Shown here piece by piece: positions 1 through 64,000 of a stretch of 64,000 nt of DNA. The stretch spans positions 310,001-374,000 of the forward strand of contig JAFDVQ010000005.1 in NCBI GenBank assembly GCA_018268915.1. The letters run 5' to 3'. The translations under genes and the position numbers were made by a program. Numbering within the stretch: the stretch's first letter is position 1; each line of letters opens with the position of its first letter. The notes under the pieces are model-generated. The model had not been told where the DNA came from, did no database searches, and saw only the letters and a list, made by a program, of their open reading frames with translations. This DNA comes from Acidobacteriota bacterium. Lineage in GTDB: Bacteria; Acidobacteriota; Terriglobia; Terriglobales; Acidobacteriaceae.

Positions 1-328
1 CACTTGTATCATCGGCCTCTACTGCAATGAAGACACAGAACGGATGCCGCAGTGCTTCATGGTTGGATTACGTCCATCATATGTGATTGTCCCAGCATTC
101 CGGGTGCCCGCATAAGCTTGTCGAAGGTTAATCGCATTTAGGGACTGGGGGTGCCTCGTCACGCCGAAACTTTGGATCAGGCGGAACCGTGCTTCAGATC
201 ACACTCCGCAAAATCACCGGAACCGAACGAACTCCGCTTCCGTATTTGTCTGCAACGGGCCAGCGAACTCATACCTAAATTCGTACCCTCGAGGAGCGAA
301 ATAGCTCCAGTTGGCTTGGAGGTGCTCC
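1..328. other. Upstream region without a recognised gene
   Basis: I see no convincing gene here. A short frame from 151 that runs into the adaptor gene has no ribosome binding site and poor codon use, so I treat it as chance. The stretch probably holds the promoter of the adaptor gene and possibly the end of a gene lying outside the window. Confidence 0.5.
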
Positions 329-1531
329 ATGGCATCGCGCAAAAGCAAAAAGATCTGGATCTGGATTGGTTCCGTCGTGCTTCTCGTCATCGTCGTTATC
401 GGCGTTGGGGCCGCGCGCCTCGTCCGCACCGCGAATATCGATCCCAACCGCATCGCCAAGGTGCAGCGCGGTGACGTAGCCCGCTCGGTCGTCGCCACCG
501 GCAAAATCCAGCCCATCACCAAAGTTGAAGTCAAAAGCAAGGCCTCCGGTATCGTCGAGAAGCTCTACGTCGACATCAACCGCAAAGTCAGAAAGGGTGA
601 ACCGTTAGCCCAGCTCGATCAGCAGGAGATCCTCGCCCAGGTTGAAGCGCAGCGCGCCCAACTCGCCGCCGCCGAAGCCAACGTCTCCACCTACGAAGCC
701 AACATCGAGCAGGACAAAGTGAACGCGTCCGCTCCCGACCTGCCCATGTATAAAGCCAAGCTCGAGCGCAATCAGCAGATGGCCAAAGAAGGCATCGTCA
801 GCAAGCAGGCTCTTGACGACGCTGACCGGGACTACCTGGCCGCGCTCACGAAGCGTGACTCATCCAAAGCCCAAATAGGCGTCGACACGGCCAAGCTCAA
901 ACAAGCCCGCGCTCAGGTAGCGCAAAGCAAGGCCAGCCTGAAGCAGCTTGAAGAGCAACTCGCATACACCACCATTGTGGCGCCCATGGACGGCGTGATC
1001 CTCTCCCGCGACGTAGAAATGGGCGACGCCGTCAGCTCCATCCTCGTGCTCGGCTCAACAGCCACACTCGTCATGACCGAAGGCGACGTCAATCAGGTCT
1101 ACGTGCAGGGTAAGGTCGACGAGGCCGACATCGCTCACGTTTACATGAACCAGCCCGCTCGCATCAAGGTTGAGAGCTTTCGCGATCGCGTCTTCAACGG
1201 CAAAGTCACGAAGATCGCACCTCTTGGTGTCGAGAAAGACAACGTCACCACCTTCGAAGTGCGCGTCAGCATCGACAACGCCACCGGCGAGCTGAAAGCC
1301 AACATGACCGCCAACGCCGAAATCATGCTAGACGAACACAAGGGCGTATTGTCCGTCCCTGAGAATGCCGTCAGTTACGACGCCCAGAAAAATGCTTTCG
1401 TCCAGGTCCCTGACAAGAGCCAGAAAGAAGGCATGCACAAAGTTGCAGTTGTCATCGGCCTGTCCAACGGCTCACAAACCGAAATCGTCAAAGGCCTGAA
1501 GGAAGGCGACCAGGTTGTGCTCCAGCAGTAA
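329..1531 (+). CDS. HlyD/MacA-type periplasmic adaptor (membrane fusion protein)
   Basis: 400-residue adaptor that would link an inner-membrane ABC or RND exporter to an outer-membrane channel. Seen: one N-terminal membrane anchor (about residues 7-27, rich in I/V/L), then a barrel-sandwich half containing GKIQP and SGIVEKLYVDINRKV, a long Ala/Gln-rich alpha-helical hairpin (about 100-210), the returning half with APMDGVILSRDVEMGD, and a beta-barrel/membrane-proximal end. This order is that of the MacA/HlyD family. The ATG at 329 is chosen over an in-frame TTG at 311 because GGAGG lies at 318-322. The usual downstream permease/ATPase partner is absent: the next gene encodes a DUF4097 protein. 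It may work with a partner encoded to the left of the window or elsewhere. The family call is secure; the substrate is unknown. Confidence 0.9.
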   Translation: MASRKSKKIWIWIGSVVLLVIVVIGVGAARLVRTANIDPNRIAKVQRGDVARSVVATGKIQPITKVEVKSKASGIVEKLYVDINRKVRKGEPLAQLDQQEILAQVEAQRAQLAAAEANVSTYEANIEQDKVNASAPDLPMYKAKLERNQQMAKEGIVSKQALDDADRDYLAALTKRDSSKAQIGVDTAKLKQARAQVAQSKASLKQLEEQLAYTTIVAPMDGVILSRDVEMGDAVSSILVLGSTATLVMTEGDVNQVYVQGKVDEADIAHVYMNQPARIKVESFRDRVFNGKVTKIAPLGVEKDNVTTFEVRVSIDNATGELKANMTANAEIMLDEHKGVLSVPENAVSYDAQKNAFVQVPDKSQKEGMHKVAVVIGLSNGSQTEIVKGLKEGDQVVLQQ

Positions 1532-1572
1532 GAGCTTCTAGTTCATCGTGGGGCGTTGATCCGAAGCTGTGC

Positions 1573-1612
1573 CCCGTTCATCGCTAGCTTCATCGGCGAT
1601 GAGCGGGTTTAT
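1573..1612 (+). terminator. Rho-independent-like terminator after the adaptor gene
   Basis: Hairpin with arms CCCGtTCATCGC (1573-1584) and GCGATGAgCGGG (1596-1607), one mismatch, followed by TTTATT. It lies about 40 bases past the adaptor stop codon. The T-tract is short, so termination is likely but not certain. Confidence 0.55.
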
Positions 1613-2004
1613 TCAGACTTTCCGTTAACACCCACCGCCTCTCATTCGTCATCCTTCTAGCACCCGGGAGAATATGTGCCGAGACCCGCTTTCATTTCGT
1701 TCATAAGTTCGGTCTGGTCGCCTGTTCGCACCCGCACAAAGGTGTCCGCAAGTGGACAAAGCTCTCTCGCAACCCAAGCCACCGTCGCACCCGTGAATTC
1801 AACAAAACAAGGGCCTTGCCATACTTCGGGCTGTTTGGCAACACGCATGCTCCCTATCCCATCGTAGAGATTTGTTTGGCCCTCCCCCAATAAACGACGT
1901 CCTTTGCACCATTGCTCAACCAGGTCAGGAATCGCACAAGCCGGGAACCACAACGAGCAGAACTCCGTACCTGACCGCATACACGCAGTTGAATCGAGGA
2001 ACAG
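1613..2004. other. Intergenic stretch, no supported gene
   Basis: Short frames exist on both strands (for example 1676-1867 and the complement of 1657-2013), but none has a ribosome binding site or recognisable protein features. The last part holds the ribosome binding site (GAGG before 2005) and presumably the promoter of the following gene. Confidence 0.4.
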
Positions 2005-2841
2005 ATGAAGCATTTTGCGTTAGCAGCAGCAGCCCTGGCCTTCGCAGCGGTTCCCGTCTTCGCCAGCGAAGCCACCTTCGAGCGCAACCTCACGGTCAAC
2101 GGCCATGTGGAGCTCGCAGTCTCCACCGGCTCGGGACACATTCACATCACCCACGGCTCCAGCGATCGTGTCCACATCTTCGGCCACGTCAAGTCCAATT
2201 GGGGTAGCGGCAACGACGAGAAAGTGCAGGAGATTGCCAAGAATCCGCCGATCGACCAGACCGGCAACATCATTCGCATCGGCCAGCGCCACGAGAACTA
2301 CCACAACATAAGCATCGACTACGACATCGAGACACCGGCAAATTCCTACCTCGAAGCCAACTCCGGCTCGGGCGACATCAAGGATGACGGCGTCGGAGAA
2401 AACGCTAAGCTTAGCACCGGCTCCGGAAGCATCTTCGCCACCGGCCTCCAGAACGGCTTTACTGCCAACACGGGCTCCGGCGATATCCACGTCGAACAGG
2501 CGGAAGGCCAGGGTGACGTCAAGGTCCAGACCGGCTCCGGCAGCGTTGAACTGAAGAACGTTCATGGCGGTCTCCGCGCAGGTACCGGCTCGGGTGACAT
2601 CAAGGTCTGGGGAACACCGGCCTCTGACTGGAAGCTCGAAACGGGCTCCGGCTCCATCGAATTCTGGGCCGGCAACACCGGCTTCAACCTCGACGCCTCC
2701 ACCGGCTCCGGCAGCATTCACTCCGACCCAGAGATGACCGTGCAGGGCTCTTTCGATCGTCACCATACGGTAGGCAAAATCCGCGGCGGCGGTCCCACCG
2801 TGCGCATGGAGACCGGATCCGGCGACGTTCGCGTTCACTGA
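2005..2841 (+). CDS. Secreted DUF4097-type beta-repeat protein (putative adhesin fold)
   Basis: 278 residues with an N-terminal signal peptide (MKHFALAAAALAFAAVPVFA) and presumably exported. The rest is a repeat array in which a TGSGxI/V signature (STGSGHIHI, STGSGSIFA, NTGSGDIHV, QTGSGSVEL, ETGSGSIEF, ETGSGDVRV and others, about nine copies) recurs roughly every 17-25 residues. This is the pattern of the DUF4097/DUF4098 right-handed beta-solenoid family. Function in this family is not established; members are often called putative adhesins. A GAGG ribosome binding site precedes the ATG. It stands alone, with terminator-like hairpins on both sides. Because the repeat uses GGCTCCGG-like codons, the opposite strand stays open over nearly the whole gene, but that frame is a shadow. 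Confidence 0.85.
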   Translation: MKHFALAAAALAFAAVPVFASEATFERNLTVNGHVELAVSTGSGHIHITHGSSDRVHIFGHVKSNWGSGNDEKVQEIAKNPPIDQTGNIIRIGQRHENYHNISIDYDIETPANSYLEANSGSGDIKDDGVGENAKLSTGSGSIFATGLQNGFTANTGSGDIHVEQAEGQGDVKVQTGSGSVELKNVHGGLRAGTGSGDIKVWGTPASDWKLETGSGSIEFWAGNTGFNLDASTGSGSIHSDPEMTVQGSFDRHHTVGKIRGGGPTVRMETGSGDVRVH

Positions 2842-2854
2842 AACTCAGCATCTG

Positions 2855-2876
2855 ATCAGGGGCTTCAGCCCCTGAT
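2855..2876. repeat. GGGGCTTCAGCCCC palindromic repeat (possible terminator)
   Basis: Perfect 10-bp inverted repeat, ATCAGGGGCT, two-base loop, AGCCCCTGAT, 13 bases after the DUF4097 stop codon. The same core with a different outer stem occurs at 45886-45905 and, slightly changed, at 62750-62767. It has no T-tract, so a terminator role is only possible. Confidence 0.7.
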
Positions 2877-3147
2877 TGACAAGTTCGCAGGGGGTCTAGG
2901 TGGCCTTTACCTTCTGCGAAGAAGTAGCAACAATTCGTTCCTCAGGCGAGGCCCTCAAATGTTCTTCCTCCTGGGAAGGTCTCGCCTGCCTTTTTACTCC
3001 CCCAACTCTGACTTGCTATCGCGCGAAGCGACGCTGGCTCGCTACTTTCTTGTGTGACAAAACGTCTTGCTACGCTCTCCGCTTCAACCATTCATACAGA
3101 GAATCTTTTCCCTGCATCCGGTGTCTAAATCAGTTAAGGATTGTCCG

Positions 3148-3372
3148 ATGTTCTGGAACGACGCCCATCCCGAAGAAGCACAGCTTGCGCGAAGCTTGCA
3201 ACGGATGTGGTCCGTGGCCGACGCCGACCCCAATCCTTTGCGCGCGTTGATGTGCTGGCTCGGCCTCCACCTGTGGCTTCAGCCCGACTACACCGCCTTC
3301 ACCTGCCGCAACTCCATCCGCTTCTGCCCCGCCTGCTCCAGCGTCCAGATCAACGGCCGCATCTATCGCTAA
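3148..3372 (+). CDS. Small Cys-containing protein of unknown function (74 aa)
   Basis: The ATG at 3148 follows AAGGA at 3136-3140. The product is mostly helical at the N-terminus (FWNDAHPEEAQLARSL), has a hydrophobic Trp-rich middle (MCWLGLHLWLQPDY), and ends with a CRNSIRFCPACSS segment whose CX6CX2C spacing could bind metal. No signal peptide is visible. I do not recognise a named family. Codon positions are C/G-ending as in neighbouring genes and the ribosome binding site is good, so I consider it a real small gene. It lies between two repeats and may be monocistronic. Confidence 0.55.
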   Translation: MFWNDAHPEEAQLARSLQRMWSVADADPNPLRALMCWLGLHLWLQPDYTAFTCRNSIRFCPACSSVQINGRIYR

Positions 3373-3400
3373 CATCCGCGTCGCATAGTTGCCTTGCTGC

Positions 3401-3508
3401 TGTCATCCTGAGTGCACGGAGCCCCAAGCGTTTTTGTCACCGGGGTCCCCAACGACAGGTCTTCGTCGTTGGGGTGGAGGTTGAGGGTGGTAAACGAAGG
3501 ATCTGCTT
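3401..3508. repeat. TGTCATCCTGAG...GAAGGATCTGCTT dispersed repeat, copy 1 (108 bp)
   Basis: Nearly identical to 7181-7288; a shorter relative is at 62456-62526. The outer ends form an imperfect inverted repeat (ATCCTGAG against CGAAGGAT). Inside is a perfect 10-bp hairpin, CCCCAACGAC (3447-3456) with GTCGTTGGGG (3465-3474). Confidence 0.85.
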
Positions 3509-3568
3509 CTGCCTCTATGCCCGACTCCGCGACGACATTCCTCCGAGAAGGCCCGTTAAACTAGCCTC

Positions 3569-4315
3569 ATGATCCGCATCCTCCGTCCTGTGCCCGTGGA
3601 CCGTCTCAAACTCCTCGTCTTCGATCTCGACGGCACCCTCATCGACTCAGCACAGGACCTCTGCAACTCCGTCAACGCCACCCTCGAAAGATTCAACCGC
3701 CCACATCTCACCGACGAGATCATCGCTACCTACATCGGCAACGGAGCCCTCACCCTCGTCCGCCGCGCCTTCGCCGCCGACGACGGAGTCGAGTCCACCG
3801 AAGACCTCCTCGCCCAAGCCTACAAGTACTTCCTCGACTACTACCGCGAGCACAAGCTCGACTACACCTACGCCTATGAAGGCGTCCTCGAAGCCCTCGA
3901 CGCCCTCCACAAAGTTCACGACCAGTTCGAGATGCCTCCGCGCAATGCCTCGCCGCAGCGAGCAATGGCCGTCCTCACCAACAAACCTGTCCGCCCCGCG
4001 CAGGCCATCTGCGAAGCCCTCGGCCTCGCCCCTTATTTTCTGAGCATCTATGGCGGAAACAGCTTTGTCACCAAGAAGCCCGACCCCGAAGGCCTTCTCG
4101 CCTTAATGAAAGAAGCCGATGCAAAGCCGGAAGAGACCGTAATGATCGGAGACAGTCAGGTCGACGTTCAGACCGCTCGCAACGCCGGTGCATGGTCTAT
4201 CGGTTGCACCTTCGGTCTCGCACCTGGCAGTCTCGAACTAATTCCACCCGACATTCTCGTCGACTCTCCCGTAGACTGGACAGCAGCTTTGTCTCCTGCG
4301 AAAATCGATTTATAA
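3569..4315 (+). CDS. gph: Phosphoglycolate phosphatase-like HAD hydrolase
   Basis: 248 residues of the haloacid dehalogenase superfamily, subclass with an alpha-helical cap. Seen: motif I FDLDGTLIDS (nucleophile and acid Asp, about residues 19-28), cap with YIGNGALTLVRRAF, motif II VLTNKP, motif III Lys in TKKPDPEGL, and motif IV GDSQVDVQTARNAG. This matches Gph, which removes phosphate from 2-phosphoglycolate in the cytosol, for example after DNA repair or oxygenase side reactions. HAD specificity cannot be fixed from sequence alone; a related sugar-phosphate phosphatase is possible. It follows a dispersed repeat by about 60 bases and has no operon partner. Confidence 0.85.
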   Translation: MIRILRPVPVDRLKLLVFDLDGTLIDSAQDLCNSVNATLERFNRPHLTDEIIATYIGNGALTLVRRAFAADDGVESTEDLLAQAYKYFLDYYREHKLDYTYAYEGVLEALDALHKVHDQFEMPPRNASPQRAMAVLTNKPVRPAQAICEALGLAPYFLSIYGGNSFVTKKPDPEGLLALMKEADAKPEETVMIGDSQVDVQTARNAGAWSIGCTFGLAPGSLELIPPDILVDSPVDWTAALSPAKIDL

Positions 4316-4461
4316 CGCTGGATTTGTCAAGGGACTGTTACCGCGTTCCGATGCGATGACGTAATCGCTTCGCACCATCACAGTCCTGATTTCTCGCAAG
4401 TGGCAAGGTCGTCTCCGAATCGACGGAGAAATTCTGAAGTAAATCTGCTGAGGACTTTTGC

Positions 4462-7152
4462 ATGTTGCGCTTTTCTGCCCTGGCTGTCGCGCTGTTGTCC
4501 TGTTCCATTGTCCTTTCCGCCACAACCAATGACTCCGACGCCAAATCTCAGCCCTCTAATACAGTTCACGGCGTCGTAGCTGACCCCACCGGCGCGATTG
4601 TTCCCAATGCTCAGGTCAACCTCGTCGACGCTGACGGCGCTGTCGCTGGCACAACCACATCTGACGGCGTTGGCAACTTCCAAATGGCTGCGCCGCACCC
4701 CGGCATCTTCACTCTTGTCATCTCCGAGCCTGGCTTTGAGACTGTGCACTTCCCTGTCACCATCAAGCCGAACGTCGTTCTGGCAGCGCCCGCCGCGCAT
4801 GTACTTGCAGCGCCGCTTCATATCACTCTGCCCATAGCGGCCGTCGCAACCAACGTCCGCGTCAATGGTGATACAGACGAAGACCTGACTGCCTCCGAAG
4901 AAAACCACGACTCCGCCGTTCTTACTTCGAACGAACTCAAAGAGCTCCCGATCTTCGACAACGACTACATCGGAGCCATGAGCGCATTCCTCGACGACAG
5001 CGCCTCCGGCACCGGCGGCTCCGGCCTCATGGTCGATGGCGTCGAAGCCAATCGCTCGCCAGTTTCTCCTTCCGCCGTTCAGGAAGTCCGCATCAACCAG
5101 GATCCATACTCCGCGCGCTACTATTGGCCCGGTCGCGGACAGATGGAGGTCATCACCAAGTCCGCTGCCGACAAATACCACGGCCAATTCAATTTTTCAT
5201 TCCGCGACAACTCCCTCAACGCGCAGAACGCCCTCGCACCCTCAAAGCCCTACGAGCAGCGACGCATCTACGAAGGCCACGTCACCGGCCCGGTCTTCTC
5301 CTCAAAGAGAAGCAGCTTCCTCGGCAGCTTCAGCCGCGCCGAAGAGGACTTGAACTCCGTCGTCAATGCCGTTGTCGTTCCTACACCGGATAATCCCACC
5401 GGTCTACTTCAGGCCAACGTTCCCACTCCCAACCGCGACACAGAATTCAGCGCCCGTCTCGCTCACCAGTTCGGCGATAAACACTCCGCTTATGCGCAGT
5501 ACAGCTACGAAGAGTGGACCGGGCAAAATCAGGGCGTCGGCGGACAGACACTGGCCAGTGCCGCATACAACGGCCTCTGGCACGAAGACGACACCGTCAT
5601 CCACCTCGACTCGACGCTCTCGCCCATCTTGCTCAATCAGTTCTCCGTAGTAGGCGAACACACCATGAATCGTCACACCAACGTCGTCGAAGCTCCGCGC
5701 GTCAACGTTGCCGGCGACTTCAGCGGTGGCTCCGCGCAGAGTGACTACCTCAGCACTGAATACAATTTCCGCATCAACGACATGGTCACCTGGTCGCGCG
5801 GCCGACATACCATCAAATTCGGTGCGGGCGCGCCTCACATCAGCCGCCGCGCTTACAACGACAACACCAACGCCCTTGGCTCTTACACCTTTGGCCCCAC
5901 GCTCAACTCAGACGGCTCCGTAGCCGCCAGCGCGCTGGACAACTACATCGACAACCGCCCCTCTGCCTTTTCGCAGAACACCGGGGACACGCACTTCATC
6001 TACCACCAGCAGGAAATGGGCGCCTTCATCCAGGACCAGTGGAAGATCAACGACCGCTTCTCCATCACGCCCGGCATTCGCTACGACTGGCAAAACTTCC
6101 TCGCAGAAAAGCGTCTCGGTTTCGCGCCTCGCGTCTCTTTCGCGTACGTCATCGATGAAGATTCAAAGACCGTCCTCCGCGGTGGTGGCGGAATCTACTA
6201 CGATCGGTTCGGCTCCGGCCCTATCCTCGATCTCGTCCGTTATGAAAATGCTCGCCGTCGCGCCGTAAACATCTCCCTCGATCCTGCAGATGAGCCCGTC
6301 ACAGGCTGCGTTCCCGTCAGCGACTGCACTGCCGTTACCGAGCAGCCCGCCAACCTCGCACAGCTCGCACCCAACGCCGCTATTCCCTACCAGATGCAGT
6401 ATGGCCTATCCATCGAGCGCCAGATCGGCGAGAAGGCAACCGCCGTGGTCAGTGCCTACTCCGCGCGCGGCATTCACGAGTTCCGCTCTGTCGACATCAA
6501 CGCCCCCACGCCAGAGTCCGGATACGCTGAGCGCCCTGATCCCAACTTCGGAATCATTCGCCAGATGCAGCCTGAAGGATTCTTCGAAGGTAGCGGCCTC
6601 GACGTCTCGTTCCGCGGACGCGTCAACAAATACTTCACGGGCTTCGGCCGCTACACCTTTTCACACTACGACTCAAACACCAACGGCATCGGCTGGTTTC
6701 CGCAGAACCAATACGCGCCCAACGACGAGTGGGGCCGCTCCAACTGGGATCGCCGCCATCGCGTCAGCATGTACGCAATGGTGAATCCCAAGAGCATTTA
6801 CAACATTGCCGCAGGCATCTTCGCCAACACCGGCCGGCCTTGGACCATCACCACGGGCACCGACGACTATGGCGATAGCCTCTTCAATACGCGTCCCGAC
6901 GGCGTCGAGCGTAACTCCGAAACTCTGCCCTCCTACGTCGACCTCGATCTGCGCTGGGGGCACGACTTCCCCATCACGGCGAACCATGACGAGGAAGCCC
7001 CCCGCCTCGGCTTCTCAGCAGGGGCTTTCAACCTCCTGAATCATGAAAACCCCTACAGCGTAGACACCGTTGAGACCTCGCCCACCTTCGGCGACGTCAC
7101 CTCCGTCGGTCCCCCGCGCCGCATCCAGCTAGGCATGCGCCTCGAGTTTTAG
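4462..7152 (+). CDS. Large TonB-dependent receptor-like outer-membrane protein with N-terminal carboxypeptidase-regulatory-like domain
   Basis: 896 residues. Order: signal peptide (about 1-20, LRFSALAVALLSCSIVLSA), a CarboxypepD_reg-like beta domain (about 35-110, VHGVVADPTGAIVPNAQV), a plug-like region (about 145-240, with GGSGLMVDGVEANRSP), and a long barrel with many aromatic-ending strands closing in RIQLGMRLEF, the usual terminal Phe. This architecture is typical of the expanded acidobacterial 'TonB-dependent receptor' set, often thought to take up plant or soil polymers. The substrate cannot be read. The ATG at 4462 has GAGGA eight bases upstream. No partner genes are adjacent. Confidence 0.85.
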   Translation: MLRFSALAVALLSCSIVLSATTNDSDAKSQPSNTVHGVVADPTGAIVPNAQVNLVDADGAVAGTTTSDGVGNFQMAAPHPGIFTLVISEPGFETVHFPVTIKPNVVLAAPAAHVLAAPLHITLPIAAVATNVRVNGDTDEDLTASEENHDSAVLTSNELKELPIFDNDYIGAMSAFLDDSASGTGGSGLMVDGVEANRSPVSPSAVQEVRINQDPYSARYYWPGRGQMEVITKSAADKYHGQFNFSFRDNSLNAQNALAPSKPYEQRRIYEGHVTGPVFSSKRSSFLGSFSRAEEDLNSVVNAVVVPTPDNPTGLLQANVPTPNRDTEFSARLAHQFGDKHSAYAQYSYEEWTGQNQGVGGQTLASAAYNGLWHEDDTVIHLDSTLSPILLNQFSVVGEHTMNRHTNVVEAPRVNVAGDFSGGSAQSDYLSTEYNFRINDMVTWSRGRHTIKFGAGAPHISRRAYNDNTNALGSYTFGPTLNSDGSVAASALDNYIDNRPSAFSQNTGDTHFIYHQQEMGAFIQDQWKINDRFSITPGIRYDWQNFLAEKRLGFAPRVSFAYVIDEDSKTVLRGGGGIYYDRFGSGPILDLVRYENARRRAVNISLDPADEPVTGCVPVSDCTAVTEQPANLAQLAPNAAIPYQMQYGLSIERQIGEKATAVVSAYSARGIHEFRSVDINAPTPESGYAERPDPNFGIIRQMQPEGFFEGSGLDVSFRGRVNKYFTGFGRYTFSHYDSNTNGIGWFPQNQYAPNDEWGRSNWDRRHRVSMYAMVNPKSIYNIAAGIFANTGRPWTITTGTDDYGDSLFNTRPDGVERNSETLPSYVDLDLRWGHDFPITANHDEEAPRLGFSAGAFNLLNHENPYSVDTVETSPTFGDVTSVGPPRRIQLGMRLEF

Positions 7153-7180
7153 TCTAGGCAAATTAGTCTTTAGAAGAGGC

Positions 7181-7288
7181 TGTCATCCTGAGCGCACGGG
7201 GCCCCGAGCATTTTCACCACCGGGGTCCCCAACGACAGGTCTTGGTCGTTGGGGTGGAGGTTGGGGGTGGTAAGCGAAGGATCTGCTT
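7181..7288. repeat. TGTCATCCTGAG...GAAGGATCTGCTT dispersed repeat, copy 2 (108 bp)
   Basis: Same length and order as 3401-3508, with only scattered substitutions. The inner hairpin, CCCCAACGAC (7227-7236) with GTCGTTGGGG (7245-7254), is preserved. It lies just after the receptor gene. Confidence 0.85.
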
Positions 7289-7300
7289 TCCTCCGAAGCC

Positions 7301-7334
7301 GGGTGCCCCCGGTCCCTCGCCTTTGGGGACCGGG
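7301..7334. repeat. GGGTGCCCC-type hairpin repeat
   Basis: Starts GGGTGCCCCC and folds as CCCGGTCC (7308-7315) with GGACCGGG (7327-7334). It is one of about ten related hairpins in the window; see 11459, 11526, 58337, 58384, 58438, 62558 and 62614. Confidence 0.75.
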
Positions 7335-7366
7335 AAAGCAAACTTCAATTTCAGTCTCACGTTTCC

Positions 7367-7609
7367 CTACACCTCCACCAGGTGCCGGCTGCAAATAAGG
7401 CAGCTCGCTATATGCTCTGCAAAGGCACGGCGGGCGATGATGTGTATCCCGTCTGTCCGCCGCGCGGCCTGAGAAATTTCTTTAAGCTTTACCGGACCCA
7501 GAGGCAACATCTCAACCGCTTGCCGGTCTGTTTCTGCAAGGCCCCATTCATTGAGCACTTCCAGAAAAAAGTTGAATAGGCGCAATCCTTCCATGCAATG
7601 CTTTCTCAC
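7367..7609 (-). CDS. Small protein with an HX3CX2C zinc-finger-like motif (80 aa)
   Basis: GTG start at 7609 with AGGAG five bases upstream. Codon use is reasonable. The N-terminal half is helical (GLRLFNFFLEVLNEWGLAE) and the C-terminal part contains AEHIASCLICSRHL. The HX3CX2C spacing resembles the HC2/ZAS metal-binding segment of anti-sigma factors, but no membrane segment or sigma factor gene is nearby, so an anti-sigma role is only a thought. It lies between repeats and the terminator of the cobalamin-regulated receptor. I do not recognise a named family. Confidence 0.5.
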   Translation of the reverse strand: MRKHCMEGLRLFNFFLEVLNEWGLAETDRQAVEMLPLGPVKLKEISQAARRTDGIHIIARRAFAEHIASCLICSRHLVEV

Positions 7610-7796
7610 ATTGACTCCTGTCTTGCCAGCGCCGGGGGAGGAAGGAAGTCGCGTATTGCTAGGCTCTGGCGGTTTAAGTTAATTTACTTTCTTTTCTACA
7701 AGTTACATCTTATAAGCGCGGCCATTTTGAACCCCATTTAACCGCACTTTGTCTTGGATGCGGGCGCACCGCTGCAAGCTTCCAAAATAACCGGAC

Positions 7797-7826
7797 AAAA
7801 AGGAAAAGCCGGCGTTGAGCCGGCCT
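7797..7826 (-). terminator. Rho-independent terminator of the cobalamin-regulated receptor gene
   Basis: On the minus strand, GCCGGC-TCAAC-GCCGGC is followed directly by TTTTCCTTTTT, 28 bases beyond the receptor stop codon. The plus-strand reading also has a weaker T-rich end. Confidence 0.8.
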
Positions 7827-7853
7827 TGCCTTTTCTGATTCATTCATACAACC

Positions 7854-10382
7854 CTATCGCCGAGCGGAGGGCGTCACGTTTGGTTTCTCCCTGCCCCATT
7901 GCAGTTTTAATCCCACACGCACACTCGTCGGCAAGCTTACAAATCCAATTGGCGCGATGTGCTGATTGTTGGTCAAGTTCTCGGCCTGTGCATACGCGCT
8001 CACCCAGTCGCGGAGACGAACGCTTCCACCCAGATCCACCTTTGCAAACCCGTGATCAAGATTCCGGTTAGGAAGCAGCAGACTGTTTCCGCCGGTCTGA
8101 TCTTCCCCGCCTAGAAATGTCGAATCATCCGCTCTGCTTGCAAATGCCGTGTTGAACAGCAGCGTCACACGGCTCCGCGAGTAGCTTGCCGAAATGAACC
8201 CCGTATGCGGAGGCCGCCGGAATGGCCGCGCTCCCACCAGGGGCGAATATGTTCCCACCGGAATTCCGTTATATGTCGGCACCGGCCCCAGCAGGTCCAC
8301 ATCATCGTTCGTGTACGACCTCTGAATCACGGCATCTAGATACGTGTATCCGCCGCGAAGAAAGAGATAGCGCCCAATACCGCTCTCCATCGTCGTTTCA
8401 ACACCCATCGCGCGAAACGCCTCCGTGTTTAGGGTTAATTCGTAGGCGAAATCGTTTTGCAACTGCTGTTCGAGTGCCTTCTGCTGCTCCTGCGAAAGAT
8501 TCGGCAGCAACGCCGGAATCAGGTTCCAACCGACGTATTCGATCTGACGACCAAACTGGTTGTGAAAGAAGCTCGCCTTGAATATGAGATGTTCGCTCGC
8601 CAGTGACTGCTCAACTCCGCCTTCATAGGTCCGAGCTGTCGGCGCCTGGATCGGCGAGATATGCATCTGCGCGATCGTGTCTTGCCCGCCATTCAGACTC
8701 AGAAACTTGTAGAGAGAATAGAATTCGTCAGTCAGCGAAGGCTCGCGCACCGCATCGCCGAAGTTGAAAAGCACCCGCGTCCCGCTGAAGATTCCCCTCC
8801 GCGGCTTCAGAGCATAGAACGAAACGCCCGCCCGCGGAGTCGTTTGCACACCGAACAGCGAATAGTGCTCAAGATCGCCGCCTAGCGTGTAGAACAACCG
8901 GCTCTTGAAGTCCCCATGCACAGCGGCTCGGTAGTCATAGTTCGTCCGCTCTACCGGCGGATAGTACAGGCTCCCCGGCTCCGACCCGCGCTCATTCTCA
9001 AACTGAAAACCAATCTGCGCCATCAGGTGAGGAGTGACCGTGTAGTTCCCCTGATAGATCAATGCATCCCGATTCGAGACCAACTGATGCCCCTGCGGAT
9101 AATCTCCCGGGAAATCCAGCATCGCCTGCCCGGTCGCCGAATAGCCGTTCGCTCCGGTAATCGTCACGTTGTTGCCGAAGTACGCCTGATCCCCGAACAT
9201 GTCGTACGTCTGCAGCGTTCCGCTAGCCTCCCACAGATTGAACTGCTCACGCTTACGCGTTGCGCCATACCGCACCATGTTGTGGAAGTCCGGCGTGGTC
9301 TGGTTATCAATCGATCCGCTGATGTAGAGATCCTGATCCTTCTCCGTCGCGTTATCTGCAATCTGGTGGAATTCCCATGTCCCCGGCACTCCCGTCGCAT
9401 CCACGCCGTACAGCAATGTCCCGCGCAACTGCGTTGATCCAGTAAGAGCCAGACCGACATTCGCTGCAACGGTTCCCGCGTGATACGGATCGCGCGGCAG
9501 ATCGTTATCGGTCTGCATCCAGCTGTATGCGCCCAGATAATCTAGTTTCCCGAACGTACCTGCCGCCGTCAGATCCTCGTGCGAACTTTGAAAATTTCCC
9601 CAGTCCCCGTGAAAAATCAGCGACGGAAAATCAGTGGTGCCGTGCTGTGTCGCGACATTCACCACTCCGCTCTCGGCATCCGCACCATACAGGCTGGAGT
9701 TCGGCCCACGGTAAACTTCGCTGCGCTCCATTCCGGTCGTCGTCAGTGGCCCGAAGTCGAACCGCCCACCCAGATCGCCGGCGTTGATGCCATTCACCAT
9801 CACCAGATTCGAGTCTGAATCGCCCCCGCGCACAAACAGAGAGGTCTGGCTCCCGCGTTGCCCTGCCTGCACAACCGACGTCCCCGGCATCTGCCTCAGA
9901 GCGCTCGCCAGATCCGTACTCAGCTCAAGTTCCTGCGGACCGATCACGCTCGTCGCCGCTCCGGTCTGCCGCTGTGGCGTGGGAGTACCGGTGGCCGTCA
10001 CAACAATCGACTCGTGCACCCACTCCGGCTCCAGCACGATGCTCCGCTCGATGCTGTCCAGTTGGCCCGCGTAGAATCCCGGCGTCTCCATCTGCCTGAA
10101 CTTCGCGGCCGACACAACCAGATAAAACCGTCCCTTGTGTCCCGTCAGGATCTGAAAACTTCCGTCCGCCCCGGACACCGCCGAACCCACAACTGATCCG
10201 TTCATGATCAGTTGCACCGCAGCGCCCGTCACGCGCGCTCCCGAAGCGTCCGTAACAACACCACGAATGGACGCAGCCTCGACGACTGCCGCGCTGAACA
10301 AAATAAGAATGGATGCGAACAGCCGCGAAATACCTCGGCCGAAAATGACATGCTCGAATCGGTGCAGCAAGCACAACAGCAT
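7854..10382 (-). CDS. TonB-dependent receptor under cobalamin riboswitch control (BtuB-like role)
   Basis: 842 residues. Signal peptide (SRLFASILILFSAAVVEAAS), CarboxypepD_reg-like domain (IRGVVTDASGARVTGAAVQL), plug domain (about 120-230: STDLASALRQMPGTSVVQAG, RGGDSDSNLVMVNGINAGDLGGRFDF), then a beta-barrel. The plug motifs match siderophore/cobalamin receptors better than the other receptors in this window. The open frame extends to 10517, but that lies inside the riboswitch. The ATG at 10382 is the better start, preceded by GGAGG on the minus strand. Because a B12 riboswitch covers the leader, uptake of cobalamin or a cobamide precursor is the best guess. No BtuFCD genes are adjacent, so the inner-membrane step must be elsewhere. 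Confidence 0.88.
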   Translation of the reverse strand: MLLCLLHRFEHVIFGRGISRLFASILILFSAAVVEAASIRGVVTDASGARVTGAAVQLIMNGSVVGSAVSGADGSFQILTGHKGRFYLVVSAAKFRQMETPGFYAGQLDSIERSIVLEPEWVHESIVVTATGTPTPQRQTGAATSVIGPQELELSTDLASALRQMPGTSVVQAGQRGSQTSLFVRGGDSDSNLVMVNGINAGDLGGRFDFGPLTTTGMERSEVYRGPNSSLYGADAESGVVNVATQHGTTDFPSLIFHGDWGNFQSSHEDLTAAGTFGKLDYLGAYSWMQTDNDLPRDPYHAGTVAANVGLALTGSTQLRGTLLYGVDATGVPGTWEFHQIADNATEKDQDLYISGSIDNQTTPDFHNMVRYGATRKREQFNLWEASGTLQTYDMFGDQAYFGNNVTITGANGYSATGQAMLDFPGDYPQGHQLVSNRDALIYQGNYTVTPHLMAQIGFQFENERGSEPGSLYYPPVERTNYDYRAAVHGDFKSRLFYTLGGDLEHYSLFGVQTTPRAGVSFYALKPRRGIFSGTRVLFNFGDAVREPSLTDEFYSLYKFLSLNGGQDTIAQMHISPIQAPTARTYEGGVEQSLASEHLIFKASFFHNQFGRQIEYVGWNLIPALLPNLSQEQQKALEQQLQNDFAYELTLNTEAFRAMGVETTMESGIGRYLFLRGGYTYLDAVIQRSYTNDDVDLLGPVPTYNGIPVGTYSPLVGARPFRRPPHTGFISASYSRSRVTLLFNTAFASRADDSTFLGGEDQTGGNSLLLPNRNLDHGFAKVDLGGSVRLRDWVSAYAQAENLTNNQHIAPIGFVSLPTSVRVGLKLQWGREKPNVTPSARR

Positions 10383-10429
10383 GGAAGGCTCCTCCGTTCC
10401 CCTCGGAACTTGAGCAAGGGTTGAGCGTC

Positions 10430-10625
10430 GAGGACCGGTCTCCTGACTCGCGCTTTTCCTGGGCTGTAACCTTCCCGGAGCCGAACTCCAGTGGTTGAGC
10501 GGAATCGCTCCAGCCAAGTCCCCCTTCTTTCAAAAGTGGGAGCGCTTACAGTTGCGGGGCAGTGGCGGATTTACACCGCCTTCCCGAGCATCCTGACGAT
10601 TGAGGTTGTACCTGAAACCACCCAG
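10430..10625 (-). promoter_or_regulatory. Cobalamin (AdoCbl) riboswitch in the receptor leader
   Basis: Read on the minus strand, the leader shows the class landmarks in order: GGGAAGGCGGTGTAAATCCG, CCACTGCCCCGCAACTGTAAGCG, CCACTGG, a second GGGAAGG, and the B12 box AGTCAGGAGACCGG (about 10434-10449). The B12 box ends about 50 bases before the receptor ATG, placing it to control translation or transcription: high cobalamin should switch expression off. Confidence 0.95.
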
Positions 10626-10750
10626 TTTCCGGGCAGCAAGGCTGTCATGAAATGAGTTTCGATGACATCCACATTTATAAAAGCCGCGGCGCACGAAGTC
10701 AAAATCCTCAGTCACCCACGCGCAGCAAACGCCAGTGCCACGTTCCTGCG

Positions 10751-10780
10751 AAAAAGCAAAGCCGGCAATTGAGCCGGCTC
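10751..10780 (-). terminator. Rho-independent terminator after sodC
   Basis: On the minus strand, AGCCGGC-TCAATT-GCCGGCT is followed by TTGCTTTTT. It lies about 70 bases past the sodC stop codon and closely resembles the terminator at 7797-7826. Confidence 0.75.
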
Positions 10781-10847
10781 ATAGAATTCTTCAGAATGGC
10801 GAGAGTTGTCTCTAACCTCTCGCCCGTTATCTCATATCCACTACTCG

Positions 10848-11372
10848 CTACTTCTCAATCACCCCGCAAGCCACCCTATCACCCGAATTCCCCGAAGGAT
10901 CCGACATCAGGTCATCCGCCTTCGCGTGGACCACCAGCGCCGTCCCGCCTTCATGAAACAGCGAGTTCTGCCCATCTTCCAGCGTCGCTCCGGAGATCAT
11001 GAACGTCGCGCTCGCCTTCCCGTTCTTTCCAACATTCAGGTTGTCCAGATCGCCCACATGCGGATGCGGCTCCTGCGAATTCTTCGCACCATGATGCGCC
11101 CCGGTTGGATTGAAGTGTCCTCCTGCCGTTGTAAACGCAGGCGCCTCGCACTTCCCCACGGTGTGGATATGAATGCCGTGTTCACCCGGAGTCATCTGCG
11201 ATACCTTTACACTTACCTTCACGCCGTTCGCAGCCGGCGTAAACTTCGCCGTCCCGACCGTCGCTCCCTGCGCATTCTTCAGCTCCGCATGAGCAGGTTT
11301 CGCCTTAGCCGCGTTCGCCGCAATGCCTGCACTCAACAACGCGCATCCGATCACCATCAAGCCAATTCGCAT
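10848..11372 (-). CDS. sodC: Periplasmic Cu/Zn superoxide dismutase
   Basis: 174 residues with a signal peptide (MRIGLMVIGCALLSAGIAANA). It converts superoxide to oxygen and hydrogen peroxide in the periplasm. Metal-ligand motifs are all visible: GEHGIHIHTVGKC (copper His pair and the disulfide Cys), GGHFNPTGAHHG (bridging His and zinc His), PHVGDLDN (zinc His and Asp), VVHAKADDLMSDPSGNSGDRVACGVI (last copper His, second disulfide Cys). The start at 11372 has GGAGG about eight bases upstream; a GTG-type extension to 11387 is less likely. It is monocistronic, with a terminator at 10751-10780. Confidence 0.96.
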   Translation of the reverse strand: MRIGLMVIGCALLSAGIAANAAKAKPAHAELKNAQGATVGTAKFTPAANGVKVSVKVSQMTPGEHGIHIHTVGKCEAPAFTTAGGHFNPTGAHHGAKNSQEPHPHVGDLDNLNVGKNGKASATFMISGATLEDGQNSLFHEGGTALVVHAKADDLMSDPSGNSGDRVACGVIEK

Positions 11373-11458
11373 TTCATCAACCTCCATTCACTTCCTACTA
11401 CATGTTCAGCGTGCATCATCTCACACGACCCAACACTCCCAATGGACCACCACCAGTT

Positions 11459-11493
11459 CGGGTGCCCCCGGTCCCTCGCTGTTGCGGACCGGG
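11459..11493. repeat. GGGTGCCCC-type hairpin repeat
   Basis: GGGTGCCCCCGGTCC, loop, then GGACCGGGAA. The stem is CCCGGTCC (11467-11474) with GGACCGGG (11486-11493). First of two tandem copies between sodC and the VOC gene. Confidence 0.75.
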
Positions 11494-11525
11494 AATAGAT
11501 GCTCTGTCGATCAAACTCGCCGGGT

Positions 11526-11560
11526 GGGTGCCCCCGGTCCCTCGCAATTGGGGACCGGGG
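11526..11560. repeat. GGGTGCCCC-type hairpin repeat
   Basis: Second tandem copy. The stem is CCCCGGTCC (11532-11540) with GGACCGGGG (11552-11560); the loop CTCGCAATTGG differs from the neighbouring copy. Confidence 0.75.
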
Positions 11561-11593
11561 ATCGATCGATGAGGAACTTCCAACGAGCACCGC

Positions 11594-11962
11594 CTACAAA
11601 CTAGCCCCGAACGCCAGGAGCCTTCCATCACAATCCTTCACCACAAACTCCCGAGAGTTCCATGGCGTATTCCCCAATGCCCGTGTCACCTCCACACTCT
11701 TCTCCGCATATTCCGCGTGCAGAGCGTCGGCATCTTCAATGTGCAGATATGCATCCAGCAGCTCATCGTCATACTTGTCCGGATTCGCCGTCGGCGGCGC
11801 CGCACACCGGAAATGAATCGCATGCTGATCCCGCGCCACAATTGCATACTGCGGCGGATCCATCCAGGTCCCCAGGCACTCGAACCCGAGCTTCTCTTTG
11901 TAGTAAGCCAGCGTCGCAGGAATGTCGGTCGTAAAGAACAGCGGCACAATCTGTCGAATCAT
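11594..11962 (-). CDS. VOC-superfamily (glyoxalase/bleomycin-resistance-like) protein
   Basis: 122 residues of the vicinal oxygen chelate fold: two beta-alpha-beta-beta-beta units, starting MIRQIVPLFFTTDIPATLAYYKEKLGFEC and ending EFVVKDCDGRLLAFG. In this superfamily paired modules bind a metal or a small ligand; members include glyoxalase I, dioxygenases and drug-binding proteins. The substrate is not evident. The ATG at 11962 fits the conserved family start. A GTG at 11992 with AAGGA only three bases before it is the alternative. No linked genes suggest a pathway. Confidence 0.8.
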   Translation of the reverse strand: MIRQIVPLFFTTDIPATLAYYKEKLGFECLGTWMDPPQYAIVARDQHAIHFRCAAPPTANPDKYDDELLDAYLHIEDADALHAEYAEKSVEVTRALGNTPWNSREFVVKDCDGRLLAFGASL

Positions 11963-12117
11963 GGCCAAGAGTCTACCGCAACCGTTGGTCACTCATCCTT
12001 AATATTCGCTGCGATCGGTACCGTACTTCGATGCCATCCGAATATCCTCGAACAGGCGCCAATCGATCGGCATCTTATTCTCTGAGGGTGATATAAACCC
12101 CCATAAGTGAGGTTTAC

Positions 12118-12690
12118 ATGAAACGACTCTCCACTTTGCTTCTGCTCGCTCTGTTCACTCCATCCGCTGCCATGATCGCGCAACGCTCCACGATCCCCAG
12201 CGGTACGGAAATCACCATCCGCACTGACGTGCCCATCAACGCCGACGTCCAGAACGCCGACACTGCCCACCTCTACCGCGGTAGCGTCAGCAAAGACGTC
12301 CTCGGCTCCAACGGCAAGGTCCTCATCCCGCGCGGTTCCCCGGCACAGCTCGCTGCAGTCCGCGAGAACAACGCGCTCTCCATCGATCTTCGCTCCATCC
12401 GCATCCGGGGCGTCCGCTACACAGTCGACAGTGCCGATGTCCAGGCCGCCAATCAAAAACAAGGAGTCGGCAAAAATGCGCGCACAGGTAAATACGTTGG
12501 CGGCGGAGCCGCTGCCGGAGCCCTCATCGGCGCACTCGCCGGGGGCGGCAAAGGCGCAGCCATCGGCGCTCTCGCCGGAGGCGCAGCCGGCGCCGGAGCC
12601 CAGACTCTCACCCGTGGAAAAAAGCTGAGCGTTCCTGCCGAGAGCAACCTTACCTTCCGCCTCGAACACAACCTCAGAGTCTCAAAATAG
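12118..12690 (+). CDS. Secreted protein with a C-terminal glycine-zipper segment
   Basis: 190 residues. Signal peptide (KRLSTLLLLALFTPSAAMIA), then a beta-rich domain (STIPSGTEITIRTDVPINAD... LYRGSVSKDV... RGSPAQLAAV) and a strongly repetitive Gly/Ala stretch at about 125-165 (GGGAAAGALIGALAGGGKG and GAAIGALAGGAAGAG) that fits the glycine-zipper pattern of outer-membrane or pore-forming proteins. It ends with a short beta segment (LTFRLEHNLRV). The N-terminal half resembles acidobacterial proteins that buffer envelope components, but no function is established. TGAGG lies before the ATG. Confidence 0.75.
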   Translation: MKRLSTLLLLALFTPSAAMIAQRSTIPSGTEITIRTDVPINADVQNADTAHLYRGSVSKDVLGSNGKVLIPRGSPAQLAAVRENNALSIDLRSIRIRGVRYTVDSADVQAANQKQGVGKNARTGKYVGGGAAAGALIGALAGGGKGAAIGALAGGAAGAGAQTLTRGKKLSVPAESNLTFRLEHNLRVSK

Positions 12691-13065
12691 CGAGATTGCA
12701 GATTCCGCTCCACATAGAAGTCGGATCTCGTAGCACGCAGGGCGGACTGAAAAGTCCGTCCATGCATAAGATTGCGAACTCTTACCTGGCAAGGATTGTG
12801 CTCCCGACTGGCCTCGGGTTCGCTCAAATACATGGGAGCCCCCTTAACGTCGATCAATCGCCGGATCAATCAACGGGGCGAACTGCCCATTCCTGGCCGT
12901 TAGCTCCCGCGCCATCCATGAGTGCTAACATTTTAGTGTCGTAGGTATCCGCATTCGTTGGTTCTCTTTGACGGACTATGTATGTGGAAGACGTCTGTTT
13001 TCTTCAGGTTGCTGGATCTTCTCTCATTCCGTAGATCCAAGCGCAAGCCGTTGCTTACTACATTT
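12691..13065. other. Intergenic stretch before tRNA-Arg
   Basis: No gene with a ribosome binding site or family features is visible. It presumably carries the tRNA promoter close to its right end; a TTGACG at about 12970 could be a -35 box, but I cannot pair it confidently with a -10. Confidence 0.4.
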
Positions 13066-13142
13066 GGCCCCGTAGCTCAGGTGGATAGAGCAGCAGTTTC
13101 CTAAACTGCGTGTCGGAAGTTCGAATCTTCCCGGGGTCACCA
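13066..13142 (+). tRNA. tRNA-Arg (anticodon CCT)
   Basis: 77 bases. Acceptor stem GGCCCCG (13066-13072) pairs with CGGGGTC (13132-13138, one G-T), discriminator A, and CCA is encoded. The D arm TAGCTCAGGTGGATAGAGCA, the anticodon stem-loop GCAGT-TTCCTAA-ACTGC with CCT, and the T arm with GTTCGAATC are all present. It reads AGG codons. Confidence 0.96.
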
Positions 13143-13375
13143 CTCCTGAGAGCCTCCTCAGCCATAATGCGGGTCATGAGACAAGCCGTTTCTCGACGCC
13201 GCGCAACAGCTTTCCTCGGATGCGCATATTCTCGATACGTCCATGCCCTGATGCTCAGTCGACGGTATTGCGCCTGTGATTTCAATCGTGATTACTCTCG
13301 GCAGGCCGTGAGCCGACCTCCTGGCCGATGATGATCCTCGACCATGAGCGTTTGTCAGGGCTGGATCGCCGAGGA

Positions 13376-13594
13376 TCAGGACTCACACGATTCCCAGCAG
13401 TCACGTCCTTCATGGCATGCTGATCGGTGCACAAAGTGGCTATCTGGGCCGGCCTTACCCATGGTTTTGAGACACCAATAGGTCGCCGTCGAACCGGTCA
13501 GTTCCAGAATCTCTGCGTCCGAATCTTCAAAGGCTCCATAGCTGGACTTGCTACGAAGAGACTTGCAGCGGATCTGCACAAGCTCAATGGTCAT
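13376..13594 (-). CDS. Small Cys-rich protein downstream of the aldehyde oxidase operon (72 aa)
   Basis: ATG at 13594, ten bases after the FAD-subunit stop codon, with GAGGA overlapping that stop as ribosome binding site, so it is probably the last gene of the operon. Seen: TIELVQIRCKSL at the start, then TGSTATYWCLKTMGKAGPDS and HRSACHEGRDCWESC at the end, giving five Cys. No signal peptide. The Cys/Trp pattern and its operon position support a real small protein, perhaps metal-binding or an oxidase accessory factor. I do not know a function and give none. Confidence 0.6.
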   Translation of the reverse strand: MTIELVQIRCKSLRSKSSYGAFEDSDAEILELTGSTATYWCLKTMGKAGPDSHFVHRSACHEGRDCWESCES

Positions 13595-13604
13595 TTCATC
13601 ATCC

Positions 13605-14609
13605 TCATCCCACGGCGCTGGGATCGCGATCAATCTGCCCGGCAGCGAGCAGGATTGTTCGATAAATTGCAGTTTGGAAAAGCTGGACCTTATAGCCGTT
13701 TTGCGAAAGTGGGGTTGCGTTCTGCATAGCCGCCTTTGCCGCTGCCCGTGCTGTAGCCTCACTTATCGTTGCGCCAGCCAGGGCTTCCTCTGCCCTGTTC
13801 GCGCGGATCGGTGTTGGCGCAGCAACGCCGAGTACAACCGACGCCCTCCGGCATTTATCTCCGTCCATGACAAGAACGACTCCCGCGTCTGCAAGGGGCC
13901 AGTCGAAGCTCTCTTTCTCTCCGTACTTCTGATAAGCCGAACGCGTACCGGTTTCCGGCTTGGGAACGAATATCTCCGTGATTATCTCGTCAGGCTGCAG
14001 AACCGTCTCGTTGATCACGTCCTTTTCCGGAGCGACGTAGAAGTCGCTGATCTTCACGGTACGCTTGCCACGCTTGCTCGCGATTTCAACCCGCGCATTC
14101 ATCGCGAGAAGCGGAACCGCGGTGGACGACGGATGAACCGAGGCACAGGTTCCGTTGTTCATGACGGCGTGATACTGATTTTCTCCATCGTGCGCGTGAC
14201 ACTCCCGGCTAGAGCCGCCCTTCTTCTTGCAGTCGAAATCACTGGAACGGAAATACCAGCAGCGCGGACGTTGCGTGATGTTGCCGCCAATCGTCGCCAT
14301 GTTTCGCACTTGAGGTGTGGCAGCGTGTCCTGCGGCATCGGCCAGCGCAGAGTAGTCGCGACGGATTTCAGAATGTTCAGAGATCTCAGACAGCGTGCTG
14401 AGAGGCTTGATGTGCAGTCCGTCCGGTCCCGAGGTAATGCCTCGAAGTTCCCCGATGTTGCGAATATTGACCAGACGAGGTGGGCTGACGATGCCCTCCT
14501 TCATCAGATCGAGGAGATCGATACCTCCTGCCTTGAGAACCGCGCCATCCTTGAGCTCGGACAACGCCTGATCTACCGTCGTGCAATTTGCGAATGCAAA
14601 GCGGTTCAT
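13605..14609 (-). CDS. paoB: Aldehyde oxidoreductase FAD-binding subunit with 4Fe-4S insertion (PaoB-like)
   Basis: 334 residues of the CO-dehydrogenase flavoprotein/xanthine dehydrogenase medium-subunit family. FAD motifs KAGGIDLLDLMK and ATIGGNITQRPRC are present. The family segment CWYFRSSDFDC...SSREC...NNGTC holds the extra cysteines that bind a 4Fe-4S cluster in Escherichia coli PaoB (YagS), which separates it from ordinary xanthine dehydrogenase medium subunits. It passes electrons from the molybdenum and 2Fe-2S centres to the acceptor. The start overlaps the stop of the large subunit (ATGA), indicating translational coupling. Confidence in the family is high; the aldehyde range is not readable. 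Confidence 0.92.
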   Translation of the reverse strand: MNRFAFANCTTVDQALSELKDGAVLKAGGIDLLDLMKEGIVSPPRLVNIRNIGELRGITSGPDGLHIKPLSTLSEISEHSEIRRDYSALADAAGHAATPQVRNMATIGGNITQRPRCWYFRSSDFDCKKKGGSSRECHAHDGENQYHAVMNNGTCASVHPSSTAVPLLAMNARVEIASKRGKRTVKISDFYVAPEKDVINETVLQPDEIITEIFVPKPETGTRSAYQKYGEKESFDWPLADAGVVLVMDGDKCRRASVVLGVAAPTPIRANRAEEALAGATISEATARAAAKAAMQNATPLSQNGYKVQLFQTAIYRTILLAAGQIDRDPSAVG

Positions 14610-17101
14610 GCCCTCTCCCCCGGCTCGAGTTTGCCAAGCGCTGCGAGTACGTTCGCAGGCGTCATCGGAATCTTGCGCATGCGCACTCCAGTCGCGTTGT
14701 AAAACGCATTGCCGATCGCGGCCGCCATGGTGATGATTCCAGCAGACTCCCCGATGCCCGCCGCATCGGTAGAGCTCATCGCGATGTAGTTCTCCACAAG
14801 CTCAACGTGAATTTCAGGCACCTCGCGCGCCCCCAGAATCTTGTAGTTCTCGAGGTTGGCGTTTAGCATGTAGCCCTTGTTGCGATCCATGATTCGTTCT
14901 TCGAACAACGCATACGAAATTCCCTGCAGCATGCCGCCGTTGATCTGGCTGATTACACCAAGCGGATTGATAGGACGCCCGCAGTCATGCGCACCAAAGA
15001 CCTTTTCGACATGAACTCGACCCGTTTCCGTATCGACTGCCAACTCGACGTAGTCCACGCCGCCGTACGTCAATCGTTCTTTCGCGTATTCAGGTCCGCG
15101 CGTTACCCGGGCTGAGATCTCACTTGTCGGCATCTTGGATGCAAGCTGCCGGATGGTAAATGACTTCGACTCGTCGTCTTTACAGACGACCTTCGTTCCC
15201 TTCACCGTCAGGTTCTCAGCACTCGTGCCAAGTTTAGGAGCAGCGACGGCAAAGAGCTTCTGCTTGGCCTGCCATGCAGCATTGCGGACGGCTGGAGTAA
15301 TGGAGCCAGCCGTCACACTGCCTCCCGAGTTGGGGCCGATCGGATAGCGAGTATCTCCGATCCGGACTACCACATCGGAAGGAGGAATGCCGAACTCTTC
15401 GGCAACGATAAGCGCCAGCAGAGTCTTGGTTCCAGTTCCGAGATCCTGGACTGACGACATCAGCTCAACTGACCCATCTTTGGAAACGCGAACTTCGCAT
15501 GATGAATCCATGTTGATGAAGCGATACCAGACGGACTGAGCGATTCCCATTCCTCGCTTCACCGGGCCCTGGTCGCTTCCAGCCGGCCTCCGGTTTTTCC
15601 AGTTCGTCTTTTCGCGGATTACGTTGCGTTCCACTCGCCGCGCCGGACTTTCGTCAATCTTGTCGCGAAAGTCCAGTGGATCAATGTTCAGCTTCACGGC
15701 CATTTCGTCAATCGCTTGCTCAAAGGCGAAGCACCCCTGCGGATGCCCAGGCGCTCGGAAGGCTGCACCCGGTCCGGCATTGATAAAGACGTCATACTCT
15801 TCCGTGAGTAAGTTGGGACACTTGTATAAGTTCGTCGCAGGTCCTGCCGTTCCGGCTCCCGTACCCACGCCGGCGCTTCCGTAGCTGGTGAGTGTGATTG
15901 CTGTAAGTGTGCCGTCTTTCTTCGCTCCTATCTTGAGCTTTTGATGAGAATCAGGGCGATTGCAGTTGATATGCTCCTGCCTGCGATCAAGCATGAGCTT
16001 GACCGGCGCACTTGCCTTGCGAGACAAGTTTGCCGCGACGACTCCTTCATTCCCTGCCCCGAACTTCGCGCCGAATCCCCCGCCCATATATTCGGTGATA
16101 ACGCGGACTTGGCTCTTGGGCACCTTGAAGACTTCCGCAAACTCATCGCGGACACTCGCCGTGCCCTGTGTCGATGCATAGACGGTGATCTCTTCCGGCT
16201 TCCAGTCGACGACGAACCCGTGCGTCTCGAGCGCCGAATGTGTCTGCACCTGGGTGAAGTACTCGCTTTCTACGATGGCATCCGCTTCTGAATAGCCTTG
16301 CTCCACATCTCCGATCTTTTTCAGCTGTGGACCGTGCACGTTTCCAACTTGACGCACATCTTTGGGACCGCCGCCGCCTCCGGCCGAACCAGCCGCGTCT
16401 GCCGGTCCCGGGAAAACCTTTGGCGCGTCTTCGGCGCGCGCGGCCTGTCTGTCGACTACAAAGGGCATTTCATCGTAGGTCACTTTAATGAGCGCCGCAG
16501 CATCCTCTGCGATCTGCGGCGAAGTGGCAGCGACTCCCGCGATAGGCTGACCGGCATACCGAATAACGGGGTACTTCGAGGGAAGCTCCTGCTTGGGATC
16601 GCGCAGTTCGGCAATTCCCATCGTGTGCTCGATGACGTGCACCGCCTTAACGCCTGGTAGCTTCTCTGCAGCGCTGGTATCGATGGAAGTGATGCGCCCG
16701 TGCGGAATGCTCGCGTCAATCATCCGCGCGTGCAGCATTCCAGGCAAATGGACATCTGCTGTGTACTTGCCACGCCCAGAAACTTTCTGCGGACCGTCCC
16801 ATCGCGGAGTCGGCTTGCCGATGAACGTGAGATCCGAATTGGGTGGAAGAGCTGGCGGCTCATCGAGTGGAACCTGTCTTTCCTTTTTGCTCAGCCCATC
16901 CTGAGGAATGCCAAACACGAACGCTTCCATTCGTGTTGCGGCGGCAGCCTGGCTCACTGGCGGCGTTTGCTCGTCTTTCTTCTCTGCTTGCCTGGTGGGC
17001 TTGGCTTCACCTTCCACGCCTTTGCGTACCGACTTGGGCTGATCGTTCGGCTTCTGTTGAGCTTGCTGTTCCTGCAACGCGATGAAGCTCTCGTGGGTCA
17101 T
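14606..17101 (-). CDS. paoC: Aldehyde oxidoreductase molybdopterin-binding large subunit (PaoC-like)
   Basis: 831 residues of the xanthine-oxidase large-subunit family. After about 95 charged, Gln/Lys-rich residues come the a/b hammerhead (IGKPTPRWDGPQKVSGRGKYTADVHLPG) and the Mo-cofactor domains with EYMGGGFGAKFGAG, GAAFRAPGHPQG and, near the C-terminus, AAGIGESAG with the catalytic Glu expected to activate the Mo-bound water. It oxidises aldehydes to carboxylic acids, probably in the periplasm in complex with the TAT-exported 2Fe-2S subunit. It is the middle gene of a leftward operon, 2 bases after paoA and overlapping paoB. The long polar N-terminal extension is unusual compared with E. 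coli PaoC as I remember it. Confidence 0.92.
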   Translation of the reverse strand: MTHESFIALQEQQAQQKPNDQPKSVRKGVEGEAKPTRQAEKKDEQTPPVSQAAAATRMEAFVFGIPQDGLSKKERQVPLDEPPALPPNSDLTFIGKPTPRWDGPQKVSGRGKYTADVHLPGMLHARMIDASIPHGRITSIDTSAAEKLPGVKAVHVIEHTMGIAELRDPKQELPSKYPVIRYAGQPIAGVAATSPQIAEDAAALIKVTYDEMPFVVDRQAARAEDAPKVFPGPADAAGSAGGGGGPKDVRQVGNVHGPQLKKIGDVEQGYSEADAIVESEYFTQVQTHSALETHGFVVDWKPEEITVYASTQGTASVRDEFAEVFKVPKSQVRVITEYMGGGFGAKFGAGNEGVVAANLSRKASAPVKLMLDRRQEHINCNRPDSHQKLKIGAKKDGTLTAITLTSYGSAGVGTGAGTAGPATNLYKCPNLLTEEYDVFINAGPGAAFRAPGHPQGCFAFEQAIDEMAVKLNIDPLDFRDKIDESPARRVERNVIREKTNWKNRRPAGSDQGPVKRGMGIAQSVWYRFINMDSSCEVRVSKDGSVELMSSVQDLGTGTKTLLALIVAEEFGIPPSDVVVRIGDTRYPIGPNSGGSVTAGSITPAVRNAAWQAKQKLFAVAAPKLGTSAENLTVKGTKVVCKDDESKSFTIRQLASKMPTSEISARVTRGPEYAKERLTYGGVDYVELAVDTETGRVHVEKVFGAHDCGRPINPLGVISQINGGMLQGISYALFEERIMDRNKGYMLNANLENYKILGAREVPEIHVELVENYIAMSSTDAAGIGESAGIITMAAAIGNAFYNATGVRMRKIPMTPANVLAALGKLEPGERA

Positions 17102-17103
17102 GG

Positions 17104-17760
17104 TCAGCCCTCCTTCGCTGGATTCAGATTCAGCAGATGCGAACTCATCGTGCCGTGCTTCGCCGCATCCAGAGTGGCGTCAAACACCTTGGGATAGGTT
17201 CCGCAGCGGCATAGGTTTCCGCTTACCGCATGTTTGACATCAGCAAGACTTGGATTGGCATTGCGCTTCAAGAGAGCAGCACAGCTCATCACCATACCCG
17301 GTGTGCAGAATCCGCACTGCATCGCGTCGTGTTTGATGAAGGCGGCTTGAAGTGGGTGAAGCTGCTCACCATGCGAAAGGCCTTCGATTGTGGTAATCTT
17401 GCGCCCCACAGCGTCCACAGCCAGCGTCATGCATGCCAGCTCAGGCGTTCCGTCGATCCAGAGGGTGCAGGCAGAACACGACCCCCGGTCGCATACGACC
17501 TTCGTGCCGGTCAGGTTAAGGTGATCGCGCAATGTCTCCGCAAGCGTATAGCGCGGCTCGACAGTAACTGCGTGGTCTTGTCCGTTGACGTGAAGCTTGA
17601 TGGGTACGGCATCTGGTCCTACAGCTGCACCATGAGAAGCAGCTTGGTGAGCATCTTGAGCCAGCGCAGTCGCCGTGTCCAGAACTGTTGTGGCTGCCGT
17701 CAGTCCCGCGCTCTTCAGAAAACCGCGACGAGACACCTCAATCTTGGGCGTGTCCGACAT
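17104..17760 (-). CDS. paoA: Aldehyde oxidoreductase 2Fe-2S subunit with TAT signal (PaoA-like)
   Basis: 218 residues. The twin-arginine signal SRRGFLKSAG (about residues 10-19) is followed by a hydrophobic stretch to about 35, so the folded complex is exported to the periplasm. Two 2Fe-2S domains: plant-type CDRGSCSACTLWIDG...AC, and the alpha-helical domain with CGFCTPGMVMSC and NLCRCGTYP. It carries electrons from the molybdenum site. It is the first gene of the paoA-paoB order. The dedicated PaoD-type cofactor chaperone is not in the window, so maturation must use one encoded elsewhere. Confidence 0.94.
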   Translation of the reverse strand: MSDTPKIEVSRRGFLKSAGLTAATTVLDTATALAQDAHQAASHGAAVGPDAVPIKLHVNGQDHAVTVEPRYTLAETLRDHLNLTGTKVVCDRGSCSACTLWIDGTPELACMTLAVDAVGRKITTIEGLSHGEQLHPLQAAFIKHDAMQCGFCTPGMVMSCAALLKRNANPSLADVKHAVSGNLCRCGTYPKVFDATLDAAKHGTMSSHLLNLNPAKEG

Positions 17761-18177
17761 GGGGAAGTCCTTGGTTCGGTTGTCGATCTCAGTGCGGTTT
17801 GCAAGGCTTAAAAGCCTTCGATCTGCCTCGCCTCGCCATGTGCAGGGTGGGAAGTGCTACCAATGGCCTAGATCATAGCCCCCAGGTGCAAAAGTTGCCA
17901 AGCAGGAGATGAGTTGAAGCGCAACGATATGAGCGGAACGCAGGATAAGAAACTCAGGCGTGCCCGACGAAGCAAACACCACATTGAAGTATTCGAACTG
18001 TTGAGACAAAATGTCATCAAGATCCGATCAGTGTTCGTTAGGTCAGCAGATTCGCGATTATCTGTTGAGAATGCCAATGTGAGAGTTGACTAAGAGCATT
18101 GGATCCTTTAAGTTCCGGGTTGAAACGAAGGGTGAAGTCTCAGTTCACACTCTCTGTCAGCAAGGAAAAGGCTGAAG
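17761..18177. other. Divergent promoter region between the aldehyde oxidase operon and pdxH
   Basis: No gene is supported. The region must carry the promoters for both directions. A TTGACT at about 18084 is a possible -35 for pdxH, but no clear -10 follows at the right distance. Confidence 0.4.
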
Positions 18178-18780
18178 TTGCCGGAGCACAGTTCCCACGA
18201 ACTAGACGCGCAAGAACCTATAGGGCTTTTCGACCAATGGCTCGCAGACGCGGAAAGGTCCGAACCAAACGACCCGAATGCCGCAGCCCTGGCAACGGCC
18301 AGCTCCGATGGTGCACCAAGCGTTCGCATGGTCCTGGTCAAGCGTGTCCAGGCGGAACGATTCTGCTTCTTCACCAACTGCGAGAGCCGAAAAGGGTGCG
18401 AACTCGAAGCAAACCGGCACGTAGCTCTTTGTTTCCACTGGAAGTCTCTGCGACGTCAAGTGCGAGTCGAGGGCGAAGTGCAGCAGCTAGACGCCAATTC
18501 TGTAGACGCATACTTCCATAGCCGTTCCCGCAGAAGCCAGATCGGCGCAGCGGTCTCTGATCAGAGCCGCATTCTCTCCAGCCGGGCGGACCTCGAAGAA
18601 CGGGTGCGACGGTTCTCTGAAGCCAACCAGAGTGAGATTCCGAGGCCGCCATATTGGCGTGGTTTTCGAATCTACCCCATGCGCATCGAGTTCTGGATCA
18701 GCGGCGATGACCGGCTCCACGATCGTTTTCTCTTCACGCGCAGTGCATCAGCGTGGAACATGGTTCGCCTCTTCCCATGA
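18178..18780 (+). CDS. pdxH: Pyridoxamine/pyridoxine 5'-phosphate oxidase
   Basis: 200 residues. It uses FMN and oxygen to make pyridoxal 5'-phosphate in the cytosol. Family blocks in order: ATASSDGAPSVRMVLVKRV (FMN binding), FFTNCESRKGCELEAN, LCFHWKSLRRQVRVEGEV, YFHSRSRRSQIGAAVSDQS, PPYWRGFRIYPMRIEFW and DRLHDRFLFTR, ending MVRLFP as PdxH proteins typically do (W..RL.P). Length is normal. The likely start is TTG at 18178, with an AAGGAAAAGG purine run upstream; no in-frame ATG lies nearby. It has no operon partner. Confidence 0.95.
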   Translation: MPEHSSHELDAQEPIGLFDQWLADAERSEPNDPNAAALATASSDGAPSVRMVLVKRVQAERFCFFTNCESRKGCELEANRHVALCFHWKSLRRQVRVEGEVQQLDANSVDAYFHSRSRRSQIGAAVSDQSRILSSRADLEERVRRFSEANQSEIPRPPYWRGFRIYPMRIEFWISGDDRLHDRFLFTRSASAWNMVRLFP

Positions 18781-18825
18781 CGGCTCTGCTCCTCAGTCAC
18801 TCGAAGAACGAGCGCAATTCTGTGC

Positions 18826-21162
18826 CTACCGCAGAATCAGCCGCACACCAAAATTTGGGAAGATCGGCATTTGAGGGAGCTCTTTCACTGGATATCTGAG
18901 ACGGCTGATCGGCATCCATGCATAGGAAAGAAAATTCTGCCTGTTAAGCAGGTTGTCGACGCCCGCGTATATCTGCAAATGCGAAGATCGAACCTGAAAA
19001 ACTTTGTTCACCTGTCCATCGACGCGACAGTAATACGGAGATCGCAACACATTGACCAATGCCAGATCATAGATAGGCCGGTTTTGCGAAAGAGAGGCGG
19101 TCATATCATATGGCGTATACGGGCGACCAGTGGCGTACCCGAGTCGCGTTGAAAGTCCGAAGCCGTTCCGGATTTGTCCGGTAGCCAGGAGATTGAAGAT
19201 CCAGGGAAGGTCGTAGTTGCTGGGTCTCATCACCCCGTCGGACCCAGCGAATTTCGCACGGGCATAAGCAAGCGAGCTCCTGATTGCCAACTTCGAACCC
19301 ATGCGCGAGAAATTAGATATCTCTATCCCCGTGGATCGCCCAATGCCGCTGCTTTTCATACGCAGCCATACAATCTCGTCGGTCAATTGTTCCGGTAAGC
19401 TGTGCAATGTGACCGACGGTAACTCAGAGGATACTGGCGTGTGACTGTAGGGCTTGTCATATGCCTCGACATGCACTACTGATGCAGGGAAGACGAAATC
19501 TGCTCCCACGATCCGGTGCTGTGCCCGCATTGGCGACAGCTCTCGATTTTGCTCGAACGCCACCATGTAGATATAAGGAGGCATCTGCGCATAAGTGGCG
19601 AAGGCAGCGTTCATCGCAAAACGCTCCCCGATGCCGTACCGTGCGCTCGCTCTCCACGTCAATGTCGTGTGGGCCCCGAAGGCAATCGTTTGAACGCGAG
19701 ATCCAAAGCCAACTGCCAACCGTTTCAGCCCTCGATACGAGAGATCAGCGAATGAACCGGTTTCTCCAGACGAAAAGCTGCTTGCGACTGATGTCGCATC
19801 CGTTCGCCTTGAATCTGAAGAGAAGGGTGAGTAGATCCCGATTGGTTGTAAGATATCGAATCTTGGATGCTGCAAATACAAGGTGCTTCCGTAGGAAGAG
19901 GTTAAGCGGGTGTTCGACCATTCGTACATGAATGCCGCTGAGCTTACTGCATTATTCGTATTTTCAAAATAAACAGGAGTGGTGTGCATATATTGTTTTG
20001 GAATCGGACACGGGATGGTCAGGTGATGCGCTTTGGTTGGCTCTGCGTACTGATCCTGTTGATTGATATGTTGGACGTGCTCAGAATCTTGCACGCTGAA
20101 CACTCGAAAGCTACGAGCAGACAAAAGCCTCTGCCAACGTATACCGGTCGTCTCGCGCCAGCCAGAGTACTGTGAGTTGATCTGGCTTGTTTCTGCTTGA
20201 TCAGACATGCACGGCGTCACGTCGATCGAGTCCCAACCTCCAATGTGAAATGCCGTGAAAGAGTCGCCATGTGATCGCGCCAGGTGATATCGGGCCATCT
20301 CGTTGGTATAGGTTGGCACCCCGTTCAGCCCTGCATCCCTGGTGACAACATCCAGAAGTCCGTGGTGGCCGGAAATCAGGAGATCATCTCCTCGTACAGC
20401 CGTCTCAGCAAGACCACCGACGCCCTGAATACCAAGATCCCCTTCCAGATGCCGTGTTGCATTCTTCTGCCGCAGGAGGTTTATCTCCGTGACCGACGAA
20501 AGATGATCCGGATACATCGCTCCGTACCCACCGGTATGCAAAGTGACATCTTGGACAAGACCCGAATCTATCATCGGCGCGAAGCCGCCGCTCGACCCCA
20601 TCCGCGTGATGTGATTCAGATTCGGAATCTCGAAGCCATCTACCACAAAAAGATTCTCGATTGGGTGACCGCCGCGGACCAGAAACTCATTATTGGTATC
20701 GCTTGTGGCTACGATTCCCGGAAGAACCTGCATATAGCGCAACATGTCCCCATAATTACCCGCAGCTGTGATGATTTCCTCGCCGCCAATACGAATTGGC
20801 TCCGGGCTGGAAAGCTCGGCTCCTCGCACATCTGCGTTCACAGTCACTTCTACATTCACGGGGTTGAATCGGTTTCGTGCGGCATCGAACAAGCTTTCGG
20901 GAACGGGAGCGCCAGGACGACGGGATACGCGCAAAGTCTCGTGCGCTGAGGATTCGGGACTGCGAGATTCCCTGGCACGCGGGTGACTCCCTCCCCTCGG
21001 GAACCCTTCCGCAGTCGTCAACACATCCTTTCCGTTCTGTTCCGCAATACGCTTCGGTTCCTGTGTCTGAGGTGCGATTTGCCAGCAGCCGCCTGAGATG
21101 ACTAAGGCCGCTATCCAGGCGCCAACAAGCTTTTTGCAGACGAAATGAGCCACCTTGTTCAT
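18826..21162 (-). CDS. TonB-dependent receptor-like outer-membrane protein without the usual N-terminal regulatory domain
   Basis: 778 residues. ATG at 21162 with GGGAGG eight bases upstream; in-frame starts further out (21192, 21273) lack such a site. An exporter-type hydrophobic segment (LVGAWIAALVISGGCW) is followed by a polar linker of about 75 residues, then a plug domain (about 125-225: NVEVTVNADVRGAE, YGDMLRYMQVLPGIV, FLVRGGHPIENLFVVDGFEIPN) and a barrel. It ends FGVRLILR rather than with an aromatic residue. Codon use is less C-biased than in the flanking housekeeping genes and like the nearby biosynthetic cluster. It could take up the cluster's product or a related metallophore; that is inference from position only. 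Confidence 0.82.
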   Translation of the reverse strand: MNKVAHFVCKKLVGAWIAALVISGGCWQIAPQTQEPKRIAEQNGKDVLTTAEGFPRGGSHPRARESRSPESSAHETLRVSRRPGAPVPESLFDAARNRFNPVNVEVTVNADVRGAELSSPEPIRIGGEEIITAAGNYGDMLRYMQVLPGIVATSDTNNEFLVRGGHPIENLFVVDGFEIPNLNHITRMGSSGGFAPMIDSGLVQDVTLHTGGYGAMYPDHLSSVTEINLLRQKNATRHLEGDLGIQGVGGLAETAVRGDDLLISGHHGLLDVVTRDAGLNGVPTYTNEMARYHLARSHGDSFTAFHIGGWDSIDVTPCMSDQAETSQINSQYSGWRETTGIRWQRLLSARSFRVFSVQDSEHVQHINQQDQYAEPTKAHHLTIPCPIPKQYMHTTPVYFENTNNAVSSAAFMYEWSNTRLTSSYGSTLYLQHPRFDILQPIGIYSPFSSDSRRTDATSVASSFSSGETGSFADLSYRGLKRLAVGFGSRVQTIAFGAHTTLTWRASARYGIGERFAMNAAFATYAQMPPYIYMVAFEQNRELSPMRAQHRIVGADFVFPASVVHVEAYDKPYSHTPVSSELPSVTLHSLPEQLTDEIVWLRMKSSGIGRSTGIEISNFSRMGSKLAIRSSLAYARAKFAGSDGVMRPSNYDLPWIFNLLATGQIRNGFGLSTRLGYATGRPYTPYDMTASLSQNRPIYDLALVNVLRSPYYCRVDGQVNKVFQVRSSHLQIYAGVDNLLNRQNFLSYAWMPISRLRYPVKELPQMPIFPNFGVRLILR

Positions 21163-21967
21163 CGCAGATGCCTCCCCGACACCTTTGCTCATGACGTCGA
21201 AGATCAATTCCTGAGCCCACACACATGCCTCTTGGAAGAGTTCGCACGATTTAATCCGCTCTCGAGGAGCCAAATCGAGAAGGTACTCGCGGGTACCTTA
21301 CCTTCCAGCCGAAAATGCGGCTGCATGAAAAAGTGCTCGGCAATGTGTGGTGCACGATGAAACGACGATGCTGAATTGAGATGGCCAGTGGTGGTTCATG
21401 AGCCCTCTTTTTGATGCACCATCTTCACGGCGTCCTGAGCAAAGCTCAGGAATTGATCCATGCGTCTTTTTCACTATTGGCCATGATGTGCAGCTACGCG
21501 GGTTGACGAGTTGGAATCTTCTTACCCGCGTTCAAGATGGGAAACTTCGATCTCATTCTGGGCCTCAATAGCCTCGCTCCGCCGCGAATCTACCTCCGGC
21601 GGCCACCCACCTGGCGAATCTGATTAGGTCGAACCTTCTACTTAGCTATAGAGCTTCTTGGCGTCCTAAAGCGCGCTGAATCTGTACCTCAAGGGGTGCA
21701 GTTCGACTCGGTCGCCTGCAGCGTAGCCCTTCAGTTCGAGCTGTCAGGTGGGATCGAATCTTTCATATCCAGCTGCAATGCTTTGAGCTGCACGCTCAAA
21801 ATTGATCCTGTCATTCCTCTTTTTTTCCCATAGTGGTTTCTCGCGCTTTAAAGTTCGGCGTTCGTCACAAGCGCCCTTCGCATTTGAGGCTGATGCTGTA
21901 AACGGACATCCGCGGCCAACAGCCTAAGTCGGCATATCGGATGCAACCTCATTGTGATAGGAACGTC
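21163..21967. other. Long intergenic stretch with one perfect hairpin
   Basis: About 800 bases without a supported gene. It contains a perfect 8-bp inverted repeat with a 3-base loop, TCCTGAGC-AAA-GCTCAGGA (21433-21451), without a T-tract. The last part shows AGGA six bases before the ATG at 21968. It may contain promoters for both flanking genes, but none could be assigned. Confidence 0.45.
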
Positions 21968-22846
21968 ATGAAGCTTGCTGCTAAGTTCTTTACTCCGCTC
22001 ATAGTGTTCACATGCATGCACTCGATGTCAGGTCAGCGTCTGCAGCGCTCCGACCCATATTCCGTTGGTAGCGTAGTGGCTTCATACCGGCCGAGCCAGG
22101 CATCGCTCGATCAGCGACCTTTCTCACGTGGAGCAACCTTCGCATCGGTATCATCGCTCGGCGGCCAACTCCAATTAGCAACCAACCTCAATCGTCAGAT
22201 TGGCCTGCGAGGAACCTACGGATGGTTGTTCTTGAAAAGGTGGGAGACATACAGGGGATTCACCACGCATGGTCTGGTTTCCATGGGATCCATGGGCATG
22301 ATGCTCGACTTCTATCCGTTCCCTGACCACGCTCTTCGGTTCACACCCGGCGTGCTGTTTCATAACGCTGAAGTGGCGAGTGGCGACTTCCCGCTGACAG
22401 CGGGTCTCGGCGGAGCATTTACGCTCAACGGGCACAAGTACTACTCCGCAGCCCAACCTGTTAAATATGATCCCAACGTCGCTCCGGAAGATCAGGGACC
22501 TGTCCACGCGTATGAAGGAGTCAACCTGCGCCGAACTGCTTTCACGATCTCTGCGGGGTGGGGAAACTTAGCATCCAGTCGCAATGATCGCCATTGGACG
22601 TTTCCAATCGAACTTGGTGTGGCTCTCCTTGGCTCCCCCACGATCAAGACAGGTTTCATCTCCGGCCAGTTATGCGAGGCCGCAGGTCAGAACTGCATCG
22701 CTGCCTCGAAGAGCCCACAGTTACGACAGGACCTTGAGGCGGATTTTGCCGGATATCGAAATCACCTGCCTCTCTTGAAGACATATCCAATCGTATCCGC
22801 GGGAATTGCCTACCGATTCGATTGGAAGCTCGCAGGTCGACACTAG
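21968..22846 (+). CDS. Secreted, probably outer-membrane beta-barrel protein of unknown function
   Basis: 292 residues. Signal peptide MKLAAKFFTPLIVFTCMHSMSG, then alternating hydrophobic/polar strands with many Gly and aromatic residues (LRGTYGWLFLKRWETYRGF, MLDFYPFPDHALRFTPGVLFHN, AFTISAGWGNLAS, TFPIELGVALLGSP) and a closing strand VSAGIAYRFDWKL. Two Cys in the sequence LCEAAGQNC could form a disulfide, a pattern seen in some acidobacterial outer-membrane proteins. It lies between a receptor-like gene and the biosynthetic operon and points toward the operon's 3' end. No catalytic motif is visible. I do not recognise a named family. Confidence 0.65.
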   Translation: MKLAAKFFTPLIVFTCMHSMSGQRLQRSDPYSVGSVVASYRPSQASLDQRPFSRGATFASVSSLGGQLQLATNLNRQIGLRGTYGWLFLKRWETYRGFTTHGLVSMGSMGMMLDFYPFPDHALRFTPGVLFHNAEVASGDFPLTAGLGGAFTLNGHKYYSAAQPVKYDPNVAPEDQGPVHAYEGVNLRRTAFTISAGWGNLASSRNDRHWTFPIELGVALLGSPTIKTGFISGQLCEAAGQNCIAASKSPQLRQDLEADFAGYRNHLPLLKTYPIVSAGIAYRFDWKLAGRH

Positions 22847-23240
22847 ATTTGGTTCCCGGGGCCCGCGCTAAGCGGCCCTGCTCAACCGGGGAGTCGCTTG
22901 AGCCCGCTATGATCGAAACTCCCAACCGCCTCTGAGGGCGGCGGAAAACTGTTTCATGAAGTATTGCTTACCAATCATCGGAATCTAGCTGTTCGTCGGA
23001 AAAGGGGACTCTCCATTCAGTACGGACAGTGGACCGGGATGGTGCCTCAGATGTCCCCGCTGAGAAGGCTTCTGAGCACGTTCAAGTATGTCTGAACGAA
23101 GGGCACGTTGCGTTTCACCGCGTGAGGGCTGAAAACTACCCCCTTCAGATCCGGGCGCATCTATCCAGAAGATCCTTGCACGCTGACAGTGCAATTATCG
23201 CTCGAATGCCTCAGCGCTAAAGTGATGTCTCGCTTGTATC
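22847..23240. other. Intergenic stretch at the 3' end of the biosynthetic operon
   Basis: No gene supported. A perfect 6-bp hairpin, TTGCAC-GCTGACA-GTGCAA (23176-23194), lies about 45 bases beyond the last PKS stop codon. It has no clear T-tract, so it is only a weak terminator candidate. Confidence 0.4.
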
Positions 23241-26200
23241 TCAAATCTCGAAAATCTCACGTTCCTCGGTCGCCATGGGAATTGTGGAAGCCGAATCAGG
23301 GAGCGCTTGGCGCCTCGCCTGACATACAACTTCTGCAAGACGCTCGGGAGTTTGACCCTCGAAGATGTCGCGTAGCGAAATCGTCACTCCCAGCTGCTCG
23401 CGTATCCGAGCGATCATCATGGTTCCCATCAGAGAATGACCTCCCAGATTGAAGAAATTGTCTGATGGATCGACAGCCTCAACGCCAAGCAAGTCTCTCC
23501 ATATGTCGACGATGACGGTCAACTCATCGTGATTAAGGGGATTGACATTGCCACGAGGAGAGGTCATGGCCTCGACTGAAGTCGAACTCGCATACGATGC
23601 GAGATCGACTGTGCTTGTCAGGATTTGAGCGCCGCTCCATCCACCCAGCACTCGCCGTACAACCTCGATGCCTTCATCGTTTGTCATGGCACGAGACATT
23701 CTCTTGTCGTAGTACGATTCCAGGCCTTCAGGAATTTCTATATCTGCGTTCATCCCGACTTCGCGCCACGCATCGAACCCGATTGCAATCGCCGGAATCT
23801 TCAAGGAACGCCGACAATGCTCAGCGAAGCTGTTCTCAAACGAATTGGCTGCCGCATAGGCACTCTCGCCTGGCGCCGGGAGATAGGCACTGAACGATGA
23901 GCAGAGCAGCAGAAAATCAATGCTATTTCCCATCAGGAGCCCTGCAAGCACTCGTGATCCCGTCACCTTTGCTCTAAGAATCGCTCGAGCATCTTCTGTT
24001 GACTGCGATACGATTCTGCTTGCGCCCACAATTCCTGCAGCGTGAATCACTCCGTTGATTGGTCCGAATTCAGCTTGTGTCTTTTCAAATACCGACGCCA
24101 TGGCTCCCATGTCAGCGACATCAGCGGACATGAAAAGGACGCGTCCTCCAGTTTTCTCTAAATCCTGCATTCGGCGAATCTGGCGAGATACGCGATCCCC
24201 TTCTCCTCGCGCAGCGATCCATGACGCCCACTCTGTGCGATCGGGGAGAGCAGTGCGGCCTACCACCACTACCCGTGCATCGTGGCTCAAAAGTAGATGC
24301 CTGGCCAGAACGCTTCCTATCCCGCCCACACCACCTGTGATTAGATAAGTTCCGCCCCGACGAAATGGTGATGCAGCACTTGCTTTCAAAGGAGCGGGCA
24401 CCCACTCTTTCTGCCATCGCATGCCTCTGCGATAGGCCACGCGGAGACTCGAACCCACTGTAGAAAGTTCGTCCAGCAAGTGCTGTACCATACCGCCAAT
24501 ATCATCCACGGGAAAATCGACGTCGATGCAACGACATTCCGCACCACTAAGCTCAGCCTCGATCGCTGAGGCGAGGCCCGTCAGCTCACCATCTTCCGAA
24601 TCTGCGACTGACTCTCCGGCCACGCTTTCAGTCGAGGCGGTGACGAATTCAAATCTTCTCAGGTGACGAAGAAGAGGACCAGCAGCCTGAAGGATGGCGG
24701 TAATAAGTTCGAGTCGGGATCCCGACTCATCGTTCAACTCAGGTAGACATATGACCGCGCTTGGTCGCAATCCAAAATCGTTGAGCCCATGCCACATCAA
24801 TTCGAAGTCCGTTCTGCTCGACGGACTGACAACGGCCCCGTCCCCGTGCAGGACAAACTGTTCACCCTTTCTTACGCTGAAAACATTGTGGCCTTGCTTC
24901 TGGAGGGCCGAAATCATGGCATCTGTTAACTGGTCGCCACCGCCAATCACGATCCAGCACTCTAGCCCTCCATTTTGTGTCGGCAGAACGATGCTGGCCG
25001 GTGGCGTGCTCCGCCAACTCGGAGCATAAAACCACTTGGAGATATCGCCTCGCTTGGCGGAAAGATCGCTATCGGAAAAACGTGATAGCGGTTGTATTGG
25101 CGTCGATGCATCGGTATGGGCGACTGGTGGTTCGGTCGAATGGCGCTTCCGCTCGAATGGATAGGTCGGCAAAGCTATTCGACGCGGCGTTTCCTCCTGG
25201 TCAAGTTCATTCCAGCGAACGGACAAGCCGGATTCCCACGAGGTTGCCACAATGCGATGGAACGCTTCGACGTCAGAAATGTGTCGTTCCTCCGATCCCA
25301 AAGAAGGGACGAACAAGCTTTTCGAAAGCCTCTGACGCGCAAGTCCTATCAATGTTTCCCCGGGACCAACCTCAATCATCAATCTAGGTTCCTGGCCCAG
25401 TGCGTCGATGCAGTGGCTGAAGCGTACCCGCGACAGAATTTGATTCGCCCAATAATTCGGATCCATCGCTTCTGCCTTGGTGATCCAGGTTCCGGTGACA
25501 TTCGAAAGCCACGGAATTTTAGGTTCTTGAAGCTCCACTGCCGCAACCGCCCTGCGGAAGACCTTCGCCGCATCCGCCATCAGCGGAGTGTGAAACGCGT
25601 TCTTTGACGCGAGCCGGACCGTAGCGACTCGCTCAGATGCCATCCTGCGCTCTAGCTCTTCGATCGCCTCGACTCGCCCAGACGCAATCGAGACTTTTGG
25701 CCCATTCTCTGCCGCGATCCACGTGCCCTCGACGAGTCGTGCCATCAGGCCCTCCGGAGGAAGCATCACCGCCAGCATCCGACCTGCCGGTGTTTGGCCC
25801 ATGAGACGCCCACGCTGTGCTGAGAGAGCTATTGCATCTCGGAACGAGAACACGCCTGAGATGTACGCTGCACTGATCTCACCCAGGCTGTGACCGACCA
25901 AAATTGATGGCACTATCCCGATAGAACGGAGCCTTTCGGCAAGTGCGCATTCCACGAGCACAAGTGCCGGTTGTGCGATTTCCGTATCGCGCAACCGGTC
26001 GGCGGCTTCAACCGCATCCAGCTTTTCGACCAGGAATGGACCAAGATCGATTCCCTGCTCTCTTAAGAGATCGCAGCCTTCATCGATCATCTGACGAAAA
26101 GCGCGATCTTCACCGTAGAGCCCTCCGACCATCCCAGGGAATTGCTGACCTTGACCGGGAAACAGAAAGACGACGTCATTCTCGAGATTGCCCTCGAATA

Positions 26201-27803
26201 TTCGCTTCTTCGGCCGCTCGTTGAGAAGGTTGGAAGCGTCTCCGCAGCTAGATGCCACCACGGCTCGACGGAAGTTAAAAGCCCGGCGACCTCGCTGCAA
26301 CGTTGTGGAAACCTCTGCGGCGGAAATAGACTGAGCCGTACCGAGGTACTTCGAGAGTTGCTCGCATGCTGAATTCAGCGCTGCCGATGTCTTCGCCGAA
26401 ACTGGGAAAATACGCGGCTTTGTTGAGCCCGACTGGAGCCGAGCATACGTAGTCGGCGCACTACTCATCGTGACGTGAACATTGGTGCCGCCGATTCCGA
26501 AAGAGCTGATGCCGGCCCACCGTTCCGAGTCACCACCCCAGTCAATAGAGGACGAACTAATCTCAAACGGCGTGTTCTCGAGTCCGAGAACCGGATTTGG
26601 TCGCGTAAAGGTCGGTGTGGAAGGGATCAAGCCATGCTTCACTGCCAGTGCGGCTTTGATCAGCCCAGCAATTCCTGCGGCCGCATCGGCGTGCCCAATG
26701 TTAGCCTTCACTGCGCCCAGTCTTAGGGGATTATTTCGCTGACGTGCGCCGAAAATCTGCGCCAGGGCCGCGATCTCGATAGCGTCCCCTAATTCCGTTG
26801 CAGTACCGTGCGTTTCAACGTAGCCCACGCGAGTTGAATCAACGCCCGCCGCAGCAAGACTCGAGCGGATTACATCAGCCTGACCGTCTACGCTGGGAGC
26901 CGTATACCCTACCTTTGTTGCCCCATCGTTATTCCAGGCGGAGCCTCGGATAACCGCGATGATAGAGTCTCGATCGACAATAGCGTCTGACAACCGCTTC
27001 AGGACCACAGCTCCTGCTCCACGTCCAGGTACGGTCCCGCCAGAATGAATATCAAACGGACGACAGTATCCATCGGCAGACAAAATCATGCCGGGGATAT
27101 ACGAATAGCCGGTATTCTGCGGAAACGGGATCGAAACACCCCCGGCAATGGCCATCGAGCATTCCCGTTTCAAGAGACTGGAACATGCGAGGTGAACAGC
27201 AGCGAGCGATGTTGAGCATGCGGTCTGTACAGTTACGGCGGGCCCGCGCAGATTCAGCTTGTAAGCCACTCTGGTCGACAAGAAGTCTTTGTCGCTGGCC
27301 AGCATCAACTGGTAACCACCAGCATTCGCCAAAATAGACGGGTCAGCTAGCAGTCTAAGCACGTAGGTGTTCATTCCAGCGCCAGCAAAGACGCCTACCT
27401 GCTCACCGTCTCCGGTATGTCCCGCATCTTCCAGAGCTTCCCACGCGCACTCGAGAAATACCCTTTGCTGCGGATCGAGAATCTCCGCTTCCCGGCTGCT
27501 CAGGCCAAAAAAGTTCGCATCGAAGTTCTCTGCGTCCTCAAGAGTGTTCCCGCGTCGAACGTAGTTCGGATCATTGAGCTTGGCATCTTCGACTCCGGCA
27601 TCACGAAGTTTCTGCTCCTCAATGCTTGTGAGCAGGATGTCCCCAGCGACAAGGTGGTCCCAAAACTCCTGAGCGTTTCGTGACTGAGGGAAGCGAGCAC
27701 TCATTCCAATGATCGCGATGCCTTCTCCCCAAGCCTCCGGAGTAGATCTGATGCGCTCCGTGTCACGGACTCGTAAATTGTTCTCGTATTCAGAAGACAT
27801 CAC
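23241..27803 (-). CDS. Type I polyketide synthase module KS-AT-KR-ACP
   Basis: 1520 residues, one full cis-AT module. KS (about 25-455): Cys196 in TACSTS, His332 in ETHGTATELGD, His371 in KANIGHADAAAG. AT (about 543-830): FPGQGQQFPGM, Ser639 in GHSLGE; the specificity motif NAFH (735-738) is the malonyl-CoA form. Post-AT linker RRIALPTYPFERKR (about 874-887). KR (about 1150-1330): TGGVGGIG, Ser about 1302, Tyr1316, Asn1320; it has no LDD motif. ACP (about 1425-1490): Ser1457 in LGGHSLMG. No DH, ER or TE, so the unit is expected to add a beta-hydroxy C2 unit and hand on. The GTG at 27803 overlaps the upstream stop; ATG at 27800 is also possible. It is the last gene of the operon. Its AT may also serve the AT-less module in the upstream gene. 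Confidence 0.95.
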   Translation of the reverse strand: MMSSEYENNLRVRDTERIRSTPEAWGEGIAIIGMSARFPQSRNAQEFWDHLVAGDILLTSIEEQKLRDAGVEDAKLNDPNYVRRGNTLEDAENFDANFFGLSSREAEILDPQQRVFLECAWEALEDAGHTGDGEQVGVFAGAGMNTYVLRLLADPSILANAGGYQLMLASDKDFLSTRVAYKLNLRGPAVTVQTACSTSLAAVHLACSSLLKRECSMAIAGGVSIPFPQNTGYSYIPGMILSADGYCRPFDIHSGGTVPGRGAGAVVLKRLSDAIVDRDSIIAVIRGSAWNNDGATKVGYTAPSVDGQADVIRSSLAAAGVDSTRVGYVETHGTATELGDAIEIAALAQIFGARQRNNPLRLGAVKANIGHADAAAGIAGLIKAALAVKHGLIPSTPTFTRPNPVLGLENTPFEISSSSIDWGGDSERWAGISSFGIGGTNVHVTMSSAPTTYARLQSGSTKPRIFPVSAKTSAALNSACEQLSKYLGTAQSISAAEVSTTLQRGRRAFNFRRAVVASSCGDASNLLNERPKKRIFEGNLENDVVFLFPGQGQQFPGMVGGLYGEDRAFRQMIDEGCDLLREQGIDLGPFLVEKLDAVEAADRLRDTEIAQPALVLVECALAERLRSIGIVPSILVGHSLGEISAAYISGVFSFRDAIALSAQRGRLMGQTPAGRMLAVMLPPEGLMARLVEGTWIAAENGPKVSIASGRVEAIEELERRMASERVATVRLASKNAFHTPLMADAAKVFRRAVAAVELQEPKIPWLSNVTGTWITKAEAMDPNYWANQILSRVRFSHCIDALGQEPRLMIEVGPGETLIGLARQRLSKSLFVPSLGSEERHISDVEAFHRIVATSWESGLSVRWNELDQEETPRRIALPTYPFERKRHSTEPPVAHTDASTPIQPLSRFSDSDLSAKRGDISKWFYAPSWRSTPPASIVLPTQNGGLECWIVIGGGDQLTDAMISALQKQGHNVFSVRKGEQFVLHGDGAVVSPSSRTDFELMWHGLNDFGLRPSAVICLPELNDESGSRLELITAILQAAGPLLRHLRRFEFVTASTESVAGESVADSEDGELTGLASAIEAELSGAECRCIDVDFPVDDIGGMVQHLLDELSTVGSSLRVAYRRGMRWQKEWVPAPLKASAASPFRRGGTYLITGGVGGIGSVLARHLLLSHDARVVVVGRTALPDRTEWASWIAARGEGDRVSRQIRRMQDLEKTGGRVLFMSADVADMGAMASVFEKTQAEFGPINGVIHAAGIVGASRIVSQSTEDARAILRAKVTGSRVLAGLLMGNSIDFLLLCSSFSAYLPAPGESAYAAANSFENSFAEHCRRSLKIPAIAIGFDAWREVGMNADIEIPEGLESYYDKRMSRAMTNDEGIEVVRRVLGGWSGAQILTSTVDLASYASSTSVEAMTSPRGNVNPLNHDELTVIVDIWRDLLGVEAVDPSDNFFNLGGHSLMGTMMIARIREQLGVTISLRDIFEGQTPERLAEVVCQARRQALPDSASTIPMATEEREIFEI

Positions 27804-30800
27804 AAATCTGCTCCAATCGGTGCCGCAATCGAGGCAGTCTTGCTATCTAAGAAAGTCGCGAGCGTTGCAATTGTCGGATGACGGAATAGATCCACTACAG
27901 CGATATTGACTTGGAACTCACGCTTGAGCTGAGCATGCAGTTGGACAAGCAGCAGCGAATGTCCCCCAAGATCGAAGAAGTTCTCTCGGAGACCAGGCTT
28001 GTCCACGTGAAGGAGATGAGACCATATCTCGCTCACTCTCCGTTCGGTCTGGCTGCCTGGAGCAGCGACTTCTACAGCCGCCCTGGGAGATTTCTGTGGC
28101 AGCGGAAGTCGCTTACGATCGATCTTTCCATTAGGCGTTTGCGGAAATTCGTCGACTGGCATAAGAACCGACGGCACCATGTAATCCGGCAGGAAGCCGT
28201 AAAGCCACGATCTCAGCATGGCTGTGTCGCCGACACCATCCTCGAAGCGAATGTATGCGACCAGTTGCTTCTCGTTTTCTCGTTCCAAGAGAACAACCAG
28301 GGCCTGACGGACGGATGGGTGCCGCTCTATGGCAAGTTCAATTTCTCCAGCCTCAATCCTATGGCCGCGCAGCTTGATCTGGTGATCGGTTCGTCCAAGC
28401 AGTTGGATCTGTCCGTCGCTCAGGTATCGAGCCAAATCTCCGGTTCTGTAAAGTTTGCGCAATCCAGCCGAATCGAATGGATCGGACAGGAACCGCTGTG
28501 CCGTAAGTTCAGACCGCTTCCAATACCCGCGTGCCACCCCTAGACCGCCAATGAACAGCTCGCCAGTTACGCCAACTGGAACAGGCTGAAGCTCGTCGTC
28601 CAAAATGTGCATCTCCGTATTTGCGATCGGACGTCCAATCAGAATTGGATTTTCACCGCTCCTTACCCGGTGAACTGCTGACCAGATAGTTGTTTCGGTA
28701 GGACCATATAAGTTCCAAAGCTCCTTACCGCGGGCGACGAGACTCTCAGCGAGATCGGGACTCAATGCCTCTCCACCGCACCACATGCGGAGTGTCGTTC
28801 GGCCGGTCCAACCAGATTCGACCAGCATTCGCCAGGTAGAAGGAGTCGCTTGCAGCACAGTTGCGCCGGATGTATCCAAAAGATCCGCGAGAAGCTCCGG
28901 ATTTATCGCCTGTTCGCGCGATGCCAGCACAAGCTTTGCACCACACAGAAGAGGTCCAAAGATCTCCAGCCCTGCGATGTCGAACGAGATGGTAGTAACT
29001 GCAACGAGCGTATCGTCAGCTCTCAACCCAGGCTCTTTCATCATTGAGCCAAGTAGATTCACCAGGGCCTGATGATGAATTTCTGTTGCCTTCGGATTGC
29101 CGGTTGTTCCAGAGGTATAGATCAAATAGGCCCTGTCTGTCTCCACAACGTCGTCTGGGACCGCCTCAGAACTGCAGACGCCGGCTTCTTCAATCGGCAG
29201 AAGAACCGCACTTGTTGCTGGTATGTCGTTGAGCAGGTCGCGTTCAGTAAGAATGAGAGCGACCTGAGAATCAGACAACAAGAACTCAGTCCGTCGTGGC
29301 GGCATCGCCGGGTCGAGCGGGAGGTAGGCAGAGCCAGCCTTAAGAATTCCAATTAGACCGACTACCATCTGCATTCCGCGATTCATGTACAGTCCAACAA
29401 CAGACCCACGTCCCACACCACGGGTGCGGAGATCCGAAGCAATCCTGTCCGAGTGAGCGTCGAGTTCTCCATAGGTCAATGAGCGGTCGCCCATCTCCAG
29501 TGCTATCTTCGTGGGAGTCTCTTGAGCCTGCGCACGAAACCACGCTGAGACACTGGCATACGGCGGTAACGGTGCTTCTGTAGAATTCCAATCGTCTATG
29601 ACTTCGCGGCGCTCCGCTTCGCACAGCAGAGCCAAACGAGAGATCGGCAGGTCTGGCTCGCTGGAAGCGCGATCGAGGATTTGCATATAGGCCCGAAGCA
29701 TGCGCTGAATAGTCTCTTCATCGAATATGTCCGAATTAAATTCGAAACTGCAGCGAAAGTGACTTTCATACGGGTACACGTCTGCCGCTATATCGAATCT
29801 TGCCCAGGACCTCGTAAAATCCACCTGCTTCATCTCAAGTTCGCTGAAACGCATGTTCGGCATCGCACTGTTGTGCAACGAAAATAGAACTTGAAACAGA
29901 GGACTGCGATCGGTGCTCCGCTCGGGCTGCAAAACCTCTACCAGCTGATCGAAAGGCGTGCGCTGATGCTCAAAGGCCTCCAGTGTCACTGCGCGTACGC
30001 GTTGCAGCAATTCGACAAAACTCGGATTCCCCGTCAAATTCATTCGCAGAACGAGATTGTTGACAAAGAAACCGATAAGGCTTTCGAAGCCGCTCTTCAA
30101 GCGCCCCGCAGTTGGAGTTCCGATCAGAATATCCTCTTGGCGCGTGTAGCGTCGCAGCAAGACACTGAAAGCTGCGGAAAGCACCATGAAAAATGTTGAG
30201 TTGTTGGCCCGCGCCAGCTTTTGCAGTTTCTCTGTCAATTCAATACTCAGATCTACAAAGACGCGGCCTCCGCGAAATGTCTGCAGGGCTGGTCTGTTGC
30301 GATCAATTGGCAAAGCGAGTTGGGGCAACTCACCGCCAAGCTTTTCCTCCCAATACGCCAGATCGTCACTCGAAACTCGGTTCTCTTCTTCAGCCTCCCA
30401 GTAGACAAAGTCCCGAAACTGCAAAGCCAAAGGCGGGAGGGGGCAGCGTCCTCCTTCGATCAGCGCCTCATAAATCTGACCTAGTTCCTGTACGAGCAGG
30501 CTGATCGACCAGCCATCAGAGATGATGTGATGCATGACGAGCAGTGCCACATGCTCGTTCTCCCCGGTCTGGTATAGATGAACCCGAAACAGCAGTTCCT
30601 TATCCAGTACGAATGGACGCTGCGCCTCGGACATCATCGATTGATGAAGATCAGCTTCAGGACCGGCGAATGTCGATGACTTCAGCTCGTGGAAATCGAC
30701 CGCCCAGTCGCTTCCCGCCCCTACTAAGGCGTAAGGCATCCCTTCATGATCGCGAAAGTGCGTGCGCAACGACTCGTGTCTCATCAGAATCGTTCGCAAG

Positions 30801-33800
30801 GCTTCTTCGAACACACCGCGATTCAGAGGACCAAGCAATCGGAAACCGATGGATACGTTGTAGACGGGGTTCCCAGGATCCATGCGATCTAGAAACCAGA
30901 GCCGCCTTTGAGAACGCGACAACGGGAACTCCAAAGCAACAGGATTCTGCCTTTCCTCTTGAAGCTTCTCTGGTTCGCTCAGCAGCTTCAAGATCTCCTG
31001 CTTCTGGCTCGCCAGTTGGCTGCGAATCTCCGCATTCATCACTCCCTTAGGCGCGTCGCAGCTTAGCCGCCCTTGGTCGACCGAAAGCACTACACCTCTG
31101 CTTCGTAGATTCCTAAGCAGTTCGCTCGCAGTTACCTTCGCGTGGCTCGCTGACGGGTTGTCTTTACCGGTGTTTGTGGTGATCTGCCGGGCATCCTCGC
31201 GATTCAGAGATTGAGGAGTCCCCTCTTCATCGGATGCAATTGCCGGACTCTCAAACTTGTCTGCGGGCAGCAGTGCAGTGATTCTGCGCGTCAGCTCACC
31301 AATCGTCTCAGCGTCGAATGCGATGGTCGCGGAGAGCTTACCTTCGACTCCAAGAGCTTTCCCAAGTTCATTCCGAAGTTCTAGAGCGATCAGTGAGTCC
31401 ATGCCCAGCGCGCCGAGACGGTCTTCGTCACTGAGCTGCTCGCTGGGAACTTGCAATTGACACACCCTGCAAACCACTTGTCTGACGAGGGTGGCGACTG
31501 CCTCCGCTCGTCCACCTTGCACAAGACCTGATAAGTCGGCAACTGCAATCGGCTGCACTGGCGGCACTCGCACACCATGTTGGACGGAGTTCCGATTCTG
31601 GCTCAGTATGGTCTCCGAGCCCGATGAACTCGAATCACGTTTCGCGATCAGCACATGCTGCCCCATCTTTGACGCCGGAGAATCATTTGCAGGGAACGAC
31701 ATCGGGCTTTCAAACCCGTTTCTTAGCAAAACCTCGCACCAGTGCTGAGCGTTGAGGAGAGGGTTTTCGGTACGCTCGGAATCCTCGAAATGCTGCCATC
31801 CCTCGATCAACCCGGTCGTCATGTCGAAACAGACTTGGTGTTCGGTCGTTTCAATAAGCAACAGGAGTCCACCTGGTGCAAGCAGGCGATGGACCCGTTC
31901 CAGCGATCTTGGCAGATTGCGGGATGCATGCAGCACATTCGCAGCTAGCACTACATCGAAATAGCCAACAGGAATTCCTTGCTCCTCTGGCTCGCGATCC
32001 AGATCCAGGAGCGCATATCGAAGAAACGGAGTGTCCCTGAGACTCTGTCGCGCGCGGCGCAGAAACAGCTCCGAGACATCAGTGAACCAGTATTCCGCTT
32101 GCTCAGGCTGCAACACTGACGTCACAGCTGTGGTGGTGGCTCCGGTTCCCGCGCCCAGTTCGAGAATTCGCACATTTCGCTTCCGGCCCCATCCCTCAAC
32201 TGCAAGCCGGATGGCATTCGCTGCGATCGCATTGCAGTAACGCGCTTCTGAGCTTTCCCGATACAAAGCATTTGCCAGATCGAAGGATCCGTCCGGGAAG
32301 AGAGTCACAAGTGCACTGGCACGACCCGTGAGCACATCTTGAAGCAGATCTCCGCAGCGGCGGAGATAGACAAGCATGCCCGGATCCCGTCTCAGAGCTT
32401 CCTCGACAGCGGGCCACAGAGACTCGACCGAAGTTTCACGGAATCCCTCGGACGGCTCGTACTTTTCGTTCGTTTCAAGTAGTGCGCCCGTTGCCGCAAG
32501 CCGTCGCAGCCATCTCGAGACGATCTGGCCGTAGATCTTCTGGAAACCGCAGTTGCGCATCACGTCTTCGCCACTTACTGGGCTCCCATTTGCAAATGCG
32601 CCTGCGTTAACCAGGACGTTCTGAGCGTATGCAAGAGTCAGCTTTTCAAGTGCAGCCCATCGCTCGGGGTAGCCTCTCGGGTCCCAACCCAGTGGGCCTC
32701 TTTGACTTTCGCGAGCAGCTTCAGAACAGACCAGTTGCCAGACCTGCTCGCGCTCAAGCCGCCGCTGTGTTTCTGGTAAAGCTCCTAACCAGAACCGCTC
32801 CCGGTGAAATGGATAAAGGGGCAGGGCGACTCGCCTTGAGGGTTCCTCCCACGCCGACAGCATTCCGCCTTTGAGAAAGGCGGCCGACTTCTGATCCAGC
32901 GAGCCACAACCGGCCTGACTCGCCGTTTCATCGTTCCCGGTCTTCACTGCGTCGACCACACCCCCGCCAAGCCACTGCTTCAGATGATTGGCGGCTGTAA
33001 GTGCATCGGGTGCCGTTACCGTTAATCTCTCTCTGAGAATCGCGCGCGTTTCGATAGCGCTTCTACAGATGTCCCCAAACTCCGCATCCGTTTTTCGAAG
33101 GAACGAGACATACAAACTTGCCAGGCTTCGAAGTGCTTCAGGATCAGCTGCGGATATGCACAGCAACTTCTCTACCGATGACTTTTCCGGACCCGCCGCG
33201 GTCTCCGATGGCCGGAAGGAACCCACGATCACGTGCGCATTGGTGCCACTGAAGCCAAACGAGCTTACCGCAGCATAATGTCCATCCCTCTCATCCGGCC
33301 ATGGCGTCAGTGTTTGTGGAATCTCAATCGGCCATTTCTTCCAGTCGATGCGGGAATTCGGAGATGAGCAATGAAGATGAGGAGCTATCCCGCGGCCGCC
33401 CTGCAACATCAGAACTGCCTTGATGAACCCCGTCAGACCTGCTGCTCCCTCGCCATGGCCTAGATTCGTCTTGACGGATCCAACACGAAGCGGGTGATGG
33501 GCGCTGCGGCCTCTTCCGTAGACGTTGCCGATCGACAGGAACTCCATCGGATCGCCGAGTGGCGTACCTGTTCCATGCGCCTCAACATAACTCACCTCGC
33601 TCGCATTCAGATCTGCATCTGACAACGCGGACAGCATGACCTTCTGCTGGGCGCGGACATTTGGAGCTGTGAGTCGCGGGCTTCGTCCGTCCTGATTTAC
33701 TGCCGTCCCGCAAACAATGGCCTGGATGGGATCTCCATCGCGGCGTGCATCGTCCAGTCGCTTAAGCACAACTACGCAGCATGCCTCACCGCGCACGTAC

Positions 33801-34519
33801 CCATCAGCGGCATCGTCAAACGTATGGCATCGTCCGCTGCGAGACAGCATTCCGGTTCGCGAGAAGCAGATGTGCAACTCCGGAGAGAGAATCAGATTCG
33901 TTCCCCCTACGATGGCAAGGTCTGACTCGCCCCGTCGCAGACTCTGCACTGCGTGATGCACGGCAACGAGGGACGACGAGCAGGCTGTATCGATAACCTC
34001 TGCTGGCCCGTAGGTACCTAGAAAGTGAGCGATTCGTCCCGCCGCAACACTGCAGGCTCCGCCAACTCCTGTGTAACCGTCGATCAGGCGCGGGTTGTCG
34101 ACCAGCATACGCGCCCAGTCATTGTTGGACATACCAATCCAGATCCCGGTCGACGAACGAGCCAGTCTCTGCGGATTGATAGAAGAGCGCTCGAGTGCTT
34201 CCCACGTCAGCTCCAGCAAAAGTCGCTGCTGCGGATCAGCTCGCGATGCTTCCCGGGAGCTGATTCCGAAAAAACTTGCATCGAATGCATCAATGTCCGA
34301 AATAAATCCGCCATGCGAATCGTAGGTTGTGCCGGGCTCGTCGGGGTTGTTGCCTCCGAATGAGGCGGCATCCCATCGCTCCGAAGGTACAGTACTGATC
34401 AGGTCTCTTCCAGTTGCAAGAGCATCCCAGAACTGTTCGGGGGTTGAGATTCCGCCAGGCAGACGCAGCGCCATCCCAAGAACGGCAATCGGCTCTCGAA
34501 CCTGATCCCGCCTGACCAC
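27800..34519 (-). CDS. Hybrid PKS-NRPS: KS-(no AT)-cMT-ACP-TubC dock-C-A-PCP
   Basis: 2239 residues. KS (about 8-440): Cys180 in TACSSS, His315 in EAHGTGTPLGDP, His355 in KTNLGHGEGAAG. A KS-to-AT linker (about 445-560) then runs straight into the post-AT linker RRVALPLYPFHRERFW (572-587 region), so the AT of about 300 residues is missing. C-methyltransferase (about 590-965): ELGAGTGATT as SAM site, LIE and PGG motifs. ACP: Ser1042 in LGMDSL. TubC_N-like docking domain at about 1128-1182. Condensation domain: HHIISDG at 1330-1336. Adenylation domain with YTSGTTGNPK and NLYGPTETT; pocket residues, read by eye against PheA, give DILQWGLIWK, a glycine-like code. PCP: LGGHSL near the C-terminus. 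GTG start with GGAGG six bases upstream, overlapping the thioesterase stop by one base. Confidence 0.95.
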   Translation of the reverse strand: MVRRDQVREPIAVLGMALRLPGGISTPEQFWDALATGRDLISTVPSERWDAASFGGNNPDEPGTTYDSHGGFISDIDAFDASFFGISSREASRADPQQRLLLELTWEALERSSINPQRLARSSTGIWIGMSNNDWARMLVDNPRLIDGYTGVGGACSVAAGRIAHFLGTYGPAEVIDTACSSSLVAVHHAVQSLRRGESDLAIVGGTNLILSPELHICFSRTGMLSRSGRCHTFDDAADGYVRGEACCVVVLKRLDDARRDGDPIQAIVCGTAVNQDGRSPRLTAPNVRAQQKVMLSALSDADLNASEVSYVEAHGTGTPLGDPMEFLSIGNVYGRGRSAHHPLRVGSVKTNLGHGEGAAGLTGFIKAVLMLQGGRGIAPHLHCSSPNSRIDWKKWPIEIPQTLTPWPDERDGHYAAVSSFGFSGTNAHVIVGSFRPSETAAGPEKSSVEKLLCISAADPEALRSLASLYVSFLRKTDAEFGDICRSAIETRAILRERLTVTAPDALTAANHLKQWLGGGVVDAVKTGNDETASQAGCGSLDQKSAAFLKGGMLSAWEEPSRRVALPLYPFHRERFWLGALPETQRRLEREQVWQLVCSEAARESQRGPLGWDPRGYPERWAALEKLTLAYAQNVLVNAGAFANGSPVSGEDVMRNCGFQKIYGQIVSRWLRRLAATGALLETNEKYEPSEGFRETSVESLWPAVEEALRRDPGMLVYLRRCGDLLQDVLTGRASALVTLFPDGSFDLANALYRESSEARYCNAIAANAIRLAVEGWGRKRNVRILELGAGTGATTTAVTSVLQPEQAEYWFTDVSELFLRRARQSLRDTPFLRYALLDLDREPEEQGIPVGYFDVVLAANVLHASRNLPRSLERVHRLLAPGGLLLLIETTEHQVCFDMTTGLIEGWQHFEDSERTENPLLNAQHWCEVLLRNGFESPMSFPANDSPASKMGQHVLIAKRDSSSSGSETILSQNRNSVQHGVRVPPVQPIAVADLSGLVQGGRAEAVATLVRQVVCRVCQLQVPSEQLSDEDRLGALGMDSLIALELRNELGKALGVEGKLSATIAFDAETIGELTRRITALLPADKFESPAIASDEEGTPQSLNREDARQITTNTGKDNPSASHAKVTASELLRNLRSRGVVLSVDQGRLSCDAPKGVMNAEIRSQLASQKQEILKLLSEPEKLQEERQNPVALEFPLSRSQRRLWFLDRMDPGNPVYNVSIGFRLLGPLNRGVFEEALRTILMRHESLRTHFRDHEGMPYALVGAGSDWAVDFHELKSSTFAGPEADLHQSMMSEAQRPFVLDKELLFRVHLYQTGENEHVALLVMHHIISDGWSISLLVQELGQIYEALIEGGRCPLPPLALQFRDFVYWEAEEENRVSSDDLAYWEEKLGGELPQLALPIDRNRPALQTFRGGRVFVDLSIELTEKLQKLARANNSTFFMVLSAAFSVLLRRYTRQEDILIGTPTAGRLKSGFESLIGFFVNNLVLRMNLTGNPSFVELLQRVRAVTLEAFEHQRTPFDQLVEVLQPERSTDRSPLFQVLFSLHNSAMPNMRFSELEMKQVDFTRSWARFDIAADVYPYESHFRCSFEFNSDIFDEETIQRMLRAYMQILDRASSEPDLPISRLALLCEAERREVIDDWNSTEAPLPPYASVSAWFRAQAQETPTKIALEMGDRSLTYGELDAHSDRIASDLRTRGVGRGSVVGLYMNRGMQMVVGLIGILKAGSAYLPLDPAMPPRRTEFLLSDSQVALILTERDLLNDIPATSAVLLPIEEAGVCSSEAVPDDVVETDRAYLIYTSGTTGNPKATEIHHQALVNLLGSMMKEPGLRADDTLVAVTTISFDIAGLEIFGPLLCGAKLVLASREQAINPELLADLLDTSGATVLQATPSTWRMLVESGWTGRTTLRMWCGGEALSPDLAESLVARGKELWNLYGPTETTIWSAVHRVRSGENPILIGRPIANTEMHILDDELQPVPVGVTGELFIGGLGVARGYWKRSELTAQRFLSDPFDSAGLRKLYRTGDLARYLSDGQIQLLGRTDHQIKLRGHRIEAGEIELAIERHPSVRQALVVLLERENEKQLVAYIRFEDGVGDTAMLRSWLYGFLPDYMVPSVLMPVDEFPQTPNGKIDRKRLPLPQKSPRAAVEVAAPGSQTERRVSEIWSHLLHVDKPGLRENFFDLGGHSLLLVQLHAQLKREFQVNIAVVDLFRHPTIATLATFLDSKTASIAAPIGADL

Positions 34520-35274
34520 TACAGGCCTCCACTGATCGGTATAGCTGCTAGCAAGGTTTGGCGCACATGCGAGACCAGAAGCTCACACGCGTCTTGCAGG
34601 TAGTGATGGCCACCGTCCAGAAAGAAAACCTCGAATGTGCTGGACGTCTGTTCCCGCCAAGCCTCCACCTGCGGGCGAGTCAAAGTTGCGTCGGATCCCC
34701 CGGCAAACGCAGTTATCGGGCAGTCGAGCGGATCTGCCTCGCGCCGCTGATAGCCTTCCAGCAATTGAATGTCCGCGCGCAAGGTGGGAAGAAAGCTTGC
34801 GAGGAATTCTTTCTCAGCCAGAACGGGTGCTGGAATGCCGCCATAGCGCGTCTGTACGGCATGTATCAGCTCCTGGTCTTCCAGATGTCCAATTGGCGGC
34901 AGTATCGGTTCACATTGAGGAGCGCCCGCTGCCGACACAAACAGATGCATCGCACTCTGGCCGCTTTGTCTGCGTAGCTCGTGAAGCGTTTCAAATGCGA
35001 GAATGCTGCCCCAGCTGTTGCCAAAGAACGAAAACGGCTTGCCTCGATCCAGGGAGTCGAGTACAGAGCGCGATAGATCTCGCACTAGAGCCTCCATGCT
35101 CTGATACGGTGCATCATGAAATCGTGACTCTCTTCCCGGCAATTCAACCGATATCGCTTCAATCTCCGGCAGCAGTCGCTCCCTCCACCCACGGAAGGCA
35201 GAGGGGCCGCTCCCCGCATGGGGCAAGCAGTAAAGCTGAAGCACTGAGCCACGGGATGGAGCGCGTCTTAGCAT
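34519..35274 (-). CDS. Type II (editing) thioesterase of the NRPS/PKS cluster
   Basis: About 251 residues, alpha/beta hydrolase of the stand-alone TEII family. It frees carrier proteins that hold wrong or stalled acyl groups. Seen: LYCLPHAGSGPSAFRGW, the nucleophile elbow GNSWGS (Ser87), an Asp region DPLDCPITAFAGGSD, and the catalytic His in DGGHHYLQ. ATG at 35274 is chosen because it begins just before the conserved LYCLPHAG block and lies 19 bases after the permease stop. A GTG at 35358 overlapping the permease is the alternative. It is coupled to the following PKS-NRPS gene by a one-base overlap. GNSWG instead of the more common GHSMG is notable but still has Ser. Confidence 0.9.
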   Translation of the reverse strand: MLRRAPSRGSVLQLYCLPHAGSGPSAFRGWRERLLPEIEAISVELPGRESRFHDAPYQSMEALVRDLSRSVLDSLDRGKPFSFFGNSWGSILAFETLHELRRQSGQSAMHLFVSAAGAPQCEPILPPIGHLEDQELIHAVQTRYGGIPAPVLAEKEFLASFLPTLRADIQLLEGYQRREADPLDCPITAFAGGSDATLTRPQVEAWREQTSSTFEVFFLDGGHHYLQDACELLVSHVRQTLLAAIPISGGL

Positions 35275-35293
35275 ATTGTTGACGAACCGACGA

Positions 35294-36109
35294 TCAGTAC
35301 TGAGCCAGTGTGCCTTCCCTTCTTCCCCGCCGAACGGTCGCTGAGAAAATTGCGGCACTCACCGGAAGAAGAATTAACGCCATCACGGCCAACGTTGTCA
35401 GAGGCTGAACAACCGCTCTGAAAGATGCTCCATTCAGCATCGTGAGTCTGAGCGCGTTCAGCGAATAGGTGACAGGTATCAGAGATGAGAGCCTTTGCAT
35501 CCACATGGGCATAACGTCAATGGGAAAGTAGGCCCCGCCAAGAATACTTCCTAACCCGCCGAGAATCCACGTAATAGGATCGCCCTTCTTCAACCATACG
35601 ATTGCGGAAGCCGAGAGCACCCCGAACGCAACGAAAATGGAAATCGAAAGAAGGAGGACCAGCAGCGTTAAAGGCAAGTTCATGTGGCTGAGGTCTACCC
35701 CGAATATGAGGACGCCGCCCGTGAGAATTAGCAGTAACTGTAATGCTCCTGAGAGCAAGCTGTAGATGGATGAGAACAGCACGATGGGGACGCAACCAGT
35801 TTGGCTGCAGAGCATGGCCTCAAGACACCCTGTGACCTGCGCTGTACGAATCGATTCCGAGAACATCCTGAGCATCAGATCGAAATAGCGGGCAAACGCT
35901 ACGCCTATCAGCGCGAAAGGGAAATAGCGCAGGTGTGACGCACTGAGCGAAGCCGACGCAGTCGAGGGAATCAACCGGCCAACGAAATGCAGAATCACCA
36001 GCAGCATCAGGGACTCGACCAGGCCCATCATGAAGGCTGCCTGGTACCCTGATTCGATACAGAAGTCTCGCTTGACAAAGGCGAAAGCCTTGCGGAGAAG
36101 TGGCATCAT
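35294..36109 (-). CDS. ABC-2 type exporter permease of the cluster
   Basis: 271 residues, about six membrane helices (for example LVESLMLLVILHFVGRLI, LLSGALQLLLILTGGVLIFG, LPLTLLVLLLSISIFVAFGVL, TTLAVMALILLPVSAAIF). ABC-2 permeases work as dimers with an ATPase to push polysaccharides, lipids, drugs or natural products outward. ATG-ATG start; it overlaps the upstream ATPase stop by ATGA, so the two are translated together. Its position inside the operon suggests export of the metabolite or self-protection. Substrate is inferred from context only. Confidence 0.88.
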   Translation of the reverse strand: MMPLLRKAFAFVKRDFCIESGYQAAFMMGLVESLMLLVILHFVGRLIPSTASASLSASHLRYFPFALIGVAFARYFDLMLRMFSESIRTAQVTGCLEAMLCSQTGCVPIVLFSSIYSLLSGALQLLLILTGGVLIFGVDLSHMNLPLTLLVLLLSISIFVAFGVLSASAIVWLKKGDPITWILGGLGSILGGAYFPIDVMPMWMQRLSSLIPVTYSLNALRLTMLNGASFRAVVQPLTTLAVMALILLPVSAAIFSATVRRGRREGTLAQY

Positions 36110-36951
36110 ACGTGACTCCGGCCAGACAGATGCAGGCGATAGTAGTCAAGGACCGAGAGCCCTTCTTCCCTGAGCTTGTTGATCGATTCACCGCACTTGA
36201 TCTTTCCTTCGGCAACGATCAGCACCTTATTGCATAGCAAGGAGGCCTCTTCCGGCCTGTGGGTGGCGATCAGCAACGTCTTTTTTGAATTGCGATGAAG
36301 TGTAGATAAGATGAGTTCGACCATCTCATCGCACGCCAGCGGATCCAGAGCTCGCGTCGGCTCGTCGAGGACCAGAACATCCGGCTCCGCAATCAATACC
36401 CTGGCCAATGCCAGCCGTTGCTTCATTCCCGAGCTGTAGGTGGATACGGACCTGTTCTTGTCATTCTGCAGACCGACCAAATCCAGCAGAAATTCGACTC
36501 GCTCCCGCAGTTCGCGTCCGCATAGATTGTCGAGAGCTCCGAAGAACTCTAGATTTTGTGCGCCAGAGAGCCGCCAGAAGAAGCTTCGCTCTTCGTTGAA
36601 TACAAAACCAACCGATCTCCTGATTTCGACGCCTTCACTCAAAGTGCTGTGGCCATTCACAACCACGCTTCCCTCGGAAGGTAGAAGAATTCCTCCAATT
36701 AGCTTCAGCAGAGTCGTCTTCCCTGCGCCGTTTGGTCCCATCACAGCGATGCGGTCGCCGGGATACACTCGCAGATTCACATCAGAAAGTGCGGTAAAAA
36801 CACGGCGTCTCTGTAATGGGGCAAGTACCCATTCGCGGTAGCGTTTCGGAACTGGGAAGCGCATTGTGACATCATGAACGTCAATCAGAGCAGGTTCACT
36901 GCCAGCCTGATCCGACGTGAGAACTGGCTTGAAGAATTCGGCGGCAATCAT
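36106..36951 (-). CDS. ABC transporter ATPase of the cluster exporter
   Basis: 281 residues. Walker A GPNGAGKTT, signature STYSSGMKQRLALARVL, Walker B DVLVLDEPT and H-loop LIATHRPEE are all present. After an N-terminal extension, the nucleotide domain carries DVTMRFPVPKRYREWVLAP before the first strand, like the ATPases paired with ABC-2 permeases that export polysaccharides or antibiotics. The ATG at 36951 overlaps the NRPS stop codon (ATGA). A longer frame to 37014 lies inside the NRPS gene and is unlikely. It is expected to pair with the permease encoded next. Confidence 0.93.
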   Translation of the reverse strand: MIAAEFFKPVLTSDQAGSEPALIDVHDVTMRFPVPKRYREWVLAPLQRRRVFTALSDVNLRVYPGDRIAVMGPNGAGKTTLLKLIGGILLPSEGSVVVNGHSTLSEGVEIRRSVGFVFNEERSFFWRLSGAQNLEFFGALDNLCGRELRERVEFLLDLVGLQNDKNRSVSTYSSGMKQRLALARVLIAEPDVLVLDEPTRALDPLACDEMVELILSTLHRNSKKTLLIATHRPEEASLLCNKVLIVAEGKIKCGESINKLREEGLSVLDYYRLHLSGRSHV

Positions 36952-39900
36952 CCGTTTCTTGCCTCCGCCGTATCCAATTCCTTCGTTCGTATTTGCTGCG
37001 CCTCGTCCATCCATGAGCGCATCATGTGCGCCACTTCTCGGCCGTGTTCGATCAGCATCGTCTCATGGGACCCGGGAATTGCATGAACATCTACATCCGC
37101 CTGAGAAAATCCACTCCAACCAAAATCCTTATTGACACGAAGGTCCTCTTTATTTCCGATCAGCTTGATGCAACCTGACCAAGGCTCAGGCCTGTGTCTG
37201 TAAAGCAACCGGCAGTAGTTCGCTCTATGTTGATGAAATCGGTCGTTCTCGCTGACTAAAGAGGCGCTCGCGATACCTGCCTTGCGAATCGCCAGTTCGC
37301 GTATTGCCCGGACTCGTTCGGTCCCTTGCGCTCGCACAATCTCCCACAGAACTTCCGCTACATGCTTGACTCTCGAACCGCAGCTGTATAGTTCCCGCCG
37401 GATGATATTGCGCAGCGTCGGGCGCTCGGTATCGAGCAGTACAACCAGCTGCACTTTTTCGCCCTCTTGCTCCAAAATCCTCGCAATCTCCAGTACCGCT
37501 ACACCTTCGACACAGTTGCCACCCAGGAAGTAGGGGCCTCTAGGCTGTATCACTCGGAGTTCCGCCAGATAGTCGCGTGCAATCGCCTCTACGCTTGCAT
37601 AATCCTCACCCTGTCCATCCATCCAGCGCGGCTGAAACCCGAATACCGGCTGATCATCACCGAGGTGGGGGACGAGATGAGACAGGAAAAGCAGCGGCCC
37701 GCCCGGGTCGTGATATCCGGCCAGGAAGAATAATGGCGCCCTCTCCCCCAGGGGTTGAACGGGCACCACGCGCTTCCATTGCGGCGCCTCGCAGGTATAT
37801 ATGAAGTTTCGCGTGGAAGATTCGAAGTGGAGGTGGCTCGCCAGTCCGGCGATCGTCGGATCTGCAAAAATCGCTTGCAAAGGCAGTTCCGTGTTTAGCT
37901 CTGCTCGAATACGAGAAGCGACTCGCGCCGCGAGGAGAGAATGCCCTCCTAGTTCGAAAAAATTGGCACTCTTCTCTATCCGGTCGACTTGCAGCACCTC
38001 GCGCCAGATCGCTTCTAGCTTGCGTTCAACGTAATCGGTTGGCGCGCTGAATATCTCATCATCTGTCCTGTCTTCAGATGAGTCTTGCTTTAAGCCTTGA
38101 ACTGCCTTCGGCGGAAGGTTCAATAGCGCTTTTCTATCGATTTTGCCGTTTGGCGTCTTGGGAAAGCTATCGAGCTCTACGTACTCCGCAGGAATCATGA
38201 TCTCCGGCAAAACAGATCGAAGACTTCTGCGCAAATCAGCCGGCGTCGCTGAAGCTCCCTCTAGCGGCCTCCAATACGCAATCAGGTATTTTTCGCCAGC
38301 TCTATCCTCTCGGACGATTGCAATCGCCTGCGCAACGGCTGGATGACCTTCGAGCGCGGTCTGAATCTCTTCGAGTTCGATTCGGAATCCACGAAGTTTT
38401 ACCTGCTGATCCAATCTGGAGACAAATTCGAGGCTTCCGTCTGGCAATCGACGCACCAGATCTCCGGTCCGATATAAGCGCGCTTCAAGATTCTGATGGC
38501 GTCTAAGGACAAACTTCTCTGAAGTCAAATCAGCCTGTTTTCGATAGCCGCGCGCCAGACCCGCTCCACCTATGAAGAGTTCTCCCGTTTGGCCGGGCAG
38601 CGAGGGTTTGCCGGTTTCGTCAAGAACATAGGTTTGTGTATTGGCGATAGGATGTCCGATCGGTATGCGTTCAACCGGCGCTTTCATCCGCTGCACGGTA
38701 GACCAGATCGTTGTCTCAGTCGGACCATAGAGGTTCCACAGTTCAGCACCGGTTGACAGTAGCTGTTCGGCGAGTTGTCGCGGAAGCGCCTCGCCTCCGC
38801 ACAGAACCTTCAGACCCGGCTTTCCCTTCCAACCGGATTCCAGAAGCAGACGCCATGTTGCAGGCGTGGCTTGCATAATCGTGATGTCGAATTCACTGAT
38901 CAATCGAGCCAGAGCATTGGCGTCGGTGAGTGCCGCACCGGGCGCGATCACTAACTGAGCGCCGCTTACTAGCGGCAGGAATAGTTCCAGTCCGGAAATG
39001 TCAAATGACAGCGTCGTTACGGCAAGTAAGCGATCTGTGACACCTATTCCCGGTTCTCTTTGCATGGACGCCAGCAGATTGACTAGCGACCGATGCTGGA
39101 TTTCAACTCCCTTCGGCGTTCCGGTTGAACCCGACGTGAACATCAGATACGCAAGATCTTCCGAATTTGCCGGCGCACTCGGTGAAGTACTGAGATCCGA
39201 CGTATGCCCCTTCTCTAGCTTGTCAAGGCAGATGAGTGACGGAACGTTGTCAGGTATGCGATCGAGCAGTGAACTCTCTGTGATTATTGCGGCCGGTTCG
39301 CTATCTTGAAGGATGTGCGCAAGCCGCCTCGCCGGAAAGGTCGGATCCAGCGGAACGTAGGCTGCGCCTGCCATCCATGTAGCCAGCGGAGCGACAACCA
39401 GATCGATCGTCCGGCTCAGGCACAAGGCCACGAGATCACCCGGTCTGACCCCCGATTCCCGTAGTCGGCGCGCAAGAAATCTCGAACGATCACATAACTC
39501 CCTATATGTAAGTTGCTCGGGCCCGCACATTACCGCAACCTTTTCGGGAGTCGATTCCGACTGGAGTCTTACCCAGTCCGGCACGCATTGAACAGGCAAT
39601 TCCAGCGAAATACCGCTCTGACTCCGGAACCAATCCTTTTCCTGCTCGGGGCTCATCGCTGCTAGTTGCCCCAATGGCTCGTCTGGCATGCTTGCCATCT
39701 GGGTCGCGAGAGTCTGATAACAACCAGAGAAGCATCTTATAGTCTCTGGATCAAAGAGTGCGCCGTCATACTGTATCGATCCATGGAACTTGCCATCCGC
39801 CTCCCACATGTACAGTGTCATGTCGTTCGCGGTGCCCCCACTCTCAACCTCATAGTCTTCTGCCCGCGGAGTGTTCAGCAAAATGAACGCATGTTGGAAA

Positions 39901-41144
39901 AGAAGAGAGCGGCTGGGATCGCGATTCGGCAGAAGTTCTTTCACTAGAAACGCGAAAGGAACGTCGGCATTGCACAGAGAGTCCATTACCGTAGACCGGA
40001 CGCGTCTCACTAACTCTCTCGAGGTATTTTCAGGCGACACCTCCGTTCGTAGCAGTTGCGTGTTGATGAAGCATCCAATCAGCTTTTCAAGATGAGTTGT
40101 GACGCGTGTCGATACGGGTGTGCCTACAACGATGTCTTTTTCACCGCTGTATCGGCTCAGCAACGCCGTGAAAACCGCGAGCAGCACCATAAAGGGAGTC
40201 GCCGCACAATCTCGGCCAAGTTGTTTCAGCGCTTCAGAACACGCCGTGTCCAGTTCGAACGCGAATAGCCGCGCCTCGTAGGCGCTGGAAGGACTTCGCG
40301 GATGATCGAGCGGAAGATCAATCAGCGTCGAAGCGCCTTTTAGCTTCTCCTTCCAGAATCCAATTTGCCCACCCATTGGGGGCGAACTTACTCGTTTTCT
40401 TTCCCACAGGGCATAGTCAGCGTATTGAACGGGAAGTTCCTGCCCATCTGGTGCCTCTCCCGCCAACAACAGCACATAGGTGGAACGAAGCTCCTTGAAG
40501 AAGACTCCGAGTGACCATCCGTCGCATACGATGTGGTGCACAGCAAAGACAACAATGGAGTTCTCTGCTGAAAGCCGAATAAGAGCCACACGGAATAGTT
40601 GTCCGGAGCCAAAATCGAATGGGCGCGCTCCAAACCTCTGTATCGTTGCTTTGGCCTCTTTCTCGCGCTCGTCATCTTTCCTTTCACTCAGGTCGAATAG
40701 CTCCAGGCATGGGTTCGAATCTTCGAGCACCTCCTGAGCAGGAACTCCCGCTACTTCGGTGAACCGCGTACGCAGACTCTCATGCTTGTGGACCAGCGCT
40801 CGTAAAGCCTGTTCCAGGACTTCAGAATTCACCCTCGCTTGAATCCGCGCCCAGGCTGTGATGTTGTAAGCGGTACTATTCGGATTTAGTTTCTGCGCAA
40901 ACCAGAACCCTTCCTGCGCAAAAGACAGAGGAACAGGTTTTCCTGCAGTCGGACGACGGCCAATTCGTTGCGGATTGCTCGCGGAAAGAAGTGCCCGAAT
41001 AAGCTCCGACTTGTGTTCGGCCAGGCTCTCTTCAATTTCCTTGGTGATGCGGCCGGGAGGTGCGCTGCAGCGCAAGCGGTCTCCCTCGACACTCACGTGA
41101 ATGTCAAGCGTGCGCAACTCAGAGATCAGCCGTTCGGCGCTCAC
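36948..41144 (-). CDS. Nonribosomal peptide synthetase TubC dock-C-A-PCP-TE with a Cys thioesterase
   Basis: 1398 residues from a GTG at 41144 whose product begins as TubC_N docking domains do (SAERLISELRTLDI). The frame is open to an ATG at 41309, but that adds 55 residues without family features. Order: TubC_N (1-52), condensation (HHIVCDG 203-209), adenylation (about 515-1010; MFTSGSTGTPKG, NLYGPTETT), PCP (Ser1069 in LGGHSL), thioesterase (about 1125-1375). The pocket residues, read by eye against PheA, give DILQLGLIWK, which I recall as a glycine code. The thioesterase nucleophile site is GGNCVEG: Cys1211 replaces Ser, with Asp1238 (LLDTERP) and His1360 (GSHETML) completing the triad. 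It is first in the operon but should act last in assembly, because only it carries a releasing domain. Confidence 0.94.
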   Translation of the reverse strand: MSAERLISELRTLDIHVSVEGDRLRCSAPPGRITKEIEESLAEHKSELIRALLSASNPQRIGRRPTAGKPVPLSFAQEGFWFAQKLNPNSTAYNITAWARIQARVNSEVLEQALRALVHKHESLRTRFTEVAGVPAQEVLEDSNPCLELFDLSERKDDEREKEAKATIQRFGARPFDFGSGQLFRVALIRLSAENSIVVFAVHHIVCDGWSLGVFFKELRSTYVLLLAGEAPDGQELPVQYADYALWERKRVSSPPMGGQIGFWKEKLKGASTLIDLPLDHPRSPSSAYEARLFAFELDTACSEALKQLGRDCAATPFMVLLAVFTALLSRYSGEKDIVVGTPVSTRVTTHLEKLIGCFINTQLLRTEVSPENTSRELVRRVRSTVMDSLCNADVPFAFLVKELLPNRDPSRSLLFQHAFILLNTPRAEDYEVESGGTANDMTLYMWEADGKFHGSIQYDGALFDPETIRCFSGCYQTLATQMASMPDEPLGQLAAMSPEQEKDWFRSQSGISLELPVQCVPDWVRLQSESTPEKVAVMCGPEQLTYRELCDRSRFLARRLRESGVRPGDLVALCLSRTIDLVVAPLATWMAGAAYVPLDPTFPARRLAHILQDSEPAAIITESSLLDRIPDNVPSLICLDKLEKGHTSDLSTSPSAPANSEDLAYLMFTSGSTGTPKGVEIQHRSLVNLLASMQREPGIGVTDRLLAVTTLSFDISGLELFLPLVSGAQLVIAPGAALTDANALARLISEFDITIMQATPATWRLLLESGWKGKPGLKVLCGGEALPRQLAEQLLSTGAELWNLYGPTETTIWSTVQRMKAPVERIPIGHPIANTQTYVLDETGKPSLPGQTGELFIGGAGLARGYRKQADLTSEKFVLRRHQNLEARLYRTGDLVRRLPDGSLEFVSRLDQQVKLRGFRIELEEIQTALEGHPAVAQAIAIVREDRAGEKYLIAYWRPLEGASATPADLRRSLRSVLPEIMIPAEYVELDSFPKTPNGKIDRKALLNLPPKAVQGLKQDSSEDRTDDEIFSAPTDYVERKLEAIWREVLQVDRIEKSANFFELGGHSLLAARVASRIRAELNTELPLQAIFADPTIAGLASHLHFESSTRNFIYTCEAPQWKRVVPVQPLGERAPLFFLAGYHDPGGPLLFLSHLVPHLGDDQPVFGFQPRWMDGQGEDYASVEAIARDYLAELRVIQPRGPYFLGGNCVEGVAVLEIARILEQEGEKVQLVVLLDTERPTLRNIIRRELYSCGSRVKHVAEVLWEIVRAQGTERVRAIRELAIRKAGIASASLVSENDRFHQHRANYCRLLYRHRPEPWSGCIKLIGNKEDLRVNKDFGWSGFSQADVDVHAIPGSHETMLIEHGREVAHMMRSWMDEAQQIRTKELDTAEARNG

Positions 41145-41448
41145 AGGCAACACTATTATGCGATTTCTAATTACCGGTGGAAGATCGGTGTAAACAACTG
41201 CTTCGATCTCGAAACGAGATCCCGACCGAGCAAAATCCTCATACAGCAAACGTGCGAGGCGATAGCGCACTCTCCTCGAACCCTTGCCAGCCGAAACACA
41301 ACAACGCACATCGTACCAAGGACAGGCTATAAATACCCTTACACTCGGGGGCTACAACAGATACCCATTTAGTAATGAAAATTGGTAGTAATGTAACGTT
41401 ACCTCGTTTTGCAGCAGTCAGGTCCCGACAATTAGAGAAAGCGCGAGA
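41145..41448. promoter_or_regulatory. Divergent control region between the NRPS operon and the phosphopantetheinyl transferase
   Basis: Visibly more AT-rich than its surroundings. It holds a perfect palindrome GTAACGTTAC (41393-41402) and a direct repeat AGTAATG (41371-41377 and 41387-41393). On the minus strand CATAAT (41155-41160) lies ten bases before the preferred GTG of the NRPS, so a -10 box with a nearly leaderless transcript is possible. No regulator gene is beside it. All assignments are tentative. Confidence 0.35.
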
Positions 41449-41529
41449 GTGTCAGAAGTCGTTCTTCGCACAAGTCCCTTCAAGTTTCTGGACAATTCTT
41501 GTTTACGACTTGAAATACTATGTCTCTAC

Positions 41530-42363
41530 ATGCTGGCGCAGCAAGATACTCAAAAGCACTCTGGCGATCTGCTCGGCCTTTGGTTCGCCTATACGAAAGA
41601 TGTGCCGGCCACATTTACCGATCAAGAATGCTCACGGATACTTGCTCCTGATGAAGTTGCGCGTTCGAAAACATTCAGGTTCGAGAAGGATCGTCGCACC
41701 TACCTGGCTTCCCGCCTTCTTCTCCGCAATGCCCTTTCTCATCATCATCCGACTCAACCGAAAGATTGGCAGTTCCGCACGAGCATTCACGGAAAGCCAG
41801 CCTTATACCCAGACTGCAATCTTCGCTTCAACCTCTCACACTCCACGGAGTTAGTAGCTTGTCTTATTGGAAGCGTCAGCCAAGTTGGCGTCGATGTTGA
41901 GTCGCTTAGTCGAGGTCCACAAATCGTTAGCATCTCTAGCGAACTACTGTCAGCACAGGAACTAGCGCAATTTGACATCCTGCCAAATCAGGAAAGATAC
42001 GATCGCGGTTTATCACTCTGGACGTTGAAGGAATCTTACGTGAAGGCTCGAGGGCTTGGTTTCTCTCTGCCGATAAGGAAGATTTCGTTCCTCTTCCAAA
42101 GTCAAGAGGCTTTCCAAATGAATCTCGACTCCTCCATGAACGACGAGCCCTCAAAGTGGCAGTTTTGCCTCCTCAATTTCGCGGATCATCGTGTCGCAAT
42201 CGCCGTCGAAGCCATTCATCAACCAAGGCTCCAGGTATGCGAGGTCCGTCTCGCTGTCGAACCGCTCATAGGCCATACTGCAGGCGAGAGCACCTGCATT
42301 GATCAGTTCCGGTTTGCGTCAGTCAGCATTATCCCAATCGCCACGAATCACGCGCATCCTTGA
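41530..42363 (+). CDS. Sfp-type 4'-phosphopantetheinyl transferase
   Basis: About 277 residues. It transfers the phosphopantetheine arm from coenzyme A to the Ser of ACP and PCP domains, activating the neighbouring megasynthases. Seen: KTFRFEKDRRTYLASRLLLRNAL, HGKPAL, FNLSHSTELVACLI, the Mg-binding GVDVESL and WTLKESYVKARGLGF. These are the full set of Sfp motifs, and the length fits apart from a C-terminal extension of about 50 residues. I take the ATG at 41530; a GTG at 41449 would add 27 residues. Neither start has a strong ribosome binding site. It is divergent from the NRPS operon and its codon use is as AT-tolerant as the cluster. Confidence 0.92.
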   Translation: MLAQQDTQKHSGDLLGLWFAYTKDVPATFTDQECSRILAPDEVARSKTFRFEKDRRTYLASRLLLRNALSHHHPTQPKDWQFRTSIHGKPALYPDCNLRFNLSHSTELVACLIGSVSQVGVDVESLSRGPQIVSISSELLSAQELAQFDILPNQERYDRGLSLWTLKESYVKARGLGFSLPIRKISFLFQSQEAFQMNLDSSMNDEPSKWQFCLLNFADHRVAIAVEAIHQPRLQVCEVRLAVEPLIGHTAGESTCIDQFRFASVSIIPIATNHAHP

Positions 42364-42511
42364 AAATTGTAGCTAAAAGGGCACAACAAGCTCTCGCCTG
42401 TCATTAAGCCATTCTCGGAGAGAGACTTCGTGCAACTGGGTGCACCGCTCCAACGATTCTTATACCTGGTTTTCACCGTGGGAAATGTCGCGTGCCCCTT
42501 GCCAGATCCCG

Positions 42512-43705
42512 CTAAGCCCTGTCCTCTACCGTCCTCTTCAACTGACCGCAAGCCGCATATATATCTCGTCCACGCGGCCTGCGCAGATACACCGGAACGC
42601 CCTCTGCCCCAAGCGCTCGACGAAACGTCTCGACCGCGTTGTCCGAGGGAGTCGAATACGGAACGCCCGGCCCGGGGTTCCACGCGATCAGATTCACCTT
42701 GGCCGGCAACCCCGACCGCCGCACCAGCCGCGCAACCTCCGCTGCATGTTTTGGCTGATCCGTCACGCCGCCAAGCAGTACGTACTCGAACGTCACGCGC
42801 TCCCTTCCCCGCAGCCGCACGCGGCGCACCGCATCCATCACCGCCTCGATAGGCCATTTGCGATTGATCGGCATGACCTCGCTCCGGACCTCATCGTTAG
42901 GCGCATTCAAACTGATCGCCAGCTTAGGCCTCACCTCCGGCGGTTCCTCCGCGAAGCGCTCGATTCCCGGCACGATTCCCGAAGTCGATACAGTCATTCG
43001 CTGCGGGCTCAGGCCAACCTCGCCCACCAGCAGCCGGACCGCGCGCATGAAGTTGTCGTAGTTCAAGAACGGCTCGCCCATCCCCATGAACACCAGGTTC
43101 ACGCGATCCTTGCCAACCTCCACGCCCTGCCGCTGCAGCACCGCAACCACCTGCCCCGCGATTTCCCCTGCCGACAAGTTTCTCTGCAGCCCAAGCTTAG
43201 CCGTCAGGCAAAACTGGCAGTTGACCGCGCAACCCACCTGGCTCGAAACACAAATCGTCGCTCGGTCCCACCGCCTGCCGCCCTCATCGGCTGCGTCGGC
43301 TTCGCCACCTACCGTGTCCCCAGCCTCGCCATCATCTCCTTCCGGCATCCATACGGTTTCCACCGTCAGCGGGTCAGACTGTCCCTGGATCAGGTACCGT
43401 TCCGTCCCATCTTTTGAAGAGAAGACCTGCCGGATTTCCGGCCTGCCAACCCGCCAGCGGTCCGAGATTAACCTCTCCCGCAGTTCCTTCGACAGGGTCG
43501 TGATCCCTTCAAGATCAACAATCCTTTGGCGATAGATCGCCTCCGCCACCTGTTGCCCACGCCACTTCGGCTCTCCCGCTGCTGCCAGGGCGTCTCCCAA
43601 ATCAGCAACATTCATGCCAAATAAACTTCTCAGGCTGCCACCGGGAGGGTTTGTAGCGTCTAATGGAATCAGTTGTGAGTTTGCGGTCACGGCTGGTCTC
43701 AGCAT
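42512..43705 (-). CDS. rlmN: Dual-specificity RNA methyltransferase RlmN
   Basis: 397 residues, radical SAM enzyme that methylates C2 of A2503 in 23S rRNA and of A37 in some tRNAs. Seen: 4Fe-4S motif CAVNCQFCLTAKLG (CX3CX2C), GMGEPFLNYDN, STSGIVPGI, LAISLNAPNDEVRS, YVLLGGVTD, and the methyl-carrying Cys in YAACGQL near the C-terminus. The N-terminal accessory domain is LRSLFGMNVADLGDAL...KWRGQQVAEAIY. Between VETVWMP and ATICVSSQVGC there is an insert of about 25 mostly Asp/Glu/Gly residues that I do not remember from E. coli RlmN. The start at 43705 keeps the conserved N-terminal helix; ATG at 43615 would cut it. Confidence 0.95.
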   Translation of the reverse strand: MLRPAVTANSQLIPLDATNPPGGSLRSLFGMNVADLGDALAAAGEPKWRGQQVAEAIYRQRIVDLEGITTLSKELRERLISDRWRVGRPEIRQVFSSKDGTERYLIQGQSDPLTVETVWMPEGDDGEAGDTVGGEADAADEGGRRWDRATICVSSQVGCAVNCQFCLTAKLGLQRNLSAGEIAGQVVAVLQRQGVEVGKDRVNLVFMGMGEPFLNYDNFMRAVRLLVGEVGLSPQRMTVSTSGIVPGIERFAEEPPEVRPKLAISLNAPNDEVRSEVMPINRKWPIEAVMDAVRRVRLRGRERVTFEYVLLGGVTDQPKHAAEVARLVRRSGLPAKVNLIAWNPGPGVPYSTPSDNAVETFRRALGAEGVPVYLRRPRGRDIYAACGQLKRTVEDRA

Positions 43706-43841
43706 AGAGCTTTTCTATATTCATTGCAGCCACCCGCAACCTTTACAAAAACCGCTCCTCTTTTACGTTTCGACCACGGCCGGTGAACGGGCATCTATCC
43801 ACGCCCAATTCGCCTTACAATCAGAGACCGACTGAATAACC

Positions 43842-45116
43842 ATGAATACTCAGCGAAACCTTCGCCGTACTGTATTGCCTAACGGACTTATTGTCCTTAC
43901 CGAGCGCATGGAGCATGTTCGTTCAGTCGCCATGGGCGTCTGGATCAAATCCGGCTCCCGCTGTGAAGCCCCCGAGATCAACGGAATTTCCCACTTTGTC
44001 GAACACATGGTCTTCAAAGGCACGAAATCGCGTTCCTCCCTGCAAATTGCGCGCGAGATGGACTCGATTGGCGGCAACCTTGACGCCTTCACGGGCAAAG
44101 AAACGATCTGCTTCAACGTAAAATCTCTCGCCGATCACGTACCCATCGCTCTCGACGTCCTGACCGATCTTGTCCTCAACCCAACGTTCGCTTCGACTGA
44201 GATTGAACGCGAACGCGGCGTCATCCTCGAAGAAATCAAGATTGACGAAGACAATCCTGATGTACTCGTGCACGAGCTTTTCACCCAGAACTTCTGGAAG
44301 GATCATCCCCTGGGCAAGCCGATTCTCGGCACTACGCAGACCGTCGGGCGCCTCGACCAGCAAAAACTCTTCGAATACCACGCCGGCCGTTTCCGCGGCG
44401 GCAACATGGTCTTCTCTGCTGCCGGTGACCTCGAGCACGATCAGTTTGTCGAGACCATCGCCCAGAAGTTTGCTCCGCTTTCTCCCGGCGAACCTGCCTA
44501 CGAGATGCAGACGCCTCAAGCCAGCGCTCGCATCCTCCTGCAGAACAAGAAAGCTCTCGAGCAGGTCCAGCTCTGTCTTGGTGTTCCGGCTCCGCCCATC
44601 ACAGACGACAACCGCTTTGCAACGCTCATTCTCAACACCATCCTCGGTGGAGGCATGAGTTCCCGCCTCTTCCAGACCATTCGTGAAGAGCGCGGCCTGG
44701 CTTACGCCATTTATTCCGATCTCAGCCCCTACAGCGACACCGGCTCTCTTTGCGTTTACGCCGGAACCTCCGCAGGCAAGGCACTTGAAGTTGTCGCCCT
44801 CGTCATGGCTGAGTTCAGCAACCTCAAGGAAAATCCGCTCAGCGAAGAAGAGTTGAGGCGCGGAAAGGATCAGCTGAAGGGCAATATCCTTATGGGCCTT
44901 GAGAGTTCGAATTCGCGCATGGCAAATCTCGCCCGCCAGGAGATGTACTTCCACCAGTTCTTTACGGCGGAAGAAGTTATCGCCCGCATCGAGACCGTGA
45001 CTGCCGAACAGATCCAGACAATGGCGAAGCGCCTTTTCGTCCCTGACCGCATCGCCGTCACGCTTCTCGGCCGCCTGAACGGCATCAAGCTGACCCGCGA
45101 CCGGCTGGTCTGCTGA
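43842..45116 (+). CDS. M16-family zinc metallopeptidase (processing peptidase-like)
   Basis: 424 residues, a single full M16 unit as in bacterial relatives of mitochondrial processing peptidase. The inverted zinc motif HFVEHMVFKGT (His51, Glu54, His55) is intact, with the third ligand Glu expected in the helix around residues 125-135 (EIERERGVILEEIKIDED). The second half includes GGGMSSRLFQTIREERGLAYAIYS, the substrate-binding R/Y block of this family. It starts ATG at 43842. It probably degrades peptides or matures proteins, in the cytosol judging by the absence of a signal peptide. No partner M16 gene lies beside it. Confidence 0.93.
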   Translation: MNTQRNLRRTVLPNGLIVLTERMEHVRSVAMGVWIKSGSRCEAPEINGISHFVEHMVFKGTKSRSSLQIAREMDSIGGNLDAFTGKETICFNVKSLADHVPIALDVLTDLVLNPTFASTEIERERGVILEEIKIDEDNPDVLVHELFTQNFWKDHPLGKPILGTTQTVGRLDQQKLFEYHAGRFRGGNMVFSAAGDLEHDQFVETIAQKFAPLSPGEPAYEMQTPQASARILLQNKKALEQVQLCLGVPAPPITDDNRFATLILNTILGGGMSSRLFQTIREERGLAYAIYSDLSPYSDTGSLCVYAGTSAGKALEVVALVMAEFSNLKENPLSEEELRRGKDQLKGNILMGLESSNSRMANLARQEMYFHQFFTAEEVIARIETVTAEQIQTMAKRLFVPDRIAVTLLGRLNGIKLTRDRLVC

Positions 45117-45120
45117 AGAA

Positions 45121-45234
45121 GTGATCAGTGGACAGAGATCAGTGATAAGGATTTCCTCCTCGAACTGCCTCGTTTCTTCCATTAACTTGGTGAGGCAGGA
45201 TGGGGCCCTCTGACCACTGATCCCTGACCACTGC
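45121..45234. repeat. ATCAGTG inverted-repeat pair
   Basis: Two partly inverted copies: GTGATCAGTGG...GATCAGTGAT (45121-45146) and CTGACCACTGATCCCTGACCACTG (45210-45233). They flank about 60 bases between the peptidase and pilin genes. They could fold into a long imperfect stem; purpose unknown. Confidence 0.5.
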
Positions 45235-45329
45235 CTCCGAGCGCTCTCTTCCCCTCCCGCGTCTATAAGTTGTACGATTTCTCGTGTAGGCGGTCTGCAT
45301 CCCGTCTGCCTTCTGAGGGACTAAACCGA

Positions 45330-45866
45330 ATGAACTGCACGTTTATGATGTCTGCCCGGCAGCGCCTGATGCGCGCCCGCGTCGATGAAGACGGATTCAC
45401 GCTGATGGAACTCCTCATCGTCATCTCCATCATCGTGATCCTCATGCTCATCGCCATTCCCACCGCGAACACCATCCGCAAACACACGGACGAAGTTTCG
45501 GCGCAGAAGTCTCTCCAGACCATCGAGCAGGCCCAGTCGATGTACGTCACAAATTACCCGGTTCAGGGATACGCTTGCTCGCTGCAAGCACTTTCAGGTG
45601 AAACGAGCTCCGGCCCGCCGAGCCCCACCAGCGCGCAGCTTCTGAATGGACAGATCGCGACAGGCATCAAGGACGGCTACATCTTCAACATCACCAATTG
45701 CGTGAAGTCGACCTCCAATAACAGCGAGCGCATAACCAGCTACACCGTCACTGCAACTCCCGCCACAGTCGGAAAAACCGGCGACCGCGGCTTCTGCGTT
45801 GAAGCTGGCGGCGCTATCAAGGCCGACCCCGCCGGCGGCACCAACTGCACTCAGACTGTGCAATGA
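45330..45866 (+). CDS. Type IV pilin-like / pseudopilin protein
   Basis: 178 residues. A prepilin cleavage site DEDG|FTLMELLIVIS is followed by a hydrophobic helix to about residue 50 with the expected Glu at position 5 of the mature protein. The globular part has two or more Cys pairs (YACSLQ, ITNCVKS, GFCVEAG, TNCTQT) that could form disulfides. It would be processed by a prepilin peptidase and assembled into a pilus or a type II secretion pseudopilus; the assembly genes are not in the window. ATG at 45330 has GAGGGA upstream. Its stop overlaps the next gene (ATGA). Confidence 0.85.
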   Translation: MNCTFMMSARQRLMRARVDEDGFTLMELLIVISIIVILMLIAIPTANTIRKHTDEVSAQKSLQTIEQAQSMYVTNYPVQGYACSLQALSGETSSGPPSPTSAQLLNGQIATGIKDGYIFNITNCVKSTSNNSERITSYTVTATPATVGKTGDRGFCVEAGGAIKADPAGGTNCTQTVQ

Positions 45867-46615
45867 AATCTCCCGCCTCTGAAGGGTACGGGCTTCAGCC
45901 CGTACGATCTTCCCATCTCCGCATAAAGACCGGGTGCGCCATCCATCGGGCGCACTTTGCCCGATGGGCGGGAAGCCACACACTCACGCTGCTCGCGGTC
46001 CTCTTCCTCTGCCTATCGACACCCGCCCAACAACCTTCCACCCACGACCTCGCCCAGCGCGTAGACCGCCACTACAACCAGCTAAAATCCCTCAAAGCCG
46101 AATTCACCGAATCCTACGAGGGCCTCGGCCGCACCCGCACCGAATCCGGCACGCTCCTCCTTCAAAAGCCCGGCCGCATGCGCTGGGACTACTCCCGCCC
46201 CGCCGGCAAGCTATTCCTTCTCGACGGCAAATACGCCTGGTTCTATTCAAAGGGCGATCCGCAGATTCAGCGCATCGAAGCCAAAAAGCTCGACGACCTC
46301 CGTTCCCCGCTGCGCTTCCTCCTCGGCCACACCCAGCTCGAAAAAGAAATCGACCACCTCACCGCAGCGCCTTCCGCCAACGGCAACTTCACCCTGACCG
46401 GGATTCCGCACAAGCAGGAGCAACGCATCCAGCGGCTCGCCCTCACCGTCACTGCCGATGGCGTCATCTTGGGCATCGAGATCCAGGAAACCGACGGCGC
46501 TATCACCCGCTTCGCCTTCAGCGGCGAACAACCCAACGCCGCAATCCCGCCCAATACTTTCCGCTTCACCCCACCCGCCGGCGTCCCCATCGTCAACGCC
46601 ATGGGCCCCGTCTAG
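45863..46615 (+). CDS. lolA: Outer-membrane lipoprotein carrier LolA-like protein
   Basis: 250 residues. After a hydrophobic export segment (HTLTLLAVLFLCLSTPAQQ, about 38-56) comes the LolA fold: LAQRVDRHYNQLKSLKAEFTESY, GTLLLQKPGRMRWDYSRPAGKLFLLDGKYAWFY, SPLRFLLGHTQLEKE and the closing NTFRFTPPAGVPIVNA. LolA carries lipoproteins across the periplasm to the outer membrane. The ATG overlaps the pilin stop and is the only in-frame ATG, GTG or TTG before the signal peptide. That forces about 37 extra residues in front of the signal segment, encoded by two palindromic repeats. The real N-terminus may therefore be odd, or translation may use another codon. Confidence 0.85.
   Translation: MKSPASEGYGLQPVRSSHLRIKTGCAIHRAHFARWAGSHTLTLLAVLFLCLSTPAQQPSTHDLAQRVDRHYNQLKSLKAEFTESYEGLGRTRTESGTLLLQKPGRMRWDYSRPAGKLFLLDGKYAWFYSKGDPQIQRIEAKKLDDLRSPLRFLLGHTQLEKEIDHLTAAPSANGNFTLTGIPHKQEQRIQRLALTVTADGVILGIEIQETDGAITRFAFSGEQPNAAIPPNTFRFTPPAGVPIVNAMGPV
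45886..45966. repeat. Two palindromic repeats inside the lolA 5' end
   Basis: First GTACGGGCT-TC-AGCCCGTAC (45886-45905), a member of the GGGCTTCAGCCC family also found at 2855. Then CATCGGGC-GCACTTT-GCCCGATG (45944-45966) inside a GGGTGCGCC...GGGCGGGAAG frame that resembles the GGGTGCCCC hairpins. Both fall in the part translated ahead of the lolA signal peptide. Confidence 0.75.
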
Positions 46616-46655
46616 TAGAGACGAACACACATGTGGGCTGCGGAGATTCCTTGCT

Positions 46656-47414
46656 TCAGGTTGGGCAATACGAATTTGGATCTCTCAAATGGCTCAGTTG
46701 CGGCGCGTAGGTGAACGTTCCGTTTCCGTTCCCTAGCATCACCTCGTAGTTGCCCTCGTCATCATCGCTCGTGATGACGATATCGGCGATTCCATCCCGA
46801 TTGAAATCGACTGCGGCAAGTCGATACTCTTTTCCGATTTGCGGAAGCTGAAACGACCATATCTGCCGGAAAGTCCCATCTCCCGCGCCAAGCAAAACAA
46901 TCGCCGAATTGGAGCTCTCATCGGAAACGATGAGGTCAAGCCTGTGATCTTGCGTAAACACGCCTGCCGCGATCGACACTACGGAACCAACCACGGCCAC
47001 ATCGCGCGCCGCCGTCAAGCCGCCTTGCCCATCTCCCGCAAATTCGAAGATCGTGCCGCCTTCGTCTCCTACGATCACATCCAGATTCCCGTCCCCGTTG
47101 AAATCTCTCACCACGAGGGCCCGCGGCGCCTCTCCTGTTAGCGGGTACGAGCTGCCATGCCGAAACGCACCATCGCTCTTCCCTAGAAGAACATCAAGAA
47201 CATGCGGCCCTGCGCGGATGATGTCTGCGATTCCATCTCCGTTAAAGTCGCCTGTCGCGACAACATTCCCCGTTTTACCGGAATGGTCTGCAGAGTCCTC
47301 ATCGACGCTTGCGGCAACACAACTCTGAACTGGCGCGAACAAGAGAATCGCGCCGAACAAGACAGGAAACAAGCGGTCGAAACTCACCGGAAGAAACCCT
47401 CCGAAACGGTCCAA
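46656..47414 (-). CDS. Secreted FG-GAP/VCBS-repeat protein
   Basis: 252 residues. Signal peptide DRLFPVLFGAILLFAPVQSCVA, then about four FG-GAP-like blades with calcium-loop signatures DFNGDGIADII, DFNGDGNLDVIVGD, DHRLDLIVSD and DFNRDGIADIVITSD. Such repeats build a beta-propeller, as in integrin-like extracellular proteins. There are too few blades for a full seven-bladed propeller, so it may be a short form or truncated; the stop falls soon after the last blade. Start TTG 47414 has AAGGA four bases upstream; a GTG at 47387 with GGAGG is equally plausible. It is divergent from the 691-residue gene. Function unknown. Confidence 0.8.
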   Translation of the reverse strand: MDRFGGFLPVSFDRLFPVLFGAILLFAPVQSCVAASVDEDSADHSGKTGNVVATGDFNGDGIADIIRAGPHVLDVLLGKSDGAFRHGSSYPLTGEAPRALVVRDFNGDGNLDVIVGDEGGTIFEFAGDGQGGLTAARDVAVVGSVVSIAAGVFTQDHRLDLIVSDESSNSAIVLLGAGDGTFRQIWSFQLPQIGKEYRLAAVDFNRDGIADIVITSDDDEGNYEVMLGNGNGTFTYAPQLSHLRDPNSYCPT

Positions 47415-47592
47415 CTGGTCCTTAACAATTCTATTCTCGAGTGAACAGCCTGTCCCGACTTACCGCACCTCACTCGCCAGGCTCGACCACATCAGTTCCT
47501 CGGCAACATCATCGACATTTCCAATCAACAACATCCAGAGTAAAATTGCGACCTGACACCAAAGTCCGCGGACCGAGAATCACACCCGTTCG

Positions 47593-49668
47593 ATGAACCG
47601 CCTCCACCAAACACAGACGCAGCACCCCATCCGTGTCCGTAAGCAAAGCTGGTGCAAGGCATTTCGCGTCGCTGCTTTTTTCTGTTCCGTTCTCCATGAC
47701 GTTACCGCGCGCTGTGAGCCAGTCTCCGGCGAGTATCACCGCCCTATCCAGGTCCAGCTTGTCACGTTCGTCGATGTCCACCACTTCCATGTGGGTTCGA
47801 CCTTCTTCGTGAAGGTGGAAGATGACTGGACGGGTCTCGGCTGTTTCTTTCGCAAGGACCAGATTCTCGAAGGAAGGGTCGTCGCATCCTCCTTGCGGCG
47901 CAAGAAGGAGAGGCCCTCTCAACTAGCCCTTGCCTTCGATAAGATTCCCTGCCTCTATGACAAGGTCACCATCGATCTGGTTCTCGCAGCCGCCTTCTTT
48001 GACCCGGCAGTGAACATCCCCAATGCTCCGTTCCCCGTCATGCGCGCGACCATGTCAACGACGGGAGGAGTGAAGAACATCCAGCGCTCATTCGTCGTGC
48101 AGGGCCTCGACCTCGCAGCCATGGGAAAGGGTCTCGAACGTCCGCCACTCGAGCCCGGTGAAGTCAAAGGTATAAAAGGCGTCACCCTTCGCATGGACGC
48201 GGGCCCGGGCAGGAGCTCCATCCTCGAGTCATCAACCCACGATGTTTGGCTCGACAAAGAAGCTCTTCTGCTCCTTGTCCCGAGTTCCATCGCTTTTCTC
48301 CATCCCTCGTCACCGAATGTCGAGGTCAACCTCTCGTCTGAGACAACTCCTGCAACTGAGCCCGGCGAAAATCACACCACTGGAATTGCAAAATCGAACG
48401 TTCCTCCCTCTGCGCCCGCGATCCCGGAACCTCCGCGCGATTTCTTGCCCTGCCAACCGCCGGCCTGCAACGCCGACGTGCTTCCCGCGGTCCCGGCGCA
48501 CCTCAGCAAAGCTCTCGAATCCATCGCGATCCGCCCTTTCGGTTATGCACCTCGTCCGCAGAGAGAAATCGGCGAGTTGGATAACGATGATGCCCTGGCG
48601 TGGCTCGGCTCTCACCAGGTCATCGTGGCCTTCAATCCTCATAAGCTCATCTCGCGCGACCCCACGCGTTCGAATGCATCTGCCCTCCGCCGCATTCACG
48701 CTATTGTTGTCGATACATCAGCTCGCAAGGTCATCAGCACAGCAGACTGGGAATTAGCTGATCGCCAGGCCTATCTCTGGCAGCTCGCAAACGATCGCGT
48801 CCTGGTCCATGTCGATAGCGAACTTCGCATTCTTGGTCCCGACATGCAGGTCGAAGTCCGCATCCCGCTCGACGGTCCGCTCGCTTTCGTCCGCACCTCG
48901 CCAAGCTCCGTGTTGATGGCCGTCGGCGTAATCCACGAAGGCCATTCTCCTGAGCTGCATAAAAAGCTTCGCGAAGCACTTGATCACGATCCCGACGAAG
49001 AAGTCCGAGTTCGCATTCTCGACAAAAACTTCGAGACCATCGCTCAAGCTACATCGTCGCGTGGGGTCATGGCTCCCGTTCTTCTCGACGAGGGACAGGT
49101 TCGATTGCTCGCCGCGCCCCAAGCCAGATATCGACTCGAGATGATCCCATGGCAGGGCCAACCCACAACCATCGCCCGCTTCTCTTCAGGATGTCTTCCT
49201 TCGGTATCGAGCTTTGCTCCGGATCTGCTCTTCGTCGCGACCTGCTCACCGCAGTCCCGCGTTCACGAGTACCGCGTCCTCCGGCCCAACGGAGCAGTCG
49301 TCTTGCACGGAAGATCTGATCCGCAGAATCTCGGCCAAGGTGTCCTCGGAGTTCGCCAAAACTTTGCAGTCAAGGTACTCCACGCAAAGCATGCAATCGT
49401 TGACGGCTCCACATTTCATGGAGCCGACCTCGACTCCGCCGAAATCCGTATCTACCGATCAACAGATGGCGCGAATGTCAACTCGATACACACCGAGCTT
49501 CCACCACCATCACGCGGCGCCTTCGCCCTTTCAGCAGACGGCTCTCAACTCGCCATCCTGTCCGACGCGAAGGTCACACTGTTTGGGGCATCCCAAGTGA
49601 GCACTACCTCCACCCTCCCAGAATCACTCCCATCACCGTCAGCGCCACCGTCAAGTACCCGCCATTGA
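47593..49668 (+). CDS. Large protein of unknown function with a C-terminal propeller-like region
   Basis: 691 residues, not recognised. The N-terminal 70 residues look poorly ordered, with no signal peptide, so the start is uncertain (ATG at 47593, no clear ribosome binding site). The first part has RPIQVQLVTFVDVHHFHVGSTF...LEGRVVASS...LALAFDKIPC, a pattern seen in acidobacterial envelope proteins in which adhesive or regulatory beta domains are preceded by an export signal. From about 320 come WD40-like strands (DDALAWLGSHQVIVAFN, ISTADWELADRQAYLWQL, RVLVHVDSELRILG, GAFALSADGSQLAILSD). The C-terminus is Ser/Pro-rich. C/G-ending codons support a real gene. The last 65 bases overlap the convergent DUF1761 gene. 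Confidence 0.65.
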   Translation: MNRLHQTQTQHPIRVRKQSWCKAFRVAAFFCSVLHDVTARCEPVSGEYHRPIQVQLVTFVDVHHFHVGSTFFVKVEDDWTGLGCFFRKDQILEGRVVASSLRRKKERPSQLALAFDKIPCLYDKVTIDLVLAAAFFDPAVNIPNAPFPVMRATMSTTGGVKNIQRSFVVQGLDLAAMGKGLERPPLEPGEVKGIKGVTLRMDAGPGRSSILESSTHDVWLDKEALLLLVPSSIAFLHPSSPNVEVNLSSETTPATEPGENHTTGIAKSNVPPSAPAIPEPPRDFLPCQPPACNADVLPAVPAHLSKALESIAIRPFGYAPRPQREIGELDNDDALAWLGSHQVIVAFNPHKLISRDPTRSNASALRRIHAIVVDTSARKVISTADWELADRQAYLWQLANDRVLVHVDSELRILGPDMQVEVRIPLDGPLAFVRTSPSSVLMAVGVIHEGHSPELHKKLREALDHDPDEEVRVRILDKNFETIAQATSSRGVMAPVLLDEGQVRLLAAPQARYRLEMIPWQGQPTTIARFSSGCLPSVSSFAPDLLFVATCSPQSRVHEYRVLRPNGAVVLHGRSDPQNLGQGVLGVRQNFAVKVLHAKHAIVDGSTFHGADLDSAEIRIYRSTDGANVNSIHTELPPPSRGAFALSADGSQLAILSDAKVTLFGASQVSTTSTLPESLPSPSAPPSSTRH

Positions 49669-50002
49669 TCAGCACATAGCTCAACGATCGCCGCTCAAAC
49701 AGCGACACGATCCCGATCCCCATAGCCGCCCACCCGAAACCCGCGAGAAACCCGGCCATCGCCCCAAATGCCAGCGTCGTCTTCGGATCATTCAGGAACA
49801 TTGCCAGATTCACAGCCATCACTAAGCTCAGCAGCAGAGCCAGCCCAAACACCTTCGGTCCTGCCGCGGGCGAATCTCTGAAGCCATTCGCCTTCTTCCA
49901 CGCCCCTCCCAACAGCATCGGCGAATACCAAAGCCCGCCAATCACAAATGCCGAAATCCCCGCCGCCACCACCGCCAGAAAATTCAAAGATTGAATACCC
50001 AA
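49604..50002 (-). CDS. DUF1761-type small membrane protein
   Basis: 132 residues with about four membrane helices: NFLAVVAAGISAFVIGGLWYS, VFGLALLLSLVMAVNLAMFL, LAFGAMAGFLAGFGWAAMGIG and VLINGGYLTVALTVMGVILGG. The WYSPMLLGGAWKKANG segment after helix 1 is the DUF1761 signature. Function is unknown for this family. The TTG at 50002 has GGAGG five bases upstream; the in-frame TTG at 50014 would put that site inside the gene. It is convergent with and overlapping the end of the 691-residue gene. Confidence 0.82.
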   Translation of the reverse strand: MGIQSLNFLAVVAAGISAFVIGGLWYSPMLLGGAWKKANGFRDSPAAGPKVFGLALLLSLVMAVNLAMFLNDPKTTLAFGAMAGFLAGFGWAAMGIGIVSLFERRSLSYVLINGGYLTVALTVMGVILGGWR

Positions 50003-50224
50003 GTTCGCCTCCAAATCGTGCTGTTCGATTAGATCTGCTGACCTGCTGAGTAGCTTGGCGCGAGGCGCCGCTCAACTCGCTGCAATCAAAATCGGCCACT
50101 GTCCGTGCCTGGCCTCGAGTCCTTCCCCAGCTCCGCTAACGTGCACGCCAGGATCAAACGCGGATCAATCTTTGATCCAAAAGGTGACCAAGTGCACGCT
50201 AACGCCGCTAGCTCCGCTGTCCCG

Positions 50225-50764
50225 CTACTTCTCCTTCCCCCAATCCACCGGCCCCTCCACAAACCTCTTGTGCAGTGTCGCCATCAACTGCGCATTCCCT
50301 GCAACAAGATACTCGTACGCCTTCGTCCACTCATCCCCGCTCTTCCACCCCGATTGCGTCAGACGCACTACGGTCGCATTTCCGCGCGACTCAAACGCAA
50401 AAACTGCCCGCGTTCGCTCCGCCCGCACCGTTGGAAATTTTTCGGGAGCAAGCGCCGCAATTACCAATTCCTTCTCTGATACAAAACTCACAATGGTACC
50501 GCCGCCGGTATTGCCGCCGGGGAAATGCACCAGCCAATCCCCACCTGGTTTCAAGTCCACAGTCGCATTGGGAAAAAGCCATGTGCTCAATCCTTCGCTC
50601 GTCGCAAATGCATGCCACACATCGCCCACCGGAGCCGGCACCTCGATCTCAATGGTGAACTGCTGCGGGGCAGCAGCCGTATTCACCTCTGCAGCCTGCG
50701 CACGAACAAACTGCGGAACAATGCTGATCAACAGAATCGCTGGAAATATTTTGACCTTTGTCAT
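50225..50764 (-). CDS. SRPBCC (AHSA1-like) protein with signal peptide
   Basis: 179 residues. Signal-like N-terminus (KIFPAILLISIVPQFVRA), then an SRPBCC/AHSA1 lipid-binding fold: FTIEIEVPAPVGDVWHAFATSEGLSTWLFPNATVDLKPGGDW, GGGTIVSFVSEKELVIAAL and TVVRLTQSGWKSGDEWTKAYEYLVAGNAQLMATL. Members bind hydrophobic ligands; the exported form here is less usual. It is divergent from a TetR-family gene with a perfect operator in between, so it is probably repressed by that regulator and induced by a small hydrophobic compound. The ATG at 50764 has no Shine-Dalgarno; an upstream TTG at 50785 lies in the operator. Confidence 0.82.
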   Translation of the reverse strand: MTKVKIFPAILLISIVPQFVRAQAAEVNTAAAPQQFTIEIEVPAPVGDVWHAFATSEGLSTWLFPNATVDLKPGGDWLVHFPGGNTGGGTIVSFVSEKELVIAALAPEKFPTVRAERTRAVFAFESRGNATVVRLTQSGWKSGDEWTKAYEYLVAGNAQLMATLHKRFVEGPVDWGKEK

Positions 50765-50768
50765 ATTA

Positions 50769-50790
50769 GTTAGTTGAATGATCAACTAAC
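50769..50790. promoter_or_regulatory. TetR-type operator between the SRPBCC and TetR genes
   Basis: Perfect 9-bp inverted repeat GTTAGTTGA-atga-TCAACTAAC, 22 bases, in the short gap between two divergent starts. Arm length and symmetry fit a TetR-family dimer site. Binding would block both genes, giving autoregulation. Confidence 0.75.
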
Positions 50791-50830
50791 ATATACCCCA
50801 GGCAGTATTCTTGCTGTCAAGAGAAAAGGG

Positions 50831-51448
50831 ATGGCCGCCCCAAAAAACGCCGCGACTCGCGACCGGCTCATCGAATCTGCTCGCTTCCTCTTCTGGGAGC
50901 GCGGCTACGCCGGCACCAGCATGTCCGAACTCCTCACGCACGCCGAGGTTAATTCCGGCAGCTTCTACCACTTCTTCGACAGCAAGGAAGCTCTCCTCCG
51001 CGCCGTCCTCGAGCAATACATCGATCTGCTCCGCCCCATGGTCGTCAATCCCGCGTTTGCCACGACGCCGAAGCCGCTCGAGCGAATCTTCGCGATTCTC
51101 GCTGGATATCGCGAGCGCATCCTGATGACCAACTGCACGTTCGGCTGCCCGCTCGGCCGTCTCGCCCTCGAAGTCGACCCCGAAAATGCCCCCGCTCACA
51201 AACTCATCGCACAGAACTTTCAGGGCTGGATTGAAGCCGTCCGCGAATGCCTCGTCGACCTGAAAACTTCTCTACCCCGCGGCACGAACGTCGACGCACT
51301 CGCCACCTTCGTCCTCGTCACCATGGAAGGCGGTGTGATGCTTTCTCGCTCCTACCGCTCCGTCGAACCATACGACCGCGCCGTAGAACAGCTCCGCGAA
51401 CACTTTGGTCTTCTGGTCGCTACCGCCAAAACAAAGAAGTCGCGCTAG
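50831..51448 (+). CDS. TetR/AcrR-family transcriptional repressor
   Basis: 205 residues. N-terminal helix-turn-helix: RDRLIESARFLFWERGYAGTSMSELLTHAEVNSGSFYHFFDSKEALLRAVLEQY, the TetR consensus. The C-terminal ligand domain has TNCTFGCPLGRLALEV, resembling the TetR_C domains of the YcdC/Ttg-like group that sense hydrophobic molecules. ATG at 50831 with AAAAGGG just upstream; a further start at 50774 would run through the operator. It most likely represses itself and the divergent SRPBCC gene. The effector is unknown. Confidence 0.92.
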   Translation: MAAPKNAATRDRLIESARFLFWERGYAGTSMSELLTHAEVNSGSFYHFFDSKEALLRAVLEQYIDLLRPMVVNPAFATTPKPLERIFAILAGYRERILMTNCTFGCPLGRLALEVDPENAPAHKLIAQNFQGWIEAVRECLVDLKTSLPRGTNVDALATFVLVTMEGGVMLSRSYRSVEPYDRAVEQLREHFGLLVATAKTKKSR

Positions 51449-52480
51449 ATATCAGCGCGACTTCTCTTCGACTCTCCGTCTGTCGACTCTTCAGATTCGT
51501 GTCTTGAATCTTCCAGATTTTGGGTCCCCCATCGAGGTCAAGCTTAGGTGGGAAGCAAAGAGGCAGGTGCCGCGAAAAAACGAGCGCCTGCCCTGAGTCC
51601 GACTGGAAGGTTTCCCGGTTGTGGAGACATGGGAAGTCACGCCGTCTTCGCATGATCGGCGTGGCCACGACAATACCGAATTTCCGTGGCCAGTTCGCTT
51701 TTGCAAGTTAATTCACGTTTTCAGTCACAATGGAATAAAGATCCGAACCGATCGCAGAAGGAGCTTTTCATGCAGACTTGAACGCCCGTCTGGCAACTCC
51801 TGGCTCGCTGCTCTTGAACCGCGCTTTTCGGTAAGTTCCTTTGTTTGGACATATCTGCAGCCAAATGCATTGAAATGACATATCTGCCGCAAGTTCCCTC
51901 TGTAAGCCATTGAAAGTAGAGTACCTGGCTCCAGATATAGGGGGAGGCGGATGTGAGCAGTTGTGAATATGCTTCGAATCCAGACATATTCTGCCCAGCG
52001 GCTACAAATGCAGGGCTGCCGCTCTCAAGGGCAAAGCCTTCTGCTATCACCACCACGTCTCTCGCCTTTCGACAAACTTCGGCCGCCCAGAGCAAAACAG
52101 GATAATGTTGCCATCGGTCGAGGACGCCGCCGGTGTGAGCACAGCACTCCACCAGATTCTCCTGCAGTACGGTATGAGGAAAATCGACCGCTTCGATGCC
52201 GGCACTTTCTTCCACGGACTTCAGATCGCCGCTTCGCTCGTCCCCCAAACCCTCAACCGATCCGCGCGACACCGGCCGAGAAATCTTCAGGGCCGAAAAC
52301 TTGGATTTCATTGGACCCTTGAAGACAGGATGCGACCCCGAAGACCGCAAGAAATGCAGGAAACGTTACGGATTGGGTGGAACAAGAATCTCAAGACACC
52401 GATACCCGGATCCTCGTCCCGCGAACCTGTCTACGTTCGCGGGGCGGAGATCCTATGTCGTTGGGAATCGGGCACAGATT
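51449..52480. other. One-kilobase stretch without a convincing gene; one degenerate hairpin repeat
   Basis: A degenerate GGGTGCCCC-type hairpin lies at about 51522-51566 (GGGTCCCCCATC, then AGGTGGGAAGC). Long open frames exist on both strands (complement of 51721-52350, and 52105 onward on the plus strand), but they overlap each other, lack ribosome binding sites and show no family. The plus-strand segment 52105-52270 has somewhat better third-base bias and may be a gene remnant. I cannot name a function. Confidence 0.4.
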
Positions 52481-53488
52481 TCAGTACCCGTACCCGAACG
52501 GCCCATATGATCCGAACGGACGATAACTCGCAATCGTGTTCGAGTAGTACGTCACCCTCGGTGGCGAATACACCGTCACTGCAGGCTGGGTATACATATA
52601 CACGTGCACCGGTGGTGGAGGCGGCGCCGAATACACATACACCGTCTGCGGCGGCGGCGAATATACCGGCATCACCGGCATGTACACCGGCTGCACGTAT
52701 GACTGCTGCGGAGCCGGAGCATACGCCTGTTGCTGTTGAGGAACGTATGGTTGCTGGTACTGCTGCGACGGCTGATACTGCGGCTGCTGGTACTGGGGCT
52801 GTTGATACTGCTGCGGCGGAGCCTGATATTGCGGCTGAGGCGGCGGCACATTCTCTGAGAACCGCTGTTGAGGTTCATCCCGCGGAGCATCGTCATAACC
52901 TGTCGGTCTGCGGTATAACCCCGAGGGATCTCGATCCGGATCCTCCACAATCGGGACCTCGGTATCGTCCATCACCTTCAGCGTCAGCCGTGTCTCTGCT
53001 TTCAACACTGGCTTCGGCCCGCGCCCGGGCAGGCTCAGAAGGTCGATGGGCCAGAGAATCGGAATCGACCACATCACGATGTCTCGTGTCGCATGTCCCC
53101 TTCCCAGAATCCGTCCCTGCCGGTCCACTTTGAAGCCCGGCGCGTCCACCACGCGTGCATAGACCGGGAGCACCGTCCGAGGTTGGATCACCATGCGATC
53201 AAACTTCAGCTCCATCCATCCCTTGCCTACAAAATGCCCGGGATCCTTGTAATCCTCAAATCTCCCTTCGAGATACGTGTTGAAAGGCAGCCTCGCGCCG
53301 CTGTTCCGCGACATGATACTTGCCTGGCACAGCACCGGGTCGCCAACTGCCGCCGTCGACGACGACAGTCTGCCCTCCGACACGGTGCAGGTGATCAATG
53401 CGCCGGCAGGCAATATCTGCCTGGCCGCATGCGCAATAAACGCTGGAGACAGCAACAGTGTGCAGAGAGCCACATGAGCGCTCCTCAT
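52481..53488 (-). CDS. Secreted protein with a Gln/Pro/Tyr-rich C-terminal half
   Basis: 335 residues. ATG at 53488 has AGGAGG six bases upstream; the signal peptide is RSAHVALCTLLLSPAFIAHA. The N-terminal folded half (about 22-190) contains RQILPAGALITCTVSEGRLSS...GDPVLC, LEGRFEDYKDPGHFVGKGWMELKFDRMVI and a single hydrophobic WSIPILWPIDLLSL. This layout resembles TrbI/VirB10-like or DUF-type beta domains common in Acidobacteria. The second half is low complexity: QYQQPQYQQPQ-type repeats, then many VYSPPP and VYVYSAPPPPP units, and a Gly/Tyr-rich end (GSYGPFGYGY). A surface or adhesive role is possible. Family not recognised. Confidence 0.75.
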   Translation of the reverse strand: MRSAHVALCTLLLSPAFIAHAARQILPAGALITCTVSEGRLSSSTAAVGDPVLCQASIMSRNSGARLPFNTYLEGRFEDYKDPGHFVGKGWMELKFDRMVIQPRTVLPVYARVVDAPGFKVDRQGRILGRGHATRDIVMWSIPILWPIDLLSLPGRGPKPVLKAETRLTLKVMDDTEVPIVEDPDRDPSGLYRRPTGYDDAPRDEPQQRFSENVPPPQPQYQAPPQQYQQPQYQQPQYQPSQQYQQPYVPQQQQAYAPAPQQSYVQPVYMPVMPVYSPPPQTVYVYSAPPPPPVHVYMYTQPAVTVYSPPRVTYYSNTIASYRPFGSYGPFGYGY

Positions 53489-53920
53489 CGAAAGCCTCCT
53501 GGTATGAAGGCTCGCGCCCGGCAAGCGTACACGCTTTCCCGGCGAAAGCCGGCTAAATATTCATGGAAATTTTGCCCACCGCAACTGCCGAGCAGTCTTG
53601 CCCGCGCGTTGATACGAGAAGTCGTTCCAGGAGCCTCGTTAAAAGAGAGCGCCGCTCAAAAGGTGAGTGCCGAAAAACTCAATCGAATAAGGATGATTCA
53701 GTTCCACCGCAGAAGGACTCTGCCCGGCAGATCGGGGGAGGAATGATCCGTCGCGCTCGGAGCGTCTATGGCCGTACCGGGTTCAGACGCACAGAACCCA
53801 ATGCGTCCCCAGACCCAACAACTTTTGCAAAGTTGCGCGTCGCACGAAATATTTCGCACAATTCCGCTAACACATAGCGCCCATACAAGTCGTCGACCTT
53901 GTTCCCCTTGTTCCCGGACC
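53489..53920. other. Intergenic stretch, no gene supported
   Basis: Short frames here lack ribosome binding sites and family features. It separates two leftward genes, so it should contain a promoter for the Q/P-rich protein and the 3' end signals of the metallopeptidase. I cannot place either firmly. Confidence 0.4.
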
Positions 53921-54784
53921 TTAAGGCGCCAGCTTTCCATTGAACGTCGTGCAGCTGTTCACATCTCCCCCATCCAGTCCACGCTTGAACCACTCTTGCC
54001 GCTGCGCGCTCGATCCGTGTGTCCAGCTCTCCGGACTCACCGCCCGCCCGCTCATCTTCTGCAAATGATCGTCGCCAACCGCTGCGGCGGCTCTCAATGC
54101 CCCAGCAATGTCGTCCTCATGCACAATATTTCGCTGCTCCGTGCTGTGTCCCCACACACCCGCAAAGCAGTCGGCCTGCAATTCCAGATCAACCGACAGC
54201 GGATTCTGTTCACCCTCGTCCTGCTGCGATAACCGCCGCATCCGCTGCTCAATCCCCAACAGCTTCTGCACGTGATGTCCAAGCTCATGGGCCACCACGT
54301 AAGCCTGCGCAAAGTCTCCCGTGTCGCCCCCAAACCTCTTCAGCTCCTGCCAGAACCCGAGGTCAATGTAGACCTTCTCGTCCTCAGGGCAATAGAAGGG
54401 ACCTGTCGACTCCTGCGCCGTTCCGCAGCCGGAAGAAGTCATATCCCGATAAAGGACCAGCTTGGCATGGCGGTACTGCCGCCCATGTGCCGCAAAAATC
54501 TCTCCCCAGTTCTTCTGCACATCGTCCAGCACAAAGCTGACAAGGTGTACATCCCGCTGCTCGCCAGCCGACTCCTGCACAGGGCCATTCGACGGTCCGG
54601 GCCCGGGGTCGACGTTCGACGACCCGCCACCAGAGAAAAAGAAATTGCGCCCCGTCACTACGCTCAAAATCAGCAGCAGAATGAATCCGCCAATTCCCAT
54701 GCCGCCGCCAAAGCCAAATCCGCCTCCGCTGCTTCCCCGGCGATCTTCAATATCCGAACTGACTCCCTGATCTTGCCATTCCAT
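53921..54784 (-). CDS. YpfJ-type neutral zinc metallopeptidase, membrane anchored
   Basis: 287 residues. MEWQDQGVSSDIEDRRG is the typical start of this family, followed by a Gly-rich stretch (SGGGFGFGGGMGIGG) and one membrane helix (FILLLILSVV, about 33-46). The periplasmic catalytic domain has HELGHHVQ (HEXXH) with QADCFAGVW supplying the third zinc ligand region. Substrate unknown. ATG at 54784 has GAGGGA upstream; the frame is open to 54844 but the family start is at 54784. Length is normal for YpfJ. Confidence 0.9.
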   Translation of the reverse strand: MEWQDQGVSSDIEDRRGSSGGGFGFGGGMGIGGFILLLILSVVTGRNFFFSGGGSSNVDPGPGPSNGPVQESAGEQRDVHLVSFVLDDVQKNWGEIFAAHGRQYRHAKLVLYRDMTSSGCGTAQESTGPFYCPEDEKVYIDLGFWQELKRFGGDTGDFAQAYVVAHELGHHVQKLLGIEQRMRRLSQQDEGEQNPLSVDLELQADCFAGVWGHSTEQRNIVHEDDIAGALRAAAAVGDDHLQKMSGRAVSPESWTHGSSAQRQEWFKRGLDGGDVNSCTTFNGKLAP

Positions 54785-54888
54785 AGTCTGCGTCCCTCGG
54801 TTCCTAAGATGCAGTTTGGCACACTCCCCGCACCTCGGTCGCAAGACGCACCCGCCTTGGCAGGCGACACCAGGTCAGCAACCCGGGA

Positions 54889-57339
54889 TCATTCCGTTCG
54901 CAGCGCCTTCATCGGATCCACCTGCGTCGCCCGCAGCGCCGGCAAAACCATCGCCGCAATGGAGACGACCGTCACCAGCAAGGCAGCGATACTGAAGACC
55001 ATCACATCGAAGCTCTTCATCGGTAAAGGCGACCTCTTCAGCAGGCGGGTGAACACTAATGCCGCCGGCTCTGCAAGGGCTACACCACCAATCAGACCTA
55101 TTGCAATTTGCCGTGCTCCACGTCGGATGACGGATCGGAAAATCGTTTTCCGGTCGGCTCCCAAAACCATCTTCAGCCCGAACTCACGCGTCCGCTGATT
55201 CACCGCAAACGACAACACTCCGTAGATTCCTGTAATCGCAAGCATTACGGCAATCCCTGCCATGATCACAATGATCTGCGCCAGTGTGCGCAAGGTCTGT
55301 GCCGTAATCTCCAGCATTTCCCATATCGTCTGCGGCATATCCATCTGCGTCGGGTCGATCGCCCTCACCGCATTTCTCACCGCGTTCTCGGCTAACTTCG
55401 AGCTCCCATTCACGCGCACATAGAGCGCTCCTGCCAGGGACGATGCATCCCGCAGGACATAGACGCGCGGACCATCCACAACTCCAAAGCGCTCCGATTG
55501 AAGATCGGCAACCACACCAATCACCGTGAGCTTTCGTTCATCAGGAGTGACGAGAACCTTGCCCACTGGATTCGCGCCCGGCCAGAACTTCCGCGCGAAC
55601 GCCTCCGAAACTACAGCGGCCGTACTGACGCCTTTCGCGTTCTCATCCGCGGCAGTGAATGTGCGTCCACCAACCAGCCGTATTCCAAATGTAGAGAAAA
55701 ACTCCCTGGTCACGATGTCGAGAGAGGCCGGCCTGCCCTGTCCCTTTACCTGCGCCGGCATCTTGATCTCGCTTGGCGGCGCTTGTCTGAATAGAGGCAG
55801 TGATGCGTACGCAAATGACTGCACGTTTGGTAGCGCGCGGATGCGAGCTTCCAGGGCGGCATACTCGTTGGCAGCTTTGGCGTGGTTTTTCTCCGACGCG
55901 TTGAAGCTCATCCCAACCGCAAGAACCTGTTTGGTCTCAAATCCCGGATCGATGTGCGCCACCTTCGCCGGGAGTCGCGCAAATAAGACCGCGGCGGCAA
56001 GCAAAACAAAGCTCATCGCAATCTGGGCAATGATCAGGCCATTCGTCGTACGAGAGCGCACCGTCGCACTTGCCTCTCGCCCTCTCAGAGCAGTCAGTAG
56101 ATCGAGCTTCCAAGCGGCATGCATCGGGGCCATCGAAGATGCCACACTTGCCACCAGCACCAGCGCAGCCAGATACCCGAATACCCGCCAGTCGGGGTGC
56201 ATCAGCGGTACAAATTCCGCCTCGTTCGGATCGACCATGTCGATGATCAGCAGCGGAACGCGCTTCGCCACAAGCACGCTCAGTCCCCCGGCCAGCAGTG
56301 TTGTCAGCAGGCTCTCAAGCAGCAGCATGCGCGCAAGCCGGCCTCGGCCGATGCCCAGTGCCAGCCGCACCGCGATTTCTCCACGCCGCACCACCGACCG
56401 GGACAGAAACATCATCGTCACATTGCTGCACGCCAGCAGCAGCACCAGAGAGAGAGGCCCCAGAATCAGACCCATCAGGATCATCCCGACATCACGAACC
56501 GTCGGATTCTCAATCAATGAGCCGTTCGTCAACAGAATGGACGTCCTGCGATTGAAGGGCGAGACCTTGCGTTGAACGTACGCCCGGTCCTGCTGGCGCA
56601 TGATGGTCTCCAGTTCCGCTTTGACATCGGCTTTCGTATACCCCTGCCGCATGCGCCCCGCAACCGACAACCATGGCGAATCTGTGCTCTCAATCAAGTT
56701 GTTACTGCCGTCCAGCAAGGGCTGAAGCGTGTACGGCACAAATATCCCAGCCGCGAACGAGTTTGCATCATCGACAGACACAATCCCGATCACCTCGACG
56801 GGTAGGCCATTCAGATGGATTGTCCTGCCGACTGCGTGCGGGTCGGCGCCGAAGACTGTCCTCCAGAATGTCTCCGTCAATACCACGACCTGCGCCTTCG
56901 CTCCACGCCCGCACTCTCCTTCCGTAAAGAACCGGCCTGTCAACGGGCGATCGACTCCGAAAACATGAAAATAGTTGCAGCTCACCAGCAACGTGCTCAG
57001 CCGACGCTGCTCTTGCTCTAAGACCGCGGACGAGTTCTGCCAGGCAGCTACATCTTCCAGCGCGTGCGACTGCCCGCGGATGGCCTCGTAATCCTCCATT
57101 GTGAAACTGGAGAACTGACTCGATCCCGAAGACCACCCCTCATAACGTGGGTAGACCTGTTGAAAGCTTCCGGGATCCTTGCGGGTGGGCGATGTCAGAA
57201 ACATCGCATTCAACATCGTGAAAACGCCCGCATTCAGTCCGATTCCAAGCGTCAGGGCAAGAACGGCCATCACGGACAACAACGGCGCTCGCCGCGCCGA
57301 TCGCAAGCTATAAAGAAGATCCTGCCGGCTGATCCACAT
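54889..57339 (-). CDS. ADOP/MacB-FtsX-type ABC permease
   Basis: 816 residues. N-terminal DLLYSLRSARRAPLLSVMAVLALTLGIGLNAGVF is the ADOP family signature (acidobacterial duplicated orphan permease). It has two halves, each with a periplasmic MacB core domain and FtsX helices: first half helices around LGPLSLVLLLACSNVTMMFLSRS, second half ending ALLVTVVSIAAMVLPALRATQVDPMKALRTE. Such permeases lack an adjacent ATPase and are abundant in Acidobacteria; their substrates are unknown. MWISRQDLL at 57339 is the likely start, with GGAG nine bases upstream. The divergent ProC gene starts about 120 bases away. Confidence 0.9.
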   Translation of the reverse strand: MWISRQDLLYSLRSARRAPLLSVMAVLALTLGIGLNAGVFTMLNAMFLTSPTRKDPGSFQQVYPRYEGWSSGSSQFSSFTMEDYEAIRGQSHALEDVAAWQNSSAVLEQEQRRLSTLLVSCNYFHVFGVDRPLTGRFFTEGECGRGAKAQVVVLTETFWRTVFGADPHAVGRTIHLNGLPVEVIGIVSVDDANSFAAGIFVPYTLQPLLDGSNNLIESTDSPWLSVAGRMRQGYTKADVKAELETIMRQQDRAYVQRKVSPFNRRTSILLTNGSLIENPTVRDVGMILMGLILGPLSLVLLLACSNVTMMFLSRSVVRRGEIAVRLALGIGRGRLARMLLLESLLTTLLAGGLSVLVAKRVPLLIIDMVDPNEAEFVPLMHPDWRVFGYLAALVLVASVASSMAPMHAAWKLDLLTALRGREASATVRSRTTNGLIIAQIAMSFVLLAAAVLFARLPAKVAHIDPGFETKQVLAVGMSFNASEKNHAKAANEYAALEARIRALPNVQSFAYASLPLFRQAPPSEIKMPAQVKGQGRPASLDIVTREFFSTFGIRLVGGRTFTAADENAKGVSTAAVVSEAFARKFWPGANPVGKVLVTPDERKLTVIGVVADLQSERFGVVDGPRVYVLRDASSLAGALYVRVNGSSKLAENAVRNAVRAIDPTQMDMPQTIWEMLEITAQTLRTLAQIIVIMAGIAVMLAITGIYGVLSFAVNQRTREFGLKMVLGADRKTIFRSVIRRGARQIAIGLIGGVALAEPAALVFTRLLKRSPLPMKSFDVMVFSIAALLVTVVSIAAMVLPALRATQVDPMKALRTE

Positions 57340-57461
57340 CTGAGCGCTCCCCCGACGAAATGAAAGACGAATTGCAACCCAGAATCCCAGAGAAGACGCC
57401 CTCTGGCAAACACACCATTTATCCTGAAGACGCACCAACTCCAGATTTATTAAGGAACATC

Positions 57462-58316
57462 ATGGCTGAGATAGCCGTTGAGGCCACGCAAACTCCCGCG
57501 CAAATCCCCGACCTCCACGTCGCCGTGCTCGGCGCAGGCAAAATGGGCGGCATTCTGCTTCAGGCCTTCCTGAAGCAGAACCTCTTCGCTGCGGAGAACG
57601 TCCATGCCACCGTCGCTCACGCTGAGAAAGCCCTCTCACGTGCCGCGCAGTGGGGCGTCGACGTCGGCACCGACAACCTTGCCGCCGCGCGGCAGGCCGA
57701 CTTCATCCTCCTCGGCGTGAAGCCTTTTCAGGTCCCCGACCTCATTGCTGAAATCAAGCCGGCCCTCACGCCTAGCAAGACCATCGTCTCCTTCGCCGCA
57801 TCCGTAAAGACCCGCGCCATCGAAGAAGCCGCAGGCATAGAAATCGCCGTCATTCGCGCCATGCCCAATACGCCGTCCGCACTCGGAGCAGGTGTCGCCG
57901 GCCTCTGCCGCGGACGCTTCGTCAAGCCCGAACAGATGGAACTCGCGCAGCGCATCTTTGAAACAGTCGGCCGCTCCGTCATCGTCGACGAGAAGCACAT
58001 GGACGCTGTCACCGGCCTCTCCGCCTCCGGCCCCGCCTACGTCTACATCATCATCGAGGCGCTAGCCGAAGCCGGCGTCAAAGTCGGTCTCCCTCGAGAC
58101 ACCGCCACGCAGCTGGCTGCACAAACAGTCTTTGGCGCCGGCAAAATGGTCCTTGAAACCGGCTATCACCCTGCGCTCCTCAAAGACGAAGTCACCACCC
58201 CCGCCGGCTGCACCATCGATGGCATCCTCGAACTCGAAGAAGGCGGCCTCCGCGTCACCTTGATCAAAGCCGTAATGCGCGCCACCCAACGCGCCAAAGA
58301 ACTAGCCGCCGGTTAA
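57462..58316 (+). CDS. proC: Pyrroline-5-carboxylate reductase
   Basis: 284 residues. It makes L-proline from 1-pyrroline-5-carboxylate with NAD(P)H. Seen: Rossmann motif VAVLGAGKMGG, VIRAMPNTPSALGAG, GLSASGPAYVYIIIEALAEAGVKVGL, and the C-terminal signature DEVTTPAGCTIDGILELEEGGLRVTLIKAV. Length is normal. ATG at 57462 has AAGGA five bases upstream; an in-frame start at 57360 lies close to the divergent permease gene and is unlikely. It is followed by three hairpin repeats rather than a clear terminator. Confidence 0.96.
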   Translation: MAEIAVEATQTPAQIPDLHVAVLGAGKMGGILLQAFLKQNLFAAENVHATVAHAEKALSRAAQWGVDVGTDNLAAARQADFILLGVKPFQVPDLIAEIKPALTPSKTIVSFAASVKTRAIEEAAGIEIAVIRAMPNTPSALGAGVAGLCRGRFVKPEQMELAQRIFETVGRSVIVDEKHMDAVTGLSASGPAYVYIIIEALAEAGVKVGLPRDTATQLAAQTVFGAGKMVLETGYHPALLKDEVTTPAGCTIDGILELEEGGLRVTLIKAVMRATQRAKELAAG

Positions 58317-58336
58317 CCTCGACCAACAACAACTCT

Positions 58337-58372
58337 GGGTGCCCCATGTCTCCCGGCATTGGAGACATGGGA
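58337..58372. repeat. GGGTGCCCC-type hairpin repeat
   Basis: GGGTGCCCCATGTCTCC with a perfect 11-bp stem CCCATGTCTCC (58343-58353) and GGAGACATGGG (58361-58371). First of three hairpins between proC and the acyltransferase gene. Confidence 0.75.
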
Positions 58373-58383
58373 GCCAGAGAGCG

Positions 58384-58430
58384 GATGCCCCATCCTTACT
58401 GCGTCCTTTTCGCGGTCAGGTTGGGAAACA
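58384..58430. repeat. GATGCCCC-type hairpin repeat, degenerate
   Basis: GATGCCCCATCCTTACTGCG...CGCGGTCAGGTTGGGAAACAAG. The stem is imperfect but follows the family plan, including the GGGAAAC tail. Confidence 0.6.
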
Positions 58431-58437
58431 AGAATGC

Positions 58438-58471
58438 TGGGTGCCCCAGGTCTCGATTCTGAGACCTGGGA
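58438..58471. repeat. GGGTGCCCC-type hairpin repeat
   Basis: GGGTGCCCCAGGTCTC with stem CCCAGGTCTC (58445-58454) and GAGACCTGGG (58461-58470). It shares the stem sequence with the copy at 62558. Confidence 0.75.
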
Positions 58472-58502
58472 TCCAAAAACTCACACCTGCTAATCTTCCA
58501 CC

Positions 58503-59600
58503 TTGCCCATCCAACGCCCAACCTGGCTTCCCTCCTACATCCCCGAACTCCAGGGACTCCGCGGTATCGCCGTCCTCGCCGTTGTCTTCTACCATTGCCA
58601 TCCACGCTTCGAACACACCTTCCTCTATAAGGCCTCGCTATGGGGATGGGCCGGCGTCAACCTCTTCTTCGTTCTCTCCGGATTCCTCATCACATCGATC
58701 CTTCTCGAATCTCGCACCCAGCCCCACTACTTCCGCAACTTCTATGCCCGCCGCGCCCTTCGCATCTGGCCCGTGTATGTCCTGGTTTTAATCGTCTGCT
58801 ACCTCAACGCTCCGTGGTTCATCGGCCAGCCCGTCGGCGAAGCCTTCCGCACCGCTCCCTGGTGGGCTTACCTACTCTTCATCCAGAATCTCTTTCACAT
58901 AACGCTGCCCCCGGCAATCGGCCCCACATGGTCTCTCGCCATCGAAGAGCAGTACTACTTCTTATGGGCGCCCGTCGTCCGCATCCTTCGCGCACCTTGG
59001 ATGCTCGCGTCACTTCTGATCTGCTTCCTGATCGCAGCTCCGGTCTTCCGCCTTCATCACTTCGCGTGGATCACCGCCACCCACACTCTCACCCACATCG
59101 ACGGCATCGCCATGGGCAGCCTCCTCGCCCTCGGACTCTACACGCTCCGTCTCAGCCGTCGTACCTGGCTCACGATCGGCCTCATCGCCATGCCTGTCGG
59201 ATTCATCTGTGCAGGCACCATTGCCGGCGGCACCGCCTACCTCGACTCCGCACTCACCACCCTTTTCGCCGGAACAGTCCTCTCCTCCATCGCTTCCACG
59301 GGATACCGGACTCCCATCAACGTCATCCTCAGTCGCGGTCCGCTCGCCTACTACGGCAAAATCAGCTACGGCCTCTACATGACGCACATCGCCACCTTCG
59401 TCTACTTCGGGTGGGTCGACGCGCGCCTCAACTCCTACGGCATTCCCGGCAATCTCGCCATCATCGTCTTCCGCCTCGTCGCCACAACTCTTGTGGCCAC
59501 AGCTCTCTGGTACGGCTTCGAGTCCCGCATCCTGCGCCTCAAGCGACACTTCAACAATCCAGCCAAAGAGCAACAAAAACAGCAGGCCTTCTCTCTCTGA
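58503..59600 (+). CDS. Acyltransferase 3 family membrane protein (OafA/YrhL-like)
   Basis: 365 residues, about ten membrane helices. N-terminus YIPELQGLRGIAVLAVVFYHCHP carries the family's (R/K)GIA and HC signature; further motifs are FFVLSGFLIT, FYARRALRIWPVYVLV, WSLAIEEQYYFLWAPVV and LAYYGKISYGLYMTHIATFVY. These enzymes transfer acyl groups to sugars, lipopolysaccharide or other surface glycans at the cytoplasmic membrane. Substrate unknown. The TTG at 58503 is the only reasonable start before the first motif; no strong ribosome binding site is present. Confidence 0.9.
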   Translation: MPIQRPTWLPSYIPELQGLRGIAVLAVVFYHCHPRFEHTFLYKASLWGWAGVNLFFVLSGFLITSILLESRTQPHYFRNFYARRALRIWPVYVLVLIVCYLNAPWFIGQPVGEAFRTAPWWAYLLFIQNLFHITLPPAIGPTWSLAIEEQYYFLWAPVVRILRAPWMLASLLICFLIAAPVFRLHHFAWITATHTLTHIDGIAMGSLLALGLYTLRLSRRTWLTIGLIAMPVGFICAGTIAGGTAYLDSALTTLFAGTVLSSIASTGYRTPINVILSRGPLAYYGKISYGLYMTHIATFVYFGWVDARLNSYGIPGNLAIIVFRLVATTLVATALWYGFESRILRLKRHFNNPAKEQQKQQAFSL

Positions 59601-59955
59601 TTGCTCCGCCTTCGCTCCAATACTGATGAGGGCACGGAACCATCTGTGTGTGAGGACACGACCTCACTCAGATCGCCCCCCGCTTCAGCGTGGGGAAAGC
59701 TGCAGAGTTTGGTGGTCGAGTCCTGTAGGGACGGCGAACTTCGCCGTGCGTAACGATTCACCTCACTTGTCCAATCACCTGCCTAGTAAGGGCAGTCGAG
59801 CTTGGGAGTCGAGAGATCCATCCGTGAAACTTCACCGAATGCATCCCACCCCCAACCACCGCATCTCAGGCTCCGTGTGACATCAATCACCCCGCCTTTA
59901 ACATTCCGCTGCTAGCCTGAAATGTCACACCACTTCCCCTACGAGGTGCCCCCAA
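59601..59955. other. Intergenic stretch with two small hairpins
   Basis: No gene supported. Hairpins: CCCCCCGC-TTCA-GCGTGGGG (about 59677-59696, like the stem of the repeat at 62456) and a perfect ACGGCGAA-C-TTCGCCGT (59731-59747) preceded by TGTAGGG. The last 40 bases lead into the phosphoketolase gene. Confidence 0.55.
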
Positions 59956-62379
59956 ATGACCGCGAAGACTGGAACCAATGCGCCCCCCGAAAACATCGTC
60001 AACGAAAGCACCCAGGGCCCCCTCTCCCCCGATCAACTCCAGAAAATCAACGCCTACTTCCGCGCCGCTAACTACTTATCCGTCGGACAGATATACCTAA
60101 AGGACAATCCGCTGCTTGAACGTCCTCTCACCCTCGACGACGTCAAGCCGCGACTCCTCGGACACTGGGGCACAACCCCCGGCCTCAACTTCCTCTACGC
60201 CCACTGGAATCGACTCATCAAAGAGCGCCATCTCGACATGATCTACATCATCGGCCCGGGACACGGCGGTCCCGGCCTCGTGGCGAACACCTATCTCGAA
60301 GGCTCTTACTCCGAGATCTACCCTCACATCGAACAGAATCGCGACGGCATCAAGCGCCTCTTCCGTCAATTCAGCTGGCCCTATGGAATACCCAGCCACG
60401 TCGCCCCCGAAACTCCCGGCTCTATCCACGAGGGCGGCGAACTCGGCTACTCCCTCGTTCACGCCTACGGTGCAGCCTTCGACAATCCCAACCTCATCGT
60501 CGCCTGCGTCGTCGGTGACGGCGAAGCCGAAACCGGCCCCCTCGCCACCAGCTGGCACTCCAACAAGTTCCTCAATCCTGCCACCGACGGCGCGGTCCTG
60601 CCCATCCTCCATCTAAACGGCTACAAGATCGCCAATCCAACCGTTCTGGCCCGCATACCTCATGCGGAACTTGAAGACCTGATGCGCGGCTACGGATACG
60701 AGCCCTACACGCTCGAAGGCGACGATCCGCTCGCTATGCACCAGAAAGCCGCCGCAATCTTCGACCAGATGTTCGATCGCATCGCCGAAATTCAGAAGGC
60801 CGCCCGCGAAGGCAAATCAACCGAACGTCCAGCCTGGCCCATGCTCATCATGCGCACTCCCAAGGGCTGGACCGGGCCCAAAGAAGTCGACGGCAAGCCC
60901 GTCGAGAATACCTGGCGCGCTCATCAGGTTCCCTTCAGCGAACTCCGCGAGAAACCCGACCACCTTCGCCTCCTCGAAGACTGGATGCGCAGCTACAAGC
61001 CCGAAGAGCTCTTCGACGACGAAGGCGCATTCAGCTCCGAACTCGCCGACATCGCTCCCAAGGGCCGCCTCCGCATGGGCCTGAACGCCCACGCCAACGG
61101 CGGGCTCCTCTGGCAGCCTCTCCGCATCCCCAGCTTCCGCGACTTCGCCGTGAAGGTAGATACACCGGGCGCGACCATCGCCGAATCCACCCGCATCCTA
61201 GGCAAGCTTCTCCAGGCCGTCATGCAGGCCAACAGCGACTCAAAGAACTTCCGCGTCTTCGGTCCCGACGAAACCGCCAGCAACCGCATCGGCGACGTCA
61301 TCAATGGCACCGGCAAAACATGGATGTCCCAGACCCTCCCCGTCGACGTCGACCTCAGCCCCACCGGTCGCGTCATGGAGATCCTCAGCGAGCACATGTG
61401 CCAGGGATGGCTCGAAGGTTATCTCCTGACCGGACGCCACGGTTTCTTCAGCTGCTACGAGGCCTTCATCCACATCGTCGACTCCATGGTGAACCAGCAC
61501 GCCAAGTGGCTCAAGGTCACACGCGGCATTCCTTGGCGCAAACCCATCGCCTCACTCAACTACCTGCTAAGCTCACTCGTCTGGCGTCAGGACCACAACG
61601 GCTTCTCGCACCAGGACCCCGGCTTTATCGACCACCTCGTTAACAAGAAAGCCGACGTCGTCCGCATCTACCTCCCGCCCGACGCCAACACCTTGCTATC
61701 CGTCGCCGACCACTGCCTGCGCAGCCGCCACTACATCAACCTCATCGTCGCCGGAAAGCAGCCCGCCCCTCAGTGGCTCACCATGGATGAAGCCGTCGCG
61801 CACTGCACCACCGGCCTCGGCATCTGGAAGTGGGCCTCAAATGACAACGGCGATCCCGAAGTCATCATTGCCTGCTGCGGTGACGTGCCCACGATGGAAG
61901 CCCTCGCTGCCGTCACTCTCCTCCGCGAGCAGGCACCCGATCTCCGCGTGCGCGTCGTCAACATCGTCGACCTCATGACGCTTCAGCCGCAGTCCGAACA
62001 CCCGCACGGCCTAGCTGATGACGAGTACGACGCCATCTTCCCGCCCAAAGTACCAACCATCTTCGCCTTCCACGGATATCCGTGGGGCATCCACCGACTC
62101 ACTTATCGCCGCCATAATCACGACAACCTGCACGTTCGCGGCTACAAGGAAGAAGGCACCACCACAACACCGTTCGACATGTGCGTACTGAACAACATCG
62201 ACCGCTTCCAGCTCACGCTCGACGCCATCACGCGCGTCAAGCGGCTCGCTCCCAAGCTCGACGAAGCTCGCCAGTGGTACTCAGAACAAATTCAGCGCCA
62301 CCGCCTCTACGTCTCGGAACACGGCGAAGACCTGCCGGAAATCCAGAAGTGGGTATGGCAGACCGACAAATCGAAATAG
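59956..62379 (+). CDS. xfp: Phosphoketolase (xylulose-5-P/fructose-6-P)
   Basis: 807 residues, normal for the Xfp family. It is TPP-dependent and cleaves xylulose 5-phosphate or fructose 6-phosphate with phosphate to acetyl phosphate plus glyceraldehyde 3-phosphate or erythrose 4-phosphate. Motifs: [63 protein letters not shown] (TPP binding), [34 protein letters not shown] and [20 protein letters not shown]-ending codons. Acetate kinase follows after a repeat-rich 417-base gap and would convert the acetyl phosphate to acetate and ATP, so the two form one functional pair. Confidence 0.97.
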
Positions 62380-62455
62380 AAGGAGACCTGCAAAAACGCA
62401 CGGCTAGTTTCAAAGAGGTAGGCAAATGCAACAGAGCCACACCTCCCCAAGCAGC

Positions 62456-62526
62456 TGTCATCCTGAGCGCACGGGGCCCCACGCGTTTTCTTCAGCGTGG
62501 GGGTGGTAAGCGAAGGATCTGCTTTT
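62456..62526. repeat. TGTCATCCTGAG...GAAGGATCTGCTT dispersed repeat, short form (71 bp)
   Basis: Same outer ends as 3401-3508 and 7181-7288, but the centre is replaced by a different hairpin, CCCCACGC-GTTTTCTTCA-GCGTGGGG. The ends are conserved and the core is exchanged. Confidence 0.8.
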
Positions 62527-62557
62527 GTTTTGAAAAGATCGCAGCACTGAACTCTCG

Positions 62558-62588
62558 GGTGCCCCAGGTCTCGCTTTCGAGACCTGGG
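62558..62588. repeat. GGGTGCCCC-type hairpin repeat
   Basis: GGGTGCCCCAGGTCTCG with an 11-bp stem CCCAGGTCTCG (62563-62573) and CGAGACCTGGG (62578-62588). Confidence 0.75.
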
Positions 62589-62613
62589 AGGGTCTCCCGC
62601 TCACCAGAAGTGG

Positions 62614-62650
62614 CGGGTGCCCCATCCAAGCTCTGCTTGGGTGGGAAACG
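62614..62650. repeat. GGGTGCCCC-type hairpin repeat
   Basis: GGGTGCCCCATCCAAGC-TCT-GCTTGGGTGGGAAACG, an 11-bp stem with one G-T pair (62621-62631 and 62635-62645). It carries the family tail GGGAAACGAAAA. Confidence 0.75.
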
Positions 62651-62749
62651 AAAATATGGAAGACCCCAGAACACGTCACCCATCACTGCCGATCTCACAC
62701 GAAACGTCAGGGTATGACTTCACTCATGCCCCAAAACCAAACCAGAAGA

Positions 62750-62767
62750 CAGGGGCCTCAGCCCCTG
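62750..62767. repeat. GGGGCTTCAGCCCC-like palindrome
   Basis: CAGGGGC-CTCA-GCCCCTG, 7-bp stem, about 30 bases before acetate kinase. It belongs to the family seen at 2855 and 45886. Confidence 0.65.
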
Positions 62768-62796
62768 CACAAATCCAGCACGAGGTACGTTCTCAA

Positions 62797-63993
62797 ATGT
62801 CGTCTTTGCCGATTTTGGTTTTAAACAGTGGTTCCTCCTCCATCAAGTTCGCCATGTACGAAGCCGGCGAGGGCCAGCGCAACAAAATCTTCGAAGGAGC
62901 CGTCGACGGCATCGCCACCGATAACGGCAAATTCTGGATCAAGGACGCCGCAGGCAACAAACTCACCGACGAAACGCCCGACCTGCCCAACCGATCCGTA
63001 GCCTTCTCGCTCGTCGCCAAGTCCGTGCATTCCGGCAAATTTCCAAAACCGAAAGCCATTGGCCACCGCACCGTATCCGGCAGCCCCACCGTTCTCGAAA
63101 ACCAGCTCATCACTCCCGAGCTCATCGACAACCTCGACAAGTACGCCGACCTCGCCCCGCTGCACACGCCCATCGCCGTCTACATCATGCTCGAGGCCCT
63201 CAAGCTCTTTCCCGGCATTCCCAACTTCGCGGTGCTTGACACCTACTTCCATCGCACCATCTCGGATGTAGCAAAGCGCATGCCCATCCCCGACGAATAC
63301 GTCGACATGGGTGTCCGGCGTTACGGCTATCACGGCATCTCCTACGAGTCGATCATCCACCAGCTTCAACCCGACATTCCCGGCAAGCTCATCGTTGCCC
63401 ACCTCGGCAACGGCGCATCCATCTCCGCTATTCGCAACGGTCAATGCCTCGACACCTCCATGGGCCTCACACCGAGCGGCGGAATCATCAGTGCCTCGCG
63501 CACCGGTGACATCGATCCCGGCGTCGTCATCTTCATCCTCAAGCAGATCGCCAAAGCCGAACCCGACACTCTCAAAGCCGCCGACAAGCTTGAAACCGTC
63601 ATCAGCAAAAAGTCGGGCCTCGTAGGAATGAGCGGAGTCTCCAACGACATGCGCGATCTTCGCGAAGCCATCAAGCAGGGCAACGAACACGCCCGCCTCG
63701 CCGTTGACAAATTCACATCGACCATCGCCAGATGGATCGGCAGCTTCTACGCCGAACTGAACGGCCTCGACATGCTCGTCTTCACCGGCGGCATCGGCGA
63801 AAACGACATTGCATCGCGCGCCGAAATCTGCGCCAACCTAGAAGCCCTCGGCATCATCATCGATCCCGCGCGCAACAACGTCCGTGGCACCGCCACCATC
63901 TCCGCCGAAGACTCCCGCGTCATCGTCCGCGTAATCCCCCCCGCCGAAGACCTCATCATCGTCAACCACGTCATCCGCCTCTTAGGCGACTGA
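62797..63993 (+). CDS. ackA: Acetate kinase
   Basis: 398 residues, normal length. It interconverts acetyl phosphate + ADP and acetate + ATP. Motifs: LVLNSGSSSIKFAMYE at the N-terminus, GHRTVSGSP, FHRTISDVAKRMPIPDEY, RRYGYHGISYESI, HLGNGASISAIRNGQCLDTSMGLTPSGGI and FTGGIGEND. The ATG at 62797 directly precedes the conserved NSGSSS block and has GAGGT about ten bases upstream. An in-frame start at 62617 would translate through hairpin repeats. It follows phosphoketolase and completes the phosphoketolase ATP-yielding route. Confidence 0.97.
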   Translation: MSSLPILVLNSGSSSIKFAMYEAGEGQRNKIFEGAVDGIATDNGKFWIKDAAGNKLTDETPDLPNRSVAFSLVAKSVHSGKFPKPKAIGHRTVSGSPTVLENQLITPELIDNLDKYADLAPLHTPIAVYIMLEALKLFPGIPNFAVLDTYFHRTISDVAKRMPIPDEYVDMGVRRYGYHGISYESIIHQLQPDIPGKLIVAHLGNGASISAIRNGQCLDTSMGLTPSGGIISASRTGDIDPGVVIFILKQIAKAEPDTLKAADKLETVISKKSGLVGMSGVSNDMRDLREAIKQGNEHARLAVDKFTSTIARWIGSFYAELNGLDMLVFTGGIGENDIASRAEICANLEALGIIIDPARNNVRGTATISAEDSRVIVRVIPPAEDLIIVNHVIRLLGD

Positions 63994-64000
63994 CAAAAAT

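Follow-up and report, generated by a model that had tools for sequence, protein, structure and literature searches.

The closest described systems each resemble one part of the operon reported here. The glycine module of DhbF, from the bacillibactin pathway, contains an A domain with the code DILQVGLIWK (PMC4169593), and other glycine-activating A domains carry the code DILQLGMIWK (PMC12283262). AB3403, an NRPS from Acinetobacter (PDB 4zxh), has a C-A-PCP-TE layout and a TE with a Cys nucleophile, and its catalytic Asp is reported in the usual position, unlike that of SulM and ObiF, two Cys TEs that make strained rings (PMC11298585, PMC6668435), besides which AB3403 is described as the remaining Cys TE of known structure; the product of AB3403 itself was described as uncharacterised. 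CurJ, from the curacin pathway, carries a C-methyltransferase embedded in a PKS module. Additionally, docking between a short linear motif and a TubC_N domain has been described (PMC13324335). Here, we analyzed a window of 64,000 nucleotides (the whole stretch of DNA considered) from an Acidobacteriota genome, in which a preliminary description had placed a six-gene hybrid NRPS/PKS operon with a divergent Sfp-type activator.

Layout and integrity of the operon

The six leftward ORFs and the rightward PPTase are long open frames with strong Pfam matches (Table 1), and the E values of the KS, C and A domains (1e-71 to 1e-107, Pfam) are far beyond chance. The same gene order is kept in orthologous clusters of two other genomes, G004 and G540, and the gene set of the preliminary description is therefore confirmed by ORFs, domains and orthologous gene order. 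That description also had the genes overlapping or nearly so. Short overlaps of 1-4 bp stay, but where the ABC and TEII frames seem to overlap adjacent genes more widely, this is probably an artefact of the start codons.

Table 1. Features of the operon, in window coordinates
Feature	Position	Strand	Evidence and remarks
PKS KS-AT-KR-ACP	23241..27803	-	Pfam and sequence
C-terminal acidic tail (...EEREIFEI) of the PKS, candidate short linear motif for TubC_N docking on the terminal NRPS	23244..23276	-	conserved in orthologues
PKS-NRPS KS-(no AT)-cMT-ACP-TubC_N-C-A-PCP	27800..34519	-	Pfam
A domain of the PKS-NRPS, code DILQMCLIW(K), Gly-like	28124..29539	-	anchor-based extraction; Lys517 assumed
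Fusion/deletion junction, P0001 residues ~1176-1205	30907..30994	-	sliding identity; C-domain trees
TubC_N (beta-hairpin docking) domain, now internal between ACP and C	30974..31123	-	PF18563 1.8e-15
C-methyltransferase domain	31640..32749	-	CurJ C-MT 1.1e-54, DisA 5e-36; also PsoF, AprA MT2
Residual KS-AT linker and post-AT linker (LPLYPFHRERFW) where the AT is absent	32780..33097	-	no PF00698; alignment against AT-bearing PKS
Type II (editing) thioesterase (TEII), GNSWG motif	ORF 34519..35358; 34519..35274 from likely start	-	PF00975 1.6e-36; likely start ATG 35274 (start analysis)
ABC-2 type permease	35294..36109	-	PF01061 1.3e-8
ABC exporter ATPase, DrrA-like	ORF 36106..37014; 36106..36951 from likely start	-	PF00005 3.5e-32; TIGR01188 drrA match below cut-off; most likely start ATG 36951, 4-bp overlap with the NRPS stop, as in the orthologue (start analysis)
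NRPS TubC_N-C-A-PCP-TE, terminal subunit	36948..41309	-	Pfam; start probably near 41153-41144, not 41309 (start analysis)
Terminal TE domain	37014..37676	-	PF00975; nucleophile motif GGNCVEG
A domain of the terminal NRPS, code DILQVCLIW(K)	38142..39563	-	anchor-based extraction; Lys517 assumed
Sfp-type 4'-phosphopantetheinyl transferase (PPTase), divergent	41449..42363	+	PF01648 4e-16, PF22624 1e-10; VGVD and WTLKESYVK motifs (by eye); likely start ATG 41530

Inactivating mutations, which had been named beforehand as the sign of a dead operon, did not appear. No stop codon or frameshift interrupts any of the six leftward genes or the PPTase gene, and the catalytic residues are present (KS Cys, KR Ser/Tyr, PCP Ser, TEII Ser, the PPTase motifs and the TE nucleophile, which is Cys and not Ser). 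Every gene is under purifying selection, with pairwise dN/dS of ~0.06-0.20 in eight gene comparisons where dS was measurable, although the window pairs are near synonymous saturation, so that the values are approximate and a recent relaxation cannot be dated from them. By Pfam, the operon has the KS, ACP, C, A and PCP modules, TE release and Sfp-type PPTase of a hybrid modular NRPS/type I PKS system, and the genome has no condensation domains other than those of the operon. The set had been called complete: exporter, type II TE and PPTase are indeed there and the operon looks complete and is apparently functional, but one PKS module has no AT and a loading module is missing. Similarly, "PKS-NRPS" is apt for a hybrid protein, but its PKS half consists of KS, MT and ACP without an AT. 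Overall, the operon quite probably encodes a hybrid PKS/NRPS assembly line that is intact, consists of three subunits and comes with an exporter, an editing TE and an activating PPTase of its own.

The slot between a TonB-receptor gene and rlmN (window 10517-42512) is variable. In G008 (L103, L107, L108), colinear flanks enclose a different island, whose boundaries are an intact tRNA-Arg(CCT) and a 46-bp exact repeat of the 3' end of that tRNA; the tRNA-Arg(CCT) of the window (13066-13142) runs the other way, and a second copy of it was not found. The TonB-dependent receptor-like protein encoded at 18826-21273, which had a counterpart (38% identity) in only one of the 12 genus members examined, is apparently part of the variable slot, and a molybdopterin-dependent dehydrogenase operon adjoins the cluster at 13605-17760; it encodes FAD, MoCo and [2Fe-2S] subunits, of which the [2Fe-2S] one bears a TAT signal. 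Two candidates for self-resistance were rejected. The rlmN gene adjoining the PPTase, considered as a Cfr-like second methyltransferase, is single-copy and is itself an RlmN equivalog, and the ABC-F gene that neighbours the cluster in G004 is Uup/EttA-like, with scores below cut-offs.

A small family of clusters and the fusion junction

The operon is not an orphan but the shortest member found of a small cluster family within one bacterial family. Its nearest relatives are eight-gene orthologous clusters in G004, of the same genus, and G540, of another genus (loci L011+L012 and L052+L053), with 59-76% protein identity to the window for all but the PPTase. These clusters share, in the same order, the divergent PPTase (49% in G004 and 48% in G540; overall range 45-49%), the NRPS-TE (60% at the same place in G004; also found in G540 and G550), the ABC ATPase (73%), the ABC-2 permease (75-76% in G004, G540 and G550), the TEII (63%), the KS-MT-ACP, the second C-A-PCP and the KS-AT-KR-ACP (63% in G004 and G540). 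However, they contain an extra KS-ACP gene (743 aa in G004) and an extra leading C-A-PCP module, the A code of which is not Gly-like, and their KS-MT-ACP is a separate protein.

Four longer clusters from other members of the family (G550, G138, G640 and G668), which lie on partial contigs except for that of G550, have the same AT-less KS-MT-ACP (50-55% identity) and a Gly-like A domain. The first three also encode a KS-AT-KR-ACP with an EEFEI-like tail, and G550 the NRPS-TE and ABC pair as well. They differ from the window in having further KS modules upstream, which contain DH/ER/KR or AT, in separate docking domains and in a single or tandem C before the A domain. The G550 cluster comprises KS-AT-ACP, KS-ACP, KS-DH-ER-KR-ACP, KS-MT-ACP, a KS-KR-ACP module, KS-AT-KR-ACP, TubC-C, A-PCP and KS-AT-KR-ACP, with the permease, ATPase and NRPS-TE on the opposite strand. 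In G640 (L085 12786-17507; C36:42785-47506), TubC_N is followed by two tandem C domains with no A-PCP between them and then by A-PCP; the second tandem C reads HHIISDA instead of HHxxxDG.

Such clusters are rare in the genomes covered. Among 80 genus members, only the window and G004 have a close orthologue of 27800-34519. A 398-genome family-wide sample yielded seven genomes, window included, with orthologues that cover most of the KS-MT-ACP, and 297 phylum genomes yielded only the window and G138; standalone KS-MT-ACP orthologues occur in six genomes, and orthologues of the KS-AT-KR-ACP at no less than 48% identity in eight. A scan of genome contigs with the NRPS as query returned only a distant Gemmatimonadota fragment, and a plasmid search only PKSs below 60% identity, the best listed being at 33-43%.

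Compared with the nearest relatives, the window has neither the KS-ACP gene nor the leading C-A-PCP module, and its KS-MT-ACP is joined in one protein to the TubC_N that follows. Residues ~1131-1185 of 27800-34519 follow the TubC_N of the dimodular NRPS of G004/G540 (50-63% in the core), and from ~residue 1190 the protein follows the second C domain of those NRPSs, not the first (53-90% over most windows), which resolves the junction to ~15-30 residues. A former boundary between the KS-MT-ACP and TubC_N subunits thus appears to have been turned into a covalent fusion. All other KS-MT-ACP relatives are standalone and are followed by a KS gene where the contig continues; therefore, the fusion and the KS-ACP loss would belong to the window lineage. 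Moreover, in G640 it is the second tandem C that groups with the C of the window and with the second C of G004/G540 (100/98), so the window lineage most likely lost the first C. A1-PCP1 may have been lost in the window as well, or A1-PCP1 by itself may have been gained in G004/G540. An insertion of the whole extra NRPS module in G004/G540, also considered, is disfavoured by the tandem C domains of G640. In trees of C, A, KS-MT and PKS sequences, which have midpoint roots only, the window is sister to G004+G540, a pair with strong support for the C domains (97-100) and modest support for the A domain and PKS (82-85). G004 shares the genus of the window and G540 does not, yet the two group together, which suggests transfer or patchy loss.

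The AT-less module, the order of the subunits and chain release

No PF00698 match was obtained in the PKS half of 27800-34519, and alignment against the AT-bearing PKS placed the gap between the residual linkers (Table 1). The best PDB match to its MT is the C-methyltransferase of CurJ; both are embedded in a PKS module and the operon MT is predicted to perform CurJ-like C-methylation, whereas the operon module lacks an AT. An AT-less elongating module, a trait of trans-AT PKSs, was thus found in one of the two PKS modules. The genome contains three ATs, one each in the PKS 23241-27803, an unrelated PKS encoded on C8 and a C19 protein of FabD size; no dedicated free-standing AT encoded with the cluster was found in this inventory, and no other modular PKS able to act upstream was found in the genome except the unrelated locus on C8. 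This second PKS locus (L015 4733-14538) encodes a carbamoyltransferase, an A-PCP and a KS-AT-KR-DH-ACP-TE, and many genus members have A-PCP and ~2100-aa proteins similar to it. With no AT in the module and no modular PKS upstream apart from that locus, the module would depend on malonate delivered in trans, and both malonyl supply and priming would have to rely on FabD or on the AT of 23241-27803; a literature search for precedents of AT-less or FabD supply found none that matched. The AT of 23241-27803 is malonyl-like (GHSLG and NAFH, the latter close to the malonyl-type HAFH), and the catalytic S/Y/N of its KR are present. The chain most likely starts at the KS of 27800-34519, as judged from what is absent in an assembly that is 97% complete.

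A missing AT and loading module, in the shortest family member found, could also mean that the operon is a decaying remnant of a longer line, stripped of its loading modules, one AT, the KS-ACP gene and a C-A-PCP module and making no product. However, the AT is equally absent from the KS-MT-ACP of G004, G540, G550, G138, G640 and G668, and since it is missing in all six relatives, its absence is ancestral to the group. The catalytic motifs are intact by eye, and dN/dS is low on all genes, though this near-saturated comparison spans the time before and after the fusion. We therefore consider decay very unlikely and retain the reading of an intact operon.

Three subunits can be ordered in more than one way. 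Both NRPS-bearing proteins carry TubC_N (PF18563), and the acidic-hydrophobic tail of the PKS is conserved in eight orthologues including the window (EEREIFEI to DREEFSF). An N-terminal coiled-coil docking helix is found on the long-form KS-MT-ACP and is missing in the window, G004 and G540, and in G550, G138, G640, G004 and G540 the PKS gene comes after the C-A-PCP gene without exception. Together, the terminal TE, the candidate docking tail of the PKS that would face TubC_N, the docking loss and the gene order point to 27800-34519 acting first, 23241-27803 second and 36948-41309 last. The DNA order, with the NRPS-TE gene first, is not colinear with this proposal and counts against it. Alternatively, the PKS could act first, with its KS-AT-KR-ACP as the starter module, its chain passing to the KS-MT-ACP of the PKS-NRPS and from there to the NRPS-TE; many assembly lines have a cis-AT first module, the AT-less module would obtain an upstream donor, and the PKS N-terminus has no clear coiled-coil docking domain either. 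Nevertheless, the conserved tail would be expected to face an NRPS that bears TubC_N, 27800-34519 begins directly with a KS, its KS-MT-ACP having lost, with the rest of the short clade, the N-terminal docking domain of the long forms, and the gene order of all five clusters is against it. We thus give the PKS-first order little credence and favour the order that begins with the PKS-NRPS.

If Lys517 is assumed, the two A-domain codes match DILQVGLIWK at eight or nine of ten positions, and position 301 differs: both codes have Cys where the cited Gly codes have Gly. For the NRPS-TE, this exchange (G>C) is the only difference from the code of the DhbF glycine module, which works in another pathway with another starter. 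Both A domains are predicted to activate glycine; another small residue is possible given the Cys at position 301.

The TE nucleophile (Cys at ~residue 1266, ~37512-37514) is kept in alignments of the window, G004, G540 and G550, and the Asp of LLDT and the His of SHET are conserved. The domain aligns to the Cys TE of AB3403, whose operon is unrelated to that of the window. In our alignment, no conserved Asp was found after beta7, where SulM and ObiF have theirs, and the conserved Asp is that of LLDT. A strained-ring-forming TE, suggested by the Cys nucleophile, was set aside on this Asp position. Iterative use of the modules, giving an oligomer or a larger chain than four modules suggest, with a TE that cyclises or oligomerises, would agree with the shared Cys, given the rings made by SulM and ObiF, and with the flexible module number among related clusters. 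However, the LLDT Asp sits as in AB3403, leaving strained-ring formation unsupported, and there is no positive sign of iteration, which we regard as unlikely compared with single use of each module.

A putative product and what the family may tell

After analyzing the domain order and chemistry, we provide a putative mechanism for the operon. The KS-cMT-ACP-C-A-PCP protein (27800-34519) would initiate the chain, its AT-less module being charged with malonate in trans by the PKS AT or FabD. Its KS would condense a small or fatty acyl starter, primed directly from CoA or ACP, the CurJ-like MT would methylate the alpha carbon, and the same protein would add a predicted glycine. The KS-AT-KR-ACP would extend with malonate and reduce, giving a 4-amino-3-hydroxybutyryl unit, after which the C-A-PCP-TE would add a second predicted glycine and its Cys-nucleophile TE would release the chain for export by the ABC-2 pair. 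We infer that the product would be an (alpha-methyl-beta-ketoacyl)-4-amino-3-hydroxybutyryl-Gly, as a free acid or a ring, and that an acetyl starter would give C11H18N2O6 ([M+H]+ ~275.12); no product named for the operon was found in the literature searched. Taken together, we tentatively propose, as a possible rather than a probable account, that a self-priming AT-less KS-cMT module, lacking a loading module and upstream docking and fed with malonate by the AT of another protein or by FabD, would start a new alpha-methyl-beta-ketoacyl-GABOB-Gly family, with an interface replaced by a fusion, release by a Cys TE and sister clusters that would make longer products of this kind.

The hybrid NRPS/PKS kind is already known; the interest of this locus lies in its natural size series, its mapped fusion and its AT-less first module without a loading module. 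Few assembly lines from the Acidobacteriota group have been tied to products, and this operon, which holds a PPTase, an editing TE and an exporter within 19 kb, offers a practical one to express heterologously. The conserved first module, which has neither AT nor docking domain, raises a testable question of how a chain is primed without a loading domain. The graded series from the window through G004/G540 to G550 and the others, with its mapped TubC_N/C junction, is a natural case of module loss or gain, and the docking interface turned into a fusion can guide NRPS/PKS engineering.

Follow-up and report, generated by a model that had tools for sequence, protein, structure and literature searches.

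A terminal cysteine thioesterase of an acidobacterial polyketide-peptide assembly line with a type I triad and a predicted release that forms no four-membered ring

Gene cluster and assembly line

The stretch of Acidobacteriota DNA analysed here (64,000 nucleotides, called the window) contains a hybrid polyketide-peptide gene cluster whose termination protein, P0001, ends in a thioesterase (TE) domain. The genes of the cluster are the following:

23241 to 27803, minus strand: P0006, PKS module KS-AT-KR-ACP, C-terminus EEREIFEI (possible TubC docking tail)
27800 to 34519, minus strand: P0005, PKS-NRPS hybrid KS-MT-ACP-TubC-C-A-PCP without AT, A code DILQWGLIWK
34519 to 35358, minus strand: stand-alone type II thioesterase with a Ser nucleophile (GNSWG)
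35294 to 36109, minus strand: ABC-2 membrane protein, same operon as P0001, conserved in relatives
36106 to 37014, minus strand: ABC transporter ATPase, same operon as P0001, conserved in relatives
36948 to 41309, minus strand: P0001, NRPS termination protein, TubC-C-A-PCP-TE, 1453 aa
41449 to 42363, plus strand: 4'-phosphopantetheinyl transferase

Within P0001 the domains that precede the TE are:

40992 to 41132, minus strand: TubC-type N-terminal docking domain (domain search)
39636 to 40934, minus strand: condensation domain of the release module
38142 to 39563, minus strand: adenylation domain of the release module, code DILQLGLIWK (read by hand)
37830 to 38021, minus strand: PCP presenting the chain to the TE

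The first GTG of the P0001 reading frame probably precedes the actual start, which likely lies near the TubC domain. The C-termini of P0006 and its orthologs are acidic (EEREIFEI, EEREVFEI, EEREEFEI) and P0001 starts with TubC. Since these termini resemble docking elements, the probable order of the line is P0005 (KS-MT-ACP and a Gly-type module), then P0006 (malonate and ketoreduction) and finally P0001 (Gly-type module and release).

The thioesterase domain and its triad

The TE domain and its key codons are placed as follows:

36951 to 37802, minus strand: type I TE domain as modelled, 284 aa (Pfam profile, model)
37512 to 37514, minus strand: TGT codon of the nucleophile (Cys97 in the model), within GGNCVEG (sequence, alignment, model)
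37506 to 37508, minus strand: Glu codon two residues past the nucleophile, a place held by Gly in most TEs
37431 to 37433, minus strand: catalytic Asp, Asp124 of the model, Cys+27, right after beta6 (position I)
37065 to 37067, minus strand: catalytic His (His246 in the model), within PGSHET and past the final core strand

The domain matches PF00975 with an E-value of 2.1e-10 and 41.7 bits, above the curated cut-off of 26.4, and the PCP (residues 1097-1160) is just N-terminal to it, as is the case for type I NRPS TEs. An earlier note on this DNA had read the nucleophile codon as Cys, and the minus strand from 37523 to 37503 confirms it, since it reads ggt ggc aac TGT gtc gaa ggt (Gly-Gly-Asn-Cys-Val-Glu-Gly); the span given there, 37505-37522, was correct in substance and one to two bases short at either end. 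The same note described the Asp and His of the triad as intact and the enzyme as apparently active. Both residues were indeed found, at Cys+27 and in PGSHET, and are conserved in orthologs, and with the Cys they make activity likely.

In the GxSxG motif of thioesterases Gly is normal two residues past the nucleophile. The window TE has neither GxSxG nor GxCxG, as its pentapeptide is GNCVE, with the final Gly changed to Glu. Gly occupies this position in 68 of the 83 aligned domains (the 82 TE domains of the survey described below plus the type II TE), and 14 of the 15 exceptions are Cys TEs. Among the five members of the window clade, the window TE has Glu, its nearest relatives have Glu and Asp, and the remaining two have Gly. 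Because two clade members have Gly, and other surveyed Cys TEs have N, A, S, D or W, we regard a residue other than Gly at this place as variation apparently tolerated within the group and do not treat it as excluding the domain from the type I TEs. Nevertheless Glu or Asp is unusual here for a nucleophile elbow, and could lower or alter the activity.

Conservation among relatives

A family-wide search gave three close orthologs of the TE (57, 55 and 50% identity over the TE), which come from an Acidobacteriaceae MAG, Terracidiphilus gabretensis and Acidobacterium sp. S8 (genome scan), and a genome scan added a fourth, from Acidobacteriaceae KBS 89, with 41% identity. In the contig scan no relatives were found with the single TE as query, and they were found with an alignment-based query. 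The search placed T. gabretensis in the genus of the window itself, which therefore probably derives from a relative of Terracidiphilus. Orthologs are sparse: 2 of 80 genomes of the window's genus have one, as do 6 of 397 genomes of the order at E < 1e-40, one of these being a weaker match.

The Cys is kept in all four orthologous TEs (GGNCVEG, GGNCVDG, GGYCVGG, GGVCVGG), and in the alignments the whole triad (Cys, Asp, His) is unchanged across the first three and is also present in KBS 89. This conservation rules out a sequencing error or chance as the source of the Cys.

The conservation also bears on the suggestion that the window TE is degenerate and that the chain is released by the type II TE (34519-35358) or by spontaneous hydrolysis. 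The Glu two residues past the nucleophile would fit such a decay, and so would the fact that many other Cys TEs of the family have lost the catalytic His, so that degeneration does happen; however, all three triad residues are conserved in the clade over 41-57% identity, and we consider degeneration improbable.

Cysteine and serine thioesterases in the survey

Homology to the window TE was used to gather 82 TE domains, of which 72 belong to the family or order of the window; their nucleophiles were taken from the alignment, and the type II TE was added as outgroup. With the outgroup excluded, 41 of the 82 have Cys and 41 have Ser, and the 72 local domains divide into 39 Cys and 33 Ser, a Cys share that is biased upward, to an extent not known, by the query being itself a Cys TE. 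Despite this bias, Cys is plainly common in the TEs sampled.

On a quick tree the Cys or Ser label needs at least five changes, so the Cys TEs do not form a single clade. Together with its four orthologs the window TE makes up an all-Cys clade, fully supported and long-stemmed, whose relation to the other TEs, hydrolytic or cyclising, the tree does not resolve; the one type II TE included, that of the cluster, sits on a long branch. Since Cys is present in about half of the TE domains surveyed from these Acidobacteria, it is by itself a poor indicator of unusual ring chemistry, and for mining beta-lactones or beta-lactams the better guides are where the catalytic Asp sits and which residue is predicted to come last.

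A side observation of the survey is that 23 of the 41 Cys TE domains have no His in the catalytic column, some of them perhaps by alignment error. A sizeable group carries Pro or Arg there (LPVYPAGM; domains L009, L014, L015, L016, L044, L046, L085, L100 and others), comes from these Acidobacteria and from a Desulfobacterales MAG, and includes some stand-alone PCP-TE or TubC-TE proteins.

Fold model and position of the catalytic Asp

The AlphaFold model used was that of a run with 67 sequences (mean pLDDT 91.1), a run with four sequences (pLDDT 52) having been discarded. It presents the window TE as an ordinary type I TE fold of the alpha/beta hydrolase kind, in which the Asp directly follows strand 117-123, which itself comes after the nucleophile strand and helix. 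Position II, after beta7, holds no conserved residue in the ortholog alignment (NKED, NEEE, NEEE, NETL). The nearest folds are the TEs of 7crn, AB3403 (4zxh), Pks13, NocB and EntF, with Z of 22-24, and the identity to the nearest type I TE structures (7crn, AB3403 4zxh, NocB, EntF) is 21-25%. EntF and NocB share the type I fold and the position I Asp with the window TE and differ from it in having a Ser nucleophile.

The earlier note had linked the Cys to TEs that make strained rings, such as those of obafluorin (ObiF) and sulfazecin (SulM). If the window TE used its Cys in this way it would close a beta-lactone or beta-lactam, and a Cys nucleophile in an intact triad is what it has in common with these enzymes, the two known four-membered-ring NRPS TEs, which are also alpha/beta hydrolases. 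In ObiF1 and SulM, however, the catalytic Asp lies after beta7 (position II), a placement tied to four-membered ring formation, whereas the Cys TE of AB3403 has it after beta6 (position I), like nearly all NRPS TEs (PMC11298585, PMC6668435; the beta-strand numbering differs between the two papers). By the alignments and the model the Asp of the window TE is at position I, not II. Its fold is also less similar to those of SulM and ObiF1 (Z 20, 12-14% identity) than to ordinary TEs; as the Z values are close together the fold alone would not decide, and in the model it is the Asp position that does. The domain is therefore best described as a type I NRPS TE with a Cys-Asp-His triad of predicted geometry and the Asp at position I.

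Sequence searches point the same way, as neither ObiF nor SulM was among the PDB sequence matches that the window TE gave with E-values up to 1. With the type II TE of the cluster as query and E-values up to 10 they were equally absent, although both are reported to fall with the type II TEs (PMC11298585, PMC6668435), so such searches cannot separate the two groupings. Moreover, the window TE reads Asn-Cys-Val in place of the Gln-Cys-Asn motif of the SulM type.

Among known enzymes with Cys, AB3403 of Acinetobacter baumannii (PDB 4ZXH/4ZXI) is close in design: it has Cys (GGWCFGG) with the Asp at position I, it is a C-A-PCP-TE module, and its A domain activates glycine. Its TE is among the best sequence and fold matches of the window TE, yet at 22-24% identity; it differs in having the standard Gly at Cys+2, and its product chemistry is described as uncharacterised.

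Substrate of the release module and release chemistry

The specificity positions of the A domain were read by hand, anchored on the core motifs. The key residues of the resulting code, DILQLGLIWK, are common to the release modules of the orthologs, and the second A domain in the window, that of P0005, has DILQWGLIWK; we take both to be glycine-type codes. Glycine has no beta-carbon and carries no beta-heteroatom. The terminal residue of the release module is predicted to be of this type and so probably lacks a beta-OH or beta-NH; if the reading is right, the TE-bound residue would have no beta-carbon and a beta-lactone or beta-lactam would be impossible. In contrast, the residues at the chain end of ObiF1 and SulM bear a beta-OH or a beta-NH-sulfonate. 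As the string DILQLGLIWK gave no match in the literature searched, the glycine reading draws on general knowledge and on the Trp-Gln contact of glycine-activating DhbF, where this pair closes the pocket (PMC11253843).

No transaldolase or sulfotransferase was recognised among the cluster genes identified, the flanking genes being sampled. On this ground, together with the position I Asp and the glycine-type code, we reject beta-lactone or beta-lactam formation as highly improbable; the link of the Cys to strained rings is not supported, and Cys is present in half of the survey.

We estimate at about 0.82 the probability that the window TE is a catalytically competent type I Cys-Asp-His TE which releases its chain without a four-membered ring, its activity, substrate and chemistry being predicted. 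From what is known of the family, the chain would move from the pantetheine of the PCP to the Cys as a thioester, and the acyl-Cys would then be attacked either by water or by another nucleophile whose reaction closes no four-membered ring. The released product would be a hybrid polyketide-peptide with a glycine-type residue at its end.

That a Cys TE with a position I Asp can be active is shown by BulbE, the bulbiferamide TE, which has the triad Cys961-Asp988-His1097 with the Asp after beta6 and a Cys-Asp spacing of 27, the same as here; BulbE makes an indolyl-amide macrocycle, and a Cys-to-Ser mutant shifts it to hydrolysis (PMC11536411). This likeness, taken from the published description, is an argument for a further reading, in which Cys would have been selected for cyclisation or aminolysis, its acyl-thioester being a better electrophile than an oxoester, and the product would be an unstrained macrolactam, macrolactone or amide. 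The strict retention of Cys in the window clade agrees with it. On the other hand the substrate of BulbE is a Trp-containing ureidopeptide, and its indole nucleophile is not predicted here. The predicted chain offers no obvious nucleophile, as there is no N-terminal amino acid module, the residues are of glycine type, and the one hydroxyl derived from a ketoreductase is near the C-terminus. In addition, TEs from many settings commonly have Cys, which by itself gives no pointer to cyclisation. We hold this selection for cyclisation or aminolysis to be a serious contender, at somewhat less than even odds.

Supposing that the TE is active, linear release by hydrolysis has about an even chance, unstrained cyclisation or aminolysis comes only just behind, and a four-membered ring would be very surprising. 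The first two are placed about equally because the predicted chain has few internal nucleophiles, yet the BulbE literature ties Cys to aminolysis. The idea that release may be unusual would thus survive only in its weaker sense of cyclisation or aminolysis, by analogy with BulbE, and not as strained-ring formation.

It could also be proposed that these proteins are a distinct acidobacterial clade of Cys TEs whose acidic residue two places past the nucleophile belongs to the active site and directs release into an unusual reaction, forming an amide, an ester or a ring, that known TEs do not show; we judge this at least as improbable as degeneration of the domain. The Cys of the window TE is real and conserved, and the domain is ordinary for its group and probably active.

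Other features of the window

Like its counterparts in the relatives, the KS-MT-ACP part of P0005 lacks an AT, and since the sole AT recognised in the cluster is that of P0006, an AT must act on this part in trans. Residues 1-1084 of P0005 match a separate KS-MT-ACP protein of the relatives (64%), its internal TubC corresponds to the N-terminal end of their NRPS (31/48), and the remainder matches the second module of that NRPS (about 65%; C domain 60%). The KS-ACP protein and the first NRPS module that lie between these parts in T. gabretensis and the MAG are missing from the window cluster. By these comparisons P0005 looks like a fusion that followed the loss of two modules, with the junction near 30950-31270, and the internal TubC suggests loss in the window cluster rather than gain in the relatives.

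At 13605-17760, on the minus strand, the window also carries an ordinary three-gene molybdopterin hydroxylase of the xanthine-dehydrogenase type, with a Tat signal on its iron-sulfur subunit.
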